Assembly: GCF_001468005.1 (NCBI RefSeq)
Contig: NZ_LNYY01000019.1
Coordinates: 839,688-903,687, forward strand
Length of the DNA: 64,000 bases
Source of the DNA: Legionella steelei
GTDB lineage: Bacteria; Pseudomonadota; Gammaproteobacteria; Legionellales; Legionellaceae
Reading direction: 5' to 3'
Positions 1-64,000 of the stretch are shown here, in pieces. Under the pieces are notes generated by a model. It was not told the origin of the DNA and did not search any database. It saw only the letters and a program-made list of their open reading frames with translations. The position numbers and the translations under genes were made by a program. Position 1 is the first letter of the stretch. Every line of letters starts with the position of its first letter.

Positions 1-228
1 CTGCTTGGCCTTGGGCACATCCAGCTGTTTTAATGTTGCCCAATCCGCAGCGGTTAATGCATCCCCAGCAATGAACTTATCCCATACGATTTTAATCGGC
101 TGACGATTGTGCTCCTGAATCGCTGCTTTAAAATAATCACGGATAAAGCCATTGGCCTCTTGGGTTAACAGTTCTTTGGTTAAAAAACCAATAAAGGATG
201 TCCTTGTACCGCTTGAAATAAACGACGC
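1..228 (-). pseudogene. out-of-frame 3' continuation of the ankyrin-like gene, cut by window edge
   Basis: The minus strand from 228 down to base 1 is open in a frame different from that of the ankyrin-like gene at 137-880. It reads protein-like throughout, including TKELLTQEANGF and IKIVWDKFIAGDALTAADW, with no stop before the window edge. The upstream gene stops at 137 inside this segment in its own frame, and its last ~35 residues look non-coding. The third frame (about 240-190) also reads protein-like (VKRRLFQAVQGHPLLVF) and ends at a six-T run at 182-187. The simplest reading is one gene broken by one or two small indels, one of them in that T run. Whether this is real decay or a sequencing error cannot be told here. 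Confidence 0.55.
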
Positions 229-880
229 TTAACAAATAGCGAAGTACTTCGAGATGCCCATTTGCTGCAACCAATCTGAAAGCCAAAAAATCATAAGCAG
301 CAACCATTTCTTGTACTTTATCAAGTGACACTTTTGATGCCAAATAACGAAGTACTTCTAGATGACCATTTTCTGCTGCCAATCTAAAATTTCCAAAATT
401 ATAAGCAGTAATCATCTCGTGTAATTTCTCAGGCGACGCTTTTGATGCCAAATAAGTGAGCATGCCAAGACAGCCATAACCAGCCGCCAAACCAAAGAAA
501 GCTCTTACCTGCTGCTCAATGACTTCTGCATAACCTGGCAGGTCTATCACATACGCTAAATTATCCTGGCGGTTAAGCATGATGCTCACCTCAAGATACG
601 CCTTGGGCGATAAGTCTATCTGCTTCGCAAGTGCCACCAATTGTTCTTTACTAAGATTGGGATGACTGTACACCACAGCGAGCCATAAACATTGTCGTTC
701 TCTCATTCCTTGGGGCATAACAAAATCACGTAAACAAGCAAATAATTGCTCTGGCGTCTGGGTCTGCATCACTGGAATGAAACCATCCAACAATTCATTC
801 CTAAAGACGCTGAAATCGTTCATGAGCGACTTAGGAATTAATTGGGCTTGAGGATGGGTGAGACGTTGTGCCTCAGTCAT
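137..880 (-). CDS. ankyrin-like repeat protein, possible Dot/Icm effector (frameshifted 3' end)
   Basis: About 247 residues from the ATG at 880; a GTG at 889 would add three. The C-terminal half holds at least two tandem units of about 36 residues, each carrying a segment like AAENGHLEVLRYLASK followed by a helix such as KLHEMITAYNFGNFRL. This is the divergent ankyrin-like repeat common in Legionella proteins. The N-terminal ~130 residues are helical with no recognised domain. There is no signal peptide or membrane segment. Repeat proteins of this kind in Legionella are often type IV-secreted effectors, but no secretion signal can be verified because the true C-terminus is displaced: the natural product probably continues in another frame to base 1 and beyond. 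Confidence 0.6.
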   Translation of the reverse strand: MTEAQRLTHPQAQLIPKSLMNDFSVFRNELLDGFIPVMQTQTPEQLFACLRDFVMPQGMRERQCLWLAVVYSHPNLSKEQLVALAKQIDLSPKAYLEVSIMLNRQDNLAYVIDLPGYAEVIEQQVRAFFGLAAGYGCLGMLTYLASKASPEKLHEMITAYNFGNFRLAAENGHLEVLRYLASKVSLDKVQEMVAAYDFLAFRLVAANGHLEVLRYLLSVVYFKRYKDILYWFFNQRTVNPRGQWLYP

Positions 881-1273
881 AATACGCACAGTTAAGCCTT
901 GCGAAGTTACACTTAGTTCAAATTATGCTCAGAACAACATCCTAGAGCAATAAGGCTCGGCTTATGACAAAAACTAAACAAGATTGATTTTTCTCGTAAC
1001 CAGTTGATTTAAATAATAATTTATTAAAAAGTAATGACGAAAAATGCAAATACGGCCGTATTTACAAGAGAGGCTACGCTTGCTGGTAGTCAAAAAGTAG
1101 CCTGGGTGCAGGCACCGATCCCCGGGTTCCGCCTCGCTGCACCCAGGCTACAATTTAGCAGGTGTAGGTTTGGATATTGGCCAAACTTGTGAAATGCAAA
1201 CAGGTCCTAGTCAATTTATGGATTATTAGGTTAAAGTAATACGTCCGATTATTTTTCAACTAAGGGAATGGTA
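881..1273. other. intergenic region, divergent promoters and one palindromic repeat
   Basis: This 393-base gap lies between the minus-strand ankyrin-like gene and the plus-strand Gln-rich protein gene, so it must hold two divergent promoters. The only clear structure is the perfect inverted repeat at 1097-1151. The rest is AT-rich with no open frame that looks coding. I cannot point to a promoter with confidence. Confidence 0.6.
1097..1151. repeat. palindromic dispersed repeat, GTAGCCTGGGTG family, copy 1
   Basis: Perfect 15-bp inverted repeat: GTAGCCTGGGTGCAG at 1097-1111 pairs with CTGCACCCAGGCTAC at 1137-1151, with a GC-rich middle containing CCCCGGG. Related copies lie at 8278-8369, 27187-27248, 50208-50244, 53273-53308 and, shortened, at 60265-60290. 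All but one of these copies lie between genes; the 8278-8369 copy runs into a gene end. Such sequences resemble REP-type elements that can form RNA hairpins. Confidence 0.85.
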
Positions 1274-1621
1274 ATGAATATTTTAGCAAAATCACTTTTT
1301 TGTACTCTCTTTCTTTCTAATCTTGCTTTTGCTGATGATCAAGTCTCGCAATTTAATACACAAATCCAAGGTCAGTTAAAACAATTGCAAACCCAACAGC
1401 AAGAACAAACGCAACAAATGCAGAACCAAATTAAAAAAATACAAACTGATTTACAAGAACAAATACAATCAGTAAATACGCAACTGCAAAATCAGATAAA
1501 AACGGTACAAAGCCAACTACAAACGCAAATACAAACTGTAAATTCACAAGTGCAACAATTAGCAAGCAAACAAGCCGCGCAACCAATACCCGCACCAGCG
1601 GCTCCCCCTGCACCAAAATAA
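1274..1621 (+). CDS. exported Gln-rich coiled-coil protein, unknown function
   Basis: 115 residues from ATG 1274, preceded by AAGGGA at a 6-base spacing; an in-frame ATG at 1268 is too close to that site. Residues 1-20 form a signal peptide ending in NLAFA, with predicted cleavage before DDQ. The mature protein is almost entirely heptad-like repeats of Gln, Ile, Leu, Val and Thr (units such as LQTQIQTVNSQVQ), a long coiled coil reaching about residue 100. It ends in an Ala/Pro-rich tail (PIPAPAAPPAP). There are no Cys residues in the mature part and no lipobox. It is most likely periplasmic or surface-associated and could be a structural or adhesin-like filament. No family recognised. Confidence 0.7.
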   Translation: MNILAKSLFCTLFLSNLAFADDQVSQFNTQIQGQLKQLQTQQQEQTQQMQNQIKKIQTDLQEQIQSVNTQLQNQIKTVQSQLQTQIQTVNSQVQQLASKQAAQPIPAPAAPPAPK

Positions 1622-1629
1622 TTGATGTC

Positions 1630-1651
1630 ATTTCCCGCAGAAGCGGGAAAT
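1630..1651. terminator. hairpin after the coiled-coil gene
   Basis: A TTTCCCGC stem, loop AGAA, then GCGGGAAA T: a near-perfect 9-bp stem starting 8 bases after the stop codon at 1621. No U-run follows, so it may be a REP-type hairpin with terminator or mRNA-protecting function and not a classical intrinsic terminator. Confidence 0.55.
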
Positions 1652-1782
1652 CCCTATATCTCAAAAACCCTCTTAGTAGGGGCTAAGCAAAAAATACATT
1701 AACAGTATATACTTTAAAAGGAACTGACTAAGAGCAGCAAATTGATACATCTGTACGAAGTTGAGGGGAATAGTGAGGGATC

Positions 1783-4083
1783 ATGACCAGACGCCAAATA
1801 GATTACCAAAAAGTGGCTAAAGCTGCGGAAAAGGTTAAGAAACAAGGCCGAGAACCATCGCTTACTAATGTATGTGACGAATTAGGAATGATTACGCCAA
1901 CATCTAATTTATCGACCCTTCTTGAAAAATGGTATCACACACAACCTGAATTTCAGCGCTCGATTAAAGCCCCTTTGTCCGAAAATATTAATGTTAAACC
2001 CCATAATATTCTCGAAAAAAATATAGAACTGGAAAAATCCTTATCTCTATTGCGCGCGACACTTGAATCCACTGCTGATGGCATCATGATGGTAAATGGC
2101 AAGGGACAAGTGGTGGATTGGAATCAAAAGTTCGTAGAAATGTGGCGAATCCCTTCTCATATGTTGGAGTCGGGGACCGAAAGCATCGGTTTTGAATACA
2201 TTTTACAACAGCTAAGTAACCCAGAAGCGGTCATTGCTGATGTGAAATATCTTTACGAAAATCCCAAATGGCAGGGAGAGCTACCTGTTTTGCATTTTAA
2301 AGATGGACGCATTTTTGAGCGCTTTACGCAGCCACAGCGCATAGGCTCCGAGATTGTTGGCAGGGTATACAGTTTTAGGGATATAACCCAGAAACTCATG
2401 GAGGAAGACGAACTGCGCATTCGCGAGCGTGCGATTGAAGCAGGTACTCATGGTGTAGTCATTCTTGATATTTCCAAGCCCAATCTACCTATTATTTATG
2501 TAAATAAAGCATTCGAGCGCATCACTGGATTCAGCGAACGACAAATATTAGGACAAAATCTTTCTTTTTTGCATGGCAGCCAAGTGGAGCATGTGAATCA
2601 GAAACGCATTAATCTGGCGATTAAGGAATTACGTGAAGAAACCGTAGAATTAGAAAGTTATCGACGCAACGGCGAAGTGTTTTGGGTCGAGTTGAGTGTC
2701 GCCCCAGTTAGAGATTCATTTGATAACGTGAAGCATTATGTCTGTATTCTTAACGATGTCAGTCAACGTCGTGAGATGGAACAACAATTAATTCAACAAG
2801 CAACTCATGATTCACTCACTGAATTACCTAACCGAGTTTTATTAATTGACCGTGTGGATCAAGCCATTTTACAAGCAAAGAAAAAAGGTTCTCTGTTAGG
2901 CTTTTTATTCCTTGATCTGGATCACTTCAAAATGACCAATGACACTTTGGGACATAGCATTGGCGACCGATTATTACAGGCGGTGTCCAACCGCTTGCTT
3001 ATTGCTACGGATGATTTTGATACCGTTTGTCGCTTAGGCGGCGATGAATTTGTGATTTTACTACAAGATGTTGCAACTGAAATGCAAGCCCAACAAAAGG
3101 CAGAAGAAATTCTCACCTCAATCTCCAAACCCATTCAGATTGATCAGCACAATTTAAAAGTGACTGGCAGCATAGGCATCAGCTATTTCCCTAAGGATGG
3201 CGATAATTATGAGTCCTTAATGAAGAGTGCCGACTTGTCGATGTATCATGCCAAAGACAGTGGTCGTAATACGTTCCGCACCTATGATAAAGAAATGAAC
3301 ATGCGCATCATTAATCGCATGCAACTTGATAATGCGCTACGTGATTCCCTCAGGAAAAATGAATTTCATCTGGTGTACCAACCCTTTATTAATTTAACGA
3401 CGAATAAAATTATTGGATTTGAAGCTTTATTACGTTGGCACAGCCATATTTTAGGCAATGTCCCACCCAATGATTTTATAAGCATGGCTGAAGAAAATGG
3501 CTTAATTCTTGATATTGGTATGTGGGTTTTACGAGAAGCATGCAGCCAACTCGTGCGCTGGCATGCTCAAGGCTATGACCAGTTAACTGTTGCAGTCAAT
3601 ATTTCTGGCAGACAATTCCGTCAAGTTCATTTATCTGAAGTTATTGAAAAAATCCTTCTTGAAACAGGCTTGCCCGCCAAGTTCCTCGAATTGGAGCTTA
3701 CTGAAAGTTTGCTTGTTGATAATGTAAAACATGCGGTTGAAACCATGTATGAGTTAAAAGACATGGGCACCAAATTAGTCATTGATGATTTTGGTACTGG
3801 CTATTCCAGTCTATCGTATCTCAAGCAATTTCCAGTTGATAAATTAAAGATTGATCGTTCATTTATTAGTGAGCTAGTCAATCGAGAAAATGATGCCGCC
3901 ATTACACGTGCAATCATCAACTTGGGCCATAGTTTAAATTTGGAAGTGCTCGCTGAAGGAGTAGAAACAGATTTACAACGTGAATTTATTGTGCAACATG
4001 GTTGTGATTACGCCCAAGGCTATTATTTTGCAATGCCACAAAAACCTGAAGAATTAAGTAATTTTATTATAGCTCACATTTAA
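1783..4083 (+). CDS. PAS-PAS-GGDEF-EAL cyclic-di-GMP protein with KfrA-like N-terminus
   Basis: 766-residue cytoplasmic protein that should make and/or hydrolyse cyclic-di-GMP. ATG 1783 follows GAGGGA. Residues 1-60 (MTRRQIDYQKVAKAAEKV, then a second helix around SLTNVCDELG) resemble the helical DNA-binding N-terminus of KfrA-type proteins. PAS domains follow at about 90-205 and 215-335, the second with the NKAFERITGFSERQILG signature. The GGDEF motif is intact (419-423), without the RxxD inhibitory site just upstream. The EAL domain keeps E547-A-L, the ELTES motif, IDDFGTGYSS (DD at 668-669) and the EGVE loop, so phosphodiesterase activity is likely. There are no membrane segments. It stands alone, flanked by intergenic spacers. 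The DNA-binding reading of the N-terminus is inference. Confidence 0.88.
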   Translation: MTRRQIDYQKVAKAAEKVKKQGREPSLTNVCDELGMITPTSNLSTLLEKWYHTQPEFQRSIKAPLSENINVKPHNILEKNIELEKSLSLLRATLESTADGIMMVNGKGQVVDWNQKFVEMWRIPSHMLESGTESIGFEYILQQLSNPEAVIADVKYLYENPKWQGELPVLHFKDGRIFERFTQPQRIGSEIVGRVYSFRDITQKLMEEDELRIRERAIEAGTHGVVILDISKPNLPIIYVNKAFERITGFSERQILGQNLSFLHGSQVEHVNQKRINLAIKELREETVELESYRRNGEVFWVELSVAPVRDSFDNVKHYVCILNDVSQRREMEQQLIQQATHDSLTELPNRVLLIDRVDQAILQAKKKGSLLGFLFLDLDHFKMTNDTLGHSIGDRLLQAVSNRLLIATDDFDTVCRLGGDEFVILLQDVATEMQAQQKAEEILTSISKPIQIDQHNLKVTGSIGISYFPKDGDNYESLMKSADLSMYHAKDSGRNTFRTYDKEMNMRIINRMQLDNALRDSLRKNEFHLVYQPFINLTTNKIIGFEALLRWHSHILGNVPPNDFISMAEENGLILDIGMWVLREACSQLVRWHAQGYDQLTVAVNISGRQFRQVHLSEVIEKILLETGLPAKFLELELTESLLVDNVKHAVETMYELKDMGTKLVIDDFGTGYSSLSYLKQFPVDKLKIDRSFISELVNRENDAAITRAIINLGHSLNLEVLAEGVETDLQREFIVQHGCDYAQGYYFAMPQKPEELSNFIIAHI

Positions 4084-4600
4084 AGTCTCTTTCTTTGAGG
4101 TATCCTCACCTTTTTGAATTACAAGAGTTTTTAAAATCACTATTAAAAACAAGAATTAATTCTGCAAGCGCCGACTTAACAGTCTAGCTTATGTTTGCTT
4201 GATTCAAACTATCCTAACTTCAGTGCACAGTACCTCTGTCATCCGTTTAAATTAAATTTCCGGCTCTTTCTCAAACCGGTATGATTTTTGCTGGTAAAAA
4301 TTATGTTGTGATATATTAAGAGTTTTTATGTTGAATTAATTGATTTAAATAAAAAAAACAGTCGTAGCAATTGTGTCTAAGGTGATTTAGGTACCGGTTG
4401 CGCTATTGGAAAGCTCAACGCCCACACAAGTGGGAGAGAGGCAGAGGTGAACGAATCCCTCATCCGCCCTCTTCACCCTTATAGGGAGAAGGGATATTTT
4501 CCTAAATAGCCATATCATGCGGGTATATCCGGTTGTTTTATACAATCTGGATTTTATCCCTAACCTCACCTATGGCTGCGATCGTTCTAAGGAGATTGGA
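4084..4600. other. 517-base intergenic region before kmo
   Basis: Near the left edge a short hairpin (TGAGG-TAT-CCTCA at 4096-4108, followed by CCTTTTT) could terminate the GGDEF/EAL transcript. The middle is AT-rich. At about 4413-4500 there is a GC-rich stretch with CCCTCATCCGCCCTCTTCACCC and GGGAGAAGGG, resembling the repeat at 57158-57204 after radC. An open frame from ATG 4517 runs into kmo, but it lacks a ribosome site and is not conserved-looking. I treat this as non-coding and as the kmo promoter region. Confidence 0.5.
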
Positions 4601-5941
4601 ATGAAAGAAGTAACCATTATTGGTTCGGGTTTGGCAGGGACCTTACTCGCACTCTATTTGGCAAAAAGAGATTACAAACTAGAAGTATTTGATGCACGAC
4701 CCGATCTAAGGCTCTTGCTTGCAGATGATGGGCGCTCAATTAACCTAGCATTGTCATGCCGTGGTATTACTGGCATGGAGGGTGTGGGCATCATGCCGCA
4801 GGTGAAAAAACTCATGGTGCCTATGCGTGCACGTGCGATACATGAGCTTGAAGGAGCTGTTAAATTTCAATCGTTCGGACGACATCATAATGAATACATT
4901 AATGCAATTCAACGCAATGAACTCAACATGTTATTGCTTAACGAATTAGAACAATATCCTAAGGTAAAACTCAATTTCAACACGAAACTTATTGATTTGG
5001 ATGTGGATAAAAAAATTGCCACTTTTGAGCTACAAAATAGCAGCTTCTTAAAACACAGCTATGAGCTATTAATTGGTGCTGATGGTGCGGGTTCATGCGT
5101 TCGGGAACAATTACAGGCAAAGCATTTGGTGCATGCATCACGTACGTTTCTACCTTATGGGTATAAAGAGCTTTCCATTGGCGCGCCGTCGCAAAATCGC
5201 CTCATTCACGAGCATTTACATCTTTGGCCTAGAGATGCCTTTTTATTATTAGGCAATCCCAATTTGAACCAGTCAATTACAGGTTCCTTATTCTTGCCCT
5301 CTGAAGGAAAAAACAGTTTTGCTGAACTGGAAAATGAATTGCAAATCAATACTTTTTTCAAAGAGTCCTTCCCAGATGCTTATGCGCAAATGCCCAACTT
5401 ACTTACAGAATTTACGCAACATCCTACCGGAAATATGAGTACTATAAAATGTGATCCTTGGTATTACCAAGATCAATGCCTATTAATAGGTGATGCGGCG
5501 CATGGCGTAGTTCCATTTTTTGGTCAGGGAATGAATAGTGCGTTTGAAGACTGTCGTATTTTGAATGAGCTGCTGAATCAATATCATGATGACTGGATGC
5601 AAGTATTGCCGGCATTTTATCAATCAAGGAAAGTTAATACTGATGCGGTAGCACAAATGTCTATGGATAACTTCCATGAAATTCAAACCGACATCAGAGA
5701 CAAACAATTTAACTTAAAGAAACAACTGGAACATGAATTAATGCATCGATATCCAGAGGATTATGTTTCAAAACACGTTTTGGTAATGTTTACCAATACC
5801 CCATATGCTGAAGCACAAGCGCATGGGGAGTTACAGGCAAAATTTTTAAACAAAATATGCGACAAAGTGGAGCGAATTGACGAGATTGATTGGAATAAAG
5901 TAGAGAAAGAACTTAAACAGTATGACAAAAAATTGGCATAA
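4601..5941 (+). CDS. kmo: kynurenine 3-monooxygenase
   Basis: 446 residues from ATG 4601, with AAGGAG ending about 7 bases upstream; the upstream in-frame ATG 4517 adds 28 unrelated residues. It is an FAD-dependent aromatic hydroxylase converting L-kynurenine to 3-hydroxykynurenine with NADPH and O2. The Rossmann motif GSGLAG is at residues 8-13. The family signature GRSINLALS(C)RG follows, then the GADGAGSCVR segment and the C-terminal FAD motif LIGDAAHGVVPFFGQGMNSAFEDC. The length fits bacterial KMO (~450). Kynurenine formamidase, tryptophan dioxygenase and kynureninase are absent from the window, so the product may feed a dedicated route and not NAD synthesis. The next two genes, a putative diiron oxidase and an FAD oxidase on the same strand, support this but do not prove it. 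Confidence 0.88.
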   Translation: MKEVTIIGSGLAGTLLALYLAKRDYKLEVFDARPDLRLLLADDGRSINLALSCRGITGMEGVGIMPQVKKLMVPMRARAIHELEGAVKFQSFGRHHNEYINAIQRNELNMLLLNELEQYPKVKLNFNTKLIDLDVDKKIATFELQNSSFLKHSYELLIGADGAGSCVREQLQAKHLVHASRTFLPYGYKELSIGAPSQNRLIHEHLHLWPRDAFLLLGNPNLNQSITGSLFLPSEGKNSFAELENELQINTFFKESFPDAYAQMPNLLTEFTQHPTGNMSTIKCDPWYYQDQCLLIGDAAHGVVPFFGQGMNSAFEDCRILNELLNQYHDDWMQVLPAFYQSRKVNTDAVAQMSMDNFHEIQTDIRDKQFNLKKQLEHELMHRYPEDYVSKHVLVMFTNTPYAEAQAHGELQAKFLNKICDKVERIDEIDWNKVEKELKQYDKKLA

Positions 5942-6170
5942 TTAAGCTGGATTTTAAAGTAAGCTAAAAAATTCAAGGGATTGCTTTGTCAAAAATTTGA
6001 CTAACAGGTGATTTTTTTATTCATTTTTATTGACGGACATGCACTTTATTGCTGAAAAAGAAAGTCTAAATACTCATTTTTCAGGTTATTTGCACAAAAA
6101 AGAGAAAAAAAGTTGGTATGCGGCATGCATTGTTAAATCTGTCCAACAAATTATTCTCATGGAGATGGCT

Positions 6171-6932
6171 ATGAAAATCATACAAGATTATATTGATTCC
6201 AAACAACAAGAATTCATGAATCATCCTTTTTTTGAAATACTTGAACAATTAAACAGTTTACAAGAATTGAGCTACTTTGTTCCTGAACTGACCTTTTGGG
6301 CTATGACCTTTCAAGATATATTAAGAATAAACGAAGAACGAGTAAACGACCCTTATTTAAGAAAAGTTGCTCGTCATCACAGACTCGAAGACGCTGGCCA
6401 TGAAAAATGGTTCCTGCATGATAAAAAATATATGGAAGCAGTGAATATTGATCCAACAAACGATACAAATGATGTAAGTTGGCTTTATAGCAAAGAAACT
6501 CAATTAACTCGTGATGCCGCCTATGCTATTTTAGCTGAGGTGTATAAATCAAATGATGAAATTCTCAATATTGTTCTCCTTTTAACAATTGAATCATCAG
6601 GACATGTTTTCTTTGAAAAAGTTTCCAAACAAGTAAAACAAACAGGCGAAGATAAAAACCTCAAATATTTCTCTTCATCACACTTGGAAGTAGAAATGGC
6701 TCATGCCTTGTTTGAAGAAGAAATGGAACGCTCTTTGTTTGCAAGAACAATACCAATCCAAACTCGACGCGAAGCATTAAAAATGATAGACCGCTGCTAT
6801 GATGCGTTTAACAAGATGTTTGATGGATTGATTATTGCTTGTAATCGAAGACTCGAATTGGCAAAACAAAGGAATCATCAAGATGCCGCAAATAAAGAAC
6901 CAGTGGAGCTCATTTCACATAAAGCAGTGTAA
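6171..6932 (+). CDS. putative heme-oxygenase-fold diiron oxidase (HDO/CADD/UndA-like)
   Basis: All-helical protein of 253 residues from ATG 6171, which has GGAG 6 bases upstream; earlier starts (TTG 6030, ATG 6039) would add about 45 residues without a good ribosome site. Numbering from ATG 6171, it shows E73-D74-x-x-H77, then E141 with H145 (ESSGH), then H171-x3-E175-x2-H178. This H-x3-D/E-x2-H plus two carboxylates plus His pattern is the metal-ligand set of heme-oxygenase-like diiron oxidases such as CADD and UndA. Known members oxidise amines, fatty acids or aromatic amino-acid derivatives with O2. The gene overlaps the FAD oxidase downstream by 50 bases, implying co-translation, and follows kmo by 229 bases. 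The family call is from motif spacing only; the substrate is unknown. Confidence 0.6.
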   Translation: MKIIQDYIDSKQQEFMNHPFFEILEQLNSLQELSYFVPELTFWAMTFQDILRINEERVNDPYLRKVARHHRLEDAGHEKWFLHDKKYMEAVNIDPTNDTNDVSWLYSKETQLTRDAAYAILAEVYKSNDEILNIVLLLTIESSGHVFFEKVSKQVKQTGEDKNLKYFSSSHLEVEMAHALFEEEMERSLFARTIPIQTRREALKMIDRCYDAFNKMFDGLIIACNRRLELAKQRNHQDAANKEPVELISHKAV

Positions 6933-8262
6933 AAAAGCGTTTGGACAAGCGGTGCTCAGCGATGAGCACTCGCTTTTTTTATTTCAAGAAGATTTTGGCA
7001 AACTAATACACTCTAATCCTGTTGCAGTCTTCGAACCTAAAACCATTGTAGAAGCCCAAGCATTGATACGCTATGCCCATGAGCATCAATTGCCGATTAC
7101 TGTTCGTGGCAATGGCTTGAGCCAAAGCGGACAAGCGCTTGCAGTTCCTGGTGGACTAATCTTAAGTATGAAACACTTTAACAAGGCCTCAGAAGCTGAT
7201 GCCGATTCGATCTGGGTCGAAGCCAATACCACCTGGTCTTCTTTATTAGAGCACTCGTTAAAACAGTCCATGGTTCCTTATGTGCTCCCTCATAATTGTA
7301 ATTTATCCGTTGGTGGGGTGCTTTCTGCTGGGGGGATAGGTGCTGCATCATTCAAATATGGCAGCGTTGTTGCACATGTAAAAGCCTTAGACGTGATGCA
7401 AGCCAATGGAGAAATACTACAAACAGAAAACAAATCGCCGCTCACGCAAGCGTGTTTGGGGGGCCAAGGACGTTTTGGCCTTATCACTAAAGCGTGCATT
7501 GCATTAAGACCTTGTTTAAAAAATGTTAGAACCTTCTTTTTACTTTATTTAGATAAGCAACAATGGCTTGATGACTTGCTTTTGTGTCAAACAAACGCTG
7601 ATTATGTGGAATCCTTTTGCACACCCGCAATACAAGGGGCAAAACTATCAGAAAAAGGCCGTTTACCTTTTGCGCAGTGGTTTTATGCACTGCATGTCTC
7701 TGTAGAATATGATAGCGAGCTTCCTGATTTTACTCACTGGGGATTAAAGCCTTGGCAACTCCTACATATCCAGGATGAATCTATTCAGTCTTATTTACAT
7801 CGTCATGATTCACGCTTTAATGCAATGAAAATGACGGGCCAATGGGAGCTGCAACACCCATGGTATGAGTGTTTTATATCCGCTGCACAATTGGAAAATC
7901 TGGAAGAGTTATTAGCAACTTTACCATTACACTATGCTACCGTAGTCCATATTGCACGCGTTGCTCCGCTTGGCCCTAATGGATTTTTCCAACTCCCCAA
8001 AGACAAAGAGATTTTTGCACTGATGATCCTGAATCCAGGTTTGCCAACAGCATTAATTCCAAGTTGTTTGGAAACTATTAAACGCTTGGATGCACTCTTG
8101 CTCTCCCAAGGTGGCAAACGTTATCTGTCTGGATACTTAGGTGATACCCCGGATAAAACATTTTGGCAAAATCATTTCGAGGAACGGTATGATGCGTGGA
8201 TGCAATTAAAAGAACAGTATGATCCACAACATATTTTTTGTTCGGTGCTACATCCTGAATAA
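6883..8262 (+). CDS. FAD-binding oxidoreductase (PCMH / cytokinin-dehydrogenase-like)
   Basis: 459 residues from ATG 6883, with AAAGGA 9 bases upstream; the start lies inside the preceding gene. The N-terminal FAD-binding PCMH domain (about residues 35-210) contains VRGNGLSQSGQALA at 74-87, then VGGVLSAGGIGAASFKYG. The C-terminus ends YDPQHIFCSVLHPE, as in cytokinin dehydrogenase and related berberine-bridge-like oxidases. In cytokinin dehydrogenases the corresponding motif is GHS with a His covalently bound to FAD; here it is GLS (L79), so the flavin should be non-covalent. It probably oxidises a small alcohol or amine made by its neighbours. There is no signal peptide, so it is cytoplasmic. 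The specific substrate cannot be read from sequence. Confidence 0.75.
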   Translation: MPQIKNQWSSFHIKQCKKAFGQAVLSDEHSLFLFQEDFGKLIHSNPVAVFEPKTIVEAQALIRYAHEHQLPITVRGNGLSQSGQALAVPGGLILSMKHFNKASEADADSIWVEANTTWSSLLEHSLKQSMVPYVLPHNCNLSVGGVLSAGGIGAASFKYGSVVAHVKALDVMQANGEILQTENKSPLTQACLGGQGRFGLITKACIALRPCLKNVRTFFLLYLDKQQWLDDLLLCQTNADYVESFCTPAIQGAKLSEKGRLPFAQWFYALHVSVEYDSELPDFTHWGLKPWQLLHIQDESIQSYLHRHDSRFNAMKMTGQWELQHPWYECFISAAQLENLEELLATLPLHYATVVHIARVAPLGPNGFFQLPKDKEIFALMILNPGLPTALIPSCLETIKRLDALLLSQGGKRYLSGYLGDTPDKTFWQNHFEERYDAWMQLKEQYDPQHIFCSVLHPE

Positions 8263-8277
8263 TGAATCGGATGCTTT

Positions 8278-8369
8278 GTAGCCTGGGTGAAGGCAAAGCC
8301 GTAACCCGGGATCGCAAGATTCATTCATGTTCGCAAACCCGGACTCCGTTGCACTGCACCCAGACTACA
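8278..8369. repeat. palindromic dispersed repeat, GTAGCCTGGGTG family, copy 2
   Basis: Ends GTAGCCTGGGTG (8278-8289) and CACCCAGACTACA (8357-8369) form the outer stem; inside are two further CCCGGG-like cores. The element sits between the convergent FAD oxidase and O-methyltransferase genes. Its right end contributes the TAG stop codon of the O-methyltransferase (8365-8367), so insertion may have trimmed or reset that gene's end. It could act as a bidirectional terminator. Confidence 0.75.
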
Positions 8370-9369
8370 TTGACGTCTTAGGTTTAAACTCCATCAAAGT
8401 AAATAAGCTATTTGTTGGATAACTGTTTTTAAAGGTAAATCCTGTGGGCTCAATTGATTTTTGCCATTCAGATAAGGTCCGTTGTCTGCCACCTAATAAA
8501 ACCATCATCACCAGATCCATCGTTTTATTGGGATGAGGTTTATTGTCATCGGGCATGACTTGTTCCACAATAAACAAAGTAGCATGTTGAGGCATTTGTT
8601 GTGCGCAATTCTTTAATATTTTATGCATCATTTCATCATTAAAATCATGCAAAACGCCTTTAAATATATAGGCATCTACTTGCGGTATTGTCGCAAAAAA
8701 ATCCCCCTCTTGTAGGCTAACTTTGTTGGAAAAAGCATGGGGATCCAATTGGCCAATCACTGCCGGGGTGTCAAAAAGAATTGCGGTTAACTCAGGATGT
8801 TGGGCAGTGATGGCTTTTAAAAGTCCACCGCGTCCACCACCCATATCGACTATGCTGGAAAAAGTAGAGAAATTGAATGCACTACTGATTGCCTTTTCAT
8901 CATAAGAAGATAGCTTTGCCATCCCTCTATCAAAATTTTGTTGTTTCTCTGGGTGTTCGCTAAGAAAACTAAAAAAATCATCGCCATGTTGTATTTCAAA
9001 CGCAGGCGTTCCAGTCTTAAGACTGGTATCTAATTGCGAAAAGGCTTGCCACCAAATATCATCAACCATACATAACACATCACGCATGGAATGAGGATCA
9101 TCATCCCGAAGCGGATTGGATAATTCAGTCAACGAGTAAAAACCATTATCGAAATTAAATAGATTATAACTCGTTAGAAATTTTAATACTCTATCCAATA
9201 ATTCGGGCTTGCTTTCGGTGAGTTTGGCCAACTCATCAATTCGTTTAGGTCCAGAGGCAAGATGATTTGCAATACCTAATTTGGCTACAGCTTGTAACGC
9301 TCGTGAAACCACATACCAGCGTGACATGATTGCTAATTGAATATGAGGTGTGTCCATTTGAGATTGCAT
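8365..9369 (-). CDS. family 2 SAM-dependent O-methyltransferase
   Basis: 334 residues; ATG 9369 preceded by AAAAGGA. The N-terminal winged-helix dimerisation domain (about 1-95: a helix with SRALQAVAKLGIANHLASGPK, then DELAKLTESKPELLDRVLKFL) is followed by a Rossmann methyltransferase domain. That domain has the SAM loop VDMGGGRGG, the acidic LFDTPAVI, GDFF, and KGVLHDFND, where the catalytic-base His of plant-type O-methyltransferases falls. Relatives (hydroxyindole O-methyltransferase, caffeate and antibiotic O-methyltransferases) methylate phenolic hydroxyls. It faces the kmo cluster convergently and lies 136 bases beyond the DODA-type dioxygenase on the same strand. It could act on a hydroxykynurenine- or catechol-derived product, but that link is inference. 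Confidence 0.85.
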   Translation of the reverse strand: MQSQMDTPHIQLAIMSRWYVVSRALQAVAKLGIANHLASGPKRIDELAKLTESKPELLDRVLKFLTSYNLFNFDNGFYSLTELSNPLRDDDPHSMRDVLCMVDDIWWQAFSQLDTSLKTGTPAFEIQHGDDFFSFLSEHPEKQQNFDRGMAKLSSYDEKAISSAFNFSTFSSIVDMGGGRGGLLKAITAQHPELTAILFDTPAVIGQLDPHAFSNKVSLQEGDFFATIPQVDAYIFKGVLHDFNDEMMHKILKNCAQQMPQHATLFIVEQVMPDDNKPHPNKTMDLVMMVLLGGRQRTLSEWQKSIEPTGFTFKNSYPTNSLFTLMEFKPKTSM

Positions 9370-9505
9370 TTTATAATTCCTTTTAACTCAGTTTAAATTC
9401 TGTTTATTCGTCATCCCGAACGTCGCGAAGGATGGCATAGGATAGCAAATCGTGAACAGAACTTATTTATTATTTGTTAATTAGATCAGAAAGTTAAGTG
9501 TTTTT

Positions 9506-10327
9506 TTATTTAAATTTATCCCCAAAATAAAACGTACGCATTGATATAGAACTGTTCTCAATTCCTTCATAAATAAACACCAGTTCATCGTCATTGTGTG
9601 TTGCGCCTAAGATATAGAACAAAGGATAATAATGATCCGTTGTTGGCACACTCAGTTGTCCTGCAATTGTATCACGATAATGAGTACGCAACGCGACAAA
9701 ATCCCTGGATATGAGCTTTTCTTTGATCCATTCGTCAAACTCAACTGCCCAATCATAGGGTTTTGATTTACATTCCCAACTAATTTTAGAAAGGTTATGT
9801 ACTAAATTGCCACTACTGATAATAAGAATGTCTTGTTCTCGTAGCAATTGTAATTGCTGGCCAATTTGATAATGAAACTCTTCGGGTTGTTTTAAGTCGA
9901 TACTCAGTTGAATAATAGGAATATTCGCACGCGGATACATATGCCGCAGCACAGACCAAGTTCCGTGATCCAATCCCCATTGCGTATCATCAAAATAAAT
10001 TGGGGTTTTGCTGACAATCCTTTGAATCAATTCCGCCGTTTCAGGAGAACCAGGAGCTGGGTATGAAATATCAACAAGCTTTTTGGGAAATCCATAAAAA
10101 TCGTGAATCGTTTTGGGATGAGACATATGAGTGACCCACGTACCTGTACCTGTAGTTAGCCAGTGTGCTGAAATGCAGACGATTGCCTTGGGTTGCGGTA
10201 TTTTGTTACCTACTGCATGTAAACTCAATGTAAATTTATTGGTTTGCACGGCATGCATAGGGCAACCATGGCCGATAAAAACCAATGGCATTCGCGTTTT
10301 TCTGTCTAAATTATCCATAACTTCCAT
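9506..10327 (-). CDS. ygiD: DODA-type extradiol aromatic-ring-opening dioxygenase
   Basis: About 273 residues from ATG 10327; a GTG at 10336 and an ATG at 10318 are alternatives and none has a strong ribosome site. It belongs to the class III extradiol dioxygenase family of E. coli YgiD and plant DODA, Zn/Fe enzymes cleaving catechols such as L-DOPA. Conserved blocks visible: FIGHGCPMHA, CISAHW, IHDFYGFP, YPAPG, DHGTWSVLRHMYP, IISSGNLVHNL and the C-terminal TTDHYYPLFYILGA, which supply the metal His ligands. Length is normal for the family (~270). No signal peptide. It is followed on the same strand by the O-methyltransferase after 136 bases, so the two may be co-transcribed. A role in catechol metabolism with the neighbouring hydroxylase is plausible. 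Confidence 0.83.
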   Translation of the reverse strand: MEVMDNLDRKTRMPLVFIGHGCPMHAVQTNKFTLSLHAVGNKIPQPKAIVCISAHWLTTGTGTWVTHMSHPKTIHDFYGFPKKLVDISYPAPGSPETAELIQRIVSKTPIYFDDTQWGLDHGTWSVLRHMYPRANIPIIQLSIDLKQPEEFHYQIGQQLQLLREQDILIISSGNLVHNLSKISWECKSKPYDWAVEFDEWIKEKLISRDFVALRTHYRDTIAGQLSVPTTDHYYPLFYILGATHNDDELVFIYEGIENSSISMRTFYFGDKFK

Positions 10328-10552
10328 GATAAGCACCGCTAATCAGTACTCGCCTAGTATCAATATTAGTTCAAAAAAATTGCAGCGGTTTAATTTTCAA
10401 CCCTAGATATTGCAAAAAGTGTCAATTCGATTTGGTTGTCTATTGGGAGTTAAAGGACTATCCATCGCAATTTTACTATGTTCAACTAATAATCACTTAA
10501 TCCGGTTTTCATATAGTTCGCCATGTATTAATTAAAATGATGGTGATCAATT

Positions 10553-11254
10553 ATGTGGTATGTGGAAATAATGAGTAAATTATTACAGGTCCTTCCTACA
10601 GAGAACAGAGAGGATGGAAAAATTTTTTTAAATAACCTTTTTTTCCATGCAGGCATGGTAACAGGACCTCAAACGGAAATAGAATTTGTTCTAGGTCTTA
10701 TTGAGAAATCATTTTTAAAGTTTGAGGAGAACGCACCTGGCTCAGTCGCTTTAAGCGAATTCTGCAAACATATTTTTGGACTCATGCTACTCTACAGTAA
10801 ATCCAGTACCGATAATGCTATTTGGAATGAGGATTTTATTCCAGCATTAGAACAAGGCCAAATGACGCGCTTTTTAATTGAGGATGCGAAAGAGCGAGCC
10901 AAAACACCATTGCTTAGACTTCTTCGTGATATTGAAATGGATGCCATCGCCAGTCTAAATCACAAGGTTGATATTAACTTCGCTCATTTAAGGCTCATTT
11001 TCAATAAATATGGCACCGAAAAAACAGCTCAATTTTTCTTTAAAATTTACGCGACAGAATTAGATAATGAAGACTGTAACGAAGGTTTTAAACAACTCGT
11101 CCAAGATGCAAAAACATTTGTTGAAAAGCAACCGCCGATTGTCCCCCAACCGTCTCTGGCTAAATCACGACGATTAAGCATATTTCAGTCGATTACAGAG
11201 CATCGTGATAAAACAGTTGCTAAGCACGAAGACTTAAAAATACAGCATCAATAA
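10553..11254 (+). CDS. hypothetical Legionella-type protein
   Basis: 233 residues from ATG 10553; ATG 10571 (MSKLLQVLP) is an alternative start. It is all-helical by appearance, without a signal peptide, membrane segment or recognised domain. The C-terminal ~50 residues turn Pro-rich (QPPIVPQPS) and then strongly charged (TEHRDKTVAKHEDLK), like the Glu/polar-rich tails of many Dot/Icm substrates. Base composition is like its neighbours. It is alone between the divergent dioxygenase and a MITE-like element. Function unknown; effector status is speculation. Confidence 0.55.
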   Translation: MWYVEIMSKLLQVLPTENREDGKIFLNNLFFHAGMVTGPQTEIEFVLGLIEKSFLKFEENAPGSVALSEFCKHIFGLMLLYSKSSTDNAIWNEDFIPALEQGQMTRFLIEDAKERAKTPLLRLLRDIEMDAIASLNHKVDINFAHLRLIFNKYGTEKTAQFFFKIYATELDNEDCNEGFKQLVQDAKTFVEKQPPIVPQPSLAKSRRLSIFQSITEHRDKTVAKHEDLKIQHQ

Positions 11255-11271
11255 ATTCAGGGACATATGAG

Positions 11272-11501
11272 GTGTTAGGTAATCGTTGACAAAAAAGGTA
11301 CTTGTAGGCTGGGCTGTTAAGTCCAGCATGTAACAATGCCAATAATAATTCTTTCTTAAGACCAATGGATAAGCACTTGTTCATTGGGGTTCCCGTGAGG
11401 TTTCATAATGGAACTTTGGAGAATACGAATTAACTCAGTAGATGCTGGGCTTAACAGCCCAGCCTACAGCTATTGAGCTTTGTCAACGAATTACCTAACA
11501 C
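11272..11501. mobile_element. MITE-like element with nested inverted repeats
   Basis: 230-base element with ~22-bp terminal inverted repeats: GTGTTAGGTAATCGTTGACA at the left end matches, with one extra T, the complement of the right end TGTCAACGAATTACCTAACA. Nested inside is a second inverted repeat, TGTAGGCTGGGCTGTTAAG (11303-11321) against CTTAACAGCCCAGCCTACA (11450-11468). There is no coding frame inside. It has the form of a non-autonomous transposable element. I see no clear target duplication and no second full copy in this window. It fills most of the 338-base gap between the hypothetical gene and the MFS gene. Confidence 0.65.
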
Positions 11502-11592
11502 ATCCTGGGATGACAACACCCTTCTTTCTTGTAAAAAGTGTGTCTCATACAAAACATGTTATTATGGGGCTCAGCTCAGATAAAGAATAATC

Positions 11593-12885
11593 ATGAATAA
11601 AGCTCAATATAAAATTGTGACCCTTACTGCGCTTGGCGGTGCTTTAGAGTTTTATGATTTTACGATTTATGCGCTCTTTGCCTCCTACATTAGTCAGAAT
11701 TTTTTCACAAACAACAATGCGCTTATTGGATTAATAAATACTTTTGCCGTCTTTGCACTGGGTTATTTGGCTCGGCCTATAGGTGGGGTGGTATTTGGGC
11801 ACTTAGGTGATAAATTTGGTCGAAAATCTGCTTTTTCGTTAGCTGTTTTTATGATGGCAACAGCAACCCTGCTTATGGGGTGTTTGCCTAATTATCAATC
11901 CATTGGCATTGCCGCCCCCATCATCCTCATTGTTTTACGTCTGCTTCAAGGCTTCTCTGTGGGCGGTGAAATTCCGGGAGCTGCAGTGTTTACGATAGAG
12001 CACATTCCTCAAAAAAAACATGGATTTGCTATCGGCCTGGTATTCATGTGCATCACCCTTGGCAATAGTCTGGGCGCCTTAGTAGGATTTATTCTTACCT
12101 CCGTATTAAACCAAGAGCAAATGATGTCGTGGGGCTGGCGCATTCCGTTTGTGATTGGATTTGGTTTAGGAATTATTAGCTATATTATTCGTAGACAATC
12201 GATTGAAACCCCTGTTTTTCTTACTATGGCAAAAGAAAAAAAACTACATCATCAACCATTTCGGGGACTGTGGACTTTATCTTGGGAAAAATTATTGCGT
12301 GCATTTTTATTCACCGCGGTCTCTTCTAGTATTATCTCACTGTTTTTGTATTTACCCGCGTATCTTACCTCTATAGTCAAACTCACAATCACACATACCT
12401 ATTTGATTAATTTAGTAAGCTTTTTAAGTTTTGCGATACTCACTGTCGTCTTTGGTAGCTTATCTGATCACTACAATCGTAAAAAATTACTGATGGCTGG
12501 GGCCTTACTTTTGATTTTATCCTGTTATCCACTTTTTTATGGACTCAATCATTTGGGTGAATCCTTTGTTTGGGTTTTCACATTATGTTTTGCTTTGTTT
12601 GGAGCCATGATCAATGGCAGCTACGTAGTCCTTATTAGTGAATCATTCCCCGCACATTTACGTTACTCAGGGGTTGGATTCAGTTACAGCCTTGGCATCG
12701 CATTATTTGGGGGTATTGCCCCACTTGCCTTTACGCAACTCATCCATATCTTGGGAGCACCTGAAGCGCCGGCACTATACATCTTGGCATGTTCTTGCTT
12801 CACCCTCATCGCTATTTTGCGTTCGGGTCATTCAGAGCAAAAACCTGCTCCCCTGCAAGGCAATGAACAGGCCAATCTTTTTTAG
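11593..12885 (+). CDS. MFS transporter, metabolite:H+ symporter (MHS/ProP-like)
   Basis: 430 residues with 12 predicted membrane segments; ATG 11593. The MFS signature GHLGDKFGRKSAF lies in the loop between segments 2 and 3. The N-terminus (GGALEFYDFTIYALFA) and the loop RLLQGFSVGGEIPGAAVF are typical of the MHS subfamily (ProP, KgtP, ShiA). The second half repeats a weaker signature (GSLSDHYNRKKLL). It probably imports a small osmolyte, amino acid or carboxylate with protons; the substrate is not predictable. The gene stands alone, ending at a hairpin it shares with the convergent reductase-like gene. Confidence 0.85.
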   Translation: MNKAQYKIVTLTALGGALEFYDFTIYALFASYISQNFFTNNNALIGLINTFAVFALGYLARPIGGVVFGHLGDKFGRKSAFSLAVFMMATATLLMGCLPNYQSIGIAAPIILIVLRLLQGFSVGGEIPGAAVFTIEHIPQKKHGFAIGLVFMCITLGNSLGALVGFILTSVLNQEQMMSWGWRIPFVIGFGLGIISYIIRRQSIETPVFLTMAKEKKLHHQPFRGLWTLSWEKLLRAFLFTAVSSSIISLFLYLPAYLTSIVKLTITHTYLINLVSFLSFAILTVVFGSLSDHYNRKKLLMAGALLLILSCYPLFYGLNHLGESFVWVFTLCFALFGAMINGSYVVLISESFPAHLRYSGVGFSYSLGIALFGGIAPLAFTQLIHILGAPEAPALYILACSCFTLIAILRSGHSEQKPAPLQGNEQANLF

Positions 12886-12914
12886 TATGCGCATTCACTT
12901 CGGTATAGTTCTTT

Positions 12915-12955
12915 AATTACTACGTTCCGTGGACAAGCCACAGGACATAGTAATT
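12915..12955. terminator. palindrome between convergent genes
   Basis: AATTACTA at 12915-12922 and TAGTAATT at 12948-12955 form the outer stem, with GTGG/CCAC inside around the loop ACAAG. Placed between the ends of the MFS gene and the ferredoxin-reductase-like gene, it could stop transcription from both sides. No long U-run, so this is tentative. Confidence 0.5.
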
Positions 12956-12969
12956 GGGTGGGAAGCATT

Positions 12970-13737
12970 CTATAGATGTAATGCTGTTGCCAAGGCGTTT
13001 TGTTCTTCTACTACAATTTGTTCTTGCTGTGGGCGTTTAAAACCTCGTTGTTCAAGACCAGATGAGTCTACAGGAATGATTTTACCCCAATGACTGATAT
13101 GAATATTTTGTGCCGGATGGGATTTAGCAAGTAATAGATTCACGACATCATTTTCAAATCCTACTGGACCACAAACAAAGATGGAGGTTTCAGGCTCAAT
13201 TGCTTTTGTTTTTAAATGTTCTGAAACACGGCCTGATTTAAACCGATGGTCTCGTTCTTCTGTAAATGTAATATAGTGTTGCTCATCCTGATTCAGCTTC
13301 AAAACTAACTTTGGAAATGGGAGATCTGCAAGCTGTTTTGCAGAATAAATAACCGCGACCTCTTTTCCTTCGCATATTAAATTTTTATACATGTTTCTCA
13401 TAACCGATTCTGCAGAGCCTGCACAAATCAATAATACTTTTTGCCCTGTGGGTTTAAATTCATTACCACAGGGAGCATCAATATCAAGATGCGAATCGAT
13501 TAGGCTTTCAGAAAGACAATTTTTAGCTCCTTTTTTCATCAATTGACTGATCTTAATGTACGAATCACTTTTAGCAGATGCAATCGCTAAATAAATGGGT
13601 TTGTTACCCCCATGAACAACCACGTATTGGCCATTTCCACAATCTTTTGGACTAACACCTTGCACTTCTAAACTATAGACTTCGCTTTCTCCGTGCGTTC
13701 TCTTTTCTTTGATTGTCGCTTGATGATGTAAGCCCAT
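12970..13737 (-). CDS. ferredoxin-reductase-fold oxidoreductase, atypical
   Basis: 255 residues; ATG 13737 follows AGAGGTTATCC. The N-terminal β-barrel half (residues 1-95) has GQYVVVHGG and PIYLAIASAKSD where FNR proteins carry the FAD-binding RxYS motif; the Arg and Ser are missing. The C-terminal NAD(P)-binding half has VLLICAGSAESVMRNMYKNL, then the family hallmark VCGPVGFENDV. It therefore looks like an FNR-superfamily member with weakened flavin binding, similar to the reductase parts of dihydroorotate dehydrogenase PyrK or sulfide-type reductases. The last ~30 residues are an extra polar tail. No partner ferredoxin or oxygenase lies next to it. Function undefined. Confidence 0.6.
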   Translation of the reverse strand: MGLHHQATIKEKRTHGESEVYSLEVQGVSPKDCGNGQYVVVHGGNKPIYLAIASAKSDSYIKISQLMKKGAKNCLSESLIDSHLDIDAPCGNEFKPTGQKVLLICAGSAESVMRNMYKNLICEGKEVAVIYSAKQLADLPFPKLVLKLNQDEQHYITFTEERDHRFKSGRVSEHLKTKAIEPETSIFVCGPVGFENDVVNLLLAKSHPAQNIHISHWGKIIPVDSSGLEQRGFKRPQQEQIVVEEQNALATALHL

Positions 13738-14108
13738 GGATAACCTCTAATTAAATTGAATTGCAATAAATAACGATATGTCGTAAACGATTTCGCGACC
13801 TCCAAGTCATCGAAATGTCCACTGTTTGAGATGTTTAGACCGCAACCGCCTTGTATCCGGCAACACGCCTTTCACAAGGACTCCAGGCTAAAGAAAGATT
13901 TTTTATCATCACTTTTTGGGGACTGATCAAAAAATCGCAACCTCAGAGCTCTGTATTTAATCCTCCCTGAGAGCGCATTTATTATACAAATAGTTTCTTA
14001 ACAAATTATTATGTAACTGAAAAAAAGCCTTGAGGTGCACAAAGATGGATGTGTATCTGAAGTGATAAGTATGGGCATAGAAGCCCATACCATGAAACAG
14101 TGATCAAA
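13738..14108. other. 371-base intergenic region
   Basis: Between the start of the reductase-like gene and the end of the LysE-type gene, both on the minus strand. Aside from the hairpin at 14069-14090 I see no repeat family member and no plausible coding frame. The part near 13738-13990 should hold the promoter of the reductase-like gene. Confidence 0.5.
14069..14090 (-). terminator. hairpin after the LysE-family gene
   Basis: GTATGGGC, loop ATAGAA, GCCCATAC: a perfect 8-bp stem 19 bases beyond the stop of the LysE-family gene. On the minus strand it is followed by a T-containing but not T-only run (TTATCACTT). Confidence 0.5.
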
Positions 14109-14777
14109 CTACTCGGCTAATGCTACAGGCAGCATAGCCGCATGACTCAAGCTTGCTATTCTTACGCCAAAAGCAACGAGTAATCCGCCCATAATTTTAA
14201 CAATATAATACTGCAAACGATTCAAGTTGGTTTTGACATACTGATGCGTCAGCATATATGAAAGGCCGGAAAACCAAATCATGTGAATTAACGCGATTTC
14301 TACCCCATAACCTAACTCAGTAAAAATAGAATGGCCTGGTTTTACAACTAAAGTGAAGAAAGCCAGTAAAAACATAATCGCTTTGGGATTTAAAAGATTA
14401 CACAACAAACCTTGGTTAAAAGCCTGCAAGCCAGTAATCGAATGCGTTGCATGATGTGCATCCAGTTTCATCATTTCCCGTTTGGCCAATAAGCTTTTGA
14501 TACCAATATAAATCAAGTACGCCGCCCCCAAATATTTGATAATACTAAACGCAAGCAATGATTGCGAAATAACAATCGCCAACCCTAAAATACAATAACT
14601 TGCATGAATTAAAAGACTTACTGAAACCCCAAGGGCCGTATAGATTCCTACTCGTCTTGAATAAAGTAAGGAATTTTTAGTAACTAGGGCAAAATCAGGA
14701 CCAGGAGAAATTGCCGCTAACAGAATCAACACGCTTATCGATAAAAACTCTTGCACAATATTCTTCCATAGAATCAT
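14109..14777 (-). CDS. LysE/RhtB family amino-acid exporter
   Basis: 222 residues with about six membrane segments; ATG 14777. The family signature SPGPDFALVTKNSL lies after the first segment, with the related GIKSLL and LLNPKAIMFLLAFF blocks further on. RhtB-type proteins export homoserine, threonine, lysine or other small amphipathic compounds using the proton gradient. It lies 62 bases downstream of the PP2C-like gene on the same strand and may be transcribed with it, though no functional link is evident. Confidence 0.88.
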   Translation of the reverse strand: MILWKNIVQEFLSISVLILLAAISPGPDFALVTKNSLLYSRRVGIYTALGVSVSLLIHASYCILGLAIVISQSLLAFSIIKYLGAAYLIYIGIKSLLAKREMMKLDAHHATHSITGLQAFNQGLLCNLLNPKAIMFLLAFFTLVVKPGHSIFTELGYGVEIALIHMIWFSGLSYMLTHQYVKTNLNRLQYYIVKIMGGLLVAFGVRIASLSHAAMLPVALAE

Positions 14778-14839
14778 AAAAATATAATTATAACATGAAA
14801 CTCATGACGCGAACGTGAGCGTCAATGAAAGTAATCGTA

Positions 14840-15871
14840 TCAAGATTCTCTTTTCTTTTTTTCAGCAGCAACTAAAGACTCATACCACTGCTGATCCTTA
14901 TTATCTCGATAATATGTGGTGAAATTTTTATCCGCGCTCAAGGATTGCTGTGCGTAGGCTTCTTGAGTTAAGGAACACTGAGAATCAAAAATGGAGCCAA
15001 TATGCTCTGCAGTATACCGTGACGCATCTTTCCCACCATGGCCATCATAAATCCCTATCAAAAAGGGAGCAGATGGAGAAAGTGTTTGTACGGCAATTGA
15101 AATATTATCTTGTGAACCCGATGCCAGCGCCTCATTAGCGAGCGCTTTTGCTAATAGATGTTCCTGTTGTGTGCTGACAAATGATATTTTATTGAAACAA
15201 TGAAGAAGCCATTGTTCATGTTCTTTCTGGGTCTGCGAAGCTAAAGGTTCGGTAAAACCATCACACGTAACAATAATTTGCACTTTCGCTACATGTTCTG
15301 CAGCAATATCGAGATATGCATAAATTTTATCGAAAGGATTGATGTCGATACTCGCATCAGCACAAACGACTTGGGCATTAAAGTCAAAATCGCCGATTGC
15401 ACGCGATACTGCCAACTGACCGTTGATGCGATCAAAAAAGACGACACCACCAGCACTTTGTATACGATCTAACTCAAATCGAGGATTATGAATCATACTA
15501 TTTAAACGCAACACCCCGACCAACTGCTCCTGCGTATCATAAACCACCGCAAAAGAAACTGAATCGGCTAAAGTTGCGGTAATTAACGTGCCTTGCCCAT
15601 CATATACCGTAGTTGATGCTGTAGTACCTCCATGTATAAAGTGATGACCTGAACGATTAACCAAGTGATAACTGGTCCACAAACGACGACCAATTTCTGG
15701 AGGGGCAAGCAAATTAAAATGATCTGGCGTATACCAAGAGGCAAAGGCAGCATCTTCTTGGCTTGGACGCGCGCCCATAGTCTCATATAAACCGAAACCA
15801 TGCTCTTGCACCCATTCACAAACATCAATCCCATCATGCGGCAGTGATGTAATTTGCTCAATGCGAGTCAT
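14840..15871 (-). CDS. PP2C-type protein phosphatase with rearranged motif order
   Basis: 343 residues; ATG 15871 with AAGGA 8 bases upstream. PP2C motifs are present but in unusual order: GARPSQED (33-40), GGTTAS (81-86), LADS (101-104, for GDS), LAVSRAIGD (153-161), TCDGFTE (202-208) and QDNISIAV (254-261). Only then comes IGIYDGHGG (272-280), which in ordinary PP2C enzymes follows directly after the first motif. All metal-binding Asp motifs are therefore there, so an active Mg/Mn-dependent Ser/Thr phosphatase is plausible. The tail ends EKKKRES, compatible with a Dot/Icm secretion signal. No signal peptide. The gene is followed by the LysE gene and preceded by the acyl-ligase/reductase, both on the same strand. 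Confidence 0.8.
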   Translation of the reverse strand: MTRIEQITSLPHDGIDVCEWVQEHGFGLYETMGARPSQEDAAFASWYTPDHFNLLAPPEIGRRLWTSYHLVNRSGHHFIHGGTTASTTVYDGQGTLITATLADSVSFAVVYDTQEQLVGVLRLNSMIHNPRFELDRIQSAGGVVFFDRINGQLAVSRAIGDFDFNAQVVCADASIDINPFDKIYAYLDIAAEHVAKVQIIVTCDGFTEPLASQTQKEHEQWLLHCFNKISFVSTQQEHLLAKALANEALASGSQDNISIAVQTLSPSAPFLIGIYDGHGGKDASRYTAEHIGSIFDSQCSLTQEAYAQQSLSADKNFTTYYRDNKDQQWYESLVAAEKKKRES

Positions 15872-15974
15872 ACGCTGTCCTTATCTATAACCCCCTGTAG
15901 AACTATAGCATAAAGAATCCATGCACCAGGATGCTATCCCAAGCGTAAGCTGAGCTTAACAGCCTACACTTACT

Positions 15975-18900
15975 TTATCCATCACTATGTTCTGCTTCTG
16001 TTATTTGCGTTAAGTACCCGCACTGCAACAAATAATTAAGGTATCTATTGAATAAAACATCATCTATTTTTTCACAATAAATTCCATGTGCAGCTAACTG
16101 AGTTTGAGTATAAGTACAATCAATTTTCGCTTTATTATTATGAAGATATAACTCAAATAATGACCGATCTTTTTGTCCTACTTTTTCCGTAAAAAAGGGG
16201 CGTAATGGAGAAAATGAATGATCCAGATGGCGACTATTTTGTTGAATCATTTTTTCCCAATCAGGGTAAGCAACCTCTTTTATCTTAAAACCTTTCGCCT
16301 GCACATAGCCAAATAATTGCGCTACACTAACCTCTTGGGGATTGATTAAATGATAAGTGTCCACCTGATAGGGTTTTTCCTTGGCAAGATGAGTAATCGC
16401 CTTAGCAACGTAATCGACAGGGACAAAATTGAACCCCACATCCAGTGTGGGCCTAGCTCCCAAATCGATACAGCCCTTGAGGATACGACATACTACATCA
16501 TCATGGTTCCAGTGCCCCGTTTGACTTTCTCCTGTAATCAAGCTGGGCCTGTACACGACCGTTGGAATATTGTAACTGCGTGCATGCAGTACCAGTCGTT
16601 CTGCCAACCACTTTGTTTGATTATAGCCACCATAAATTCCGTCCTCAGGTACCAGCTCATTATGTTCATGAATCACTGCCTCATCTGCCAAATCAGCGGA
16701 CATAAAATAGCCCACTGTTGAAATATAATGCAGCGCTTTCAGACGCTTATATCCGGCCAATTTAATGAGTTGTTGTGTGCCGAGCACATTGCAGACCATC
16801 AGTTTTTGATAAGGATAGATAAAGTTAAGTACTGCTGCACCATGGAAAATAAGATCAATAGTGTCGGCCAAATATTCCCAATCTTGTCGGAAAAGACCTA
16901 AATTGTTTTTTTCCAAATTACCTAATACGACCTTAACGCGCTCATGAAAAACCACATCCCATAAACCATAATGCTCCATGTTTTTAATCACGCGGCTCAT
17001 ACCTGCAGTGAGTGAACTGGCCTGCACAAGGCAGGTAATGCGCCAATTGGTATGGGTTAGAAGTTCATGCAGTAAATAAGCGCCCAAAAAGCCTGTGGCT
17101 CCAGTGAGTAACACGTGTTGTGGTATCGGTTTAGGCTCACACGTGATATGAGGTCTTATATTCTTATATTGATTAAACTCAGCAAGCAAATCGATTGCAG
17201 AATGTAGTTCCTCCTGCTTTGTGGTGCCTGTAGCGAATAAATCCATCATGTCGCTCAAGCTGGGATCCCCTAATAAAAACTCAATGGATATGTCTTTATC
17301 CACGTGGGTTACAAGAACATCATGTAACTGTCCTAGCTTCACTGAGCTTAAGCCTAATTCACTTAATTTTTTTTCTTTAGCTACTGCGGTAATATCGCAA
17401 TTGAAGATCGGTTTGAACAACTGGATAATATCTGCAGTATCAGCCTCCTGCTCCCCTATTTCATCCCCAGAGTTCTTATCGATACAGATAATATCTAAAC
17501 CACCCTCTAAATATTTTTTCTTACATAACAGGCGTTGTGTTTTGCCACTAGTGGTTTTGGGAACCGAATTACGGCCGACAAGCGCTATAACATCGGCATC
17601 AATTCCATGTGTTTGCAATAACTTGTTGCGTAAGGTTCTGATAATTTCTTCGAAATTCAGTACCTGAACGTTCTTTTTAATTTCGTGGACAACCACCAAT
17701 AAGTCACAATCATTTTCTTCTATCGAGAAAATGACACAACAATGCGCACGTAAATGAGGATGGCATGTATGAATGGCATCTTCCAAATCATGTGGGTAAT
17801 AATTACATCCACGAATAATAATTAAATCTTTTAGGCGCCCTGTTACATAAAGTGCCCCCCGATCAAGATAACCCAAATCTCCCGTGCGTAAAAAAGAATG
17901 TTCTTTATTCCCAATGCGCGCATTAAAAGAATGCTTGCTTTCTTTAGGTAATTGCCAATAACCTTGGGCAACACTCTTGCCCGCAACCCATATCTCACCA
18001 ACCACTTTCTCCGGACACTCCTGTAGCGTGTCGGGATTAACAATCGCAAGATGACAACTATCAATGGGCTGACCACAATTAATCACACTGCGGGCATCAG
18101 GATGTGTTTCATCACAAAAAAGTACTTTGCCCTGATTGAGCATGTTTTTATCTACACATTGGCTGCTGACTCCATGCTTACGACACCCTCCAGTAACCAT
18201 CAATGTTGATTCAGCAAGCCCATAACACGGATAAAAAATCTCAGGCGAAAATCCACAACGAGCAAAGCGTTGAGTAAAGCGCTCGATAGTTGCTTTACGA
18301 ATAGGCTCAGCACCACTCATTACGAATTGCAAACTGCTTAAATCCAATCGACTGAGTTCTTCTTCAGTGGTTTGACTCGTACATAAGTCATAAGCAAAAT
18401 TGGGGGCTACCGTTGCCGTAGCGTGATAGTGTGATATGGTTTCCAGCCAAATTGACGGGCGGTGCAAAAAAGCCAATGGTGACAGGAGTTTTGCGGGAAT
18501 TGTGCTGAAGACAGGTTGTAATATCCCGCCAATAAGTCCCATATCATGAAAATGAGGCAACCAAGACACACTAATATCCTCTGGAGTGATATCAGTTGCT
18601 TTTCCGATTACGAATAAATTATGCAGCAAATTGCCATGACTGATCATGACTCCTTTAGGTGTTCCAGTGGAGCCTGACGTATATTGTAACAAGGCGAGGT
18701 GATTCTCAGTCAGCTTAGGATAATGCCATGTATTCGTTGCATTAAGCCAATCTTCCGTAGTGATGAAGTGTAGTGCGTCATCATGCGAGAGTTGCTCATT
18801 TAATTTTTTGCTTTGCTGCATTAACTCTTTTGTAGTTAAAACAACATGGGCCCCTGAGTTTTTAATAATCTGTTGGAGTTTTTCAGCCCAATCTTTGGTT

Positions 18901-19229
18901 GTGGGAGAATAAGTAGGCACCGCAATGGTTCCTGCATACAAACAACCAAAAAAGGCCGCAATAAATTCAAGGCCAGCAGGATAAAGAATTAATACACGAG
19001 CGCCAGGATGTGTTACTTCATACAGAATACTTGCTATTTTTTTTGCTTGTTCCGCCAATTCACTATAAGTCAGACTGTTGTTTTCCTTTATTTTTCTGTC
19101 TATGAACGTATAGAGCGGGAAATCTGGATTGTCCTCTGTTTTTTTTTCCAGTAAATCGACCAAACTTGTGTAATAACTTTCCAATGCCAAACCCCTAGTC
19201 ACATTTTTTGCAATGGCCTCGAAGTACAT
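15975..19229 (-). CDS. fatty acyl-AMP ligase / ACP / thioester reductase
   Basis: 1084-residue three-domain enzyme; ATG 19229 with AAGAG upstream. Residues 1-575 are a fatty acyl-AMP ligase: YTSGSTGTPKG at 183-193, HFHDMGLIGG at 226-235, TGDLGYLD at 449-456 and the C-terminal Lys K563 (TSGKTQR). A carrier domain follows at about 595-668 with GLSSV (S629 carries phosphopantetheine). Residues 700-1084 are an extended SDR thioester reductase: GATGFLG (710-716), ISTVGYF, and Y869-x3-K873. The order predicts activation of a carboxylic acid, transfer to the carrier and NAD(P)H-dependent release as an aldehyde or alcohol. It resembles the myxobacterial and actinobacterial FAAL-ACP-R proteins. It lies 12.7 kb from the polyketide genes with housekeeping genes between, so it is probably a separate pathway. 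Confidence 0.88.
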   Translation of the reverse strand: MYFEAIAKNVTRGLALESYYTSLVDLLEKKTEDNPDFPLYTFIDRKIKENNSLTYSELAEQAKKIASILYEVTHPGARVLILYPAGLEFIAAFFGCLYAGTIAVPTYSPTTKDWAEKLQQIIKNSGAHVVLTTKELMQQSKKLNEQLSHDDALHFITTEDWLNATNTWHYPKLTENHLALLQYTSGSTGTPKGVMISHGNLLHNLFVIGKATDITPEDISVSWLPHFHDMGLIGGILQPVFSTIPAKLLSPLAFLHRPSIWLETISHYHATATVAPNFAYDLCTSQTTEEELSRLDLSSLQFVMSGAEPIRKATIERFTQRFARCGFSPEIFYPCYGLAESTLMVTGGCRKHGVSSQCVDKNMLNQGKVLFCDETHPDARSVINCGQPIDSCHLAIVNPDTLQECPEKVVGEIWVAGKSVAQGYWQLPKESKHSFNARIGNKEHSFLRTGDLGYLDRGALYVTGRLKDLIIIRGCNYYPHDLEDAIHTCHPHLRAHCCVIFSIEENDCDLLVVVHEIKKNVQVLNFEEIIRTLRNKLLQTHGIDADVIALVGRNSVPKTTSGKTQRLLCKKKYLEGGLDIICIDKNSGDEIGEQEADTADIIQLFKPIFNCDITAVAKEKKLSELGLSSVKLGQLHDVLVTHVDKDISIEFLLGDPSLSDMMDLFATGTTKQEELHSAIDLLAEFNQYKNIRPHITCEPKPIPQHVLLTGATGFLGAYLLHELLTHTNWRITCLVQASSLTAGMSRVIKNMEHYGLWDVVFHERVKVVLGNLEKNNLGLFRQDWEYLADTIDLIFHGAAVLNFIYPYQKLMVCNVLGTQQLIKLAGYKRLKALHYISTVGYFMSADLADEAVIHEHNELVPEDGIYGGYNQTKWLAERLVLHARSYNIPTVVYRPSLITGESQTGHWNHDDVVCRILKGCIDLGARPTLDVGFNFVPVDYVAKAITHLAKEKPYQVDTYHLINPQEVSVAQLFGYVQAKGFKIKEVAYPDWEKMIQQNSRHLDHSFSPLRPFFTEKVGQKDRSLFELYLHNNKAKIDCTYTQTQLAAHGIYCEKIDDVLFNRYLNYLLQCGYLTQITEAEHSDG

Positions 19230-19329
19230 AATACTCTTGGACGCAATTTATTATGGAATATCTATTTGAAAAGTACAGCAATCTCAGACAAACTAAAAAG
19301 GTTTTAAATGACGTGGTAGGATTAATTGC

Positions 19330-19698
19330 ATGTTTCAGTTCATAGTTAAAGCCATTTTAAAAATAAAAGAAGCCAGTCTTTATTCTTTTGCAGGGTTAAA
19401 AGCCGCCTTTCAAGACGAGTTTGCATTCCGTCTTGAATTGTTAGTCAGCATTGTTGCCTTACCTGCTGCGTTTTTTATCGGGAAAACATCCGTTGAACGC
19501 GCTTTATTAATTAGCACATTACTCATCGTAATGGTCGCTGAATTATTAAATTCCGCTGTAGAAACCACGCTAAACCGCATTGACCGCGCCTGGAACCCAT
19601 TAACTAAAAAAGCAAAAGATCTAGGTTCTGCGGCAGTGTTCATCACCATTGTTAATGCACTTGTGGTATGGATCTTGGTGATTATCTCTCGGTTTTAG
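19330..19698 (+). CDS. dgkA: diacylglycerol kinase
   Basis: 122 residues, three membrane helices, ATG 19330. DgkA phosphorylates diacylglycerol released by lipid and glycan modification back to phosphatidate at the inner membrane. The catalytic block VAELLNSAVETTLNRI corresponds to the family AE.xNSAIE..xDR signature, followed by KKAKDLGSAAVF. Length is exactly typical. It diverges from the acyl-ligase/reductase gene by about 100 bases and converges with the kinase gene. Confidence 0.93.
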   Translation: MFQFIVKAILKIKEASLYSFAGLKAAFQDEFAFRLELLVSIVALPAAFFIGKTSVERALLISTLLIVMVAELLNSAVETTLNRIDRAWNPLTKKAKDLGSAAVFITIVNALVVWILVIISRF

Positions 19699-19705
19699 AA
19701 TAAGG

Positions 19706-19721
19706 TCGGGCCTTGGCCCGA
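19706..19721. terminator. short GC-rich palindrome between dgkA and the kinase gene
   Basis: TCGGGCC TT GGCCCGA, a 7-bp perfect stem 8 bases after the dgkA stop. Just beyond it, at 19732-19748, lies a half-copy of the dispersed repeat (TGTACCCAGGCTACGAA). It may terminate either of the convergent transcripts; no clear U-run. Confidence 0.4.
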
Positions 19722-19762
19722 TAATATATTGCCCTGTACCCAGGCTACGAACTATATTTAAA

Positions 19763-21574
19763 TTAATGCGTAAAAGAATTCGTACCCTGAATAAATTGTG
19801 CGATTTCATCCAATTGTTTTTTTGCAAAATACTCTTTTTGATCTTTTTGCGGATCAATTTGCGCCAGTTTTTTATAAAGTTCCTCTATATTTTGATGTCG
19901 GCCTTTACCCACAACTTTGGAATGGCTAAAAAAGTAAAATAATCCGGGAGCAATCTTAACTTGACCAATTTTGTGTAATTGTTCAATTTGTTGTAAAGGT
20001 GATAAATTAGAACATAAAATACTGGCAATCTTCCTCATCCCGGTGCTGTTTGTATTTGTAAATTTCTTAGCTAACTGTTTGTTGTCCATAAGGCCTTTAA
20101 CACAATCCTGAAAACTAGTCATTGCTTCTTTAAATTTCAAATTTTCCTTTTGCAACTTGCGAATTACTTTTTCCACGTTGGGATAAGGATTATCTTGATC
20201 CTCAAAATCTGCCCTTCGATTTTCCTTGATTAATCTTTTTGCCAAGGCGTAATGAGATTGGGGTAACGCGAATGTGGCAATTTTTTTATAAATTTTTGCT
20301 CGTTTATGGAGCATAGTCTGATTAAATGCATGGCTCAGTGGACTCTTTTCATCCAATAGGTTCGCTCTAAATGGAACTAAATCATGTTTTGATTGTAACA
20401 AATTCATTTGTTGATGATAGGCTTCAAACTCTTTAAAGAGGCGGACCATTTCCTTCCAATTATCATTAAAATTTTTATAGACATCCATTCTCGTAGGTAG
20501 GGTAATTAGAAATTTATTCAGTTCATCAATTGTTGGGCGCTCTTTTGGTTGTTGACTTTGTAGATGCTTGAGTAAAGTTTTTATATCGTCTAAAAGATAA
20601 GGGTCGATTTCAGATACATTATAACCTGTAAATAGGCCATCAAAACAATAAGACGCTGCGGCTAAGTCGGGTAAAGTTGCCGCTAATTCTTTATATTTTA
20701 AAACATTTGTGGCCCCGAAAATTTCACCCAATATTGCAGCCAAAGCATACATATCAGACTGATAAGTACTGCCTTTGCCAAGAATCACTTCCGGAGACAT
20801 ATAGGCAGGTGTTCCCGAAAAAATTAGATTATTTTTTGAATGAACATCTTCGGCCAAGCCAAAATCAATGAAAATGATAAGAAATTGACCATTTTCCAGC
20901 TTTTTATAACATATGTTTGCAGGCTTAAGATCGCGATGTACCACACCTTTTTGTTGTAATAACAGCATTTCACTGGCTATGTGCGCAGCGACTGCCAAGC
21001 GAAACTGAAACGAATATTTGTGACTGGGCTGAAAAGGCAACAGCTTATCCAGACTGATCCCACAATCCTCAAGGATTGTAATGACTCTATCTCCGGCCCC
21101 AACAACAGCAACAACGTTCACCCCATGCTTTTTTTGCCTAAGCGCTTCTTTTCCTGTTCTCTGCAATAGCACGGAATAGGGGGTTTCTTTAGATGGAATC
21201 TGTACCTTGACCACATCGTTTACAGGAATGAGTTCTGCTTGATAATGCTTCTTTTTGGCGTCATGCGTTACCACGATTTTATATTTTGATTCATTAACGG
21301 TAGCAAAACCACCTCGACCTTTGCGGGTGTTATCAACGATATGCCATTGATTTTTACCTGAAAGAACCAAGCTGTGACTAAAAGTAAATTTAGGTTCCTT
21401 CTTAAAAATACTTACTTTTGATTTTGACAGTTTTACTGGAAATGGGCTATCAAATAGTGTGGGTAGAAAATTTACACTCTCATTTTGCTTAAATAAATAT
21501 TTAGCAACTTTTTCATCCAGAAAAATTGGCTGCTTCGAACTACTCCATAATGCATCGAAATCAATGTGCTTCAT
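19763..21574 (-). CDS. eukaryotic-like Ser/Thr protein kinase, LegK-type effector candidate
   Basis: 603 residues. A kinase domain at about 80-365 has Gly-loop GRGGFATV (86-93), candidate ATP Lys K123 (VVKV), HRDLKPAN (213-220, catalytic D215), DFGLA (237-241, metal D237), TPAYMSPE (255-262) and SDMYALAAILGEIFG. All catalytic residues are intact. Residues 370-603 are helical and charged with no recognised domain. There is no signal peptide or membrane anchor, unlike PknB-type bacterial receptors, and no partner regulator nearby. Kinases of this layout in Legionella (LegK group) are injected into host cells. I cannot assign it to a particular LegK subtype. It converges with dgkA and diverges from the glycosyltransferase gene. 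Confidence 0.82.
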   Translation of the reverse strand: MKHIDFDALWSSSKQPIFLDEKVAKYLFKQNESVNFLPTLFDSPFPVKLSKSKVSIFKKEPKFTFSHSLVLSGKNQWHIVDNTRKGRGGFATVNESKYKIVVTHDAKKKHYQAELIPVNDVVKVQIPSKETPYSVLLQRTGKEALRQKKHGVNVVAVVGAGDRVITILEDCGISLDKLLPFQPSHKYSFQFRLAVAAHIASEMLLLQQKGVVHRDLKPANICYKKLENGQFLIIFIDFGLAEDVHSKNNLIFSGTPAYMSPEVILGKGSTYQSDMYALAAILGEIFGATNVLKYKELAATLPDLAAASYCFDGLFTGYNVSEIDPYLLDDIKTLLKHLQSQQPKERPTIDELNKFLITLPTRMDVYKNFNDNWKEMVRLFKEFEAYHQQMNLLQSKHDLVPFRANLLDEKSPLSHAFNQTMLHKRAKIYKKIATFALPQSHYALAKRLIKENRRADFEDQDNPYPNVEKVIRKLQKENLKFKEAMTSFQDCVKGLMDNKQLAKKFTNTNSTGMRKIASILCSNLSPLQQIEQLHKIGQVKIAPGLFYFFSHSKVVGKGRHQNIEELYKKLAQIDPQKDQKEYFAKKQLDEIAQFIQGTNSFTH

Positions 21575-21722
21575 AAGTCCATAATGCTAAAGCCCAAACA
21601 GGATACCCATACTAGCAGCTTATTTCCGAATAAGAAAAAAAATTTAAATTCACTTACGAGAATTCTCAATTCGGGTTAATATAAGCGCATATTAAAGTAG
21701 CTGCATACCACTAAATCCAAAC

Positions 21723-22682
21723 ATGTCCAAACCAATAAATCATACAAAACGCGTCTCCTATGTTGTTCCGGTTTACAATGAAGAAGCAGGCATAGCCGAA
21801 TTTATTGCGGCATTAACTGATACGCTAAAAAAACTTGGTTACGCTTATGAAATACTACTTGTGGATGATGGCAGCCAGGATAATACACCGACAATCATTC
21901 AACAATTAAGGGCACAATTCTCTCTGCGCTGCATTCGTTTTAGCAGGAACTTTGGCAAGGAGAATGCTATAAGTGCAGGCCTTGACCATGCTCAAGGTGA
22001 TGCGGTGATTATCATGGATGCTGACTTCCAACATCCTCTGGAACTCCTCAGTCAATTTCTTGCCAAATGGGAGGAAGGCTATGATATGGTCTATGCTGTT
22101 CGGCAAAACCGTACTAATGAGTCTTGGCTAAAAAGGACCTGCGCTAAAGCATTTTATCAACTGACGTCGCGAATAAATCGGATTAATATCCCTGCAAACG
22201 CCGGCGATTTCAGACTGTTGGATCGCAAGATTGTTAAAGCGCTGCAAAAGTTACCCGAACGCAATCGCTTTATGAAGGGTTTATACAGTTGGGTCGGTTT
22301 TAAACAAGTTGCCATTCCTTTTGAAGTCCAACCGCGTAAGACAGGCACTTCACAATGGAATTTTTACTCGCTTTTAGATTTAGCAATCACGGGAATTACT
22401 TCATTTACTGCCTTTCCATTACGGATGATTGCGATTGGCGGAATTGGTGTTGCAACTTTAGCCATATTGTATGGAATTTGGATTGTAACCAGTACCTTGA
22501 TATTCGGTATAGAAACCCCTGGTTGGGCAACTATAGTCACAACGATTACTTTTTTTGGTGGCTTACAACTCTTTGCTCTGGGTGTAGTAGGTGAATACAT
22601 TGGTCGCGTTTTTGATGAAGTCAAACATAGACCCCATTACGTTATTGATGAGGAATCCAGTTTTGATGACAGCTCAACTTAA
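21723..22682 (+). CDS. GtrB/DPM1-like family 2 glycosyltransferase
   Basis: 319 residues; ATG 21723. Residues 1-230 form a GT2 domain: VVPVYNEEAGIAEFI near the start, LLVDDGSQDNT, FSRNFGKENAI, and the metal-binding IIMDADFQHP. Two membrane helices follow at about 235-260 and 268-292. This is the layout of bactoprenol glucosyltransferases and dolichol-phosphate mannose synthase homologues, which charge undecaprenyl phosphate with a sugar at the cytoplasmic face. The next gene encodes a GtrA-like flippase and overlaps this one by 17 bases, so the pair probably modifies lipopolysaccharide or another surface glycan, or makes the aminoarabinose-type donor. The third Gtr component is not in the window. 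Confidence 0.88.
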   Translation: MSKPINHTKRVSYVVPVYNEEAGIAEFIAALTDTLKKLGYAYEILLVDDGSQDNTPTIIQQLRAQFSLRCIRFSRNFGKENAISAGLDHAQGDAVIIMDADFQHPLELLSQFLAKWEEGYDMVYAVRQNRTNESWLKRTCAKAFYQLTSRINRINIPANAGDFRLLDRKIVKALQKLPERNRFMKGLYSWVGFKQVAIPFEVQPRKTGTSQWNFYSLLDLAITGITSFTAFPLRMIAIGGIGVATLAILYGIWIVTSTLIFGIETPGWATIVTTITFFGGLQLFALGVVGEYIGRVFDEVKHRPHYVIDEESSFDDSST

Positions 22683-23055
22683 ATTAGGGCATAGGCTAAT
22701 TTATTTTGCCGGTATAGGTGGCACTGCTGCTTTGATACATCTCTTTACGGTATTCAATTTAGTGAATTTTATGCAGCTACAAGCACTCACTGCCAATGTT
22801 TTTGCCTTTTTAATTGCTTTTAATGTCAGTTTCTTGGGGCATAAACACCTTACTTTTTCTCAGTTACATGATGAAAAAATTTTGAGCTTGCCTCATTTCT
22901 TTGGCGTAGCAGCCTCGGCTGGAATCATTAATGAAATACTTTACTTCTTACTTTTACGCTACACCAGTTTGAATTACCTGTTTGCTTTATTTCTCGTTTT
23001 GGGATTTGTTTCTGTTTATAGCTTTATCATCTCCAGATTTTGGGCCTGTCGGTAG
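22666..23055 (+). CDS. GtrA-like membrane protein (polyprenyl-linked sugar flippase)
   Basis: 129 residues from ATG 22666, with GAGGA about 11 bases upstream inside the end of the preceding gene; starts further up at 22591 or 22648 add unrelated residues. Four membrane helices, with the family pattern FAGIGGTAALIHL in the first and FLIAFNVSFLGHKHLTF between the second and third. GtrA proteins are thought to flip the lipid-linked sugar made by GtrB. The overlap with the glycosyltransferase gene shows coupling. Confidence 0.83.
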   Translation: MTAQLKLGHRLIYFAGIGGTAALIHLFTVFNLVNFMQLQALTANVFAFLIAFNVSFLGHKHLTFSQLHDEKILSLPHFFGVAASAGIINEILYFLLLRYTSLNYLFALFLVLGFVSVYSFIISRFWACR

Positions 23056-23127
23056 ATTCATTAGTGATTAGCCCCCAGCCTACGTTTAGGTATTTTTGAG
23101 TCATTGAATAAGGTGAAGTGTATTGCT

Positions 23128-23835
23128 TTAAATATCCACGTCACCATGTGCAAGCGCAATTTCATTTTCACCACGAATGCATTGAATTTTCTTCTTTTTT
23201 ACGTCAAAGACATATTGTAAGCGACAATATTCTCTAGGGTTAGACAGTAAGTTCGCATTAAAAACAACGAGATTAACTCCTTGCAACTGCCTTGCTGATG
23301 GAACAATCAACAAAGGATGCCCCTCCTGAGCTACCCTTCTACCTATTTCTTGGCATTGCGTGTAATTAGTCGGATCAATTAACCAAGGAAACTCTTCTTT
23401 TTTTTCTGTTAGGTCCAGCCCCAATCCCTGGCAGTATACTTTTGCAACTCGCCTATCAATAATGACCGTATCTTGAGTTTGAAAAATGTCCCAGGAATCT
23501 TTTATTTCCTGAACAAAATGATATCGGGTTTCATAAATCGTTGTGTTTAATGTTTCTGAACCATACCAGCACGCAATGGAGCCATCGCTGTAACGTGAGC
23601 TGGTTATGTTTTCAAATGGGTAATCAATAAAATCATTTTTACTGTAATCAAATCCACGCTGAATTAACGATTGCTGGGTTAACACCGGATGGGTATGGCT
23701 TTCTATAGTATTGGCGGCCTCCCAATTGATGGGATCATCGCTGAGATCATCAAATAAATCCTGGGATACTTTTATGCCTCTGATGTTTCTAAAAATATCC
23801 TGTGCGTATTCCCTCGCAGTATCAAATAAAGACAC
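23128..23835 (-). CDS. RES-domain toxin (NAD-degrading type)
   Basis: 235 residues from GTG 23835; a GAGG within the last codons of the antitoxin gene serves as ribosome site, and only two bases separate the antitoxin stop from this start. The RES domain spans about 70-215: SSRYSDGSIACWYGSETLNTT, IYETRYHF, then PLLIVPSARQLQG and LVVFNANLLSNPREY. The conserved Arg, Tyr, Glu and Ser of the family are visible. Characterised RES toxins break down NAD+ and halt growth. Paired with the Xre-type antitoxin upstream as a type II module. Confidence 0.87.
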   Translation of the reverse strand: MSLFDTAREYAQDIFRNIRGIKVSQDLFDDLSDDPINWEAANTIESHTHPVLTQQSLIQRGFDYSKNDFIDYPFENITSSRYSDGSIACWYGSETLNTTIYETRYHFVQEIKDSWDIFQTQDTVIIDRRVAKVYCQGLGLDLTEKKEEFPWLIDPTNYTQCQEIGRRVAQEGHPLLIVPSARQLQGVNLVVFNANLLSNPREYCRLQYVFDVKKKKIQCIRGENEIALAHGDVDI

Positions 23836-23837
23836 GT

Positions 23838-24242
23838 TTATTGACCTCGCATAAAATCAGTGAGCCGTCTTATTTGCGCAATTCCTATATAGCCTTGCTC
23901 AAGCATAACATCCAAAGGACGAAGATTATGGAGCTTTAAATTTCTTCCTTTTATCCATTGATAAACGATTTCGCGATTATATGGATAAAGAATTCTCAGA
24001 TTTTTATGAATTCCCAAAAGATTACCGACACGTTCAATGGTATCTCTACCCGATATATGAGCCGTCCCTCGCTTAAATTTGGCAAGTTGCGCAGGACTTA
24101 TACCACCTAACAGTTCGCACTCTTCTTCATTTCTTAATTGCCAATGCTTAAAAAGTGCAATGACATTCTGGGTATTACGTTTTAGAACGTCTTCACTTAT
24201 GTCTTGAGCTGTATTAAACGGAGCCAAATGTAAATGATTCAT
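23838..24242 (-). CDS. Xre/MbcA/ParS-type antitoxin of the RES module
   Basis: 134 residues; ATG 24242 with GAGGG upstream. An N-terminal helix-turn-helix region (about 45-90, ELLGGISPAQLAKFKRG then DTIERVGNLLGIH) is followed by the C-terminal toxin-binding domain, with NREIVYQWIKGRNLKLHNLRPLDVML, typical of MbcA/ParS antitoxins. It should neutralise the RES toxin and repress its own promoter. The AT-rich upstream region (24243-24300) contains TA-rich near-repeats (ATAGATAATAATAG, ATAAAAATAGAT) that could be the operator, which I cannot define precisely. Confidence 0.87.
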   Translation of the reverse strand: MNHLHLAPFNTAQDISEDVLKRNTQNVIALFKHWQLRNEEECELLGGISPAQLAKFKRGTAHISGRDTIERVGNLLGIHKNLRILYPYNREIVYQWIKGRNLKLHNLRPLDVMLEQGYIGIAQIRRLTDFMRGQ

Positions 24243-24405
24243 GTTTTTAACCCTCTATTTATAGATAATAATAGTATAAAAATAGATTTTTTACAATGAA
24301 TCACGCAAAAAAGAATAAATATTCACCAAATTGGTTTTTTAAATTTAGAAAAGATGATTGATTTTTAATGCACATCATACATGAGCTGCAAAAAAGCTTA
24401 GCTCA

Positions 24406-24732
24406 TTAACCCCCAGGGTAACTGCCATTAACCACTTCTACAGGTTCACGGATGATGAGGCGTATTCCAGCCATTTCTTGCACTTTGGGTAATACAGCAT
24501 CCACTTTCTCAACTGTATCAACGAATTGGACTACTAAAGGAAGTTTGCTCCCTATATCAACCAATGATGTAGTTACAACAGGACCTCCACGTGTAAATCC
24601 AGCAATGGCGCGCAACACGGTACCACCTGCAATTTCATTGGTATCAAGCATGCTTAAGAGTTCGAGATGCAGAGGACGATGTTGCCATTTATCTGCTTCA
24701 TTAATATAGACAGAAACTTTTACATGATTCAT
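24406..24732 (-). CDS. DUF190 family protein linked to fluoride exporter
   Basis: 108 residues from ATG 24732, one base past the crcB stop; an upstream frame start at 24765 lies within crcB and is not needed. A small ferredoxin-like/PII-like protein with KVSVYINEADKWQHRPLHLELL at the start, then the Gly-rich GGTVLRAIAGFTRGGPV loop and the C-terminal IREPVEVV. DUF190 proteins are structurally like PII signalling proteins and are often adjacent to crcB, suggesting a regulatory role in fluoride export. Function not experimentally known to me. Confidence 0.85.
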   Translation of the reverse strand: MNHVKVSVYINEADKWQHRPLHLELLSMLDTNEIAGGTVLRAIAGFTRGGPVVTTSLVDIGSKLPLVVQFVDTVEKVDAVLPKVQEMAGIRLIIREPVEVVNGSYPGG

Positions 24733-24733
24733 A

Positions 24734-25108
24734 TCAGATTGCCCGAGCGAGCACGACGCCCGCAATAACTGCTGCTATTGAAAAAACATTATTACAAATA
24801 ATATTTAGTGCAGCAAGTGCGTAATCACTTTGTTCTAACAGCACAAAGGTTTCGTAACTGAAACTTGAAAACGTTGTATAACCACCACAAAATCCGACTG
24901 CTACAAATAATCGCCATCGTGGATCAACATCTACTCGCTCTAAAGTCCAGGCCATAAAAAACCCCAGGATGAAGCTTCCTGTAAGATTCACAATAAATGT
25001 TCCAAAAGGAATATCTGCTGATAAATATTTGACGGAAAAACGACTTACTAAATAACGTAAATTCGCCCCAAAGATCGCTCCGAAGGAGACCCAAAAAAAG
25101 TCACTCAA
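24734..25108 (-). CDS. crcB: fluoride ion exporter CrcB/FluC
   Basis: 124 residues, four membrane helices; start 25108. Conserved FluC blocks: GANLRYLVSRF, PFGTFIVNLTGSFILGF and GFCGGYTTFSSFSYE, which line the twin fluoride pores. It works as a dual-topology dimer that lets F- leave the cell. It is immediately followed by the DUF190 gene. I looked for a fluoride riboswitch upstream (25109-25208) and did not find its hallmark pseudoknot sequences. Confidence 0.93.
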   Translation of the reverse strand: MSDFFWVSFGAIFGANLRYLVSRFSVKYLSADIPFGTFIVNLTGSFILGFFMAWTLERVDVDPRWRLFVAVGFCGGYTTFSSFSYETFVLLEQSDYALAALNIICNNVFSIAAVIAGVVLARAI

Positions 25109-25208
25109 GGTTTTATTCCTTTTTATTCAAACAGCTCATAAGTCCTAAAAAGGATAATACATAAAAAAAATAGGCGCGTAAATTTACCCTAAATTGCTTG
25201 AGGGGCGC

Positions 25209-26027
25209 TTACGAATTTTCTTGCTGAGCCATATGAACCTGAAACTCATCACAATCTTTTAAAAATTCATCACTTAAAAAATAATTAAACTCATTCAAAC
25301 GAGCATGGGCGATAGGATCCTCAGGGTTCACTTTTTCCGCGGGATGACACATAATTAATGTGTCTTCTTGAATTAAACTCATCCACGTCCTGAACAACTC
25401 CCTATAATTTGCATCAGGGGCAAAATCATAAATGCCTGAGAAATAACGATTATGAGGAATGCCTAATTTGATAAGCTGCTTCAGTAATGCCTTACCTCCC
25501 GTAACACTCAATACTTTTGCTTTAAATCGGCTTTGTGGCAAATTTATAGATGGCCAAGTGGAGCGAATCAACGTTCCATAAGGTTTCAATCTTTGTTCAT
25601 AAAGATCTAAAATAACATTGCGAATCACGGGAAATTGATGTACATGCTGGTGACCATCAATAAAATCAGGTGGTTGTTGCATGATATTTATAAATCCATC
25701 TAATTGAGCTAAAAATTCTTTTGCTATAAACGATAGTTTTACCGAGCGCATATGTGACTTAATCAACAATTCATGCAGAGTAAAACCCAACTTTTCTGGG
25801 ACAGATGCCAGATAACCTTCAGTTAGATTAAAATGCAAACCAATTTTAATGTGTTTACTTTCTTTTAAAGAGAGAAGTTCTTGGGCATGATGAATAAAAC
25901 CCGGCATATTGACCATGCAGCTTACTGCGGACAAGCGCTCCATGCGTACTAATTTTAAAATCCCTTCAGAAACTCCAGAATCCAAGCCAAAATCATCGGC
26001 GCATAATATTATGGTTTTTGAGTGCAT
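25209..26027 (-). CDS. YdjC/ChbG/HpnK-family carbohydrate deacetylase
   Basis: 272 residues from ATG 26027, chosen because family members begin just before the ADDFG strand; the reading frame stays open to 26123 and starts at 26060-26081 are possible. Metal-site motifs: LCADDFGLDSGVSEGIL, IGLHFNLTEG (His) and DGHQHVHQFP (the HxH pair), then MCHPAEK near the end. The family removes acetyl groups from chito-oligosaccharides (ChbG) or hopanoid glucosamine (HpnK). Legionella membranes contain hopanoids, but no hopanoid gene is in the window, so the substrate is open. Confidence 0.82.
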   Translation of the reverse strand: MHSKTIILCADDFGLDSGVSEGILKLVRMERLSAVSCMVNMPGFIHHAQELLSLKESKHIKIGLHFNLTEGYLASVPEKLGFTLHELLIKSHMRSVKLSFIAKEFLAQLDGFINIMQQPPDFIDGHQHVHQFPVIRNVILDLYEQRLKPYGTLIRSTWPSINLPQSRFKAKVLSVTGGKALLKQLIKLGIPHNRYFSGIYDFAPDANYRELFRTWMSLIQEDTLIMCHPAEKVNPEDPIAHARLNEFNYFLSDEFLKDCDEFQVHMAQQENS

Positions 26028-26146
26028 CAATCTAAAGCCACTACGTTGCAAGAAAAACATATCATATATCATTTTCTCCATACTATTGTAGCCTGGGGGC
26101 AACGTAGCGTGGCTTATCCGCAAGTGAGATAAAATGAAATCCTACC

Positions 26147-27043
26147 TTAAACAGCTTCTGACTGGGCCTTCACCGGGAAAAAACGAGCGCCCAAGATATT
26201 GATGCACAAACCACCAATCACTAATAATCCTGCAGCAAGCTTCCAATGCTGGAATGGTTCGCCTAATACTAAAGCCGAACTAACCATTGCAACAATGGGG
26301 ACTAATAAGGTAAAGGGGGTAACCATTCCCACAGGATAACGTGCAATGAGCCAATTCCACACACCATAACCTATCCAAGTCGAAGCAAAAACGATATACA
26401 ACAATGCCAAGATACCTCGCCAACTGATATGTTCGTAGGTATAAACAAAGCTCGCAGTCCCCTCAAACATCAAAGCAAAAAGAAACATAGGGATACACGC
26501 AACAAAACTCCCCCACACAATAATTGTCATCATGTTGCCATTATTGCCTTTAATTTTCTTGGTAATCAGATTTCCCAATCCCCATGTCGCAGCTGCTGCA
26601 AGAATAAAAATAAAACCCAGCAAAGAGATGTCACTATCAAAATGCATTGCCACGATACCAATCCCCGTAAAAGCGACCAGCGCCCCCATAACCTGGCCTA
26701 AATTGGGCTGCTCGCCTAAAAAAATCACCGCAAAAAACATACTAAAAAATACCTGCGTTTGCATGAGTAAAGAGGCCATTCCAGCAGGCATACCAACATT
26801 CATACCAATAAATAAGAACGCAAATTGCAAAGCAAACATGACAAAACCGTACAGGACAATTTCTTTGAATGAGGTTTGGGGAATTTTGACAAAAAATATA
26901 GCCGGCACACTTGCAAATAAAAAACGTAGTGAGCAGAGTAGCAGAGGCGAAATCTCTTCGAGTCCAATGGAAACAAAAAGAAAATTTACCCCCCAAATCA
27001 CAACAACTAAAAGAGCCAATAAAAGATGTGTAATCGGCATCAT
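26147..27043 (-). CDS. EamA-family (DMT) transporter
   Basis: 298 residues from ATG 27043, with GGAG 6 bases upstream; the frame extends to a TTG at 27058. Ten membrane helices in two EamA repeats: the first with VVIWGVNFLFVSIGL, the second with AAAATWGLGNLITKKIKG. These proteins export amino acids or other metabolites (YdcZ/EamA/RhaT superfamily). There is no partner gene, and the substrate is not inferable. Confidence 0.87.
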   Translation of the reverse strand: MMPITHLLLALLVVVIWGVNFLFVSIGLEEISPLLLCSLRFLFASVPAIFFVKIPQTSFKEIVLYGFVMFALQFAFLFIGMNVGMPAGMASLLMQTQVFFSMFFAVIFLGEQPNLGQVMGALVAFTGIGIVAMHFDSDISLLGFIFILAAAATWGLGNLITKKIKGNNGNMMTIIVWGSFVACIPMFLFALMFEGTASFVYTYEHISWRGILALLYIVFASTWIGYGVWNWLIARYPVGMVTPFTLLVPIVAMVSSALVLGEPFQHWKLAAGLLVIGGLCINILGARFFPVKAQSEAV

Positions 27044-27186
27044 CAAGTGCTCCGACAAAAGCTATATTTTAGCCTAAAGTCTGTAATATAGCTATTTAAA
27101 CCGTTTATTTTTTAATCAAAATAATGTTTAAAAAATGAAAAAGAATGACTGCACTACAACCAAGGTACAGCTATCATAAACGTCCG

Positions 27187-27248
27187 TTGTAGCCTGGGTG
27201 CAGACAAAGCCGTAACCCGGGATTCACGACGCTGCACCCAGGCTACAA
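27187..27248. repeat. palindromic dispersed repeat, GTAGCCTGGGTG family, copy 3
   Basis: TTGTAGCCTGGGTGCAG (27187-27203) is the exact complement of CTGCACCCAGGCTACAA (27232-27248), a perfect 17-bp stem with the CCCGGG core in the loop. Located in the divergent gap between the EamA transporter and rdgB. Confidence 0.87.
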
Positions 27249-27332
27249 TGATCACAAAAAACAGCCTAAATTTTCGTTAAAAGATTGCATTTAAAGACAG
27301 TATCTACGATATTCTCCTTTTTTGTGGACTAA

Positions 27333-27920
27333 ATGATGAAAGAAATTATTCTCGCTACCAGCAACTTAGGTAAAATTAAAGAATTACGCGATTTATTAGC
27401 ACCGATAGAATGTATCCCACAATCCGATTTAGGGGTTACAGATGCCATAGAAGATGGCTTAAGCTTTATCGAAAATGCGCTCATCAAAGCCCGTCATGCC
27501 AGTTTACATACAGGAAAACCCGCTTTAGCCGATGACTCGGGCTTAGTAGTACCGGCTTTAAATGGTGAACCGGGTATTTATTCCGCGCGTTATGCGGGTA
27601 ATGATGCAACCGATGAAAAAAACATCCATTTATTATTGGAAAACATGGCTCATATTCCCGAAAACCAACGAGAAGCCTGGTTTTATTGCGCCATAGCATT
27701 AGTGCAACATGCAAACGATCCTACGCCAATCATCGCCACAGGAATATGCAAGGGAGTGATTCACACCCAAGCTGTTGGCGAAGGCGGATTTGGCTATGAT
27801 CCAATTTTTTATATTCCAGACTTTCAATGCACGGCAGCACAATTACCTGCTAAAATTAAAAATAATATCAGCCACCGCGCACAAGCATTAAAGCAACTGC
27901 GTGCTCTAATTAAGAATTGA
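27333..27920 (+). CDS. rdgB: XTP/dITP pyrophosphatase (HAM1/RdgB)
   Basis: 195 residues; ATG 27333, with a second ATG directly after. It removes non-canonical purine triphosphates (dITP, XTP) from the nucleotide pool. Family blocks visible: the N-terminal [39 protein letters not shown] and [11 protein letters not shown], then the C-terminal [12 protein letters not shown]. Standard length. Its stop TGA overlaps the ATG of the next gene (TGATG), so the two are translationally coupled. Confidence 0.93.
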
Positions 27921-29608
27921 TGATGGACACTGATGCACTCTTTGCTCAAGCATATAAACTCCAATATGAAGGTCACTTACCACAAGCCATTAGTCTTTAT
28001 GAGCAAATATTGCTACAAGAACCCAAGCATCTGAATACTTTGCACTTTTTAGGACTCACTTATGCGCAATTGGGAGACATGGATAATGCCATTCTCTATC
28101 TATTACAGGCACTCTCCTTAAGCCCTGAAAATGCGAGCCTACTTAATAACATAGCAAATGCGTACAAAAAACTGCATCACCTTGATAAGGCGATCGAATA
28201 TTACCAACAAGCCATAGAACTGAAGCCAGACTATGCTCAGGCGCATAATAACTTGGCCACAGTTTATGCGTTACAAAAAAATTATGCTCAAGCCCTTTTA
28301 CATTATACTCGCGCAGTTCATGCGGAGCCTGATTTTAGCGCGGCACATTTTAATTTAGGCTTATTATTGCTGCAAAATAATCAATTAGATGCGGCTAAAA
28401 CTCAATTTAACAATGTAGTATCCTTAAATCCTTTTCATACCGAAGCACTATTTTATCTCGGTGTGTTACATCTAGGAAAAAATGCCCTTGCGGAAGCCGA
28501 AGAGGCATTTCAAAATGTTTTAGAGCAAGACAGTAAGCAAATAGAAGCGCTTTCCAACCTGGGGGTCATCGCCTTAAAAAGACAACAAAACCAATTGGCA
28601 ATCGATTATTTCAGTAAAGCTTTGGCCTTGGACAATGAGAACATTGAAGCACGTAATAACTTAGCGGCAACATTCATGCATCATGATCTTTTTGAGAATG
28701 CGCTCATGCATTATGATGTATTACTGCAAAAAGATCCTGATAATATTGAATATTTATACAATTCTGGCGTAGCACAAATGGCTTTAGGTCATTTAAATGA
28801 AGCCATTCTTCTTTTTGATCACATCCTTGAGTTAGAGAACACACATACGTCCTCACTCAATAATCTGGCCGCCATTTATCTTAAGCTGGAGCAAAAAGCT
28901 AAAGCCAAAGAGTACTTAGAACGTGCACTGATGATTAATCCTCAAGATACCATAAGTGCCCATATGCTCCACGCCCTTAATAAAGACAAACAGGCGGCAA
29001 CGACTCCGGAGTATGCACATAATTTATTTAATAACTATGCCCTTTATTATGATCAACATATGAAAGGCACACTCAACTACTCCATCCCACAACACATAGC
29101 ACGTGTCGTCCACCAATTGGAATTACCAACCAACAGCCATACTTTAGATCTAGGCTGCGGAACCGGTTTAACTGGAGTTGTTTTACGTGAACTCAGTAAA
29201 CATTTAACCGGTGTTGATATTGCTGCAAAAATGCTTGCCCAAGCTAAAGCAAAGGAAATTTATGACAATTTGGTGGAAGCTGAATTAAATCAATTTCTAC
29301 AGCAAAACAAAGCAACCTATGATCTGATTGTTGCAGCCGATGTCTTGCCCTATTTTGGTGACCTTAACACCCTATTTCATAGCATTCATCAACACCTGAA
29401 GTCCAAAGGCTATTTTATATTTACCACTGAAATCAGCATGGAAAACCCGTGGTCGCTTGAAACAAGTGCCCGTTTCAGCCATCATCCGGACTACATCAAA
29501 GAATTAGTAGAACAACATCAGTTTCAACTTGTAAAACAGGAAAAAATTCCTGGACGCATTCAAGAACAACGTGTTTTGGAGGTCATGCTTTATATTTTAA
29601 CAATTTGA
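27920..29608 (+). CDS. TPR-repeat protein with C-terminal SAM methyltransferase
   Basis: 562 residues; ATG 27920 overlaps the rdgB stop. Residues 1-350 hold about ten tetratricopeptide repeats of the form Y..G....A...Y..AL...P. Residues ~360-562 form a class I methyltransferase: motif I LDLGCGTGLTGVVL, acidic VDIAAKML, and VAADVLPYFGDL for motifs II/IV, ending with a FIFTTEI strand. This TPR-methyltransferase fusion is widespread in proteobacteria; substrates are mostly unknown, with protein or small-molecule methylation both possible. It is co-transcribed with rdgB by overlap. Confidence 0.85.
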   Translation: MMDTDALFAQAYKLQYEGHLPQAISLYEQILLQEPKHLNTLHFLGLTYAQLGDMDNAILYLLQALSLSPENASLLNNIANAYKKLHHLDKAIEYYQQAIELKPDYAQAHNNLATVYALQKNYAQALLHYTRAVHAEPDFSAAHFNLGLLLLQNNQLDAAKTQFNNVVSLNPFHTEALFYLGVLHLGKNALAEAEEAFQNVLEQDSKQIEALSNLGVIALKRQQNQLAIDYFSKALALDNENIEARNNLAATFMHHDLFENALMHYDVLLQKDPDNIEYLYNSGVAQMALGHLNEAILLFDHILELENTHTSSLNNLAAIYLKLEQKAKAKEYLERALMINPQDTISAHMLHALNKDKQAATTPEYAHNLFNNYALYYDQHMKGTLNYSIPQHIARVVHQLELPTNSHTLDLGCGTGLTGVVLRELSKHLTGVDIAAKMLAQAKAKEIYDNLVEAELNQFLQQNKATYDLIVAADVLPYFGDLNTLFHSIHQHLKSKGYFIFTTEISMENPWSLETSARFSHHPDYIKELVEQHQFQLVKQEKIPGRIQEQRVLEVMLYILTI

Positions 29609-29700
29609 TTAATTTGAAGCAATTAAACAAAATAGTAATATACTTATATATAGGAAATGGGAAAGTGACTCTGCCACTTCTTAGAAAGCAAGGAGCTTAT

Positions 29701-31785
29701 ATGTCGAACCCCATCAAGGCACATAAATTTGTCGAGGCACCGCAACTAACCACCGACGAACAACACGAAATCAATCGAAAAATTGAGTTTGAAACCGCAA
29801 AATCATTTCACAGCATGGTTAAGCTAGGTGCCTTTGCTAACATTTTTGGTGCATTTCTTTATGTTCTTGCTATATATAGGACAACCCAGCCTACATTAAT
29901 TATTTCTTGGTATACTCTTTTAGTGATTGCAAACTTACTCAACGTCTTATGGGCACTCCGCTTTGAATACAAACATATAAACCGCGAAGAAATCCTTAAA
30001 TGTCGAAAAGGTTTTCTCTATATTGTCATCTTAATCTGTCTGATATGGAGCAGCATTGGCATCTTGTTTATGAATGATGGAATACCACAACAGATGACCA
30101 CCATTGTCTTTTTATCTGCTGTTTTGATTTGTTTTTGTTTCTCAACTGCAATTGATTTAACCATGGGAATCATCAGCATTGTTTGTTTGCTCACTCCCAC
30201 GCTGTTATATCATCTCTATTTGAGCATTGATTCATCAGCTCATTCTGCGACCAGTCAAATCAGCATGTCAATTATTGGCTCATTTGTAGTACTTGGAATA
30301 TTTATGCTCTTTGCCTGCTTTGTAGGAAATAGAATCATTTTAAAATTATTTCGTTTAGGTTATGAAAATGCTTTACTGAGTCGTAAATTGGAACACATGA
30401 ATGCATCCTTAGAACGACGAGTCAAAGAGCGTACTATGGAATTGGAGCAATCATTGAAATTGGTGACCTATCAAGCAACGCATGATCTCTTGACCGATTT
30501 GCCTAATGAACGTTTTCTTTATGAGCACATTAACAATGTAGCGGAAAAAGCGGTTAAGGATCATCACAAATTTGCCATTGCCTGCTTTTCGCTAAACAAT
30601 ATGATGAAAATTAATGACAGTATCGGTCATCAAGCATCCGCCACTATTATCCATCGTGTTGCCCAACGTTTTGCGCGACTTGCAGAAAAAAATACAAAAT
30701 ATTTCTTTTCCCTATTACGTAAAGATGTATTTGTTATTTTAATTGATCCAATCATCGACATGCTGGAAATAGAAGAGTGTACTCAGGATTTATTTTTTGT
30801 CTTAGAGAATCCTGTCTATGTGGCACAACAAGAATTGAATTTAACCGCAAGTATTGGTATCAGTGTATTTCCAACTGATGGTCGAGATGTCGATACGCTG
30901 ATTACCCATGCAGAAGCAGCGCGTACCCTTGCAACCGAGCGCGGAGGCAACAGTGTTCGTGTGTTCAATACAGTAATTACCGCAGATGCGTCCAGACAAC
31001 TGAACATTGAAAACCAACTCTATCGGGCAATTGAAAATAATGAATTAATTCTGAATTACCAACCCTTCATCGATTTAAGAACCGGAACTGTTTGTGGTGC
31101 CGAAGCCTTAGTACGCTGGAATAATCCCGTGTTGGGAATGCTTTCGCCAATGGAGTTTATCCCTTTGGCAGAAACAAATGGCATGATCCTCCCTATTGGC
31201 GAATGGGTATTAAGCACTGCATGTCGGCAATTGAAAAAATGGCATCATAGCGGATTTAAATTAAATATTTCCGTTAACTTGTCTGCAAAACAATTGGTAC
31301 AACATGATCTCGTCGAGCGGATCGGACAAGTTTTAAATAGTCTGAAACTCTCGCCTAAATATCTTGAGCTGGAACTCACGGAATCTAACGCATTTCAAAA
31401 TGAAGCCATTCCCATTATTAATAAGTTTACCGAGATGGGTATCGCACTGGCCATTGATGACTTTGGTACGGGTTACTCAGAATTTGGTAATCTTAAGCTC
31501 TTTAAAGTCAATAAAATAAAAATTGATAAAACATTTATTCAAGATATTGAAGTCAGCATCGACAGTAGAAATATCGTGAGCAACACCATTGCCCTGGCGC
31601 ATCGAATGAATATTGATTGTTTGGCAGAAGGTGTGGAAACACTAGAGCAAATTAAATTTCTAAAAGAAAATGGGTGCTACATCATGCAAGGTTTTTACTT
31701 TAGTAAACCACTGGATGTCAAATCATTTTCCGCGTTTTTAAAAGCACACGCCAAAAATACCTACGAAGCGCTAACCAATTGGTGA
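29701..31785 (+). CDS. membrane protein with degenerate GGDEF and active-type EAL domain
   Basis: 694 residues from ATG 29701, preceded by AAGGAG; the frame is open from 29605 but that part has no ribosome site. About six membrane helices lie in residues 35-215, followed by a coiled-coil linker (ALLSRKLEHMNASLERRVKERTM). In the GGDEF-type domain (about 255-430) the signature is RKDVF (340-344), so diguanylate cyclase activity is lost. The EAL domain is intact: E468-A-L, ELTES, IDDFGTGYSEF, KIDKTFI and EGVE. The protein should act as a cyclic-di-GMP phosphodiesterase under membrane signal control. It lies 92 bases after the TPR-methyltransferase gene and just before the polyketide locus. Confidence 0.87.
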   Translation: MSNPIKAHKFVEAPQLTTDEQHEINRKIEFETAKSFHSMVKLGAFANIFGAFLYVLAIYRTTQPTLIISWYTLLVIANLLNVLWALRFEYKHINREEILKCRKGFLYIVILICLIWSSIGILFMNDGIPQQMTTIVFLSAVLICFCFSTAIDLTMGIISIVCLLTPTLLYHLYLSIDSSAHSATSQISMSIIGSFVVLGIFMLFACFVGNRIILKLFRLGYENALLSRKLEHMNASLERRVKERTMELEQSLKLVTYQATHDLLTDLPNERFLYEHINNVAEKAVKDHHKFAIACFSLNNMMKINDSIGHQASATIIHRVAQRFARLAEKNTKYFFSLLRKDVFVILIDPIIDMLEIEECTQDLFFVLENPVYVAQQELNLTASIGISVFPTDGRDVDTLITHAEAARTLATERGGNSVRVFNTVITADASRQLNIENQLYRAIENNELILNYQPFIDLRTGTVCGAEALVRWNNPVLGMLSPMEFIPLAETNGMILPIGEWVLSTACRQLKKWHHSGFKLNISVNLSAKQLVQHDLVERIGQVLNSLKLSPKYLELELTESNAFQNEAIPIINKFTEMGIALAIDDFGTGYSEFGNLKLFKVNKIKIDKTFIQDIEVSIDSRNIVSNTIALAHRMNIDCLAEGVETLEQIKFLKENGCYIMQGFYFSKPLDVKSFSAFLKAHAKNTYEALTNW

Positions 31786-31800
31786 CCATAGTGCATCCAT

Positions 31801-31863
31801 TCAGCCTGGTTGCTTACAGCCAGGATCATGGGATAAATCCTGGTTACAAGCAACCAGTCTACA
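31801..31863. repeat. hairpin repeat of a second type before the polyketide genes
   Basis: AGCCTGGTTGCTTACAGCCAGGAT and ATCCTGGTTACAAGCAACCAGTCT flank a central GGGATAAA. The arms are imperfect inverted repeats of each other and each also folds alone. It belongs with the AGCCTGGTTGC hairpin at 60265-60290. It lies 16 bases after the EAL gene stop and could terminate that transcript ahead of the polyketide promoter. Confidence 0.65.
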
Positions 31864-31953
31864 AACCATCCCTATTATACAGATGACATTACCCAAGAGT
31901 ATTGATAGCATGATGCAAGTTCAAATGATCGATTTAGCAAATGGAAGTTGCAT

Positions 31954-34900
31954 ATGCAAAATATTGTTAATGTAGTACAGAACCGCGCCCAAAAGCATCC
32001 TCAAGCCAAAGCAGCACTTTATTTAGAAGACGGACAACATCCGACAGCAAGCCTCACTTTTGGTGAACTGGATCAGCAAGCCAAAATGATTGCCGCCAAT
32101 TTACAATCCCAGCACATGCTAGGCCAGCGTGCACTCCTTATTTATCCTACGGGAATTGAGTTTATAACCAGTTTGCTCGGATGCTGGTATGCCGGGGTAA
32201 TTGCTGTGCCAGTACCATGCCCTAAAATCGATGAGTTTGCAAAACACGAAGCATTTCTGAACACCATAGCCGATGATGCGGACATTGCTGCAGTCTTAAG
32301 CTTGGAGCAGTATCGCTCTAGTATTGAAGCGACGCTAACACACAAAGTACCTATATTGGCTACAGATACGCTAAAAACCCACGCTACTGGAGAGTATCAA
32401 CCCATTGAGATTATCGCGGATACTATTGCCTATTTACAATACACATCAGGATCCACCTCTACGCCCAAAGCAGCCATCATCACGCATGGTAATTTGCAAC
32501 ACAGTTTGCAAGAAACCATTAAAGTTTGGCATTACACCAAGAAAAGTGTCACCTTAACTTGGGCTCCTCATACCCATGTATACGGATTGGTATGCGGTAT
32601 CCTGGTACCTTTATATCATGGCACCCTGGCCATTATTATGTCGCCCGCAGCCTTCATTAATAGACCCATTACCTGGTTATCAGCAATTACAAAGTATCGT
32701 GTCACCCATAGTGGGTGCCCTAATTTTGGTTATGATGTTTGCGTACGTAACATTCCAGATGAGGCGCTTGCTGCGCTTAATTTAAAGCATTGGAAGGTAG
32801 CAATTAATGGTGGGGATATTGTTCAATATCAAACACTTACCCAATTTATTAGCAAATTTAAAATATGCGGCTTTGAGCTTAAGCAATTTTGTTCTGCATA
32901 CGGGATGTCCGAATTATCGGGAGCAATTGCAGTAACGTCTTATGGCCGTGAACCATACTCATTGCCTCTGCAAGATACACCGCGACAAATAGTCAGTAGT
33001 GGCAAATTATTAGCAGGGCTACACGCCCTTGTTGTAGATCCTGAAAGCAAACAGCCAGTTGCTCCCGGAGAAACTGGTGAAATCTGGTTATCAGGGGCAT
33101 CACTCGCCCAAGGTTATTGGCGACGCCCTGATGAAACCCAAGAGGTATTTCAGGCAACAGTACCTGGCAGTACGCTGCACTATTTTAAAACCGGAGATCT
33201 TGGATTTATCTCGGATAACGAAATTTATTTAACTGGCAGATTAAAAGAAGTCATTGTCATTTATGGCAAAAAATATTACCCGCTTGATCTAGAAATCACT
33301 GTCGCCAATACACTGTCTGCATTTCCAATCAAACTACCCCAAGTAGCCTTTTCAACTGAAATTGCAGGCAAAGAAAAAATTATCATTGTCCAGGAGTTAT
33401 CCGAAGAAACGCATCCATCACTCTATCCTGAGATCAAAAATGCAATTAGTCATGCGATCACCAAACATCATGGTGTGGATATTTACGACGTCGTTTTAAG
33501 CCCTAGGGGGGCAATTCCTAAAACTGGGAGTGGCAAATTACAACGAAAAAAAGCACAATTGCTATTTAACGAGCAAAAGCTCACCCGGTTAACCAATGAC
33601 TCGCCCATAACAACAGCACATGAGAATTCGCACACTGGCTCGACGAAGCAATTCGCCAATCTAGTCGCGCAAGTATTGAACATAGATGAGCAAGAAATTG
33701 ATCTACATGCCCCGTTAAGTCGTTATTCTTTTGACTCAATTAATATCATTCATCTCACCAGTGTACTGAATGAAACTTATGAGCTCGCCTTATCCCCTGC
33801 GACTTTGTATGAATACGCTACCTTAGCAGCGTTTTATAACGATTTATTAGCGACACAAAACGTTGCCGTGGTACATCATGAAAAAAGACAACATACACAT
33901 GAGTCCAATGACATTGCAATCATAGGGATGAGCGGTATTTTCCCGCAGGCTCCCGATGTGGATACCTTTTGGGATAATTTATCTCAGGGAAAAGATTGCA
34001 TCAGTGAAGTACCTTTATCGCGCTGGAACTGGCGTGATTTAACCGTGAGATGGGGTGGGTTTATTGATCATGTGGATCAATTTGATGCTGCGTTTTTTAA
34101 TATCTCGCCTCACGAAGCAGAACTTATTGATCCACAACAACGATTATTTCTGCAAACCGCGTGGAAAACCATTGAAGACGCGGGATACACCGCAGCAACT
34201 CTTGCCACAATGAAAACCGGTTTGTTTGTGGGAGTATTTAATCATGATTATGCCGAATTATTGCAAAAAAATGAGGTCATGGATGCCTACCTGACTACAG
34301 GCACAATGCACAGCATGATTGCCAATCGTATTTCGTACATTTTAAACTTGCGGGGGCCAAGTGAAGCAATAGATACCGCTTGCTCCAGCTCCCTGGTTGC
34401 CATTCACCAAGCTGTGCAGGCAATTTTACATAACGATTGTGAGTTGGCGCTTGCAGGTGGAGTGAATACGTTAATTACTCCTACTTCATTTATTGCCGCT
34501 CGACAAGCAGGCATGTTAAGTGAAGACGGACGCTGCAAGACTTTTGATACACATGCCAATGGTTATGTGCGTGGCGAAGGCGCAGGCGCTATTTTATTAA
34601 AAAAATTATCCCAGGCATTACAAGATGGTGACCACATCTATGGGGTAATCAAAGGCACTGCGGTGAATCATGGAGGACATGTTAATACGCTAACAGCTCC
34701 CAACCCCAATGCCCAAGCAGAAGTCATTATTGCAGCGTGCCAACGCGCTCAAATTCCCATCGACAGCATTCAATACATCGAAACCCACGGAACGGGGACA
34801 CCATTAGGGGATCCCATTGAAATCAACGGCTTAAAAAAAGCATTTCAACAGTTAGCCGTAGTGCAGAACATTGAATCCTTACCAACACACTATTGTGGCT

Positions 34901-37900
34901 TGGGGGCAGTGAAAACACATATTGGCCATTTGGAATCTGCAGCTGGAATCGCGGGCATTATAAAAACTTTATTAGCCATGCATCACGAAATGATACCGGC
35001 TAATTTACATTTAAATGAATTAAATCCTTATATTGAGATTGAGAACAGCCCATTTTATGTTGTTGATAAACCCAGGCAATGGCTCAAAGCTCCAGGTAAG
35101 CAGAGAAGAGCGGGGATAAGTTCTTTTGGTTTCGGTGGTGCAAACGCGCACATTATCCTCGAGGAACGCCCTGAACACCCACCCGTTCCCTCTCCTGCTC
35201 ACCCCGCTTATCTGATTAGCGTATCGGCAATGACACTATCTGCATTGCAACAACGTCTTGCAGATCTGCTTACGTGGTTGGATAAACAAAAGGATTTACC
35301 AAGCCTGGCAGCGCTCAGTTACACTTTAAATGCAGGAAGACAACATTTTAGTAAACGTTTTTGCGTGATTGTGGCAACAATTGCTGAGTTACAGGAACAA
35401 TTGCAGTCCATTTTATCCAGCAAAGATATTGAGTCTCATTTGCTAAACGACGAATTATCCCCTAATCGTTACCCGGCTAATTTAAATCAACTACGCACTA
35501 ATTATCTGCACGGAAAATCCATTGATTGGCGCACAGTGTATGGGGATTATCAGGAAAAAATATCGCTTCCGACCTATCCTTTCGCCAAAGAGTCCCATTG
35601 GCTGGAAATCAAAAACCATGAGCAGCAAAGTGCGCATACATTGATTGATGAGAATATTTCTACATTCTCTACGTCTGCTTTTAGTAAACGCTTTTCTGGA
35701 AATGAATTCTATTTACGGGATCATCAAATCAACAAGGAGCGCGTCTTACCCGGGGCGGTGTGTTTGGAAATGGCCCGCGTTGCTGCCAATATGGCATCAA
35801 GTCACCAACAAGTGACCACTCTAAGCCAGATCACCTGGAACAGACCAATAAAAAATCAAGATCTGTCCACCCCGCTACATATCCTTTTATTTCCTGAAAG
35901 CGATTGTGTCTCCTTTTCAATAACAGACCAAGAAGAGGCGGTTTCTTATGTGCATGGCATGCTGCATTATATGGATAATTCTGCCTATGCCCCACTCCCC
36001 CGATTAAACCTACACGAATTAAAAACAACATTGCCCTATACCCAAGAGCCCAATGTCATTTACAACCATTTTAATCATGTAGGCATAAGTTATGGGCCCA
36101 GTTTTCAACTCATTCAAAGCATACACTTCGATGAGCATAATCTTTTAGCAGAGGTTGCCCTGCCTGTAGATCTACCTACCTCTGCTCATGAGTTTGTATT
36201 ACATCCGTGTTTATTCGATGGCATTTTACAGACAACCCAGGTTTTACTGAAAAATCGTGAAGTGCTGTATCTACCTTTTTCTATCGAGCAAGTCGATATT
36301 TATAAAGCATTAACAAATACCTGTTATGTCCATGCGCAGCTGACTGCCAACGAAGACACCCTACATATGCCCGTATTTAATCTGCACGTTACTGATACGG
36401 AAGGAACGCTCTTATTAGTCATTACAGGATTTACCTTATGCGCAGTGCATGAGCCGGTACGCCCTGAAGCACATGTTGTTTATTACACTCCTCAATGGAT
36501 GATGCAAACAGCACGTACAACAAGCAGAACACATCCAGACTCCATTCTGATTCTAGGAAGCAATGAACGGTCAATACAGGCAATAAAAAAACAGTTCCCA
36601 GAGCGCACCGTTTCATCTCAACTTCTACACACATCCTCGCTTACCGATATACCTATCAACACACTCAGCGAGTGTATTATTATTGCGCTGGAAGAGTTAG
36701 ATGATGAGCGGCGGACAACAACAGAAATTCAAAAAAACCTCGAACAGACTTATTATCTGGTGCACACCATAGTAGCCCAAATCAGTAAATTAAGCCTCAA
36801 ACAGCCAATACAATTAATTATTACCAGTAAAAAACGCTCCATTTTTTCGCGCGCATTGGATGGTTTTGCAAAATGCGTGCACCAAGAGCAATCGAAAATT
36901 TCCTGTCGCTTTATAGAATTAGATGATTTAAGCCAACTGACACATGAATTAACGCAAAATGAAATTTATGTACGCTATGAAGGGAAGCAGCGCTATATCA
37001 AACACTATACGCCGCTACCGCCACTCGATGTAACAACTCCAATCCTCAAAAAATCCGGTGTTTATTTAATTACTGGCGGCATGGGTGGACTGGGATATTT
37101 GTTTGCAACCTATTTGGCAAAACATTATCAAGCCCAAATAGTATTAACAGGTCGTACAACACTGTCTGCGCTGCAGCAAAAAAAAATCGCCACACTGGAG
37201 CAACACGGCGCCTCAGTCGTTTATATCTCTGCCGATGTATCGTCCTTGCCCCAAGTGCAAACACTAATTCAAAAAACTAAAGAGCATTTTGGTGTACTCA
37301 ATGGCATTATTCATGCTGCAGGAGTGACTCACGACGGCTTGATTGTCAATAAAACAATCCCCGAAATAGAGGATGTTATAGCACCAAAAATTTATGGTGC
37401 CAGTAATTTACATACAGCAACGTGTCAAGAACCTTTAGATTTTTTCATTCTCTTTTCCTCGGTTGCCGCAGTGTTTGGCAACCTTGGGCAAAGTGACTAT
37501 GCCTACGCGAATTGTTTTCTGGATGAATTTGCCTACGAACGGGAGCAACAAAGAGCACGCGGGAATTGCCACGGACAGACACTATCAATGAACTGGCCGC
37601 TTTGGGAAGAAGGGGGATTGCATATCGCTCCTGAATATCAGCAAGAGCTAGAGCAAACCTTAGGCATCTTAAGTTTAGCTACTGAGCAAGGATTGAACGC
37701 ATTCTTGCAAGCATTACAGCATAAAGTTGCGCAGTGCATTGTTCTCCCAGGCTATCAGCAAAAGCTCAGGCATGCATTACAAAAAAATTCGCTGCGGCAA
37801 CAACCAGTGACCGCCCATGTATCCAATCCCAATGTAGGTGAATTCGCCGAAGACTTTTTGAAAAAGATACTCGCTGAGACATTGAAGTGCTCGCCAGAGC

Positions 37901-40900
37901 GAATTGAGCGGAACCTGCCTTTCGAAAATTATGGCATTGACTCGTTGATGATCATTCAACTCAATCAACGCTTGGCCAAAGAGTTCACCGCATTACCCAA
38001 AACCATATTTTTTGAATGCCACAACTTGGCGGATTTAACCGAATATTTCATAGCGCATTACAGCAATGAATTGAGTCTGCACCTACCGCATGCGGAATTG
38101 TCGTCCCTACATAAGCAAGACTCCATCCTGAGTCATACACCAGTGCTAACTCAAGAAGGGATTGCCGCCTACGCGGGAATGACAAAATTCCTTACCGCGC
38201 CCAGAAACATAATAGCAGCCCCCAGACGTCTTGGTTTCACCAAAAACACCTCGAAATCATCTGATATCGCCATTATTGGCCTCAGTGGACGCTATCCTGA
38301 AGCGAGGAATATAACAGAGTTTTGGCACAATCTGTGTGCAGGCAAAGACTGTATTACAGAAATCCCCAAGGAACGCTGGACCTTGATAGATTATTTTGAT
38401 ACCAATCAAGAGCGTCAAGGCACAATGTACAGTAAATGGGGCGGTTTTTTAAAAGACGTAGATCACTTTGATCCTCTGTTTTTTAATATTTCGCCGCGTG
38501 AAGCGACATTAATGGATCCACAAGAACGATTATTTTTAGAAACTGCTTGGCACACCATAGAAGATGCCGGATATGCCCGTGAAACATTAGCCGGCAGCAA
38601 AATTGGGGTTTATGTAGGCGTTATGTATGGCCAGTACCAGCTGTTTGCTCATGAAGCAGCACAACCCAATAAGTTTGTCCCCACGAACTCGGTGTTTGCA
38701 TCAATTGCCAATAGGGTTTCCTATTTTTTTGATTTTCGTGGTCCAAGTATCGCGCTGGATACCATGTGTTCCTCTTCACTCACAGCAATTCATTTAGCCT
38801 GTCAAAGCATCCATGAGGGCGAATGTGACATGGCGCTTGCGGGTGGCGTCAATCTGTCACTGCACCCCAATAAATACCTCTTGCTCAGCCACGGAAAGTT
38901 TTTAGCAAGTGATGGGCATTGCCGCAGTTTTGGTGATGGCGGCGATGGCTATGTACCTGGCGAAGCCGTCGGTGCCGTATTGCTCAAACCCTTAGATAAA
39001 GCGCTGGAAGATGGCGACCTCATTTATGCAGTAATTAAGGGCAGCCATCTCAATCATGGCGGCAAAACAAACGGTTACACTGTACCAAACCCGAATGCAC
39101 AAGCTGAATTACTTGCAGAAACCTACCAAAAAGCTCAGGTTGATCCTGCGCAAGTCAGTTACCTTGAAGCACACGGCACTGGAACGTCACTGGGTGATCC
39201 AATTGAAATGGCCAGCCTAAATAAAGTATTTGCGCAATCCATGCAACAGCACTGTGCTCTTGGCTCCGTAAAATCCAATATTGGCCATTGTGAGTCTGCC
39301 GCAGGAATTGCTGCCGTTACCAAAGTGGTATTGCAATTACAACATCAAACCTTAGTGCCTTCGCTTTTCTCTGAAACCTTAAATACCAACATAGACTGGT
39401 CGCGCACGCCATTTCGTGTGCAGCAAACCGTCAGTGAATGGAAACAACCCCTAGCTAATGTGCCACGAATTGCAGGAATCAGCTCTTTTGGCGCCGGAGG
39501 CTCTAATGCCCATTTGATTTTATCTGCGGCACCGGAAGTATTGTCCTCTTCGACACAGAACAAGTCACATTATTTGTTCACCGTATCTGCCAAAACCGAA
39601 CTCGCCTTAAATCAACGCTTGGACGATTTACTGATTTGGCTGGAAAATAATCCCTCGGCGCAGCTCGAACAGGTTAGTTACACCTTAAATGCGTGCAGAA
39701 GTCATTTTGAATGCCGTTGTGCCATGGTTGCAAGCTCGCTTGCTGAAGTGGGCGATTTAATACAACAATTTAAAGCGCAGCAACACCCTGCTCACTTGTT
39801 CATGCAGCACAATGCAGACAATAAACCTGAAAACAGCTTGCTCAATACGACGCTTTTACCAATAATGATGCAACAATTGTCCCAACCCACTCACTATAAA
39901 GAAGCTTTGCTGACATTAGCAAAATTTTATGTAGAAGGTCAGACTTTGGATTGGCAGCAAATACATGCCGATGAATCCAGGAAAAAAATATCCTTACCGA
40001 CTTATCCTTTTGCCAAAGAACGTTATTGGTACTCTGATATAGCACAACATAAAAGCCTGGAAGCGCAACAAGGCAATGGGGTATTAACGTCAAACGGACT
40101 TACTGACAAGGTACATTCTTTTCTGGTTCGACAAGTCATTCACATTTTACAAATGACACAACACCGAATTGCGCTAGAAAAAAATCTTGGCGAATATGGG
40201 ATGGATTCGGTCCATTTTATTGAATTAGCCAAAAAGATTACGGAGCAATATGCAATAGAATTTACCCCGGCCCTTTTCTTTACCCACAGTAGCGTCTTAT
40301 CAATCAGTCAATATCTTATCAATCAGTTTCCTGAGGCAGTAGCGCAAGCACACCATGAAATAGCCCAACTGCACGACCATACTCGTCCAGTGCAATCCAG
40401 ACCTGTTGCAACCGATACAGTAGATACAATTGCGATTATCGGGATGCAGGGGCTTTTCCCCCAAGCCGATGATCTTGCCACATTCTGGCAACATATGCTT
40501 GATGGGCATGATTTAGTAACTGAAATCCCTATAGAACGTTGGAATTGGCGTGATCATTTTGGCAATGAAACACATCAAAGTAATTCCAAATGGGGTGCTT
40601 TTATTAATGCCTTCGATCAATTCGACGCAGGCTTCTTTAATATTTCAGCCCGCGAAGCGAATCTTATGGATCCGCAACAACGGCTCTTTTTGGAAATTGC
40701 ATGGAAAGTCATTGAAGATGCCGGCTACGATCCTTTTTCGCTACCCTCACGCAACATTGGGGTTTTTGCAGGAGTTGAGTTTAGCGAATATCAGACCTTA
40801 ATTGCCAAACAACAAAAAGAACATCACGGATTTATTGCGACAGGGAACTCGCATAGCATGATTGCCAATCGCGTTTCCTACTTTTTCAATTTCCAAGGCC

Positions 40901-43900
40901 CGAGTGAAGCCATAGATACCGCTTGCTCAAGCTCCTTGGTGGCGATCCATCGTGCAGTACAGGCTATTCGCCATGGTGAATGTGAGTTGGCAATCGCAGG
41001 TGGCGTAAGCCTTCTATTAAGCCCTGATACGCTGATCGTCACGAGCCAATTGGGTGCCTTATCCGCTGATGGTCGTTGCAAAACGTTTGACAAGACGGCA
41101 AATGGCTACGTTAAAGGAGAAGGCGTGGCTGGCCTTTTATTAAAAGCATTAAAACAAGCGCAAGCAGATGGTGATCATATTTATGGAGTCATTAAAGCCT
41201 CCGCAGTAAATCATGGCGGCAAGGCACAATCGCTAACCGCACCGAATGCAGTCGCACAAAGCGAGCTATTAATTCGAGCTTACACACAAGCTGATTTTAA
41301 TCCTGAAACAGTGACCTACATTGAAACGCATGGTACAGGAACCGCTTTAGGCGATCCCGTTGAAATCGAAGGATTGAAACGTGCATTTTCAACGCTACTT
41401 ACATCAGAAATCACACAAAACTCCATTGCTTTAGGTTCGGTCAAAACCAATATCGGTCATTTAGAACCTGCATCAGGAATTGCGGGAGTCATCAAGTTGA
41501 TTATGGCCATGAGCCATGAAACCATACCCGGTATTTTGCATTTCAATGAATTAAACCCGTACATCAATTTAACCAACACACCTTTTTACATTGCCAAAGA
41601 AACACAACCCTGGCAACGCAATAAAAACGAACGCGGAGAGGATATTCCATTGCGTGCGGGCGTGAGCTCTTTTGGATTTGGTGGCACTAATGCGCATATT
41701 GTTCTAGAGGAAGGTCTCCCCCATCAGACGACCGTGACGAACCAACACACGAAACCCTATTATTTAATTGTACTGTCGGCTAAACACCAAGAAAGTTTGC
41801 AACAAAAAATAGCAGATTTGCAGCAATGGCTTAACTCAAATAAAGAAACAGTCTCCTTAGCTGCACTCAGCTTTACGCTTAATGCCGGTCGTGCGCATTT
41901 TATTTACCGTTGCGCTCTAGTAGTAGACTCTATTGACGCCTTATTGCATGCATTAACCTTGTTAAGTCAACATGAAGTCCCTGAGTATTGCATGTTAAAC
42001 GAAGGCCAAACCTTGACTATCCAAGGCCCCGTATTTGATGAAGTATACCAGGCAGCGATTAACGCATTACAGCAGCCAGAACACCCAGAGCAATATCGCC
42101 ACAAGTTATTTATCCTGGCTGATCTCTATACAAAACATTACTTAATTGATTGGCATGACGTATATGCTGGAGAAAACCTACAACGCATCGCGTCGTTACC
42201 GGCATATCCCTTTAGCAAGCAACGTTATTGGTATGATCTGGAAGCAAACGCCATACCACCCAAAGTTATCATACCAGCGACTAATCCGAGTATCCCAGTA
42301 ACAATGGACCGCTCCAGCCAAGTATTAAGCTATTTACAGCAAGTCTTTGCGGAAAAACTACGGACGACCCCCGAACGTATTCAACTGGATGAAACCTATG
42401 AAGTCTATGGCGTTGACTCATTGATTGGTTTGGAAATTACCAATCGCCTGGAGAAAGATTTCGGCACCCTACCTAAAACCCTACTCTATGAGCGCAATCG
42501 ATTAAATGATTTAGCCAAATATTTTATCAAACATCATCAAGAGAAATTGTCTGTGCTGATGCCTACCATCGATGCTAAGCCGTCAGTTGCACCACTTGAG
42601 ATAGAAGCGGTTAAACCCATAACCACCGCCTATGAACAGATGAGCCATACATCGCGCGACATTGCCATAATTGGCTTAAACGGCACCTTCCCAATGGCCA
42701 ATTCCATGGATGAATTTTGGCATAACTTAAGCTCGGGGCTTGACTGTGTGGGCGAAGTACCGGTCGAGCGCTGGAATTATAAAGACTATCCTGTAGTGCT
42801 CGGCGGCGAGGAACACTATTTCCCCCATGGAGGCTTTATTCCTGATGTCGATAAATTTGATCCGCTGTTTTTTAACATCTCCCCACGCGATGCAGGACTT
42901 ATGGATCCACAGGAGCGTTTATTCATGCAATCCGTATGGTCTACGCTGGAAGATGCGGGTTACACACGAGATAAATTAAAACACAAAGCACAAAACTCAG
43001 TTGGCGTATTTGCTGGTGTCACGTATAACTTTTATCCATTATTTATTGCGGAAGAGTGGCAAAAAGGCAATCGTGTGCCACTGGATATCCAATCGTTCTC
43101 AGTAGCAAACCGCATTTCTTACTTTCTTGATGTACATGGTCCAAGCTTTGTTGTCGATACAGCCTGCTCATCCTCTTTGGCAGCAATCCATTTAGCCTGT
43201 GAGAGCCTGTTACGAGGTGATTGCAAAATGGCAATTGCTGGCGGGGTTAATTTGTCCTTACATCCTAGTAAATATCACTTCCTGGGCAGTTTTAATTTTA
43301 TGTCCGAACAAGGGCGTTGCGCCAGTTTTGCTGAAGGGGGAACTGGTTATGTGCCTGCTGAAGGCGTTGGTTCTGTATTATTGAAGCCTTTGGCTGAGGC
43401 AATAGCCGATAATGATATGATTTATGGGGTAATTAAAGGAAGCAGTATGAATCATGGGGGTAAAACCAGTGGCTATACGGTCCCCAATCCCAATGCGCAA
43501 GCCGCGGTGATTCTCCAAGCCTTAAAGAATGCGAATATGGATGCGCGAACAGTATCGTATATTGAAGCGCATGGCACAGGAACATCTCTAGGCGACCCCA
43601 TAGAAATTCGTGGTTTGCAAGATGCCTTTGAACACTATACGGAAGACAAACAATTTTGTGCAATTGGTTCTGTCAAATCCAATATTGGACATCTGGAGTC
43701 TGCAGCAGGAGTATCGCAATTGGCCAAGGTGCTCTTACAGATGCGCCACCAAAAATTAGTCCCGACATTACATAGCGCCCAATTGAACCCCTTTATTGAT
43801 TTCAAAAACTCACCTTTTTATGTACAACAAGAACTCACTGATTGGCAGCCTGGGTATAATGTACCTCGTCGTGCTGGCGTCAGCTCTTTTGGTGCGGGTG

Positions 43901-46341
43901 GCGCAAACGTACATATGATTATCGAGGAATACCTTCCACCAATAAAACAGCAGAACATGAGCAATGGCCCATATATCTTCTTATTATCTGCATTAAATGA
44001 AGAGCGATTAGCGGCACAAGTACAACAAATGCATCGCTATGTGCTGCAACATCCTCATACAGCAAACAAAGAATGGCTCAGAGATGCATGCTTTACTTTG
44101 CAAACAGGCCGAGAGCATATGAGCGCGCGACTGGCAGTGATTGTTAGCAACCCGGACGAATTGCTTGCAGTCTTGGCGAATTATCCTCAGAGTCATCATT
44201 CTCAACTCTGGATAAATCATCAAACACAAAACACACCGCAACCCGCGCATGCAGCAGAATTAATCGACAATGCACGCTATGAAGAATTAGCCCAACATTG
44301 GATTAATGGAGGAAAAATAGACTGGGAACAATTATACAAACAAACCCTTCCTAATATTATTTCGTTACCTACCTATTCTTTTACAAAACGACGCTGTTGG
44401 ATACCAACTAAGGACATCGAACCCACGGTGCAGCCAACGCCGCCATCTGTAGTGTACACCCCTGACGTAGTTGACGCCCAAGATTGGCTTTACCTCACCC
44501 AATGGGAGAGAAATCCGCAGCTAACGCAGTCTGGATTGTTAAAAAATGAAGGAACATGGCTTATTTTTTGTGAGCAAGAGTCAGTACCCTCATTAAAACA
44601 AGAATTTGGTGACAGTATTTATTGTGTTACAGGCAAGCAATTTGCATCAATTCGTGCAGATGAATACACCATCAATGGTTCTCAAAAAACAGATTATGAG
44701 CAATTATTTGCTACTATTCATACACGACATAAAGAAGATTTAAGAGGAGTTATCTATTTCGGCTCGGCCCAGAACTCAAATACAGGAAACCAAGCAGATC
44801 CTGCACAGGAATTATTGTATCTGTTCCAAGCCCTGATCCAACATTCGTGGTCACAGCAATTAATCGTTTGTCTTGCCTCACAATCTGCTCAGTATGTAAA
44901 TCCCAGTGATTCCGTGAATATCTGGCAACACCATCTTTGGTCTATGACCCGTATTTTTGCAGCCGAACAAGCAAAATATCAAGCCCTACTCCTTGATCTG
45001 GAGATAAATGCAGGTATGGAGCAAAATGCGAAGATCCTAGCTCAAGAATTAGCTCAGTACCAAGCCCAACAAAATCACGTTGCCTATCGTGCTGCGGAAC
45101 GTTATACCATTCGCTTCATGCCTTATGAAATGCCGCACAATCAGGAGATACCCTCCAGGAAGACTCCTGTTGCGGCATTAATTACTGGCGGTTTAGGTGC
45201 TTTAGGTTATGAAATAGCAGAATTTATTGTCGCCCAAGGCACGCGTTTTATTTTGCTTACGGGAACTACAGAACTGTCCTCACAAACTCATGAGAAAAAT
45301 ACTTGGCTCAAACAATTAGAAGCTAAAGGAGCACAAGTCCGTTATGCAGCAGTCGATGTCGCTGACAAAAACCAAATGCATCAGGTAATCAAGGATGCTG
45401 AAAACACATGGCAACAGCCGATTGATGGCGTTTTTCATTTGGCGGGAATCACTACGGATAACGTCACGATTGCCGAGATGGATGAGGCATTATGGCAGAA
45501 CGTGTTGCGCGTAAAAATACAAGGCTCACTGGTATTGCACGAACTCTTTTTACACGCCCCCCTGTCTTGTTTCGTTTTGTTTTCTTCTATTGCCGCAGTA
45601 CCTCATTTTGGCATGGCTGGACTCAGTGCTTATGCCGTAGCAAATGAATTTATGAATGGTCTTGCTTTATATCGCCGCAGTATGCAATTACCTGCAGCAA
45701 GTATTAACTGGGTGGCCTGGTCGGAAAAAGGGATGAGCCACCGACATAATCATGATGCATTTTTAGATGCCGTAGGTATGGCTTCCTTGAGTATTAAAGA
45801 AGGAGTTGCTTTGTTTCATACTTTACTCCGCCTCGATCATGCTGAAATGACCGTATGTAAGATTCAATGGAAGAAATTTTTACAAGTGAATCCCACGGCC
45901 AAGCAGCTTGATTTCTTTAGCTATTTTGTTGCTGAATATGCTGCAAACACACAAACAGCAGTCGTTTCCTCATTAAGCCCCGAGGAAATTACGGCATTAG
46001 TTCTGAATCTTTTTGCAAGCGTATTAGGATTAGACGAGGCAGAAATAGAACGAGATACCCCCTTCCAGCAATACGGTTTGGACTCCATATCCGGAATCGA
46101 TTATACCGAAGAATTAGGTAAACACTTCCCTGATGTGGTCGCACCTATGGATTTATACCGCTACCCCACTCTCAAACAATTGACTGAATACATCATGCAA
46201 CGTGTACAGATGCCCAGCGAATCAAGTCCTACCCCCTTTTTTAGCGTAGAAGAAACGCATGATCTGGATCAATTAAACGCCGCACAACTTAATGAACTAC
46301 TTGAATTGGAATTAAAAGAGCTAGAGCTTGCCTATGAATGA
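31954..46341 (+). CDS. trans-AT polyketide synthase, loading module plus extension modules 1-4
   Basis: 4795 residues; ATG 31954 with GGAAG upstream. Domains in order: FAAL-type AMP ligase (1-560, C-terminal TGSGKLQRK); ACP1 (SFDSINI, ~590-655); KS1 (653-1070, C810); DH (1243-1498, H1257 in DHQINKERVLPG, D1422 and Q1426); KR1 (~1700-1890, Ser in FSSVAAV, Tyr in SDYAYAN); ACP2 (GIDSLM, ~1994); KS2 (2104-2519, C2272); ACP3 (GMDSV, ~2749); KS3 (2825-3252, C2991); ACP4 (GVDSLI, ~3487); KS4 (3569-3992, C3738); KR2 (4408-4600, YAVAN); ACP5 (GLDSIS, ~4708). All KS domains keep their HGTGT and GH(L/C)E histidines. No acyltransferase domain exists; each KS is followed by a trans-AT-type linker ending like LPTYPFAKERYW. 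It overlaps the next gene by 8 bases. Likely makes a cinnamate-primed chain for legioliulin (inference). Confidence 0.88.
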   Translation: MQNIVNVVQNRAQKHPQAKAALYLEDGQHPTASLTFGELDQQAKMIAANLQSQHMLGQRALLIYPTGIEFITSLLGCWYAGVIAVPVPCPKIDEFAKHEAFLNTIADDADIAAVLSLEQYRSSIEATLTHKVPILATDTLKTHATGEYQPIEIIADTIAYLQYTSGSTSTPKAAIITHGNLQHSLQETIKVWHYTKKSVTLTWAPHTHVYGLVCGILVPLYHGTLAIIMSPAAFINRPITWLSAITKYRVTHSGCPNFGYDVCVRNIPDEALAALNLKHWKVAINGGDIVQYQTLTQFISKFKICGFELKQFCSAYGMSELSGAIAVTSYGREPYSLPLQDTPRQIVSSGKLLAGLHALVVDPESKQPVAPGETGEIWLSGASLAQGYWRRPDETQEVFQATVPGSTLHYFKTGDLGFISDNEIYLTGRLKEVIVIYGKKYYPLDLEITVANTLSAFPIKLPQVAFSTEIAGKEKIIIVQELSEETHPSLYPEIKNAISHAITKHHGVDIYDVVLSPRGAIPKTGSGKLQRKKAQLLFNEQKLTRLTNDSPITTAHENSHTGSTKQFANLVAQVLNIDEQEIDLHAPLSRYSFDSINIIHLTSVLNETYELALSPATLYEYATLAAFYNDLLATQNVAVVHHEKRQHTHESNDIAIIGMSGIFPQAPDVDTFWDNLSQGKDCISEVPLSRWNWRDLTVRWGGFIDHVDQFDAAFFNISPHEAELIDPQQRLFLQTAWKTIEDAGYTAATLATMKTGLFVGVFNHDYAELLQKNEVMDAYLTTGTMHSMIANRISYILNLRGPSEAIDTACSSSLVAIHQAVQAILHNDCELALAGGVNTLITPTSFIAARQAGMLSEDGRCKTFDTHANGYVRGEGAGAILLKKLSQALQDGDHIYGVIKGTAVNHGGHVNTLTAPNPNAQAEVIIAACQRAQIPIDSIQYIETHGTGTPLGDPIEINGLKKAFQQLAVVQNIESLPTHYCGLGAVKTHIGHLESAAGIAGIIKTLLAMHHEMIPANLHLNELNPYIEIENSPFYVVDKPRQWLKAPGKQRRAGISSFGFGGANAHIILEERPEHPPVPSPAHPAYLISVSAMTLSALQQRLADLLTWLDKQKDLPSLAALSYTLNAGRQHFSKRFCVIVATIAELQEQLQSILSSKDIESHLLNDELSPNRYPANLNQLRTNYLHGKSIDWRTVYGDYQEKISLPTYPFAKESHWLEIKNHEQQSAHTLIDENISTFSTSAFSKRFSGNEFYLRDHQINKERVLPGAVCLEMARVAANMASSHQQVTTLSQITWNRPIKNQDLSTPLHILLFPESDCVSFSITDQEEAVSYVHGMLHYMDNSAYAPLPRLNLHELKTTLPYTQEPNVIYNHFNHVGISYGPSFQLIQSIHFDEHNLLAEVALPVDLPTSAHEFVLHPCLFDGILQTTQVLLKNREVLYLPFSIEQVDIYKALTNTCYVHAQLTANEDTLHMPVFNLHVTDTEGTLLLVITGFTLCAVHEPVRPEAHVVYYTPQWMMQTARTTSRTHPDSILILGSNERSIQAIKKQFPERTVSSQLLHTSSLTDIPINTLSECIIIALEELDDERRTTTEIQKNLEQTYYLVHTIVAQISKLSLKQPIQLIITSKKRSIFSRALDGFAKCVHQEQSKISCRFIELDDLSQLTHELTQNEIYVRYEGKQRYIKHYTPLPPLDVTTPILKKSGVYLITGGMGGLGYLFATYLAKHYQAQIVLTGRTTLSALQQKKIATLEQHGASVVYISADVSSLPQVQTLIQKTKEHFGVLNGIIHAAGVTHDGLIVNKTIPEIEDVIAPKIYGASNLHTATCQEPLDFFILFSSVAAVFGNLGQSDYAYANCFLDEFAYEREQQRARGNCHGQTLSMNWPLWEEGGLHIAPEYQQELEQTLGILSLATEQGLNAFLQALQHKVAQCIVLPGYQQKLRHALQKNSLRQQPVTAHVSNPNVGEFAEDFLKKILAETLKCSPERIERNLPFENYGIDSLMIIQLNQRLAKEFTALPKTIFFECHNLADLTEYFIAHYSNELSLHLPHAELSSLHKQDSILSHTPVLTQEGIAAYAGMTKFLTAPRNIIAAPRRLGFTKNTSKSSDIAIIGLSGRYPEARNITEFWHNLCAGKDCITEIPKERWTLIDYFDTNQERQGTMYSKWGGFLKDVDHFDPLFFNISPREATLMDPQERLFLETAWHTIEDAGYARETLAGSKIGVYVGVMYGQYQLFAHEAAQPNKFVPTNSVFASIANRVSYFFDFRGPSIALDTMCSSSLTAIHLACQSIHEGECDMALAGGVNLSLHPNKYLLLSHGKFLASDGHCRSFGDGGDGYVPGEAVGAVLLKPLDKALEDGDLIYAVIKGSHLNHGGKTNGYTVPNPNAQAELLAETYQKAQVDPAQVSYLEAHGTGTSLGDPIEMASLNKVFAQSMQQHCALGSVKSNIGHCESAAGIAAVTKVVLQLQHQTLVPSLFSETLNTNIDWSRTPFRVQQTVSEWKQPLANVPRIAGISSFGAGGSNAHLILSAAPEVLSSSTQNKSHYLFTVSAKTELALNQRLDDLLIWLENNPSAQLEQVSYTLNACRSHFECRCAMVASSLAEVGDLIQQFKAQQHPAHLFMQHNADNKPENSLLNTTLLPIMMQQLSQPTHYKEALLTLAKFYVEGQTLDWQQIHADESRKKISLPTYPFAKERYWYSDIAQHKSLEAQQGNGVLTSNGLTDKVHSFLVRQVIHILQMTQHRIALEKNLGEYGMDSVHFIELAKKITEQYAIEFTPALFFTHSSVLSISQYLINQFPEAVAQAHHEIAQLHDHTRPVQSRPVATDTVDTIAIIGMQGLFPQADDLATFWQHMLDGHDLVTEIPIERWNWRDHFGNETHQSNSKWGAFINAFDQFDAGFFNISAREANLMDPQQRLFLEIAWKVIEDAGYDPFSLPSRNIGVFAGVEFSEYQTLIAKQQKEHHGFIATGNSHSMIANRVSYFFNFQGPSEAIDTACSSSLVAIHRAVQAIRHGECELAIAGGVSLLLSPDTLIVTSQLGALSADGRCKTFDKTANGYVKGEGVAGLLLKALKQAQADGDHIYGVIKASAVNHGGKAQSLTAPNAVAQSELLIRAYTQADFNPETVTYIETHGTGTALGDPVEIEGLKRAFSTLLTSEITQNSIALGSVKTNIGHLEPASGIAGVIKLIMAMSHETIPGILHFNELNPYINLTNTPFYIAKETQPWQRNKNERGEDIPLRAGVSSFGFGGTNAHIVLEEGLPHQTTVTNQHTKPYYLIVLSAKHQESLQQKIADLQQWLNSNKETVSLAALSFTLNAGRAHFIYRCALVVDSIDALLHALTLLSQHEVPEYCMLNEGQTLTIQGPVFDEVYQAAINALQQPEHPEQYRHKLFILADLYTKHYLIDWHDVYAGENLQRIASLPAYPFSKQRYWYDLEANAIPPKVIIPATNPSIPVTMDRSSQVLSYLQQVFAEKLRTTPERIQLDETYEVYGVDSLIGLEITNRLEKDFGTLPKTLLYERNRLNDLAKYFIKHHQEKLSVLMPTIDAKPSVAPLEIEAVKPITTAYEQMSHTSRDIAIIGLNGTFPMANSMDEFWHNLSSGLDCVGEVPVERWNYKDYPVVLGGEEHYFPHGGFIPDVDKFDPLFFNISPRDAGLMDPQERLFMQSVWSTLEDAGYTRDKLKHKAQNSVGVFAGVTYNFYPLFIAEEWQKGNRVPLDIQSFSVANRISYFLDVHGPSFVVDTACSSSLAAIHLACESLLRGDCKMAIAGGVNLSLHPSKYHFLGSFNFMSEQGRCASFAEGGTGYVPAEGVGSVLLKPLAEAIADNDMIYGVIKGSSMNHGGKTSGYTVPNPNAQAAVILQALKNANMDARTVSYIEAHGTGTSLGDPIEIRGLQDAFEHYTEDKQFCAIGSVKSNIGHLESAAGVSQLAKVLLQMRHQKLVPTLHSAQLNPFIDFKNSPFYVQQELTDWQPGYNVPRRAGVSSFGAGGANVHMIIEEYLPPIKQQNMSNGPYIFLLSALNEERLAAQVQQMHRYVLQHPHTANKEWLRDACFTLQTGREHMSARLAVIVSNPDELLAVLANYPQSHHSQLWINHQTQNTPQPAHAAELIDNARYEELAQHWINGGKIDWEQLYKQTLPNIISLPTYSFTKRRCWIPTKDIEPTVQPTPPSVVYTPDVVDAQDWLYLTQWERNPQLTQSGLLKNEGTWLIFCEQESVPSLKQEFGDSIYCVTGKQFASIRADEYTINGSQKTDYEQLFATIHTRHKEDLRGVIYFGSAQNSNTGNQADPAQELLYLFQALIQHSWSQQLIVCLASQSAQYVNPSDSVNIWQHHLWSMTRIFAAEQAKYQALLLDLEINAGMEQNAKILAQELAQYQAQQNHVAYRAAERYTIRFMPYEMPHNQEIPSRKTPVAALITGGLGALGYEIAEFIVAQGTRFILLTGTTELSSQTHEKNTWLKQLEAKGAQVRYAAVDVADKNQMHQVIKDAENTWQQPIDGVFHLAGITTDNVTIAEMDEALWQNVLRVKIQGSLVLHELFLHAPLSCFVLFSSIAAVPHFGMAGLSAYAVANEFMNGLALYRRSMQLPAASINWVAWSEKGMSHRHNHDAFLDAVGMASLSIKEGVALFHTLLRLDHAEMTVCKIQWKKFLQVNPTAKQLDFFSYFVAEYAANTQTAVVSSLSPEEITALVLNLFASVLGLDEAEIERDTPFQQYGLDSISGIDYTEELGKHFPDVVAPMDLYRYPTLKQLTEYIMQRVQMPSESSPTPFFSVEETHDLDQLNAAQLNELLELELKELELAYE

Positions 46342-49300
46342 CACAACTACTTTAAAAAAATCATTGTTAATGATTCAAAAGCTAAAAAAGCTTTTGCAGG
46401 AACAAAATAAGCACTTATTTGAACCGATGGCGATTATCGGGATGAGCTGTCGTTTACCCACAGCAAATACTCCGCAAGAGTTTTGGGAATTACTCTGCCA
46501 AGGTAAAAATGTCATTTCCTCAATACCTAATACACGTTGGGAACTCCTTAAAGGTACTCGCGAACCAGAGCAACGTGACGCCAATTTATCGTATTGGGGA
46601 GGCTATTTGCAGCATATTGAGGCATTTGATGCGTATTTTTTTGGCATTAGTCCCCGCGAAGCAATGCGCATGGATCCACAACAACGCATCTTATTGGAAG
46701 TTGCTTATGAGTCGCTTGAAGATGCCGGCTTAACGATTGAGGCTTTAGCTGGATCCAATATGGGGGTTTTTTCCAGCCTCTATGCAAGTCAGTTTAGCCA
46801 TCTGCAAAAACTGGATTCGGATATGGATGCTTTGTTTATTCCTACCGGAAGTGCCATCAGTATGGCAGCAAATCGCTTATCGTATTTATTCGATTTACGT
46901 GGACCCAGTCTGGTGTTAGATACTGCGTGCTCCTCATCGCTGATTGCCATTCAATTAGCTTGTCTTAACTTGCAGGCAAAATTATGTGATACCGCACTGG
47001 TTAGCGCTGTAAATATCAATTTATTACCGTCTATTCATTCTGTTTTGGCCAAAGCAACGATGCTTTCGCCTACTGGACAGTGCCACACTTTTGATGCCAA
47101 TGCCGATGGCTATGTGCAAGGAGAAGGAGCTGGATCCATTGTGTTGAAGCCACTTTCGCAAGCATTAAAGGATCAAGACAAAATCTATGCCGTGATTATG
47201 GGGGGGGCAATAAACCAAGATGGCAAAACAAATGGCTTAACTGCACCGAATGGCTTACAACAAGAACACTTATTACGCTCGGCATATAAGGCAGCGCAAA
47301 CCGATCCGGCAGATGTTGCCTATATCGAATGTCATGGAACAGGTACCTTTCTCGGAGATCCCATTGAAATTCAAGCCTTGGGCGAAATTGTCGGCAAAAA
47401 TCGCGCGCCTGAAAAACCCTGCTGGATAAGTTCAGTCAAAACCAATGTAGGGCATCTGGAACCCGCAGCAGGTATTGTGAGCATCATTAAAGTGGCGTTA
47501 GCTTTAAAACATGGTTTCATTCCACCCCACCTTAACTTCTCGCAGGCCAACCCACATATTCCATTTGAGCGTTACGCCTTGCGTATTCCACAACAAACGG
47601 AGCAATTACCTCGATATGGTGATAGCTGTATTGCGGGAGTCAGTGGCTTTGGTTTTGGTGGTGCCAATGCACATCTTGTGTTGCGGGAACTCTCTTTACA
47701 TGAGCAACCCGATTCGGCACCTGTTGCCCGGGATAACGAGTTATTCACTATTTCGGCAAAAGAGCCTGCTGCATTATCGGCTTTGATTGAGCGTTGGTGT
47801 GCTTTTTTAAACAATAAACCAGAAACAAACCTGGCACAGCTCTGCTATAACCTCCATGTCAGACGTTCGCATTATGTGCATCGTTTAGCAATAATTACTG
47901 ATTCAGTTGCAGATCTGTATCAAAAACTAGAGGCTTTGCGTGTAGACCCTCACAGGCAACAGGAACATGTATTTATCAATCATGACCTAAAAAAATCCAA
48001 CAACCCCTTGAGCATATCCGAATTTGTGAACATGGATTTGTCTCTCTTAGCAAAAAACTATATAAACCAAGCTCAGGTCGATTGGAAAAAATTTGAAGAA
48101 GAACGCATTTACATGCCTTTGGATATGCCGTTTTATCCATGGCAACACAAAGTCTATTGGCCAAGCTTTGGGCACACATCCAATGCGCGTGTTAATCCAA
48201 GCTACCCAATGCGCGGAAAGACCCTAGCCTCACCTTTAGCAGCGCGCCAATTTGAGTTTGTCTTTGATACACAAACAATGCCTGAAATCCAGGATACATT
48301 TTATGTATTGCATGCAGGTTATTATCTGGAAATGTTGGCGTATGCCACACAGCAACTACAATCTACAGTTTCCTTTAATGTGCAACAACTTAATTTTTTA
48401 TCGCCTATATTAGTTCTGGATGGAAAAACCGTTTTGGTCCACTTAATCATCGAAAAAGAAGAGCACAATGGCTTAATATTTCGTTTTTTCAGCAATGATG
48501 GCAAAGACAATTGGATAGAACATGCCACAGGCGCTTTAGCGTTGAATACCTCACCTCTCAGTCAACTTGCAAGCAAGAACGAGTTGCTCAAACGACTTCC
48601 GGCATCCGGAACTCAGGAATCATTCTACAAACGCATCACCGGTATGGGTATGCCCGCAGGCGATACCATTCGCTGGGCACATCAATATTGGACAAATGAC
48701 AATGAATTATTTTGTGAATTACGCGAACCTAAGGCTTCAGAGCGTGGGACACAATTTATAACGCAAATGCATCCAGGGATCTTTGATGCCTGTATTCAAA
48801 CACTCTTCTTACTGCTTCCAGAACAATTTACTAAACCCTATATTGCATCGCATATGGGTACTATTGAATTTTATGGCGCAGCAGAAGAGCAAAAGTATAT
48901 ATACACCGTATTAAAAAAACTGCATCCCGAAGGAAAGCATATAATTGCCGATTGGTATTTATTGGATAAAAATTATCGTTTGCTCGCTCAATGCCATGGT
49001 CTACAGATGACCATACTCAACGATACCCTGCAAATCGATAAAATAATGGAAATTCAATCTCAGTTTCAACTTGATTTATCTTTGCCTTATACAACATGTA
49101 AACAGCAATTGATCCATTATTTGACTGAGCAATTTGCGATGATTTTTGCGATGCCCCAAAATGATATTAGCCCCTTCCAGTCCTTGCATGAACTGGGGAT
49201 GGATTCTCTCATGGCATTAGCAGTAATCCGCATCATAGAAACCAATTTGAACGTGACATATTCTTTACCTTTGATGATGCAAGGCCCGTCAATTAATGAG

Positions 49301-50206
49301 ATTGCAGAGTATGTGTTATCAAGCCAATGGATAGGAGCAAAAGAGGAACCCACACCAGCAACCCATTTCGATAATATATGGATCGCCAATCGAAAAATAC
49401 AAGAGCATGCTCAAATACGCTTATTTTGCTTTCCGTATGGTGGTGGAGGCGCCTCTATTTATCGCGAATGGCAGCAGGAATTTCCTGATTTTATTGAAGT
49501 ATGCCCAGTACAATTGCCAGGTAGAGAAAATCGGATGGAAGAACAGCCTCTTGATAACTTGGATACTTTAGTGTCTTTGTTGGCCTATCAACTAAAACCT
49601 CAATTTGATTTACCTTTTGCGTTTTTTGGTCATAGTTTTGGTTCACTAATTGGCTTTGAACTGACTCGCTATTTACGTACACATCACCTACCAACGCCTG
49701 CGCATCTTTTTGCATCAGCATATCCTGATCCTCGTGTACCCTCCAAAAGTTTGCATAATCTGCTGGCTAAACTACAACAAATGAACATCAATTTATTTGA
49801 TTTAAACTCAGAGCACATTGGTGAGTTAGATGAGGCACAATTAACTGCTTTATCCAGTGTATTTCAAGAAAACGGCATTGTTGATTACAGCGATGAACGC
49901 ATGAACAAAAGTATTATCAAAGTTTTATTACCTATTTTTATTGGCGATATGAATATAGTAAAAAGTTATACTTACCGCGATGAATTACCTTTAAACCTAA
50001 GCACTACGGTATTTTTAGGAAAACAGGATGCGTGGGTCTCTCCAGAAGATCATTTTGGATGGGCTGAACACTCCTTAGAACCGTGTGAATTCCAACAATT
50101 TGATAGCGGGCATCTGTTTATAAGAGAAAAAGAAATAAGATCGAAAGTAATTCAAAAAATTACCGAAAAGTTACAGCGCTTTTGTAAAGAAGAATGTGAT
50201 GCCTAA
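46334..50206 (+). CDS. polyketide synthase terminal module: KS, degenerate DH-like, ACP, thioesterase
   Basis: 1290 residues from ATG 46334, inside the end of the preceding gene; TTG 46328 is an alternative. A short charged coiled-coil docking segment (2-30) precedes KS5 (31-455, C199 in DTACSSSL, ECHGTGT, TNVGHLEP). A post-KS linker ends near WQHKVYW. A double-hotdog DH-like domain covers about 625-895. The usual DHxVxGxxxLPG loop is shortened to D654-TFYVLH660-AG, so the standard catalytic His is gone, while the second-half Asp (D818 in HPGIFDACIQ) remains. ACP6 carries S958 (GMDSL). A type II-like thioesterase follows from ~1030: FPYGGGGASIYREW, GHSFG (S1101) and H1260. It should perform the last extension, help ring closure and release the product. 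There is again no AT. The gene ends at a hairpin shared with the convergent FadL gene. Confidence 0.87.
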   Translation: MNDTTTLKKSLLMIQKLKKLLQEQNKHLFEPMAIIGMSCRLPTANTPQEFWELLCQGKNVISSIPNTRWELLKGTREPEQRDANLSYWGGYLQHIEAFDAYFFGISPREAMRMDPQQRILLEVAYESLEDAGLTIEALAGSNMGVFSSLYASQFSHLQKLDSDMDALFIPTGSAISMAANRLSYLFDLRGPSLVLDTACSSSLIAIQLACLNLQAKLCDTALVSAVNINLLPSIHSVLAKATMLSPTGQCHTFDANADGYVQGEGAGSIVLKPLSQALKDQDKIYAVIMGGAINQDGKTNGLTAPNGLQQEHLLRSAYKAAQTDPADVAYIECHGTGTFLGDPIEIQALGEIVGKNRAPEKPCWISSVKTNVGHLEPAAGIVSIIKVALALKHGFIPPHLNFSQANPHIPFERYALRIPQQTEQLPRYGDSCIAGVSGFGFGGANAHLVLRELSLHEQPDSAPVARDNELFTISAKEPAALSALIERWCAFLNNKPETNLAQLCYNLHVRRSHYVHRLAIITDSVADLYQKLEALRVDPHRQQEHVFINHDLKKSNNPLSISEFVNMDLSLLAKNYINQAQVDWKKFEEERIYMPLDMPFYPWQHKVYWPSFGHTSNARVNPSYPMRGKTLASPLAARQFEFVFDTQTMPEIQDTFYVLHAGYYLEMLAYATQQLQSTVSFNVQQLNFLSPILVLDGKTVLVHLIIEKEEHNGLIFRFFSNDGKDNWIEHATGALALNTSPLSQLASKNELLKRLPASGTQESFYKRITGMGMPAGDTIRWAHQYWTNDNELFCELREPKASERGTQFITQMHPGIFDACIQTLFLLLPEQFTKPYIASHMGTIEFYGAAEEQKYIYTVLKKLHPEGKHIIADWYLLDKNYRLLAQCHGLQMTILNDTLQIDKIMEIQSQFQLDLSLPYTTCKQQLIHYLTEQFAMIFAMPQNDISPFQSLHELGMDSLMALAVIRIIETNLNVTYSLPLMMQGPSINEIAEYVLSSQWIGAKEEPTPATHFDNIWIANRKIQEHAQIRLFCFPYGGGGASIYREWQQEFPDFIEVCPVQLPGRENRMEEQPLDNLDTLVSLLAYQLKPQFDLPFAFFGHSFGSLIGFELTRYLRTHHLPTPAHLFASAYPDPRVPSKSLHNLLAKLQQMNINLFDLNSEHIGELDEAQLTALSSVFQENGIVDYSDERMNKSIIKVLLPIFIGDMNIVKSYTYRDELPLNLSTTVFLGKQDAWVSPEDHFGWAEHSLEPCEFQQFDSGHLFIREKEIRSKVIQKITEKLQRFCKEECDA

Positions 50207-50207
50207 T

Positions 50208-50244
50208 GTAGCCTGGGTGAAGGCAAAGCCATAACCCGGGTTAC
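50208..50244. terminator. palindromic repeat copy 4, between convergent polyketide and FadL genes
   Basis: GTAGCCTGGGT (50208-50218) pairs with ACCCGGGTTAC (50234-50244), a short form of the GTAGCCTGGGTG element. It starts two bases after the polyketide gene stop and ends two bases before the FadL stop codon, so it is well placed as a bidirectional terminator. Confidence 0.65.
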
Positions 50245-50245
50245 A

Positions 50246-51523
50246 CTATGCAAAACTCCAGGTAATTTGTCCACCGATTGCTGTCGTTTGTGTGTTGGTA
50301 TGTCCTGAAAGGGATGTCACAGGAGTAACGAGATTCACCGGCATTTGGTTGAAGAAAGAATGACCAATCCCCACATCATAACCTAAATTCTCTGTGGGTT
50401 GAAAATGTGCTCCCACAGCCAGAATCGTTGCACTTCCAACAGGATCTGCGATGCCACGATCCTGATCGTTAGAAGGAGTACTCATAAATTGAATACCACC
50501 TCGTAATAACATTTTTGGGGTTGCCTTAAACGTAGCACCAACTGCGTAATCAAAACAGTTGTGGTAATTGAAAGGAATCGTTACTGGAATGGTTACTCCC
50601 ATAGGCGTTTCGGTATGATCCATTGTTATTTGATTAAACGTTCGCCAATTGGTGTAAAACACCGTGGCCATTCCCGTCCATCGCTGTGTGAAATCATGTT
50701 GTAAGCTCAATTGAGCGCGAGCAGGTAAAGCAGCTTTAGTTTGTTGTTGATTGGTTCTGAAGACGCCTTCCCATGGTACATGCACCGTACTATGCCCATT
50801 GGTCGTAATCGAGATTTTAGAGTTATAACTCAGCCCTATCCGCGTTTCTGGTGAAAAATCAAATAATAACCCACCATGCCAACCGTATCCCCAACCGCTC
50901 AAATGATTTTCGAGTCTTGAATCCAAAGGAAAAGAAATGGGTGGGCCATACATATTATTCAGGGTAAATGCCAAATGTAGTGCATCAAATCCTGCACCTA
51001 CAGAAAAACGGTCTGTTATTTTCACGCCTACGCTTGGACCAACATCAATCCCCACAACTTGTGAACGCGTGGATGCATAGCGAGCAATCGATGAAGATGA
51101 AGAACCATAATTCGTACCCAGCCCAAATGGGGTTGTAAAATTAAAACCAACAGTAATGCGCTTGTTAATTGGCTTAGAATAATAAAACGATGGCATGAAC
51201 GCCTTAATTTGACTACGTGCTACCCCTGATTGTACGACCGGAAAAGGAAATGGAAATGACGGTGTTACTGCAGTGCCTGTAAAACGTGCCGTACCGAAAA
51301 TACCTAGTGCATTACCCACAATTTGTTGATGGGCTAGCTTCACCAAACCCGCGGGATTCGTATAACTCGTACTTGCATCACTAGCAGCAGTTGCCCAATC
51401 GGCATATGCCACCCCCAAGCTTGCGGTGTTTACAAAAGGCAAACTAAAATCGGAGCTTGCCCAATTGGGTGAAGAAAGACTGAGTACAGAAATCGCAAGG
51501 TATAGATGAGACAATTGGCGCAC
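50246..51523 (-). CDS. FadL/OmpP1-family outer-membrane transporter
   Basis: 425 residues from GTG 51523, preceded by AAGGGAG that overlaps the stop of the ammonia-lyase gene; the gap is 11 bases, so the two form an operon. A signal peptide (1-22, ending PNWASS) is followed by the FadL N-terminal plug: ASLGVAYADWATAASDASTSYTNPAGLV, where NPAGL is the family hallmark. β-strands follow and the protein ends in an aromatic residue pattern (QITWSFA). FadL channels pass hydrophobic molecules such as fatty acids or aromatic hydrocarbons across the outer membrane by lateral opening. Being co-transcribed with the cinnamate-forming enzyme and beside the polyketide synthase, it may move a hydrophobic precursor or product, though ordinary fatty-acid uptake is equally possible. 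Confidence 0.87.
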   Translation of the reverse strand: MRQLSHLYLAISVLSLSSPNWASSDFSLPFVNTASLGVAYADWATAASDASTSYTNPAGLVKLAHQQIVGNALGIFGTARFTGTAVTPSFPFPFPVVQSGVARSQIKAFMPSFYYSKPINKRITVGFNFTTPFGLGTNYGSSSSSIARYASTRSQVVGIDVGPSVGVKITDRFSVGAGFDALHLAFTLNNMYGPPISFPLDSRLENHLSGWGYGWHGGLLFDFSPETRIGLSYNSKISITTNGHSTVHVPWEGVFRTNQQQTKAALPARAQLSLQHDFTQRWTGMATVFYTNWRTFNQITMDHTETPMGVTIPVTIPFNYHNCFDYAVGATFKATPKMLLRGGIQFMSTPSNDQDRGIADPVGSATILAVGAHFQPTENLGYDVGIGHSFFNQMPVNLVTPVTSLSGHTNTQTTAIGGQITWSFA

Positions 51524-51534
51524 GTTTCACTCCC

Positions 51535-53154
51535 TTAAATTTTGTCATCCTTTAATAAAGCAATAATCAGTTCAATTTCTTCCGACATAGGTCTGCAATG
51601 TTCTATTTTTGGAGAATATTGACGAACAGTGTGATAAATAGATTGAGCCTTTTTACTTGCCTTTTCAATACCACGTAATTCAAGCGCTTGGGTTGCTGCG
51701 AGCAGTAAAATAGCGGTAAGGCGCTGCAAATTAGCAACTGACTCTTGTAAATCAAAAGCTGCGTGCGTGCCCAAACTGTTCACGTCTTGATTATCACCCT
51801 CAGTCGGTAACGTAAAAGCCTGATGTGTCTGCGCTAATTTGCGATTTTGTACTGCAAGGGCTGCCGACAGAAGCTGCATGGAACGAAATCCATTGTGCTT
51901 TTCTGGATTAGGTACTAAATTCACCGGTAAATTCTGATTCTTACGCGGGTGCACTAAATTGGCGAGCAATGCATGTATCCAAGTCGACGCTTGAGCGATA
52001 TCCATTTTTAACATATCACAAGCATCAGTCACATAATAACCCATAAAATTCGCACTGTGATGAATATTATTCGCAGCGGCATCAATAACAGGATTATCGT
52101 TAACGGAATTCATTTCATTTTCTATCCAATGAATAGCGCGTGCCAAATTTTCTTGGAACGGACCAAATCCTTGTGGCACAGAGCGAATAGAATAATAATC
52201 TTGCACGGGTTTATAGGCATAATCCTTTGTCCGTAACTCATCTAAATCAGTCAACAATTGGCTTCCTTCCCAGAAATCAATGAAAAATTGATTGATTTCC
52301 ATTTCACCCTGTTGTTTTTTCAGTTGATGAACCATTGGATGATAAGCACTATTAATCACCAGTAGGGATTCTAATGTCATCGCAATCGCTGCCAACATAC
52401 GTTTAAATAAATGATGCAAATCATAAATGGCCAGGCTGGCAATCGCGGTCATAAATGACGTGCCATTAATCAAAGCAAGCCCATCGCGCATCACTGGTTT
52501 ATACGCTTTAAGACCCGCTAATTGAATTGCTTCAGGAGCCAGCATCACTTGATCCTGATAGGTGACTGCGACCCGCTCACCAATAAGTGCTGCTGCAATC
52601 ATAGACAGAGGAATCAGATCGCCGCTCGCACCAATAGAACCATAACAACGGACAACCGGGGTAATTCCCGCATTGAGAAAGTCTAATAGGGCATTGATTA
52701 ATTCGGGATGCACACCTGAATACCCTTGCGCCAAGCAATGAGCACGCAACATCATTGTCACACGTACAATATGCGGTGAAACAATGTTGCCTAAGCCGCA
52801 AGAAAGAGAACGAATAATGTTTTCTTGTCGCTCATTAATCGAATCATAGTAATCCTGTGTGTCAGTATCTTTGAGTGCTGTATCGATATAACGCACCTGA
52901 TCACCAAAGTTTGTATTCACGCCATAAATAGGGACTCTTGAATCAACATGAATTTTCAAAAATTGATAGGACGCTTCAATTGCCTCCATCGCCTGTGGTG
53001 GTAAAGCCACTGGTGATAAGTAATGCGCCAGTGTTTGAGACGAGGCAATCGTCAATTGACAACCATAGCCGATCGTTACAATAGGTATACCTTTTCTATT
53101 CACATCTACAGCATGAGACGTTTGGGAGGTATTGAAAGACTTTAGATGTTCCAA
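51535..53154 (-). CDS. aromatic amino acid ammonia-lyase, probably phenylalanine ammonia-lyase
   Basis: 539 residues from TTG 53154, with TGGAG 7 bases upstream. It is a member of the HAL/PAL/TAL family, which deaminates His, Phe or Tyr using an MIO cofactor formed from Ala-Ser-Gly: here A176-S177-G178 in GSIGASGDL. The Tyr-loop YGVNTNFG has Y77. The substrate-selectivity pair (Ser-His in histidine lyases, His-Leu in tyrosine lyases, Phe-Leu in many phenylalanine lyases) appears to be S116-L117, which argues against histidine. No hut genes are nearby. Placed convergent to the polyketide synthase with an AMP-ligase loading domain, it most likely makes trans-cinnamate as starter. A phenylalanine aminomutase is an alternative. 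Confidence 0.82.
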   Translation of the reverse strand: MEHLKSFNTSQTSHAVDVNRKGIPIVTIGYGCQLTIASSQTLAHYLSPVALPPQAMEAIEASYQFLKIHVDSRVPIYGVNTNFGDQVRYIDTALKDTDTQDYYDSINERQENIIRSLSCGLGNIVSPHIVRVTMMLRAHCLAQGYSGVHPELINALLDFLNAGITPVVRCYGSIGASGDLIPLSMIAAALIGERVAVTYQDQVMLAPEAIQLAGLKAYKPVMRDGLALINGTSFMTAIASLAIYDLHHLFKRMLAAIAMTLESLLVINSAYHPMVHQLKKQQGEMEINQFFIDFWEGSQLLTDLDELRTKDYAYKPVQDYYSIRSVPQGFGPFQENLARAIHWIENEMNSVNDNPVIDAAANNIHHSANFMGYYVTDACDMLKMDIAQASTWIHALLANLVHPRKNQNLPVNLVPNPEKHNGFRSMQLLSAALAVQNRKLAQTHQAFTLPTEGDNQDVNSLGTHAAFDLQESVANLQRLTAILLLAATQALELRGIEKASKKAQSIYHTVRQYSPKIEHCRPMSEEIELIIALLKDDKI

Positions 53155-53272
53155 CCGTAAACTCCATTTATCATAATAAAAAAATCATCATAGCCTAACT
53201 TTTTAAATGTGTCCCTTTTTATAAGAGTTTTCAATAAAATGTTTTATTTCAGAGAAATGATTTAAGGCCTTT

Positions 53273-53308
53273 AACCTGGGTTACAGCTACGCCTTCACCC
53301 AGGCTACA
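53273..53308. repeat. palindromic dispersed repeat, GTAGCCTGGGTG family, copy 5
   Basis: AACCTGGGTTACAGCTACGC followed by CTTCACCCAGGCTACA: the arms CCTGGGT/ACCCAGG pair around an AGCTACGC loop. It lies just past the algC stop (53316), in the gap before the ammonia-lyase start, so it could terminate the coaBC-dut-algC transcript. Confidence 0.65.
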
Positions 53309-53315
53309 GCCTACC

Positions 53316-54704
53316 TTAAAATGGCAACTCTAATTTATCATCTAATAAATGCATTTGTTTCTTAAATAATTGTTGGATTTTTTCCAAATAATCTTCATCT
53401 TCTGCTTCAAAACGAGCAACCAGACAAGGTGTTGTGTTTGAGGCACGTAATAAGCCCCAACCTTTAGCAAACTCAACGCGCAAACCATCGATGGCAATAA
53501 CTCGTGCCTGAGGAAACTCTGCCACTTCATTAAAGCGCTTCATAAACTGAAACTTCTCATCATCTGCAATAGCAATTTTCAATTCAGGAGTGTTAATGCT
53601 ATTAGGAATCGCTGCAAATTGTTCACTAACCGTTAGATTCGCTTCGCTAATAATTTCGAGCAAACGACATGCACTATATAGGGCATCATCAAATCCATAC
53701 CAGCGATCTTTGAAGAACAAATGTCCGCTCATTTCACCGGCCAGAGCAGCTCCCTCTTCTTTCATCACATGCTTCACGATAGAGTGACCTGTGGGACACA
53801 TTTTAGGTAACCCACCAGCCTCTTTAATCACAGATTCTAAATGGCTGGAGCATTTCACATCAAAGACTATAGTCGCACCGGGAAGACGAGCCAATAATTC
53901 ACGAACATAGAGCATCATCAAACGATCAGGCCAAATCATCTCACCATTATTTGTAATTAAACCCAATCGATCTGCATCTCCATCAAAAGCTAGACCTAAG
54001 TCTGCTTGATGTTCTGCCACTGCAACTTTTAAATCAGCTAAATTAGCCTCTATGGTTGGATCAGGATGATGATTAGGAAAGTGGCCATCGACATCACAAT
54101 AAAGCGCTATCACCTCACAACCTAATTCAGTCAGCACTTCAGGGATAATAGGACCTGCAATACCATTCCCGCAGTCAACCACAACTTTCAATGGGCGTTT
54201 GATTTCTATATCGCTTAGAATGCGTTGCTTGTATGTAGGTAACACATCAAAAGCGACTTCTTTGCCTTGACCAACAACTCGCTTCCGTTCAGAAACCAAC
54301 TGATACAAGATATCAATATCTGCTTGCATCAACGTTTTACCCAACAATACCATTTTAATCCCATTGTAATTTGCTGGGTTGTGACTTCCCGTTACCATCA
54401 AACCACAGTCAAGACCTTGGGTATGAATTGCAAAATACATCACTGGAGTGGGCACTTCACCTAAATCAGATACATCAATCCCACTATCAAGTAGTCCTTG
54501 CTTTAAAGCCGAAGCCATCGCCAAACTAGTAAGACGACCATCACGTGCCAAAAAAATTTGTTGTCGTTTTAAATCACGCAAATGACATGCTAGAGCAAGT
54601 CCAATACTATAAAAAGCATGTTCATCTAATTCTTGTCCGATTATGCCGCGAATATCGTAAGCACGAAACACAGAACGGGAAACTTGTTTTTGCTGATATT
54701 TCAT
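53316..54704 (-). CDS. algC: phosphomannomutase/phosphoglucomutase
   Basis: 462 residues; ATG 54704 starts immediately after the dut stop TAA, with GGGAGG upstream. An α-D-phosphohexomutase of the AlgC/ManB type interconverting hexose 6- and 1-phosphates for surface polysaccharide precursors. Visible: N-terminal FRAYDIRGIIG, phosphoserine loop VTGSHNPANYNG (about residue 106), metal loop FDGDADR (about 240-246), sugar-binding GEMSGHLFF, and the C-terminal phosphate site near RASNTTP. Length typical (~460). It is the last gene of the coaBC-dut-algC cluster, an arrangement common in gammaproteobacteria. Confidence 0.92.
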   Translation of the reverse strand: MKYQQKQVSRSVFRAYDIRGIIGQELDEHAFYSIGLALACHLRDLKRQQIFLARDGRLTSLAMASALKQGLLDSGIDVSDLGEVPTPVMYFAIHTQGLDCGLMVTGSHNPANYNGIKMVLLGKTLMQADIDILYQLVSERKRVVGQGKEVAFDVLPTYKQRILSDIEIKRPLKVVVDCGNGIAGPIIPEVLTELGCEVIALYCDVDGHFPNHHPDPTIEANLADLKVAVAEHQADLGLAFDGDADRLGLITNNGEMIWPDRLMMLYVRELLARLPGATIVFDVKCSSHLESVIKEAGGLPKMCPTGHSIVKHVMKEEGAALAGEMSGHLFFKDRWYGFDDALYSACRLLEIISEANLTVSEQFAAIPNSINTPELKIAIADDEKFQFMKRFNEVAEFPQARVIAIDGLRVEFAKGWGLLRASNTTPCLVARFEAEDEDYLEKIQQLFKKQMHLLDDKLELPF

Positions 54705-55163
54705 TTAATGCCTCCCTGAACTGCCAAATCCACCTTCACCTCTGGAGGTTTCGGTAAATGAATCAACCACTTCAAAAGCAGCCTGCACAACGGGAATAAA
54801 AACTAATTGAGCGATGCGCTCTCCTGGATTTACGGTGAAATGCTCAATACCTCTATTCCAACAAGAAATCTTCAGTTCGCCTTGATAATCAGAGTCAATT
54901 AACCCCACCAAATTACCCAAAACGATGCCATTTTTATGCCCTAAACCAGAACGGGGTAAAATCACTGCCGCCAATTTAGGATCAGCGATATAAATTGATA
55001 AGCCTGTAGGGAGTAATACGGTTTCTTGTGGCGCAATTTGCATAGGTTCATTGATACAAACTCGCAAGTCTAATCCTGCCGCACCATGGGTCGCATAAGT
55101 AGGTAATGGAATTGTATCGCCGATTCGTGCATCAAGAATTTTTAACTGAATTGCCTGGGTCAT
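54705..55163 (-). CDS. dut: dUTP diphosphatase
   Basis: 152 residues from ATG 55163, with AGGA 8 bases upstream; the frame is open to 55184 but the canonical length fits 152. Trimeric dUTPase that turns dUTP into dUMP and keeps uracil out of DNA. Motifs: [10 protein letters not shown] (I), [10 protein letters not shown] (II), [11 protein letters not shown] (III), ERIAQLVF (IV) and the C-terminal ATP-lid-like [12 protein letters not shown] (V), all intact. It sits between coaBC (18-base gap) and algC (no gap). Confidence 0.95.
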
Positions 55164-55180
55164 AATTTTTCCTATTAATC

Positions 55181-56386
55181 TCAATGCGCATCATTTTGCA
55201 GAGTTGCAGCAATGATTGCAATAATTTGTCCTGCTAAGCGTGTTTTATGGGTTAAGGGCAATTCGATTTGCTTGTTTTTTGTAATGACAATGACTTGATT
55301 CTCTTCACTATCAAACCCAAGTCCTTTTCCTACTGAATTCGCGACAATCATATCTAATTTTTTACGTTGTAACTTTTCAGTAGCATAATGCACAACATCC
55401 GTGGTTTCAGCAGCAAATCCAACCACGCAAGAAGCCCGAGTTGAATCAGCAACACGACTTAAAATATCGGGATTTTTTATCAGTTTAAGCGTCATTTCTT
55501 CATGATTTTTTTTCTTCATTTTCTCTGACGCAGGCGACTCAACCCGATAATCTGCAACAGCAGCTGTTCCTATAAATATACCACCTGTAGGCATTTCCTG
55601 CATTACGGCATCAAGCATTTCTTGTGCAGACTCAACCTGAGTGCGTTTAATTCCAATTGAAGCCTGTAACGAAGTTGGCCCACTAATTAAAGTAACTTGC
55701 GCCCCGGCCATCGCCGCAGCTTCAGCCATGGCGTATCCCATCTTGCCAGAACTGTAATTACTGATATAGCGCACTGGGTCCATGGGTTCACGAGTAGGTC
55801 CCGCAGTGACGAGCACTTTTTTGCCCACTAATAACTGATGTACATCATATAAACGTAATGCACTCATGATTTGTTGCACATCACTCACACGCCCCAAACC
55901 ATACTCACCACAGGCTTGCGATCCTTCTTCAGGACCTACAAAAATTACCCCTCTTTCTCGCAAAATCGTACAATTGGCTTGGGTTGCAGGATGATGCCAC
56001 ATGCTATGATTCATAGCAGGGCAAACAAGTACTGGCACTTCTGCAACGAGATATAATGTAGACAGTAAATCATCTGCAATACCTTGAGCCATTTTCGCAA
56101 TCATGTTTGCAGAAGCAGGAGCAATCACTAAATAATCAGCCCAACGCGCCAGCTCAATGTGTCCCATAGCACGCTCTGCCTGAGCATCAAATAAATCAGT
56201 TCGGGTACTGTTGCCTGATAGCGCTTGCATTTGCAAAGGACTCACAAACTCCTGAGCTGATTGTGTCATCACTACGTTGACCTCAGCACCAGCACGAGTT
56301 AACTCGCGAATCAAGTATGCTGATTTATACGCAGCAACCCCTCCACACACCCCAAGAAGTACTTTTTTCCCAATAAAATCTTGCAT
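55181..56386 (-). CDS. coaBC: bifunctional phosphopantothenoylcysteine decarboxylase / phosphopantothenate-cysteine ligase
   Basis: 401 residues from ATG 56386; an upstream extension to 56467 is not family-like. It makes 4'-phosphopantetheine for coenzyme A, which the carrier proteins of the polyketide locus also need. The N-terminal FMN decarboxylase half has [33 protein letters not shown] and CPAMNHSMW. The C-terminal ligase half starts at about 190 with [20 protein letters not shown], then [13 protein letters not shown] and [19 protein letters not shown]. Typical size. It diverges from radC; the promoters lie within 67 bases. Confidence 0.94.
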
Positions 56387-56452
56387 GACTGGTCTTTTTT
56401 GATAAGAATAGCTTCGATCAAAGCATAAACTTCGCAATAAAGGAATAGAAAA

Positions 56453-57139
56453 ATGACGGTTGTCCAATCAACACGGCAGTTGAACTTGCGTGAAAAACTG
56501 CTCACTTATGGTGCACAAAGCCTCTCAGATACTGAATTACTCGCAATTTTTATCAGCTCTGGTACTCGTAAAAAGTCCTGTGTCCACATAGCATTTGACC
56601 TCCTCAAACATTTAGGGGATTTACGAGCGGTTCTTAATGCCGATAAACAACGTTTTAAACAAGTACCTGGTTTAGGCGAAGTTCGCTATGCACAGTTACA
56701 AGCAGTTAAAGAAATGTGTCGACGCAGTGATTTCATTCAATTACAAAAAGACACCCAAATCACAAACAGCAAACAAACCTATGCTTATTTAAAAAAGCGT
56801 TTGCGCGATTATAAAAATGAAACCTTTGCTGCATTGTTTCTCGATAATCAGCATCGCATCATTGCCTATGAAGAGCTCTTTTCCGGCACAATCAATACAG
56901 CAACTATTCACCCTAGACCCATCATAGAGCGGGTCTTACAACTTAATGCAGCAGCCCTCATTCTTGCCCATAATCACCCCTCAGGAATATCCGATGCCAG
57001 TCATCAGGATATTGTCGTTACCGAACGTATCCGTGAGGCCTTGGAATTAGTTGATGTTCGTTTACTTGATCATCTCATTATTGGCGATAACGAAGTCTAT
57101 TCTATTATTGCCGAAAACAAATCGATATGTGCGGAATGA
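56453..57139 (+). CDS. radC: RadC-family JAB/MPN protein
   Basis: 228 residues; ATG 56453 with AAAGGA upstream. An N-terminal helix-hairpin-helix part (about 20-75, LREKLLTYGAQSLSDTELLAIF then QVPGLGEVRYAQLQ) precedes the C-terminal MPN domain with the JAMM metal signature AHNHPSGISDASHQD. The name comes from an E. coli repair mutant later shown to affect another gene, so the biological role is still unclear. The N-terminus lacks some residues usual in other RadC proteins but the reading frame is complete. Confidence 0.92.
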   Translation: MTVVQSTRQLNLREKLLTYGAQSLSDTELLAIFISSGTRKKSCVHIAFDLLKHLGDLRAVLNADKQRFKQVPGLGEVRYAQLQAVKEMCRRSDFIQLQKDTQITNSKQTYAYLKKRLRDYKNETFAALFLDNQHRIIAYEELFSGTINTATIHPRPIIERVLQLNAAALILAHNHPSGISDASHQDIVVTERIREALELVDVRLLDHLIIGDNEVYSIIAENKSICAE

Positions 57140-57157
57140 GATTGGGTAAATTCAATC

Positions 57158-57204
57158 CCCTCACTCGTATATGGGAGAGGTCATCGCAAAGCGACGGGTG
57201 AGGG
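57158..57204. repeat. imperfect hairpin after radC
   Basis: CCCTCACTCG (57158-57167) pairs with CGGGTGAGGG (57195-57204), one mismatch, with GAGAGGTCATCGCAAAGCGA in the loop. It resembles the GC-rich stretch at 4413-4500 upstream of kmo, so it is likely another dispersed Legionella repeat; as placed it may terminate radC. Confidence 0.55.
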
Positions 57205-57284
57205 TGCGAAAATTAATAATCGTTCTAACCAAAAAATCAAATGTTCCAATATAATTAAAGTATCCTCACTTACTTCATTTTCCC

Positions 57285-57698
57285 ATGACAAAATTCATCT
57301 TAGCGGTACTTTTTTCTCTTAGCATGGGCACTGCTTTCGCCGAAACAGACTATTGCCAACTGGCACGAGACAATTTATACGCTGAAAAAAGTGATTTAAT
57401 TTCAGTAATCAAAATCAATACCAATAAAACATCACTTTATTCATCTACCGTCGCAACAAGTAAAGATTGCGCCAATTATTCTCCCTTGTTTTCAGTCAAA
57501 AACCCTGATGTGATTAAAACACAAGGGGGGTTATGTGCAGTATTGCCTGCTGGCGAAATAAAACCGGGGTTATGTGCCCTGCACTTAACGCTATGTATCT
57601 CAGAGAAAGATTGCCAAAATTTGATTATAAAATTAACTACAGAGAATAATCATTATACAAAAGCAGATCCTGCTTATTATGAAATGAGCTTCAAGTAG
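57285..57698 (+). CDS. small exported Cys-containing protein, unknown
   Basis: 137 residues; ATG 57285, weak ribosome site. Signal peptide 1-19 (ILAVLFSLSMGTAFA, cut before ETD). The mature protein has about six Cys (in DYCQLA, KDCANY, GLCAVL, GLCALHLTLC and KDCQNL), which suits a disulfide-bonded periplasmic or secreted protein. No family recognised. It sits directly against a truncated dehydrogenase remnant, overlapping its open frame, and may have arrived by the same rearrangement that removed the front of that gene. Confidence 0.6.
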   Translation: MTKFILAVLFSLSMGTAFAETDYCQLARDNLYAEKSDLISVIKINTNKTSLYSSTVATSKDCANYSPLFSVKNPDVIKTQGGLCAVLPAGEIKPGLCALHLTLCISEKDCQNLIIKLTTENNHYTKADPAYYEMSFK

Positions 57699-57700
57699 CT

Positions 57701-58327
57701 AAAGGCCGCCTTAAACTATTGAGTACCAACGCCCAAATATTTGCAGACATTATTCCTAAAGCAGTAAAAGCATCGCCACAGGCAATCATTATGATTGTCA
57801 CGGATCCTCCTGACCCATTGGCAGATGTTGCGCGTAAATTGGCTGGACATGATCGAGTCATTAGCACAGGAACTTATCTTGATACACTTCGTTTTCGTTT
57901 TCATATTGCCAAACACTTTAATGTCAGCCCAATTGATGTCAATGCACACGTCATTGGGGAACATGGTACTTCATCTGTATTTTTATGGTCCTCAGTGCAA
58001 ATAGGCGGTAAGCCTTTATCCTCTTTATTGACACAGAATATAGAACAATTTAAGCAACGCATGGAACGCGAGGTAAAATTCGCCAACATTACAATTATTG
58101 AAGGAAACAATGCCAGTCAGTATGGAATAGGCATGGTTTGTGCGCGGATTGCAGAAATCATTGTCCGTGATGAACGCGCTGTTATTCCTATTAGCTCATA
58201 CCACGAGCAATACAAAGTAACATTTTCGTTGCCCAGTGTTCTAGGCCAACAGGGTATAAAAGAAGTTTTTATCCCTGAGATGTCTCCTGCAGAAGAAGAT
58301 GCTTTACAAAAAGGTGCAGAGGTTTAA
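57701..58327 (+). pseudogene. 5'-truncated lactate/malate dehydrogenase remnant
   Basis: The open frame encodes about 208 residues matching the middle and end of the LDH/MDH family: GRLKLLSTNAQIFADIIP, VTDPPDPLADVA (NPVD in intact enzymes), STGTYLDTLRFR, VIGEHGTSSVFLWS (active-site His in GEHG), and the C-terminal VTFSLPSVLGQQG. The N-terminal NAD-binding Rossmann part (~100 residues with GxGxxG) is absent: the frame meets a stop at 57680-57682, and the region is occupied by the exported-protein gene. Without the nucleotide-binding domain it cannot work. Substitutions such as DPPDPL for NPVD also fit decay. Translation could start at TTG 57719 but would give an inactive fragment. Confidence 0.8.
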
Positions 58328-58424
58328 AAAAAAGCCTTAATGTTCTAACCCCAGGCACTACAAGTCATCGTCCCTCCGGATTCACATACATTTATACGGG
58401 GTAATTTATTTCTATTGCTATTTC

Positions 58425-58877
58425 ATGATCAATTTTTATATAATGCGGGCAATTAATATCAGGATGAGTTTTTGTAGTATGCCGTTTTCAAGTAAATTAA
58501 AAGCAGATTATGTTGAAATGATTAATGGGGAATTGGATACCATTCCCATAGAGCGACGAGAGGAATTTAATTTAATTGCTCAAGAATTAGAAAATATTAT
58601 TAGCTCTGCTTTTTTATTAGTTCTTAAAAGTATTTTTTGTCCCAAAATTACCCTTCCAAAAGCAACGCAGGAACAACTAAGCTACATACGTTATTGTTTT
58701 AATACCCCTAAAGATTTTGTGGCGTCTGCTGCGGATTATTCTGAGTATCAACAAATTCTTACGGAAAGAATTACCGCGAAAATAACTGAATTTCGCACGT
58801 TCACTGCAAAAGAACAAAAAGAATACCTCGAGTTTCAGAAAGGAAAACATAACTCTTCAGTACCCTCCATAGTTTAA
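58425..58877 (+). CDS. hypothetical protein
   Basis: 150 residues from ATG 58425; internal ATGs at residues 7, 14 and 19 are alternatives and none has a good ribosome site. Helical, no signal peptide, no recognised domain; residues 25-60 are charged (ELDTIPIERREEFNLIAQELENI), followed by a hydrophobic helix (SSAFLLVLKSIF) and a second charged helical region. Codon use looks like the neighbours. Its end faces the epmA end across a terminator hairpin. No function can be given. Confidence 0.5.
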   Translation: MINFYIMRAINIRMSFCSMPFSSKLKADYVEMINGELDTIPIERREEFNLIAQELENIISSAFLLVLKSIFCPKITLPKATQEQLSYIRYCFNTPKDFVASAADYSEYQQILTERITAKITEFRTFTAKEQKEYLEFQKGKHNSSVPSIV

Positions 58878-58884
58878 ACACATG

Positions 58885-58924
58885 TGCCTGGGTAAAGCGC
58901 AGCGAAACCCAGGTTATTGTTTTT
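58885..58924. terminator. bidirectional terminator between hypothetical gene and epmA
   Basis: CCTGGGT (58887-58893) pairs with ACCCAGG (58907-58913) around AAAGCGCAGCGAA, followed by TATTGTTTTT. The U-run makes this the best intrinsic terminator candidate in the window for the plus-strand gene. The core is again that of the GTAGCCTGGGTG repeat. Confidence 0.65.
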
Positions 58925-58947
58925 CCATGACGAATACAAATTCTGGG

Positions 58948-59889
58948 CTACGCTCTAGCAAAATCAAAAGAAATAATTTTAGCAATTTCAGCTTGTTTTA
59001 AGGCTAAAGCCAATAGTCGATCAACACCCAAAGCGACACCGCTGCATGCAGGCAATCCATACTCTAACGCCTGCAAAAGATAGTGATCTGCATCCACCGA
59101 GGGAAAGCCTTTGTCGCTTCTTAGTTTTTGGTCTTGAGCAAAACGTTTTGCTTGGGCGTCCGCATCGGTCAACTCATGAAAACCGTTTGCTAATTCCACG
59201 CCCTGATAATACACTTCAAACCGTTCGGCCACCCCGTCATTAATTTTTGCTAAAGCAGCTTGTGAGGCAGGAAAATTATACACTGCAACTGGCGCATGTT
59301 CTTTTCCTAGAAAAGGTTCAACGACATGGCTCATCAGTAAAAATAGATATTGATCTCTATCTTCTTCCTCAGGAGGCAATACATTATCCAAATCAAAACG
59401 TACCAAGACTTGACGAAGTTGCGCTATGGTCGCCGCTAATGGATCAATATCACACGCCTCAAGAAAAGCCTGTTGATAGGTTTTTCTAATCATCGATTCA
59501 GATTGCATTACCATTTGCAGAAAAAGGTCCATTTCATCCATCAACGCATGATGATCAATGCCCAGTTGATACCACTCTAACAATGTAAATTCTGGATTAT
59601 GCCAACGTCCTAACTCATCGTCACGGAATACTCGTGCTATTTGAAAAATAGAGCCACTTCCCGCCGCAAGCAAACGCTTCATATGATATTCAGGGGAAGT
59701 TTGTAAACAATAGGTTTCGTCACGAAAAGTTGCTTTGATATTACTCAAATAAACATCGGTTGTGCCATAGCGGGCCATAATTGGCGTTTCAACTTCCAGA
59801 TAACCGCGTTCAGAAAAGAAATGGCGTATTTTGGTTACTAATGCTGCACGTTGGCGCAACAGCTCAATAGGCGCTGAAGGTTGCCACAT
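58948..59889 (-). CDS. epmA: elongation factor P-(R)-β-lysine ligase
   Basis: 313 residues from ATG 59889, one base after the sufT stop; a start at 59913 would overlap sufT. A truncated class II lysyl-tRNA synthetase homologue (EpmA/PoxA/GenX) that attaches β-lysine to a conserved Lys of EF-P, easing translation of proline stretches. Motif 2 FQIARVFRDDELGRWHNPEFTLLEWY and motif 3 GVALGVDRLLALAL are clear; the tRNA anticodon domain is absent as expected. Its partner epmB and efp are not in the window. Its position at the end of the suf operon is probably just co-transcription. Confidence 0.92.
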   Translation of the reverse strand: MWQPSAPIELLRQRAALVTKIRHFFSERGYLEVETPIMARYGTTDVYLSNIKATFRDETYCLQTSPEYHMKRLLAAGSGSIFQIARVFRDDELGRWHNPEFTLLEWYQLGIDHHALMDEMDLFLQMVMQSESMIRKTYQQAFLEACDIDPLAATIAQLRQVLVRFDLDNVLPPEEEDRDQYLFLLMSHVVEPFLGKEHAPVAVYNFPASQAALAKINDGVAERFEVYYQGVELANGFHELTDADAQAKRFAQDQKLRSDKGFPSVDADHYLLQALEYGLPACSGVALGVDRLLALALKQAEIAKIISFDFARA

Positions 59890-59890
59890 T

Positions 59891-60226
59891 TTAATAAAAA
59901 ATTCCCAATTCAAGACGCGCGGCTTCAGTCATTCGCTCCTGAGACCAAGGCGGCTCCCAAACTAATTCCACAGTACAATCACGCACCCCTTCAACTTTAT
60001 TAACTGCTTGTTCTACGGTTCCTGGAAAAGTTTGGGCAACAGGACAACCAGGAGTAGTTAACGTCATTTGAATGGCAACGTGGGCTTCATCATCAATGGA
60101 CACATCATAAATTAAACCCAAATCATAAATATTAACGGGAATTTCAGGGTCATAAACTTCCCTAAGCGCATTAACAATGGCCTCTTTCAATAATTCTGAA
60201 TCCTGTTTTTTCTTAAAACCAAACAT
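59891..60226 (-). CDS. sufT: SufT-like MIP18/DUF59 Fe-S assembly protein
   Basis: 111 residues from ATG 60226; the frame extends to 60265 into the upstream hairpin. The DUF59 domain fills the protein: LREVYDPEIPVNIYDLGLIYDV, then MTLTTPGCPV with the conserved Cys, and VWEPPWSQERMTEAARLELG at the end. SufT proteins help mature Fe-S proteins when demand is high. Fits the preceding suf genes; separated from sufU by a hairpin repeat. Confidence 0.9.
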   Translation of the reverse strand: MFGFKKKQDSELLKEAIVNALREVYDPEIPVNIYDLGLIYDVSIDDEAHVAIQMTLTTPGCPVAQTFPGTVEQAVNKVEGVRDCTVELVWEPPWSQERMTEAARLELGIFY

Positions 60227-60264
60227 AAAGTACCTACTTTTTTGGTATGTAGTAACGTAGTACA

Positions 60265-60290
60265 TAGCCTGGTTGCTTGCAGCCAGGCTA
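60265..60290. repeat. hairpin repeat between sufU and sufT
   Basis: TAGCCTGG (60265-60272) pairs with CCAGGCTA (60283-60290) with TTGCTTGCAG as loop. Same type as the element at 31801-31863. It lies inside the suf operon, between sufU stop and sufT start, where it could lower expression of sufT and epmA or protect the upstream mRNA from 3' decay. Confidence 0.7.
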
Positions 60291-60299
60291 CAATTCTTT

Positions 60300-60749
60300 C
60301 TATTCTGTTTTCACCACGTTACTGTCTTTATTCAACGCCGCTTCCAAGGTATGCCAGGCCAAAGTAGCACATTTTACTCGGGCTGGATAAGCCTTCACTC
60401 CGGCAAGAACCATCAGCTTGTCCATATAGAGCAACTGGCTTTCTTCGTTTTGCGTCAACATATGATGAAAGCGATGGAACATTTCATGTGCTTCCTCTAT
60501 CGTTTTGCCTTTTATAGAGTCCGTCATCAGAGAAGCCGAAGCTTGAGATATGGCACAACCACATCCTAAAAAGCTTAACTCAGTGATCAAATCTTTTTCG
60601 ATTTTGGCATAAACAGTTAATTTATCACCGCATAAAGGATTAAAACCATTCGCTTGAACCGTTGCATCTTTCATTTCATAATGATGACGTGGATTGCGAT
60701 TATGATCGATAATGATTTCCTGATAAAGCTCACGCAGTTCTGCACTCAT
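60300..60749 (-). CDS. sufU: SufU-type Fe-S scaffold / sulfur-transfer protein
   Basis: 149 residues; ATG 60749 overlaps the sufS stop by 4 bases (ATGA). IscU fold with C40 and D42 (NPLCGD), C65 (GCGCAIS) and C127 (RVKCATLAW). The last Cys is preceded by Lys instead of the His of IscU, and there is a longer insertion between C65 and C127 (EEAHEMFHRFHHMLTQ region); both are SufU traits. In Gram-positive bacteria SufU is a Zn protein that accepts sulfur from SufS. Direct coupling with sufS matches that role; no sufE gene is present here. Confidence 0.92.
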   Translation of the reverse strand: MSAELRELYQEIIIDHNRNPRHHYEMKDATVQANGFNPLCGDKLTVYAKIEKDLITELSFLGCGCAISQASASLMTDSIKGKTIEEAHEMFHRFHHMLTQNEESQLLYMDKLMVLAGVKAYPARVKCATLAWHTLEAALNKDSNVVKTE

Positions 60750-61966
60750 GCAAATACCTCTTTAACCCGATGCAACGCTTTGATGCACCGATCAATTTCC
60801 TCTTTGGTGTTATAAAACGACAAGGAAATTCGTGACGTAGCAGCAACGTTATAAAAATCCATCAATGGCATAGCACAATGATGGCCACTACGCACTGCAA
60901 TTCCTTCACTATCTAAAATAGTTCCTACGTCATGAGCATGGATTGTTCCATGCACAAAAGAAACAACCGGTACTTTGTGTTGTGCAGTCCCAATAATATT
61001 AAAACCTGCAGCGCGTACCCCGACAGTTGCATACTCTAATAACTCAGTCTCATAAGCAGCAATCGCGTCCAAATCTAAAGACTCTAAATAATCTATAGCA
61101 GCACCTAAACCAATCACACCCGCAATATCCGGCGTACCTGCCTCAAATTTATGCGGAAGGGGTGCATATTCTGTTGCATCAAAGGTCACGTAGTTAATCA
61201 TCTCGCCCCCTCCCTGATAAGGAGACATGGCATTCAAAAGCGCCTCTTTACCCCATAAAACCCCGATACCTGTAGGGCCATATAATTTATGCCCTGAAAA
61301 TGCATAAAAATCACACCCTAAATCTTGTACATCTATAGGCAGGTGAGGAGCAGCTTGTGCGCCATCAAGTAATACTTCGGCACCATACTCATGAGCCATC
61401 TTAATCATTTCTTTTACAGGATTAATCGTCCCTAAGGCATTAGAAACATGCGAAATTGCAACAAATTTTGTATTTTTATTTAATTTTTTGGCAAACTCTT
61501 CTAATAAAACTTCACCATCAAGAGAAATAGGTGCAACCTGCAGTTTAGCTCCTGTTTTTTTGCACACCATCTGCCAAGGAACAATATTGGAATGATGTTC
61601 CATATGGGTAATTAAAATTTCTTCATCAGGTAAAATACGTGGTGCGACCAAACTTTGCGCGACCAAATTAATTGCCTCTGTGGTGCCGCGAACAAAAATA
61701 CACTCCTGTGGTGCATTGGCATTAATAAAGCGTTTTACTTTAGAACGAGCCGCTTCAAAATGCTCTGTTGCTCTGACACTTAAGGTATGCACACCACGAT
61801 GGACATTCGAATTATCATGCTCATAATAACGAGACATCGCCTCAATCACTGCTTTAGGCTTTTGCGCCGTTGCAGCATTATCAAAATAAATTAAATCAAA
61901 ATCGTTTATTTTCTGATTGAGTACAGGGAACTCTTTACGAATTGCTTGAATATCCAAAGCGTCCAT
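60746..61966 (-). CDS. sufS: cysteine desulfurase SufS
   Basis: 406 residues; start 61966, four bases after sufD. A class V PLP enzyme that takes sulfur from cysteine for cluster assembly. PLP site: LDGAQAAPHLPIDV with the Asp, and the lysine in AFSGHKLYGPTGIG (about residue 226). The catalytic Cys is in RSGHHCAMPLM (about 362), the short-loop form typical of SufS (group II). The N-terminal YFDNAATAQKPKAVIEA and HRGVHTLS blocks are standard. Confidence 0.95.
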   Translation of the reverse strand: MDALDIQAIRKEFPVLNQKINDFDLIYFDNAATAQKPKAVIEAMSRYYEHDNSNVHRGVHTLSVRATEHFEAARSKVKRFINANAPQECIFVRGTTEAINLVAQSLVAPRILPDEEILITHMEHHSNIVPWQMVCKKTGAKLQVAPISLDGEVLLEEFAKKLNKNTKFVAISHVSNALGTINPVKEMIKMAHEYGAEVLLDGAQAAPHLPIDVQDLGCDFYAFSGHKLYGPTGIGVLWGKEALLNAMSPYQGGGEMINYVTFDATEYAPLPHKFEAGTPDIAGVIGLGAAIDYLESLDLDAIAAYETELLEYATVGVRAAGFNIIGTAQHKVPVVSFVHGTIHAHDVGTILDSEGIAVRSGHHCAMPLMDFYNVAATSRISLSFYNTKEEIDRCIKALHRVKEVFA

Positions 61967-61970
61967 TAGC

Positions 61971-63263
61971 TTATCCCAACTGTTGTGTTAATAAATGCCC
62001 CATGTAATCTGCCAATTGCCTATGGGGAATAAGTCGCAAATTATCACTAGCAAAAGCATGGATTAAATAGTGTGATGCCTCAAGTCTATCTATTCCACGG
62101 GTTGCTAAATAAAATAATGCGTCCTCATCCAATTGTCCAACTGTCGCCCCATGCGAACACAATACATCATCAGCAAAAATCTCTAGCTGCGGCTTGGTAT
62201 CTATTTCTGCATTTGCTGAAAGCAACAGGTTTTTATTTTGTTGTTTGGCATCCGTATGTTGTGCATCTTTCGCAACAATCACCTTACCATTAAATACTGC
62301 ACGCGAACGACCGGTGAGGATACCTTTATAATCCTGCTCGCTGCTGCAATAAGGTACTAGATGCTGTACCGTTGTATGATGGTCAACATGTTGTCCATCA
62401 GCAGGAGCATAAATCCCATTCATCATGGAGTGTGCTTTTTCTTCTTGCAAATACAAACTAATATCGGAACGCACCCATTGCCCACCAAGGCTTAGAGAAT
62501 GATTAGCAAACTCACTGCCAGCTAGTTGTTGTACAGATAAATGACCAAAGTGAAAAGCGGACTTACTCTCTCTTTGAATCGTACAATGTGTTAATTTTGC
62601 TCCGGTACCAACCACCACCTCAGTGATTTTATTAGTCAAATAGCAACAATCAGCCAAACCTTGATAATCTTCAATGATTGTCGCTTGGCTGTTTGCTTCG
62701 GCAATAATCAAATGGCGCAAATAAACCGCTTGATTCATGCGGTCTTGTATATGGGTTAGCGCGATAGGCTCTTCAATAACGACTCCTGCGGGAATATAAA
62801 CCAACACGCCGCTGTGAATCATCGCTGTATTTAAATAATGAAAACCATGCTCTTGTTTTAAAATAGTACCTAAATAGGGTTTCAACAACTCAGGATACTG
62901 AGCTAACGCTATGGATAAAGGAAGGACTAATACGCCCTTAGGTAGTGCTTTAGTCAGCTGCTCCTCACCGGATATACATCCGTTTTGGATCAATAAATTC
63001 TGCTTTATTGGCAAATCAAAGTATGCTTTCTCATCAAATGCCGCAGTCACAGAATCTTGAGAGCGCTCTACAACATCAGCACGCATAAAGGGTTGATTTA
63101 ATAAAGCATCAACACTGGTATATTTCCAATTTTCATCATGCCGTGTTGGAAAACCATGCCGACTCAGATCCATTAATGCTTTAGTTTGCAACTGGGCAAG
63201 CCAAGGCAAGCTAGAAACACTGGCTTTTGCCCGTTGTTGGTAAAAATCCACAATCTCGCTCAT
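61971..63263 (-). CDS. sufD: Fe-S cluster assembly protein SufD
   Basis: 430 residues from ATG 63263; GTG 63266, whose first base is shared with the sufC stop, is an alternative. Part of the SufBCD scaffold. The β-helix core spans the middle: VLVYIPAGVVIEEPIAL, HHTTVQHLVPYCSSEQDYKGIL, GKVIVAKDAQHTDAKQQNKNLLLS. The C-terminal SufC-binding part has CSHGATVGQLDEDALFYLATRG. All family blocks are present and the length is right. Confidence 0.93.
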   Translation of the reverse strand: MSEIVDFYQQRAKASVSSLPWLAQLQTKALMDLSRHGFPTRHDENWKYTSVDALLNQPFMRADVVERSQDSVTAAFDEKAYFDLPIKQNLLIQNGCISGEEQLTKALPKGVLVLPLSIALAQYPELLKPYLGTILKQEHGFHYLNTAMIHSGVLVYIPAGVVIEEPIALTHIQDRMNQAVYLRHLIIAEANSQATIIEDYQGLADCCYLTNKITEVVVGTGAKLTHCTIQRESKSAFHFGHLSVQQLAGSEFANHSLSLGGQWVRSDISLYLQEEKAHSMMNGIYAPADGQHVDHHTTVQHLVPYCSSEQDYKGILTGRSRAVFNGKVIVAKDAQHTDAKQQNKNLLLSANAEIDTKPQLEIFADDVLCSHGATVGQLDEDALFYLATRGIDRLEASHYLIHAFASDNLRLIPHRQLADYMGHLLTQQLG

Positions 63264-63265
63264 CA

Positions 63266-64000
63266 CTACACCGTTTCCTCAAGCCAGCTATACCCTTTTT
63301 TCTCTAATTCAAGTGCTAATGATTTATCGCCGGACATAATAATACGGCCATTGACCAACACATGAATAAAATCTGGCTCAATGTAATCAAGCAACCGCTG
63401 ATAATGCGTTACTAAAATAATAGAACGTTCTGGGGAACGCATCGCATTAACACCCTGAGAAATAATACGTAATGCATCAATATCCAAGCCTGAATCAGTT
63501 TCATCAAGGATAGCAAGCTTTGGTTCCAGTGCAGCCATCTGTAAAATTTCATTACGCTTTTTCTCACCGCCAGAAAACCCTTCGTTAATACTGCGGTATA
63601 AAAAGCTTTCATCCATTTCCAGTAACTGACATTTCTCGCGAATGAAACTCAGAAACTCAATCGCATCTAATGTATTTTTCCCCTGGCCTTTACGTACTGC
63701 ATTAACAGACGCTTTGAGAAAGTTAACGTTGGTAACACCTGGTATTTCTACAGGATATTGAAACGATAAAAAGACACCCGCACGCGCTCGCTCTTCAGGC
63801 GCTAGGGGTGATAAGTCTTTGCCTAGATAGCTGATTTCTCCACCAGTCATGCGATAAGAAGGATGACCAGCTAATACTTTAGACAGAGTACTTTTTCCCG
63901 AACCATTAGGCCCCATAATGGCATGAACTTCACCCGCATTTACTTGAAGATTAATGCCTTTTAAAATGGCTTGCTCATTTACTTCAACATTTAAGTCTTT
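63266..64000 (-). CDS. sufC: Fe-S cluster assembly ATPase SufC (start beyond window)
   Basis: At least 244 residues; the frame runs open to the window edge ([20 protein letters not shown] at the visible start), so only a few N-terminal residues are missing. ABC-type ATPase of the SufBCD complex. Walker [12 protein letters not shown]-loop [12 protein letters not shown], signature [10 protein letters not shown], Walker [15 protein letters not shown] and switch His [11 protein letters not shown] are all intact. It overlaps the GTG preceding the sufD ATG. sufB should lie just outside the right edge. Confidence 0.95.

What the first reader, a model, noticed from the sequence alone, without database searches (positions are those of the whole stretch)
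31954..53154. Cinnamate-primed trans-AT polyketide locus whose domain order matches legioliulin
Seen: AMP ligase-ACP loading module; module 1 KS-DH-KR-ACP; modules 2 and 3 KS-ACP; module 4 KS-KR-ACP; module 5 KS-DH*-ACP-TE; and a convergent aromatic ammonia-lyase. Reading it colinearly, cinnamoyl plus five malonyl units gives a phenyl-diene from module 1, and the module 4 KR removes exactly one ring oxygen. Aldol closure of the C2 methylene on the module 2 carbonyl followed by lactonisation then gives 8-hydroxy-3-(4-phenylbuta-1,3-dienyl)isocoumarin, C19H14O3. This agrees with the structure of legioliulin, the fluorophore of blue-white fluorescent Legionella, as I remember it; its biosynthesis from cinnamate has been reported. 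The compound is therefore known, but the step-by-step colinearity is worth recording.
Basis: partly seen in the sequence, partly recalled or inferred. Interest (0 to 1): 0.8.

Follow-up and report, generated by a model that had tools for sequence, protein, structure and literature searches.

The report
Legioliulin fluorophore gene cluster in Legionella
This stretch holds the already described genes with which blue-white glowing Legionella species are thought to build their fluorescent compound legioliulin, and distant relatives carry a shorter version that should make a related but different compound.

Summary
Every named domain is there, with core catalytic residues intact except in the last dehydratase-like domain, and the lyase is convergent. 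The same five-module synthase lies in 17 complete Legionella clusters, window included. One is L. parisiensis, reported to make legioliulin (PMC5126622). I could not open Ahrendt 2013 or the 2004 structure paper, so identity with the published genes is by species and architecture, not by sequence.

Comparison adds three things. (1) Two MAGs labelled Gammaproteobacteria hold complete four-module relatives lacking DH-KR-ACP-KS2; their module-4 KR has lost its catalytic Tyr or is deleted, which predicts 6,8-dihydroxy-3-styrylisocoumarin. (2) A stand-alone acyltransferase gene follows the lyase in 8 of 25 cluster pieces but is missing from the window and 13 close relatives; a distant chromosomal acyltransferase is the best candidate substitute. 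(3) The last module's KS resembles cis-AT enzymes, and its DH-like domain lacks the catalytic His motif in 22 of 22 clusters yet stays conserved, so a cyclisation role is possible. Product, lyase specificity and AT choice remain untested.

The parts
31954..46341 (+). ORF1, 4795-residue polyketide synthase: loading module and modules 1-4
   Evidence: Pfam domains; start; orthologues in 16 other complete Legionella clusters
31978..33585 (+). AMP-binding (fatty-acyl-AMP-ligase-like) loading domain
   Evidence: PF00501 and PF23024; NCBIfam FAAL models match below their cut-offs; motifs conserved
33643..33855 (+). loading ACP
   Evidence: PP-binding; FDSI serine read; limits approximate
33901..36459 (+). 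module 1 KS (about 33901-35166) and DH (35635-36459)
   Evidence: DH His and Asp kept in 19 of 19 Legionella clusters
37057..38040 (+). module 1 KR core and ACP
   Evidence: PF08659, PF00550; Ser/Tyr motif
38260..40317 (+). module 2 KS-ACP (its KS is absent from the four-module relatives, with the DH-KR-ACP before it)
40423..42537 (+). module 3 KS-ACP
42655..46194 (+). module 4 KS (about 42655-43932), KR (core 45172-45663), ACP (45997-46194)
   Evidence: catalytic Tyr kept in 19 of 19 Legionella clusters
46334..50206 (+). ORF2, module 5: KS-DH*-ACP-TE
   Evidence: Pfam
46421..47692 (+). module 5 KS, cis-AT-like
   Evidence: best single-KS PDB match CurL; KS1-4 match trans-AT KSs best
48212..49027 (+). 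module 5 DH-like domain without the HxxxGxxxxP motif
49118..50170 (+). module 5 ACP and thioesterase (GHSFGS nucleophile motif)
50246..51523 (-). FadL/Toluene_X outer-membrane transport protein, 11 bases downstream of the lyase
   Evidence: PF03349 E 7.5e-62; next to or near the lyase in the Legionella relatives, at the far end of the cluster in G143 and G144
51535..53154 (-). aromatic amino acid ammonia-lyase (presumed PAL), MIO motif ASG, Ser-Leu at the selectivity pair
   Evidence: PF00221; motifs; orthologues

Best explanation
This is the legioliulin biosynthetic cluster of a blue-white-type Legionella. Inferred steps: the lyase turns phenylalanine into cinnamate; the AMP ligase adenylates cinnamate and loads it on the first ACP. 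A separately encoded acyltransferase puts malonyl on the extension ACPs. Module 1 extends, reduces and dehydrates to a phenyl-diene. Modules 2 and 3 extend without reduction. Module 4 extends and its KR turns one ketone into an alcohol. Module 5 extends once more. C2-C7 aldol closure with loss of the module-4 alcohol as water gives the salicylate ring, helped by the DH-like domain (weakest step). Release and enol lactonisation at the thioesterase give 8-hydroxy-3-(4-phenylbuta-1,3-dienyl)isocoumarin. Shown here: domain order, core active sites, and conservation over 17 complete clusters. Not shown: substrate, product, AT partner, cyclisation step.
For: Domains and motifs. Same order in 17 complete Legionella clusters. 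Lyase orthologue at 73% or more in 18 of 45 genus genomes, plus one fragment at 78%. Named loci include L. anisa, bozemanae, gormanii, parisiensis, rowbothamii, steigerwaltii and tucsonensis, 7 of the 10 species given as blue-white in the introduction of PMC10975825. L. parisiensis makes legioliulin per PMC5126622 (passages). PMC5126622 implies cinnamic acid as the usual starter (section 20). Formula C19H14O3 follows from the module count. No AT domain in the synthase; stand-alone ATs occur in the genome.
Against: The published gene sequences and the structure paper are not in the library, so neither was compared. The lyase matches no NCBIfam model above its cut-off; its best is a histidine ammonia-lyase subfamily. 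Its selectivity pair is Ser-Leu, not the Phe-Leu of the PAL chains 2nyf and 2nyn (that these are the selectivity positions is recalled). The module 1 DH has the His, Pro and Asp, but the Gly of HxxxGxxxxP is replaced in 19 of 19. The DH-like domain of module 5 lacks the catalytic His motif, so its role is guessed. PMC10975825 also gives L. wadsworthii as autofluorescent, and no wadsworthii locus appeared among the 27, a pattern-limited scan.
Confidence: 0.88

Rival explanations
1. Same assembly line, different starter: the lyase or ligase prefers another aromatic acid (for example p-coumarate), giving a legioliulin analogue with shifted fluorescence.
For: No specificity model passes its cut-off. 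The selectivity pair varies in the wider family (Ser-Leu, Ala-His, Ser-His, Ser-Phe). PMC5126622 itself suggests another starter for L. cherrii (section 20).
Against: Ser-Leu is the same in all 12 Legionella loci compared, including the producer L. parisiensis; the lyase is 88% identical to that one.
Confidence: 0.08
2. Non-colinear use (a module skipped or iterated, or an early pyrone released), so the main product is not legioliulin.
For: Known in trans-AT systems (general knowledge). The last module is of mixed stock: a cis-AT-like KS and a DH-like domain without the His motif.
Against: KS, ACP, KR and TE motifs are intact and conserved. Strict colinear reading already gives the recalled formula.
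Confidence: 0.04
3. For the AT step only: malonyl is supplied by the housekeeping FabD (or by the third stand-alone AT, L033) rather than by the distant stand-alone AT L031.
For: FabD is present in the window genome beside fabH- and fabG-like genes, and L033 is intact.
Against: L031 is closer to the cluster ATs (51-55%) than L033 (40-46%) or FabD (29-35%), and its type is present in 14 of 14 genomes whose cluster lacks its own AT. But it also occurs in genomes without the cluster, so it is not dedicated, and the 14 share ancestry.
Confidence: 0.3

Closest known systems
Legioliulin (lgl) trans-AT PKS cluster of L. dumoffii / L. parisiensis (Ahrendt et al. 2013, itself not seen; cited in PMC5126622 and PMC13229132)
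   Same: Trans-AT type I PKS, cinnamate starter, blue-white species, orthologous cluster in L. parisiensis
Four-module relatives in MAGs MAG_CA28 (G143/L015) and Centralia_MAG_117 (G144/L017)
   Same: Convergent lyase, AMP ligase-ACP loading, KS1, KS3, KS4 and KS5 orthologues, KS-DH*-ACP-TE end
   Different: No DH-KR-ACP1-KS2; KR4 without catalytic Tyr or deleted; own AT gene after the lyase
Curacin CurJ dehydratase (PDB 3kg8)
   Different: CurJ keeps the catalytic His; in the alignment that loop is about 4 residues shorter here and holds Thr/Ser
Fungal product-template domain of PksA (PDB 3hrq, 3hrr, 5kbz)
   Different: 14% identity; weaker match than true dehydratases; NCBIfam PT model only E 0.0019, below cut-off

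Membership tests
Legioliulin biosynthetic cluster | Trans-AT PKS with AMP-ligase loading module and aromatic lyase next to it | tested here: met
Legioliulin biosynthetic cluster | Orthologue of the cluster of a known producer species | tested here: met
   L. parisiensis contig (333339 bases): the same 11 ORF1 domain queries in the same order and the same ORF2, lyase 88%
Legioliulin biosynthetic cluster | Sequence identity with the deposited lgl genes | not testable with these tools
   Ahrendt 2013 is not in the library; only citing papers were seen
Legioliulin biosynthetic cluster | Product is legioliulin | not testable with these tools
   needs chemistry; formula prediction only
Trans-AT polyketide synthase | No AT domain within the modules | tested here: met
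   no PF00698 in either ORF; stand-alone ATs in the genome
Trans-AT polyketide synthase | KS domains of trans-AT type | tested here: inconclusive
   KS1-4 best match trans-AT KSs; KS5 best single-KS match is CurL, cis-AT by recall; no reference KS tree was built
Phenylalanine ammonia-lyase | MIO cofactor motif ASG | tested here: met
   28 of 28 rows
Phenylalanine ammonia-lyase | Phe-Leu pair seen in the PAL chains aligned | tested here: not met
   Ser-Leu; so 'PAL' is inferred from context, not from the pocket
Active PKS dehydratase (module 5 DH) | HxxxGxxxxP with catalytic His | tested here: not met
   absent in 22 of 22 clusters (20, 2)

The most novel reading that the evidence does not exclude
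Legioliulin is one member of a natural series set by module number. Non-Legionella lineages, some bearing Dot/Icm-type genes, carry a four-module version (KS2 module absent, KR4 dead by Tyr-to-Asp or deleted) that makes 6,8-dihydroxy-3-styrylisocoumarin, or its p-hydroxy form where the lyase has His in its pocket. Within Legionella, the blue-white main clade lost the AT gene from the cluster and now depends on a distant AT, while a His-less DH-like domain guides ring closure.
Probability: 0.45. Interest if true: 0.55.

Novelty: already known. Interest (0 to 1): 0.35.

Why it matters
The window itself is a described kind of cluster. The comparison gives colinearity a natural test: relatives with a module missing and a ketoreductase broken predict a defined, different product (C17H12O4). 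It also raises the question of which acyltransferase feeds the synthase in the glowing Legionella species, where the cluster's own gene is missing.

Tried and rejected
Gain of the KS2 module in Legionella was considered. KS2 also occurs in the MAG CRAIB_MAG95 (G145, contig C260). In the KS3 and KS5 parts of the tree G145 lies outside the Legionella plus G143/G144 group, which favours loss in G143/G144. The KS1 part instead puts G145 with Legionella at modest support (92/73), so the direction is not settled.

Relocation of the cluster AT to the distant place of L031 was the first idea (note). The AT tree rejected simple relocation: the L031 type is a separate clade, and G026 has both. Substitution remains possible. 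In G026 the L031-type AT lies about 10.5 kb from the end of ORF2 on one draft contig with unrelated genes between; I did not count this as linkage.

A first fold of the DH-like domain with 8 rows was poor (pLDDT 44) and was not used. The second, with 20 rows, was good.

Paper searches: the gene names lglA-lglE gave 110 papers, of which 20 were listed and looked unrelated by title. 'styrylisocoumarin' gave 0 papers. 'isocoumarin' + 'trans-AT' + 'polyketide synthase' + 'cinnam' gave only PMC5126622. A further search gave 5 papers, none on this pathway by title. That the four-module clusters are not in print rests only.

Rows dropped: the KS tree left out 6 of the 23 genomes with cluster pieces (G041, G004, G001, G019, G025, G005) to keep it small, and KS stretches of 330 residues or fewer. 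The AT tree lost L101, L103 and L104, whose ORFs lacked the motif used to find them. In one search the rows G145c and G026 under KR4 and G145c and G143 under DHKR1 are non-orthologous or partial best hits and were not counted; G026's own KR4 was read later. L029, a lyase fragment, was left out (26 of 27 loci used).
Full report
WHAT IS THERE. ORF1 (31954-46341) and ORF2 (46334-50206) encode a type I polyketide synthase. Pfam gives AMP-binding, 5 ACP, 4 KS, 1 DH and 2 KR in ORF1, and KS, DH-like, ACP and TE in ORF2, with no acyltransferase domain. KS, ACP, KR and TE motifs are intact. On the other strand a lyase of the HAL/PAL/TAL family (51535-53154) is followed 11 bases later by a FadL/Toluene_X outer-membrane protein (50246-51523). 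The cluster sits between a GGDEF-EAL gene and housekeeping genes: phosphomannomutase, dUTPase and a coaBC-like gene. The synthase region 32-48 kb has a slightly higher GC (0.425-0.455) than most of its flanks (0.37-0.42).

IDENTITY. A lyase orthologue of 73% identity or more lies in 18 of 45 genomes of the genus, window included, and a fragment at 78% lies in one more. A loading-ligase orthologue (52-100%) lies in 19 of 143 genomes of the family, all in the window's genus. The ORF2 C-terminal half is found in 20 of 143 genomes at the cut-off used, 19 of them convincing and one (G038) only 28% identical. Seventeen clusters, window included, are complete and show the same module order. The test used domain queries without an ACP4 query; a weak ACP hit after KR4 was seen in 16 of 17.

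Named loci include L. anisa, bozemanae, gormanii, parisiensis, rowbothamii, saoudiensis, steigerwaltii and tucsonensis, with synthase domains beside the lyase. The introduction of PMC10975825 lists ten blue-white fluorescent species (passages), and seven of them are in this list. L. lytica is probably G013: its first contig of 3,198,081 bases and the cluster position fit the 3.2 Mb chromosome and BGC1 of PMC11828895 (passages), which reports 50% similarity to the legioliulin cluster. L. cherrii and L. dumoffii are not in the list; the tool warns that records near the window's own genome may be left out. PMC10975825 elsewhere gives L. wadsworthii as autofluorescent too, and no wadsworthii locus was returned; this is unexplained and stands against a simple cluster-to-glow rule. 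Legioliulin production by L. parisiensis was followed by fluorescence in PMC5126622 (passages). The cluster in L. parisiensis is the orthologue (contig of 333339 bases). The window's species is not identified.

HOW IT WORKS. Inference from module logic: cinnamoyl plus five malonyl units, reduction and dehydration in module 1, ketoreduction in module 4, aldol closure, loss of the alcohol and lactonisation give C19H14O3, 290.0943. The structure of legioliulin is recalled, not read. In 19 of 19 Legionella clusters the module 1 DH keeps His and Asp, and KR4 keeps the catalytic Tyr (17, 2). Against a perfect reading, the Gly of the DH1 motif is replaced in all 19. The lyase has the MIO motif but carries Ser-Leu at the selectivity pair, unlike Phe-Leu of the PAL chains 2nyf and 2nyn and Ser-His of the HAL chain 7tqr and of the window genome's own HAL-like protein (the meaning of the pair is recalled). 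No NCBIfam lyase model passes its cut-off. The cinnamate starter therefore rests on context and on PMC5126622.

MODULE SERIES. The closest clusters outside the Legionella loci are in MAGs labelled Gammaproteobacteria. G143 (MAG_CA28) and G144 (Centralia_MAG_117) are complete: FAAL-ACP / KS-ACP / KS-ACP / KS-(KR)-ACP / KS-DH*-ACP-TE. In a 74-row KS tree each module position forms its own well-supported clade. The three ORF1 KSs of G143 and G144 are orthologues of KS1, KS3 and KS4, and the ORF2 KS is orthologous to KS5. KS2 with its preceding DH-KR-ACP is absent, and Pfam reports no DH in their ORF1 at E 1e-5. Their module 4 KR is unlikely to work: G143 has Asp in place of the catalytic Tyr, and G144 has lost the catalytic half. 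Colinear reading gives 6,8-dihydroxy-3-styrylisocoumarin, C17H12O4. The lyase of G144 has Ala-His at the selectivity pair, and those of G146 and G147 have Ser-His, so their starter may differ. G146 is a partial cluster with the same beginning. G145 (CRAIB_MAG95) is split over contigs but holds KS1, KS2, KS3 and KS5 orthologues; that these contigs form one synthase is not shown. DotI/IcmL-type genes occur in G143, G144, G146 and G147 (4 of 5 examined), not in G145, and in 0 of 14 control genomes. These are single draft MAGs, so assembly or sequence error cannot be excluded for any one of them.

THE MISSING ACYLTRANSFERASE. In 8 of the 25 cluster pieces compared (G013, G020, G023, G026, G029, G143, G144, G146) the gene after the lyase is a stand-alone AT of about 282 residues with the GHSLGEY motif. 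The window and 13 close relatives lack it in the cluster, and so does the G145 piece that holds the lyase. The window genome has four AT-family genes: one within a large synthase (C5), FabD beside fabH- and fabG-like genes (L032), and two further stand-alone ATs (L031, L033). The first search marked L031 with stops, but ORF listing shows an intact 276-residue gene. L031 is 51-55% identical to the cluster ATs, L033 40-46% and FabD 29-35%. L031-type ATs (87-100%) occur in 14 of 14 genomes with an AT-less Legionella cluster. They also occur in genomes without the cluster and form a separate clade from the cluster ATs. The best reading is loss of the cluster's AT and service by a general stand-alone AT. 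This is inference and is confounded by shared ancestry of the 14.

VERDICT. The module-number series, the missing AT gene and the mixed origin of module 5 are the additions. I found no mention of the four-module clusters in the open library, which is a narrow search.

Noticed in passing
window 15975-19229 (-): A second AMP ligase fused to a reductase-like domain (PF07993), 1084 residues; similar ligase genes lie about 13 kb from the synthase in 12 other cluster genomes by the coordinates (not in G007).
   Followed up: partly
window 1142, 8277, 26087, 27188, 27237, 50207, 53298: Dispersed copies of a repeat core CCCAGGCTACA or its reverse complement, on both sides of the lyase-FadL pair among other places.
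   Followed up: no
loci L038, L039, L040 (between FadL and the thioesterase): A 1302-residue AMP ligase-KS gene lies inside the cluster region of G033, G025 and G005; other relatives have different genes here, by eye including channel- and transporter-like ones, and in G025 a transposase-like ORF interrupts FadL.
   Followed up: partly
loci L020-L028: Lyase relatives (47-55%) in candidate-phylum, myxobacterial and unplaced MAGs without synthase domains found nearby; 7 of 9 have Ser-His and 2 have Ser-Phe at the selectivity pair.
   Followed up: no
window 14840-15871 (-) and 19763-21574 (-): A PP2C-type phosphatase and a protein-kinase-domain protein lie on either side of the ligase-reductase gene.
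   Followed up: no
loci L050, L051, L052: A gene of about 340 residues after the thioesterase in the clusters of G023, G013 and G020 reads by eye as an alcohol dehydrogenase/quinone-reductase type (not run against Pfam).
   Followed up: no
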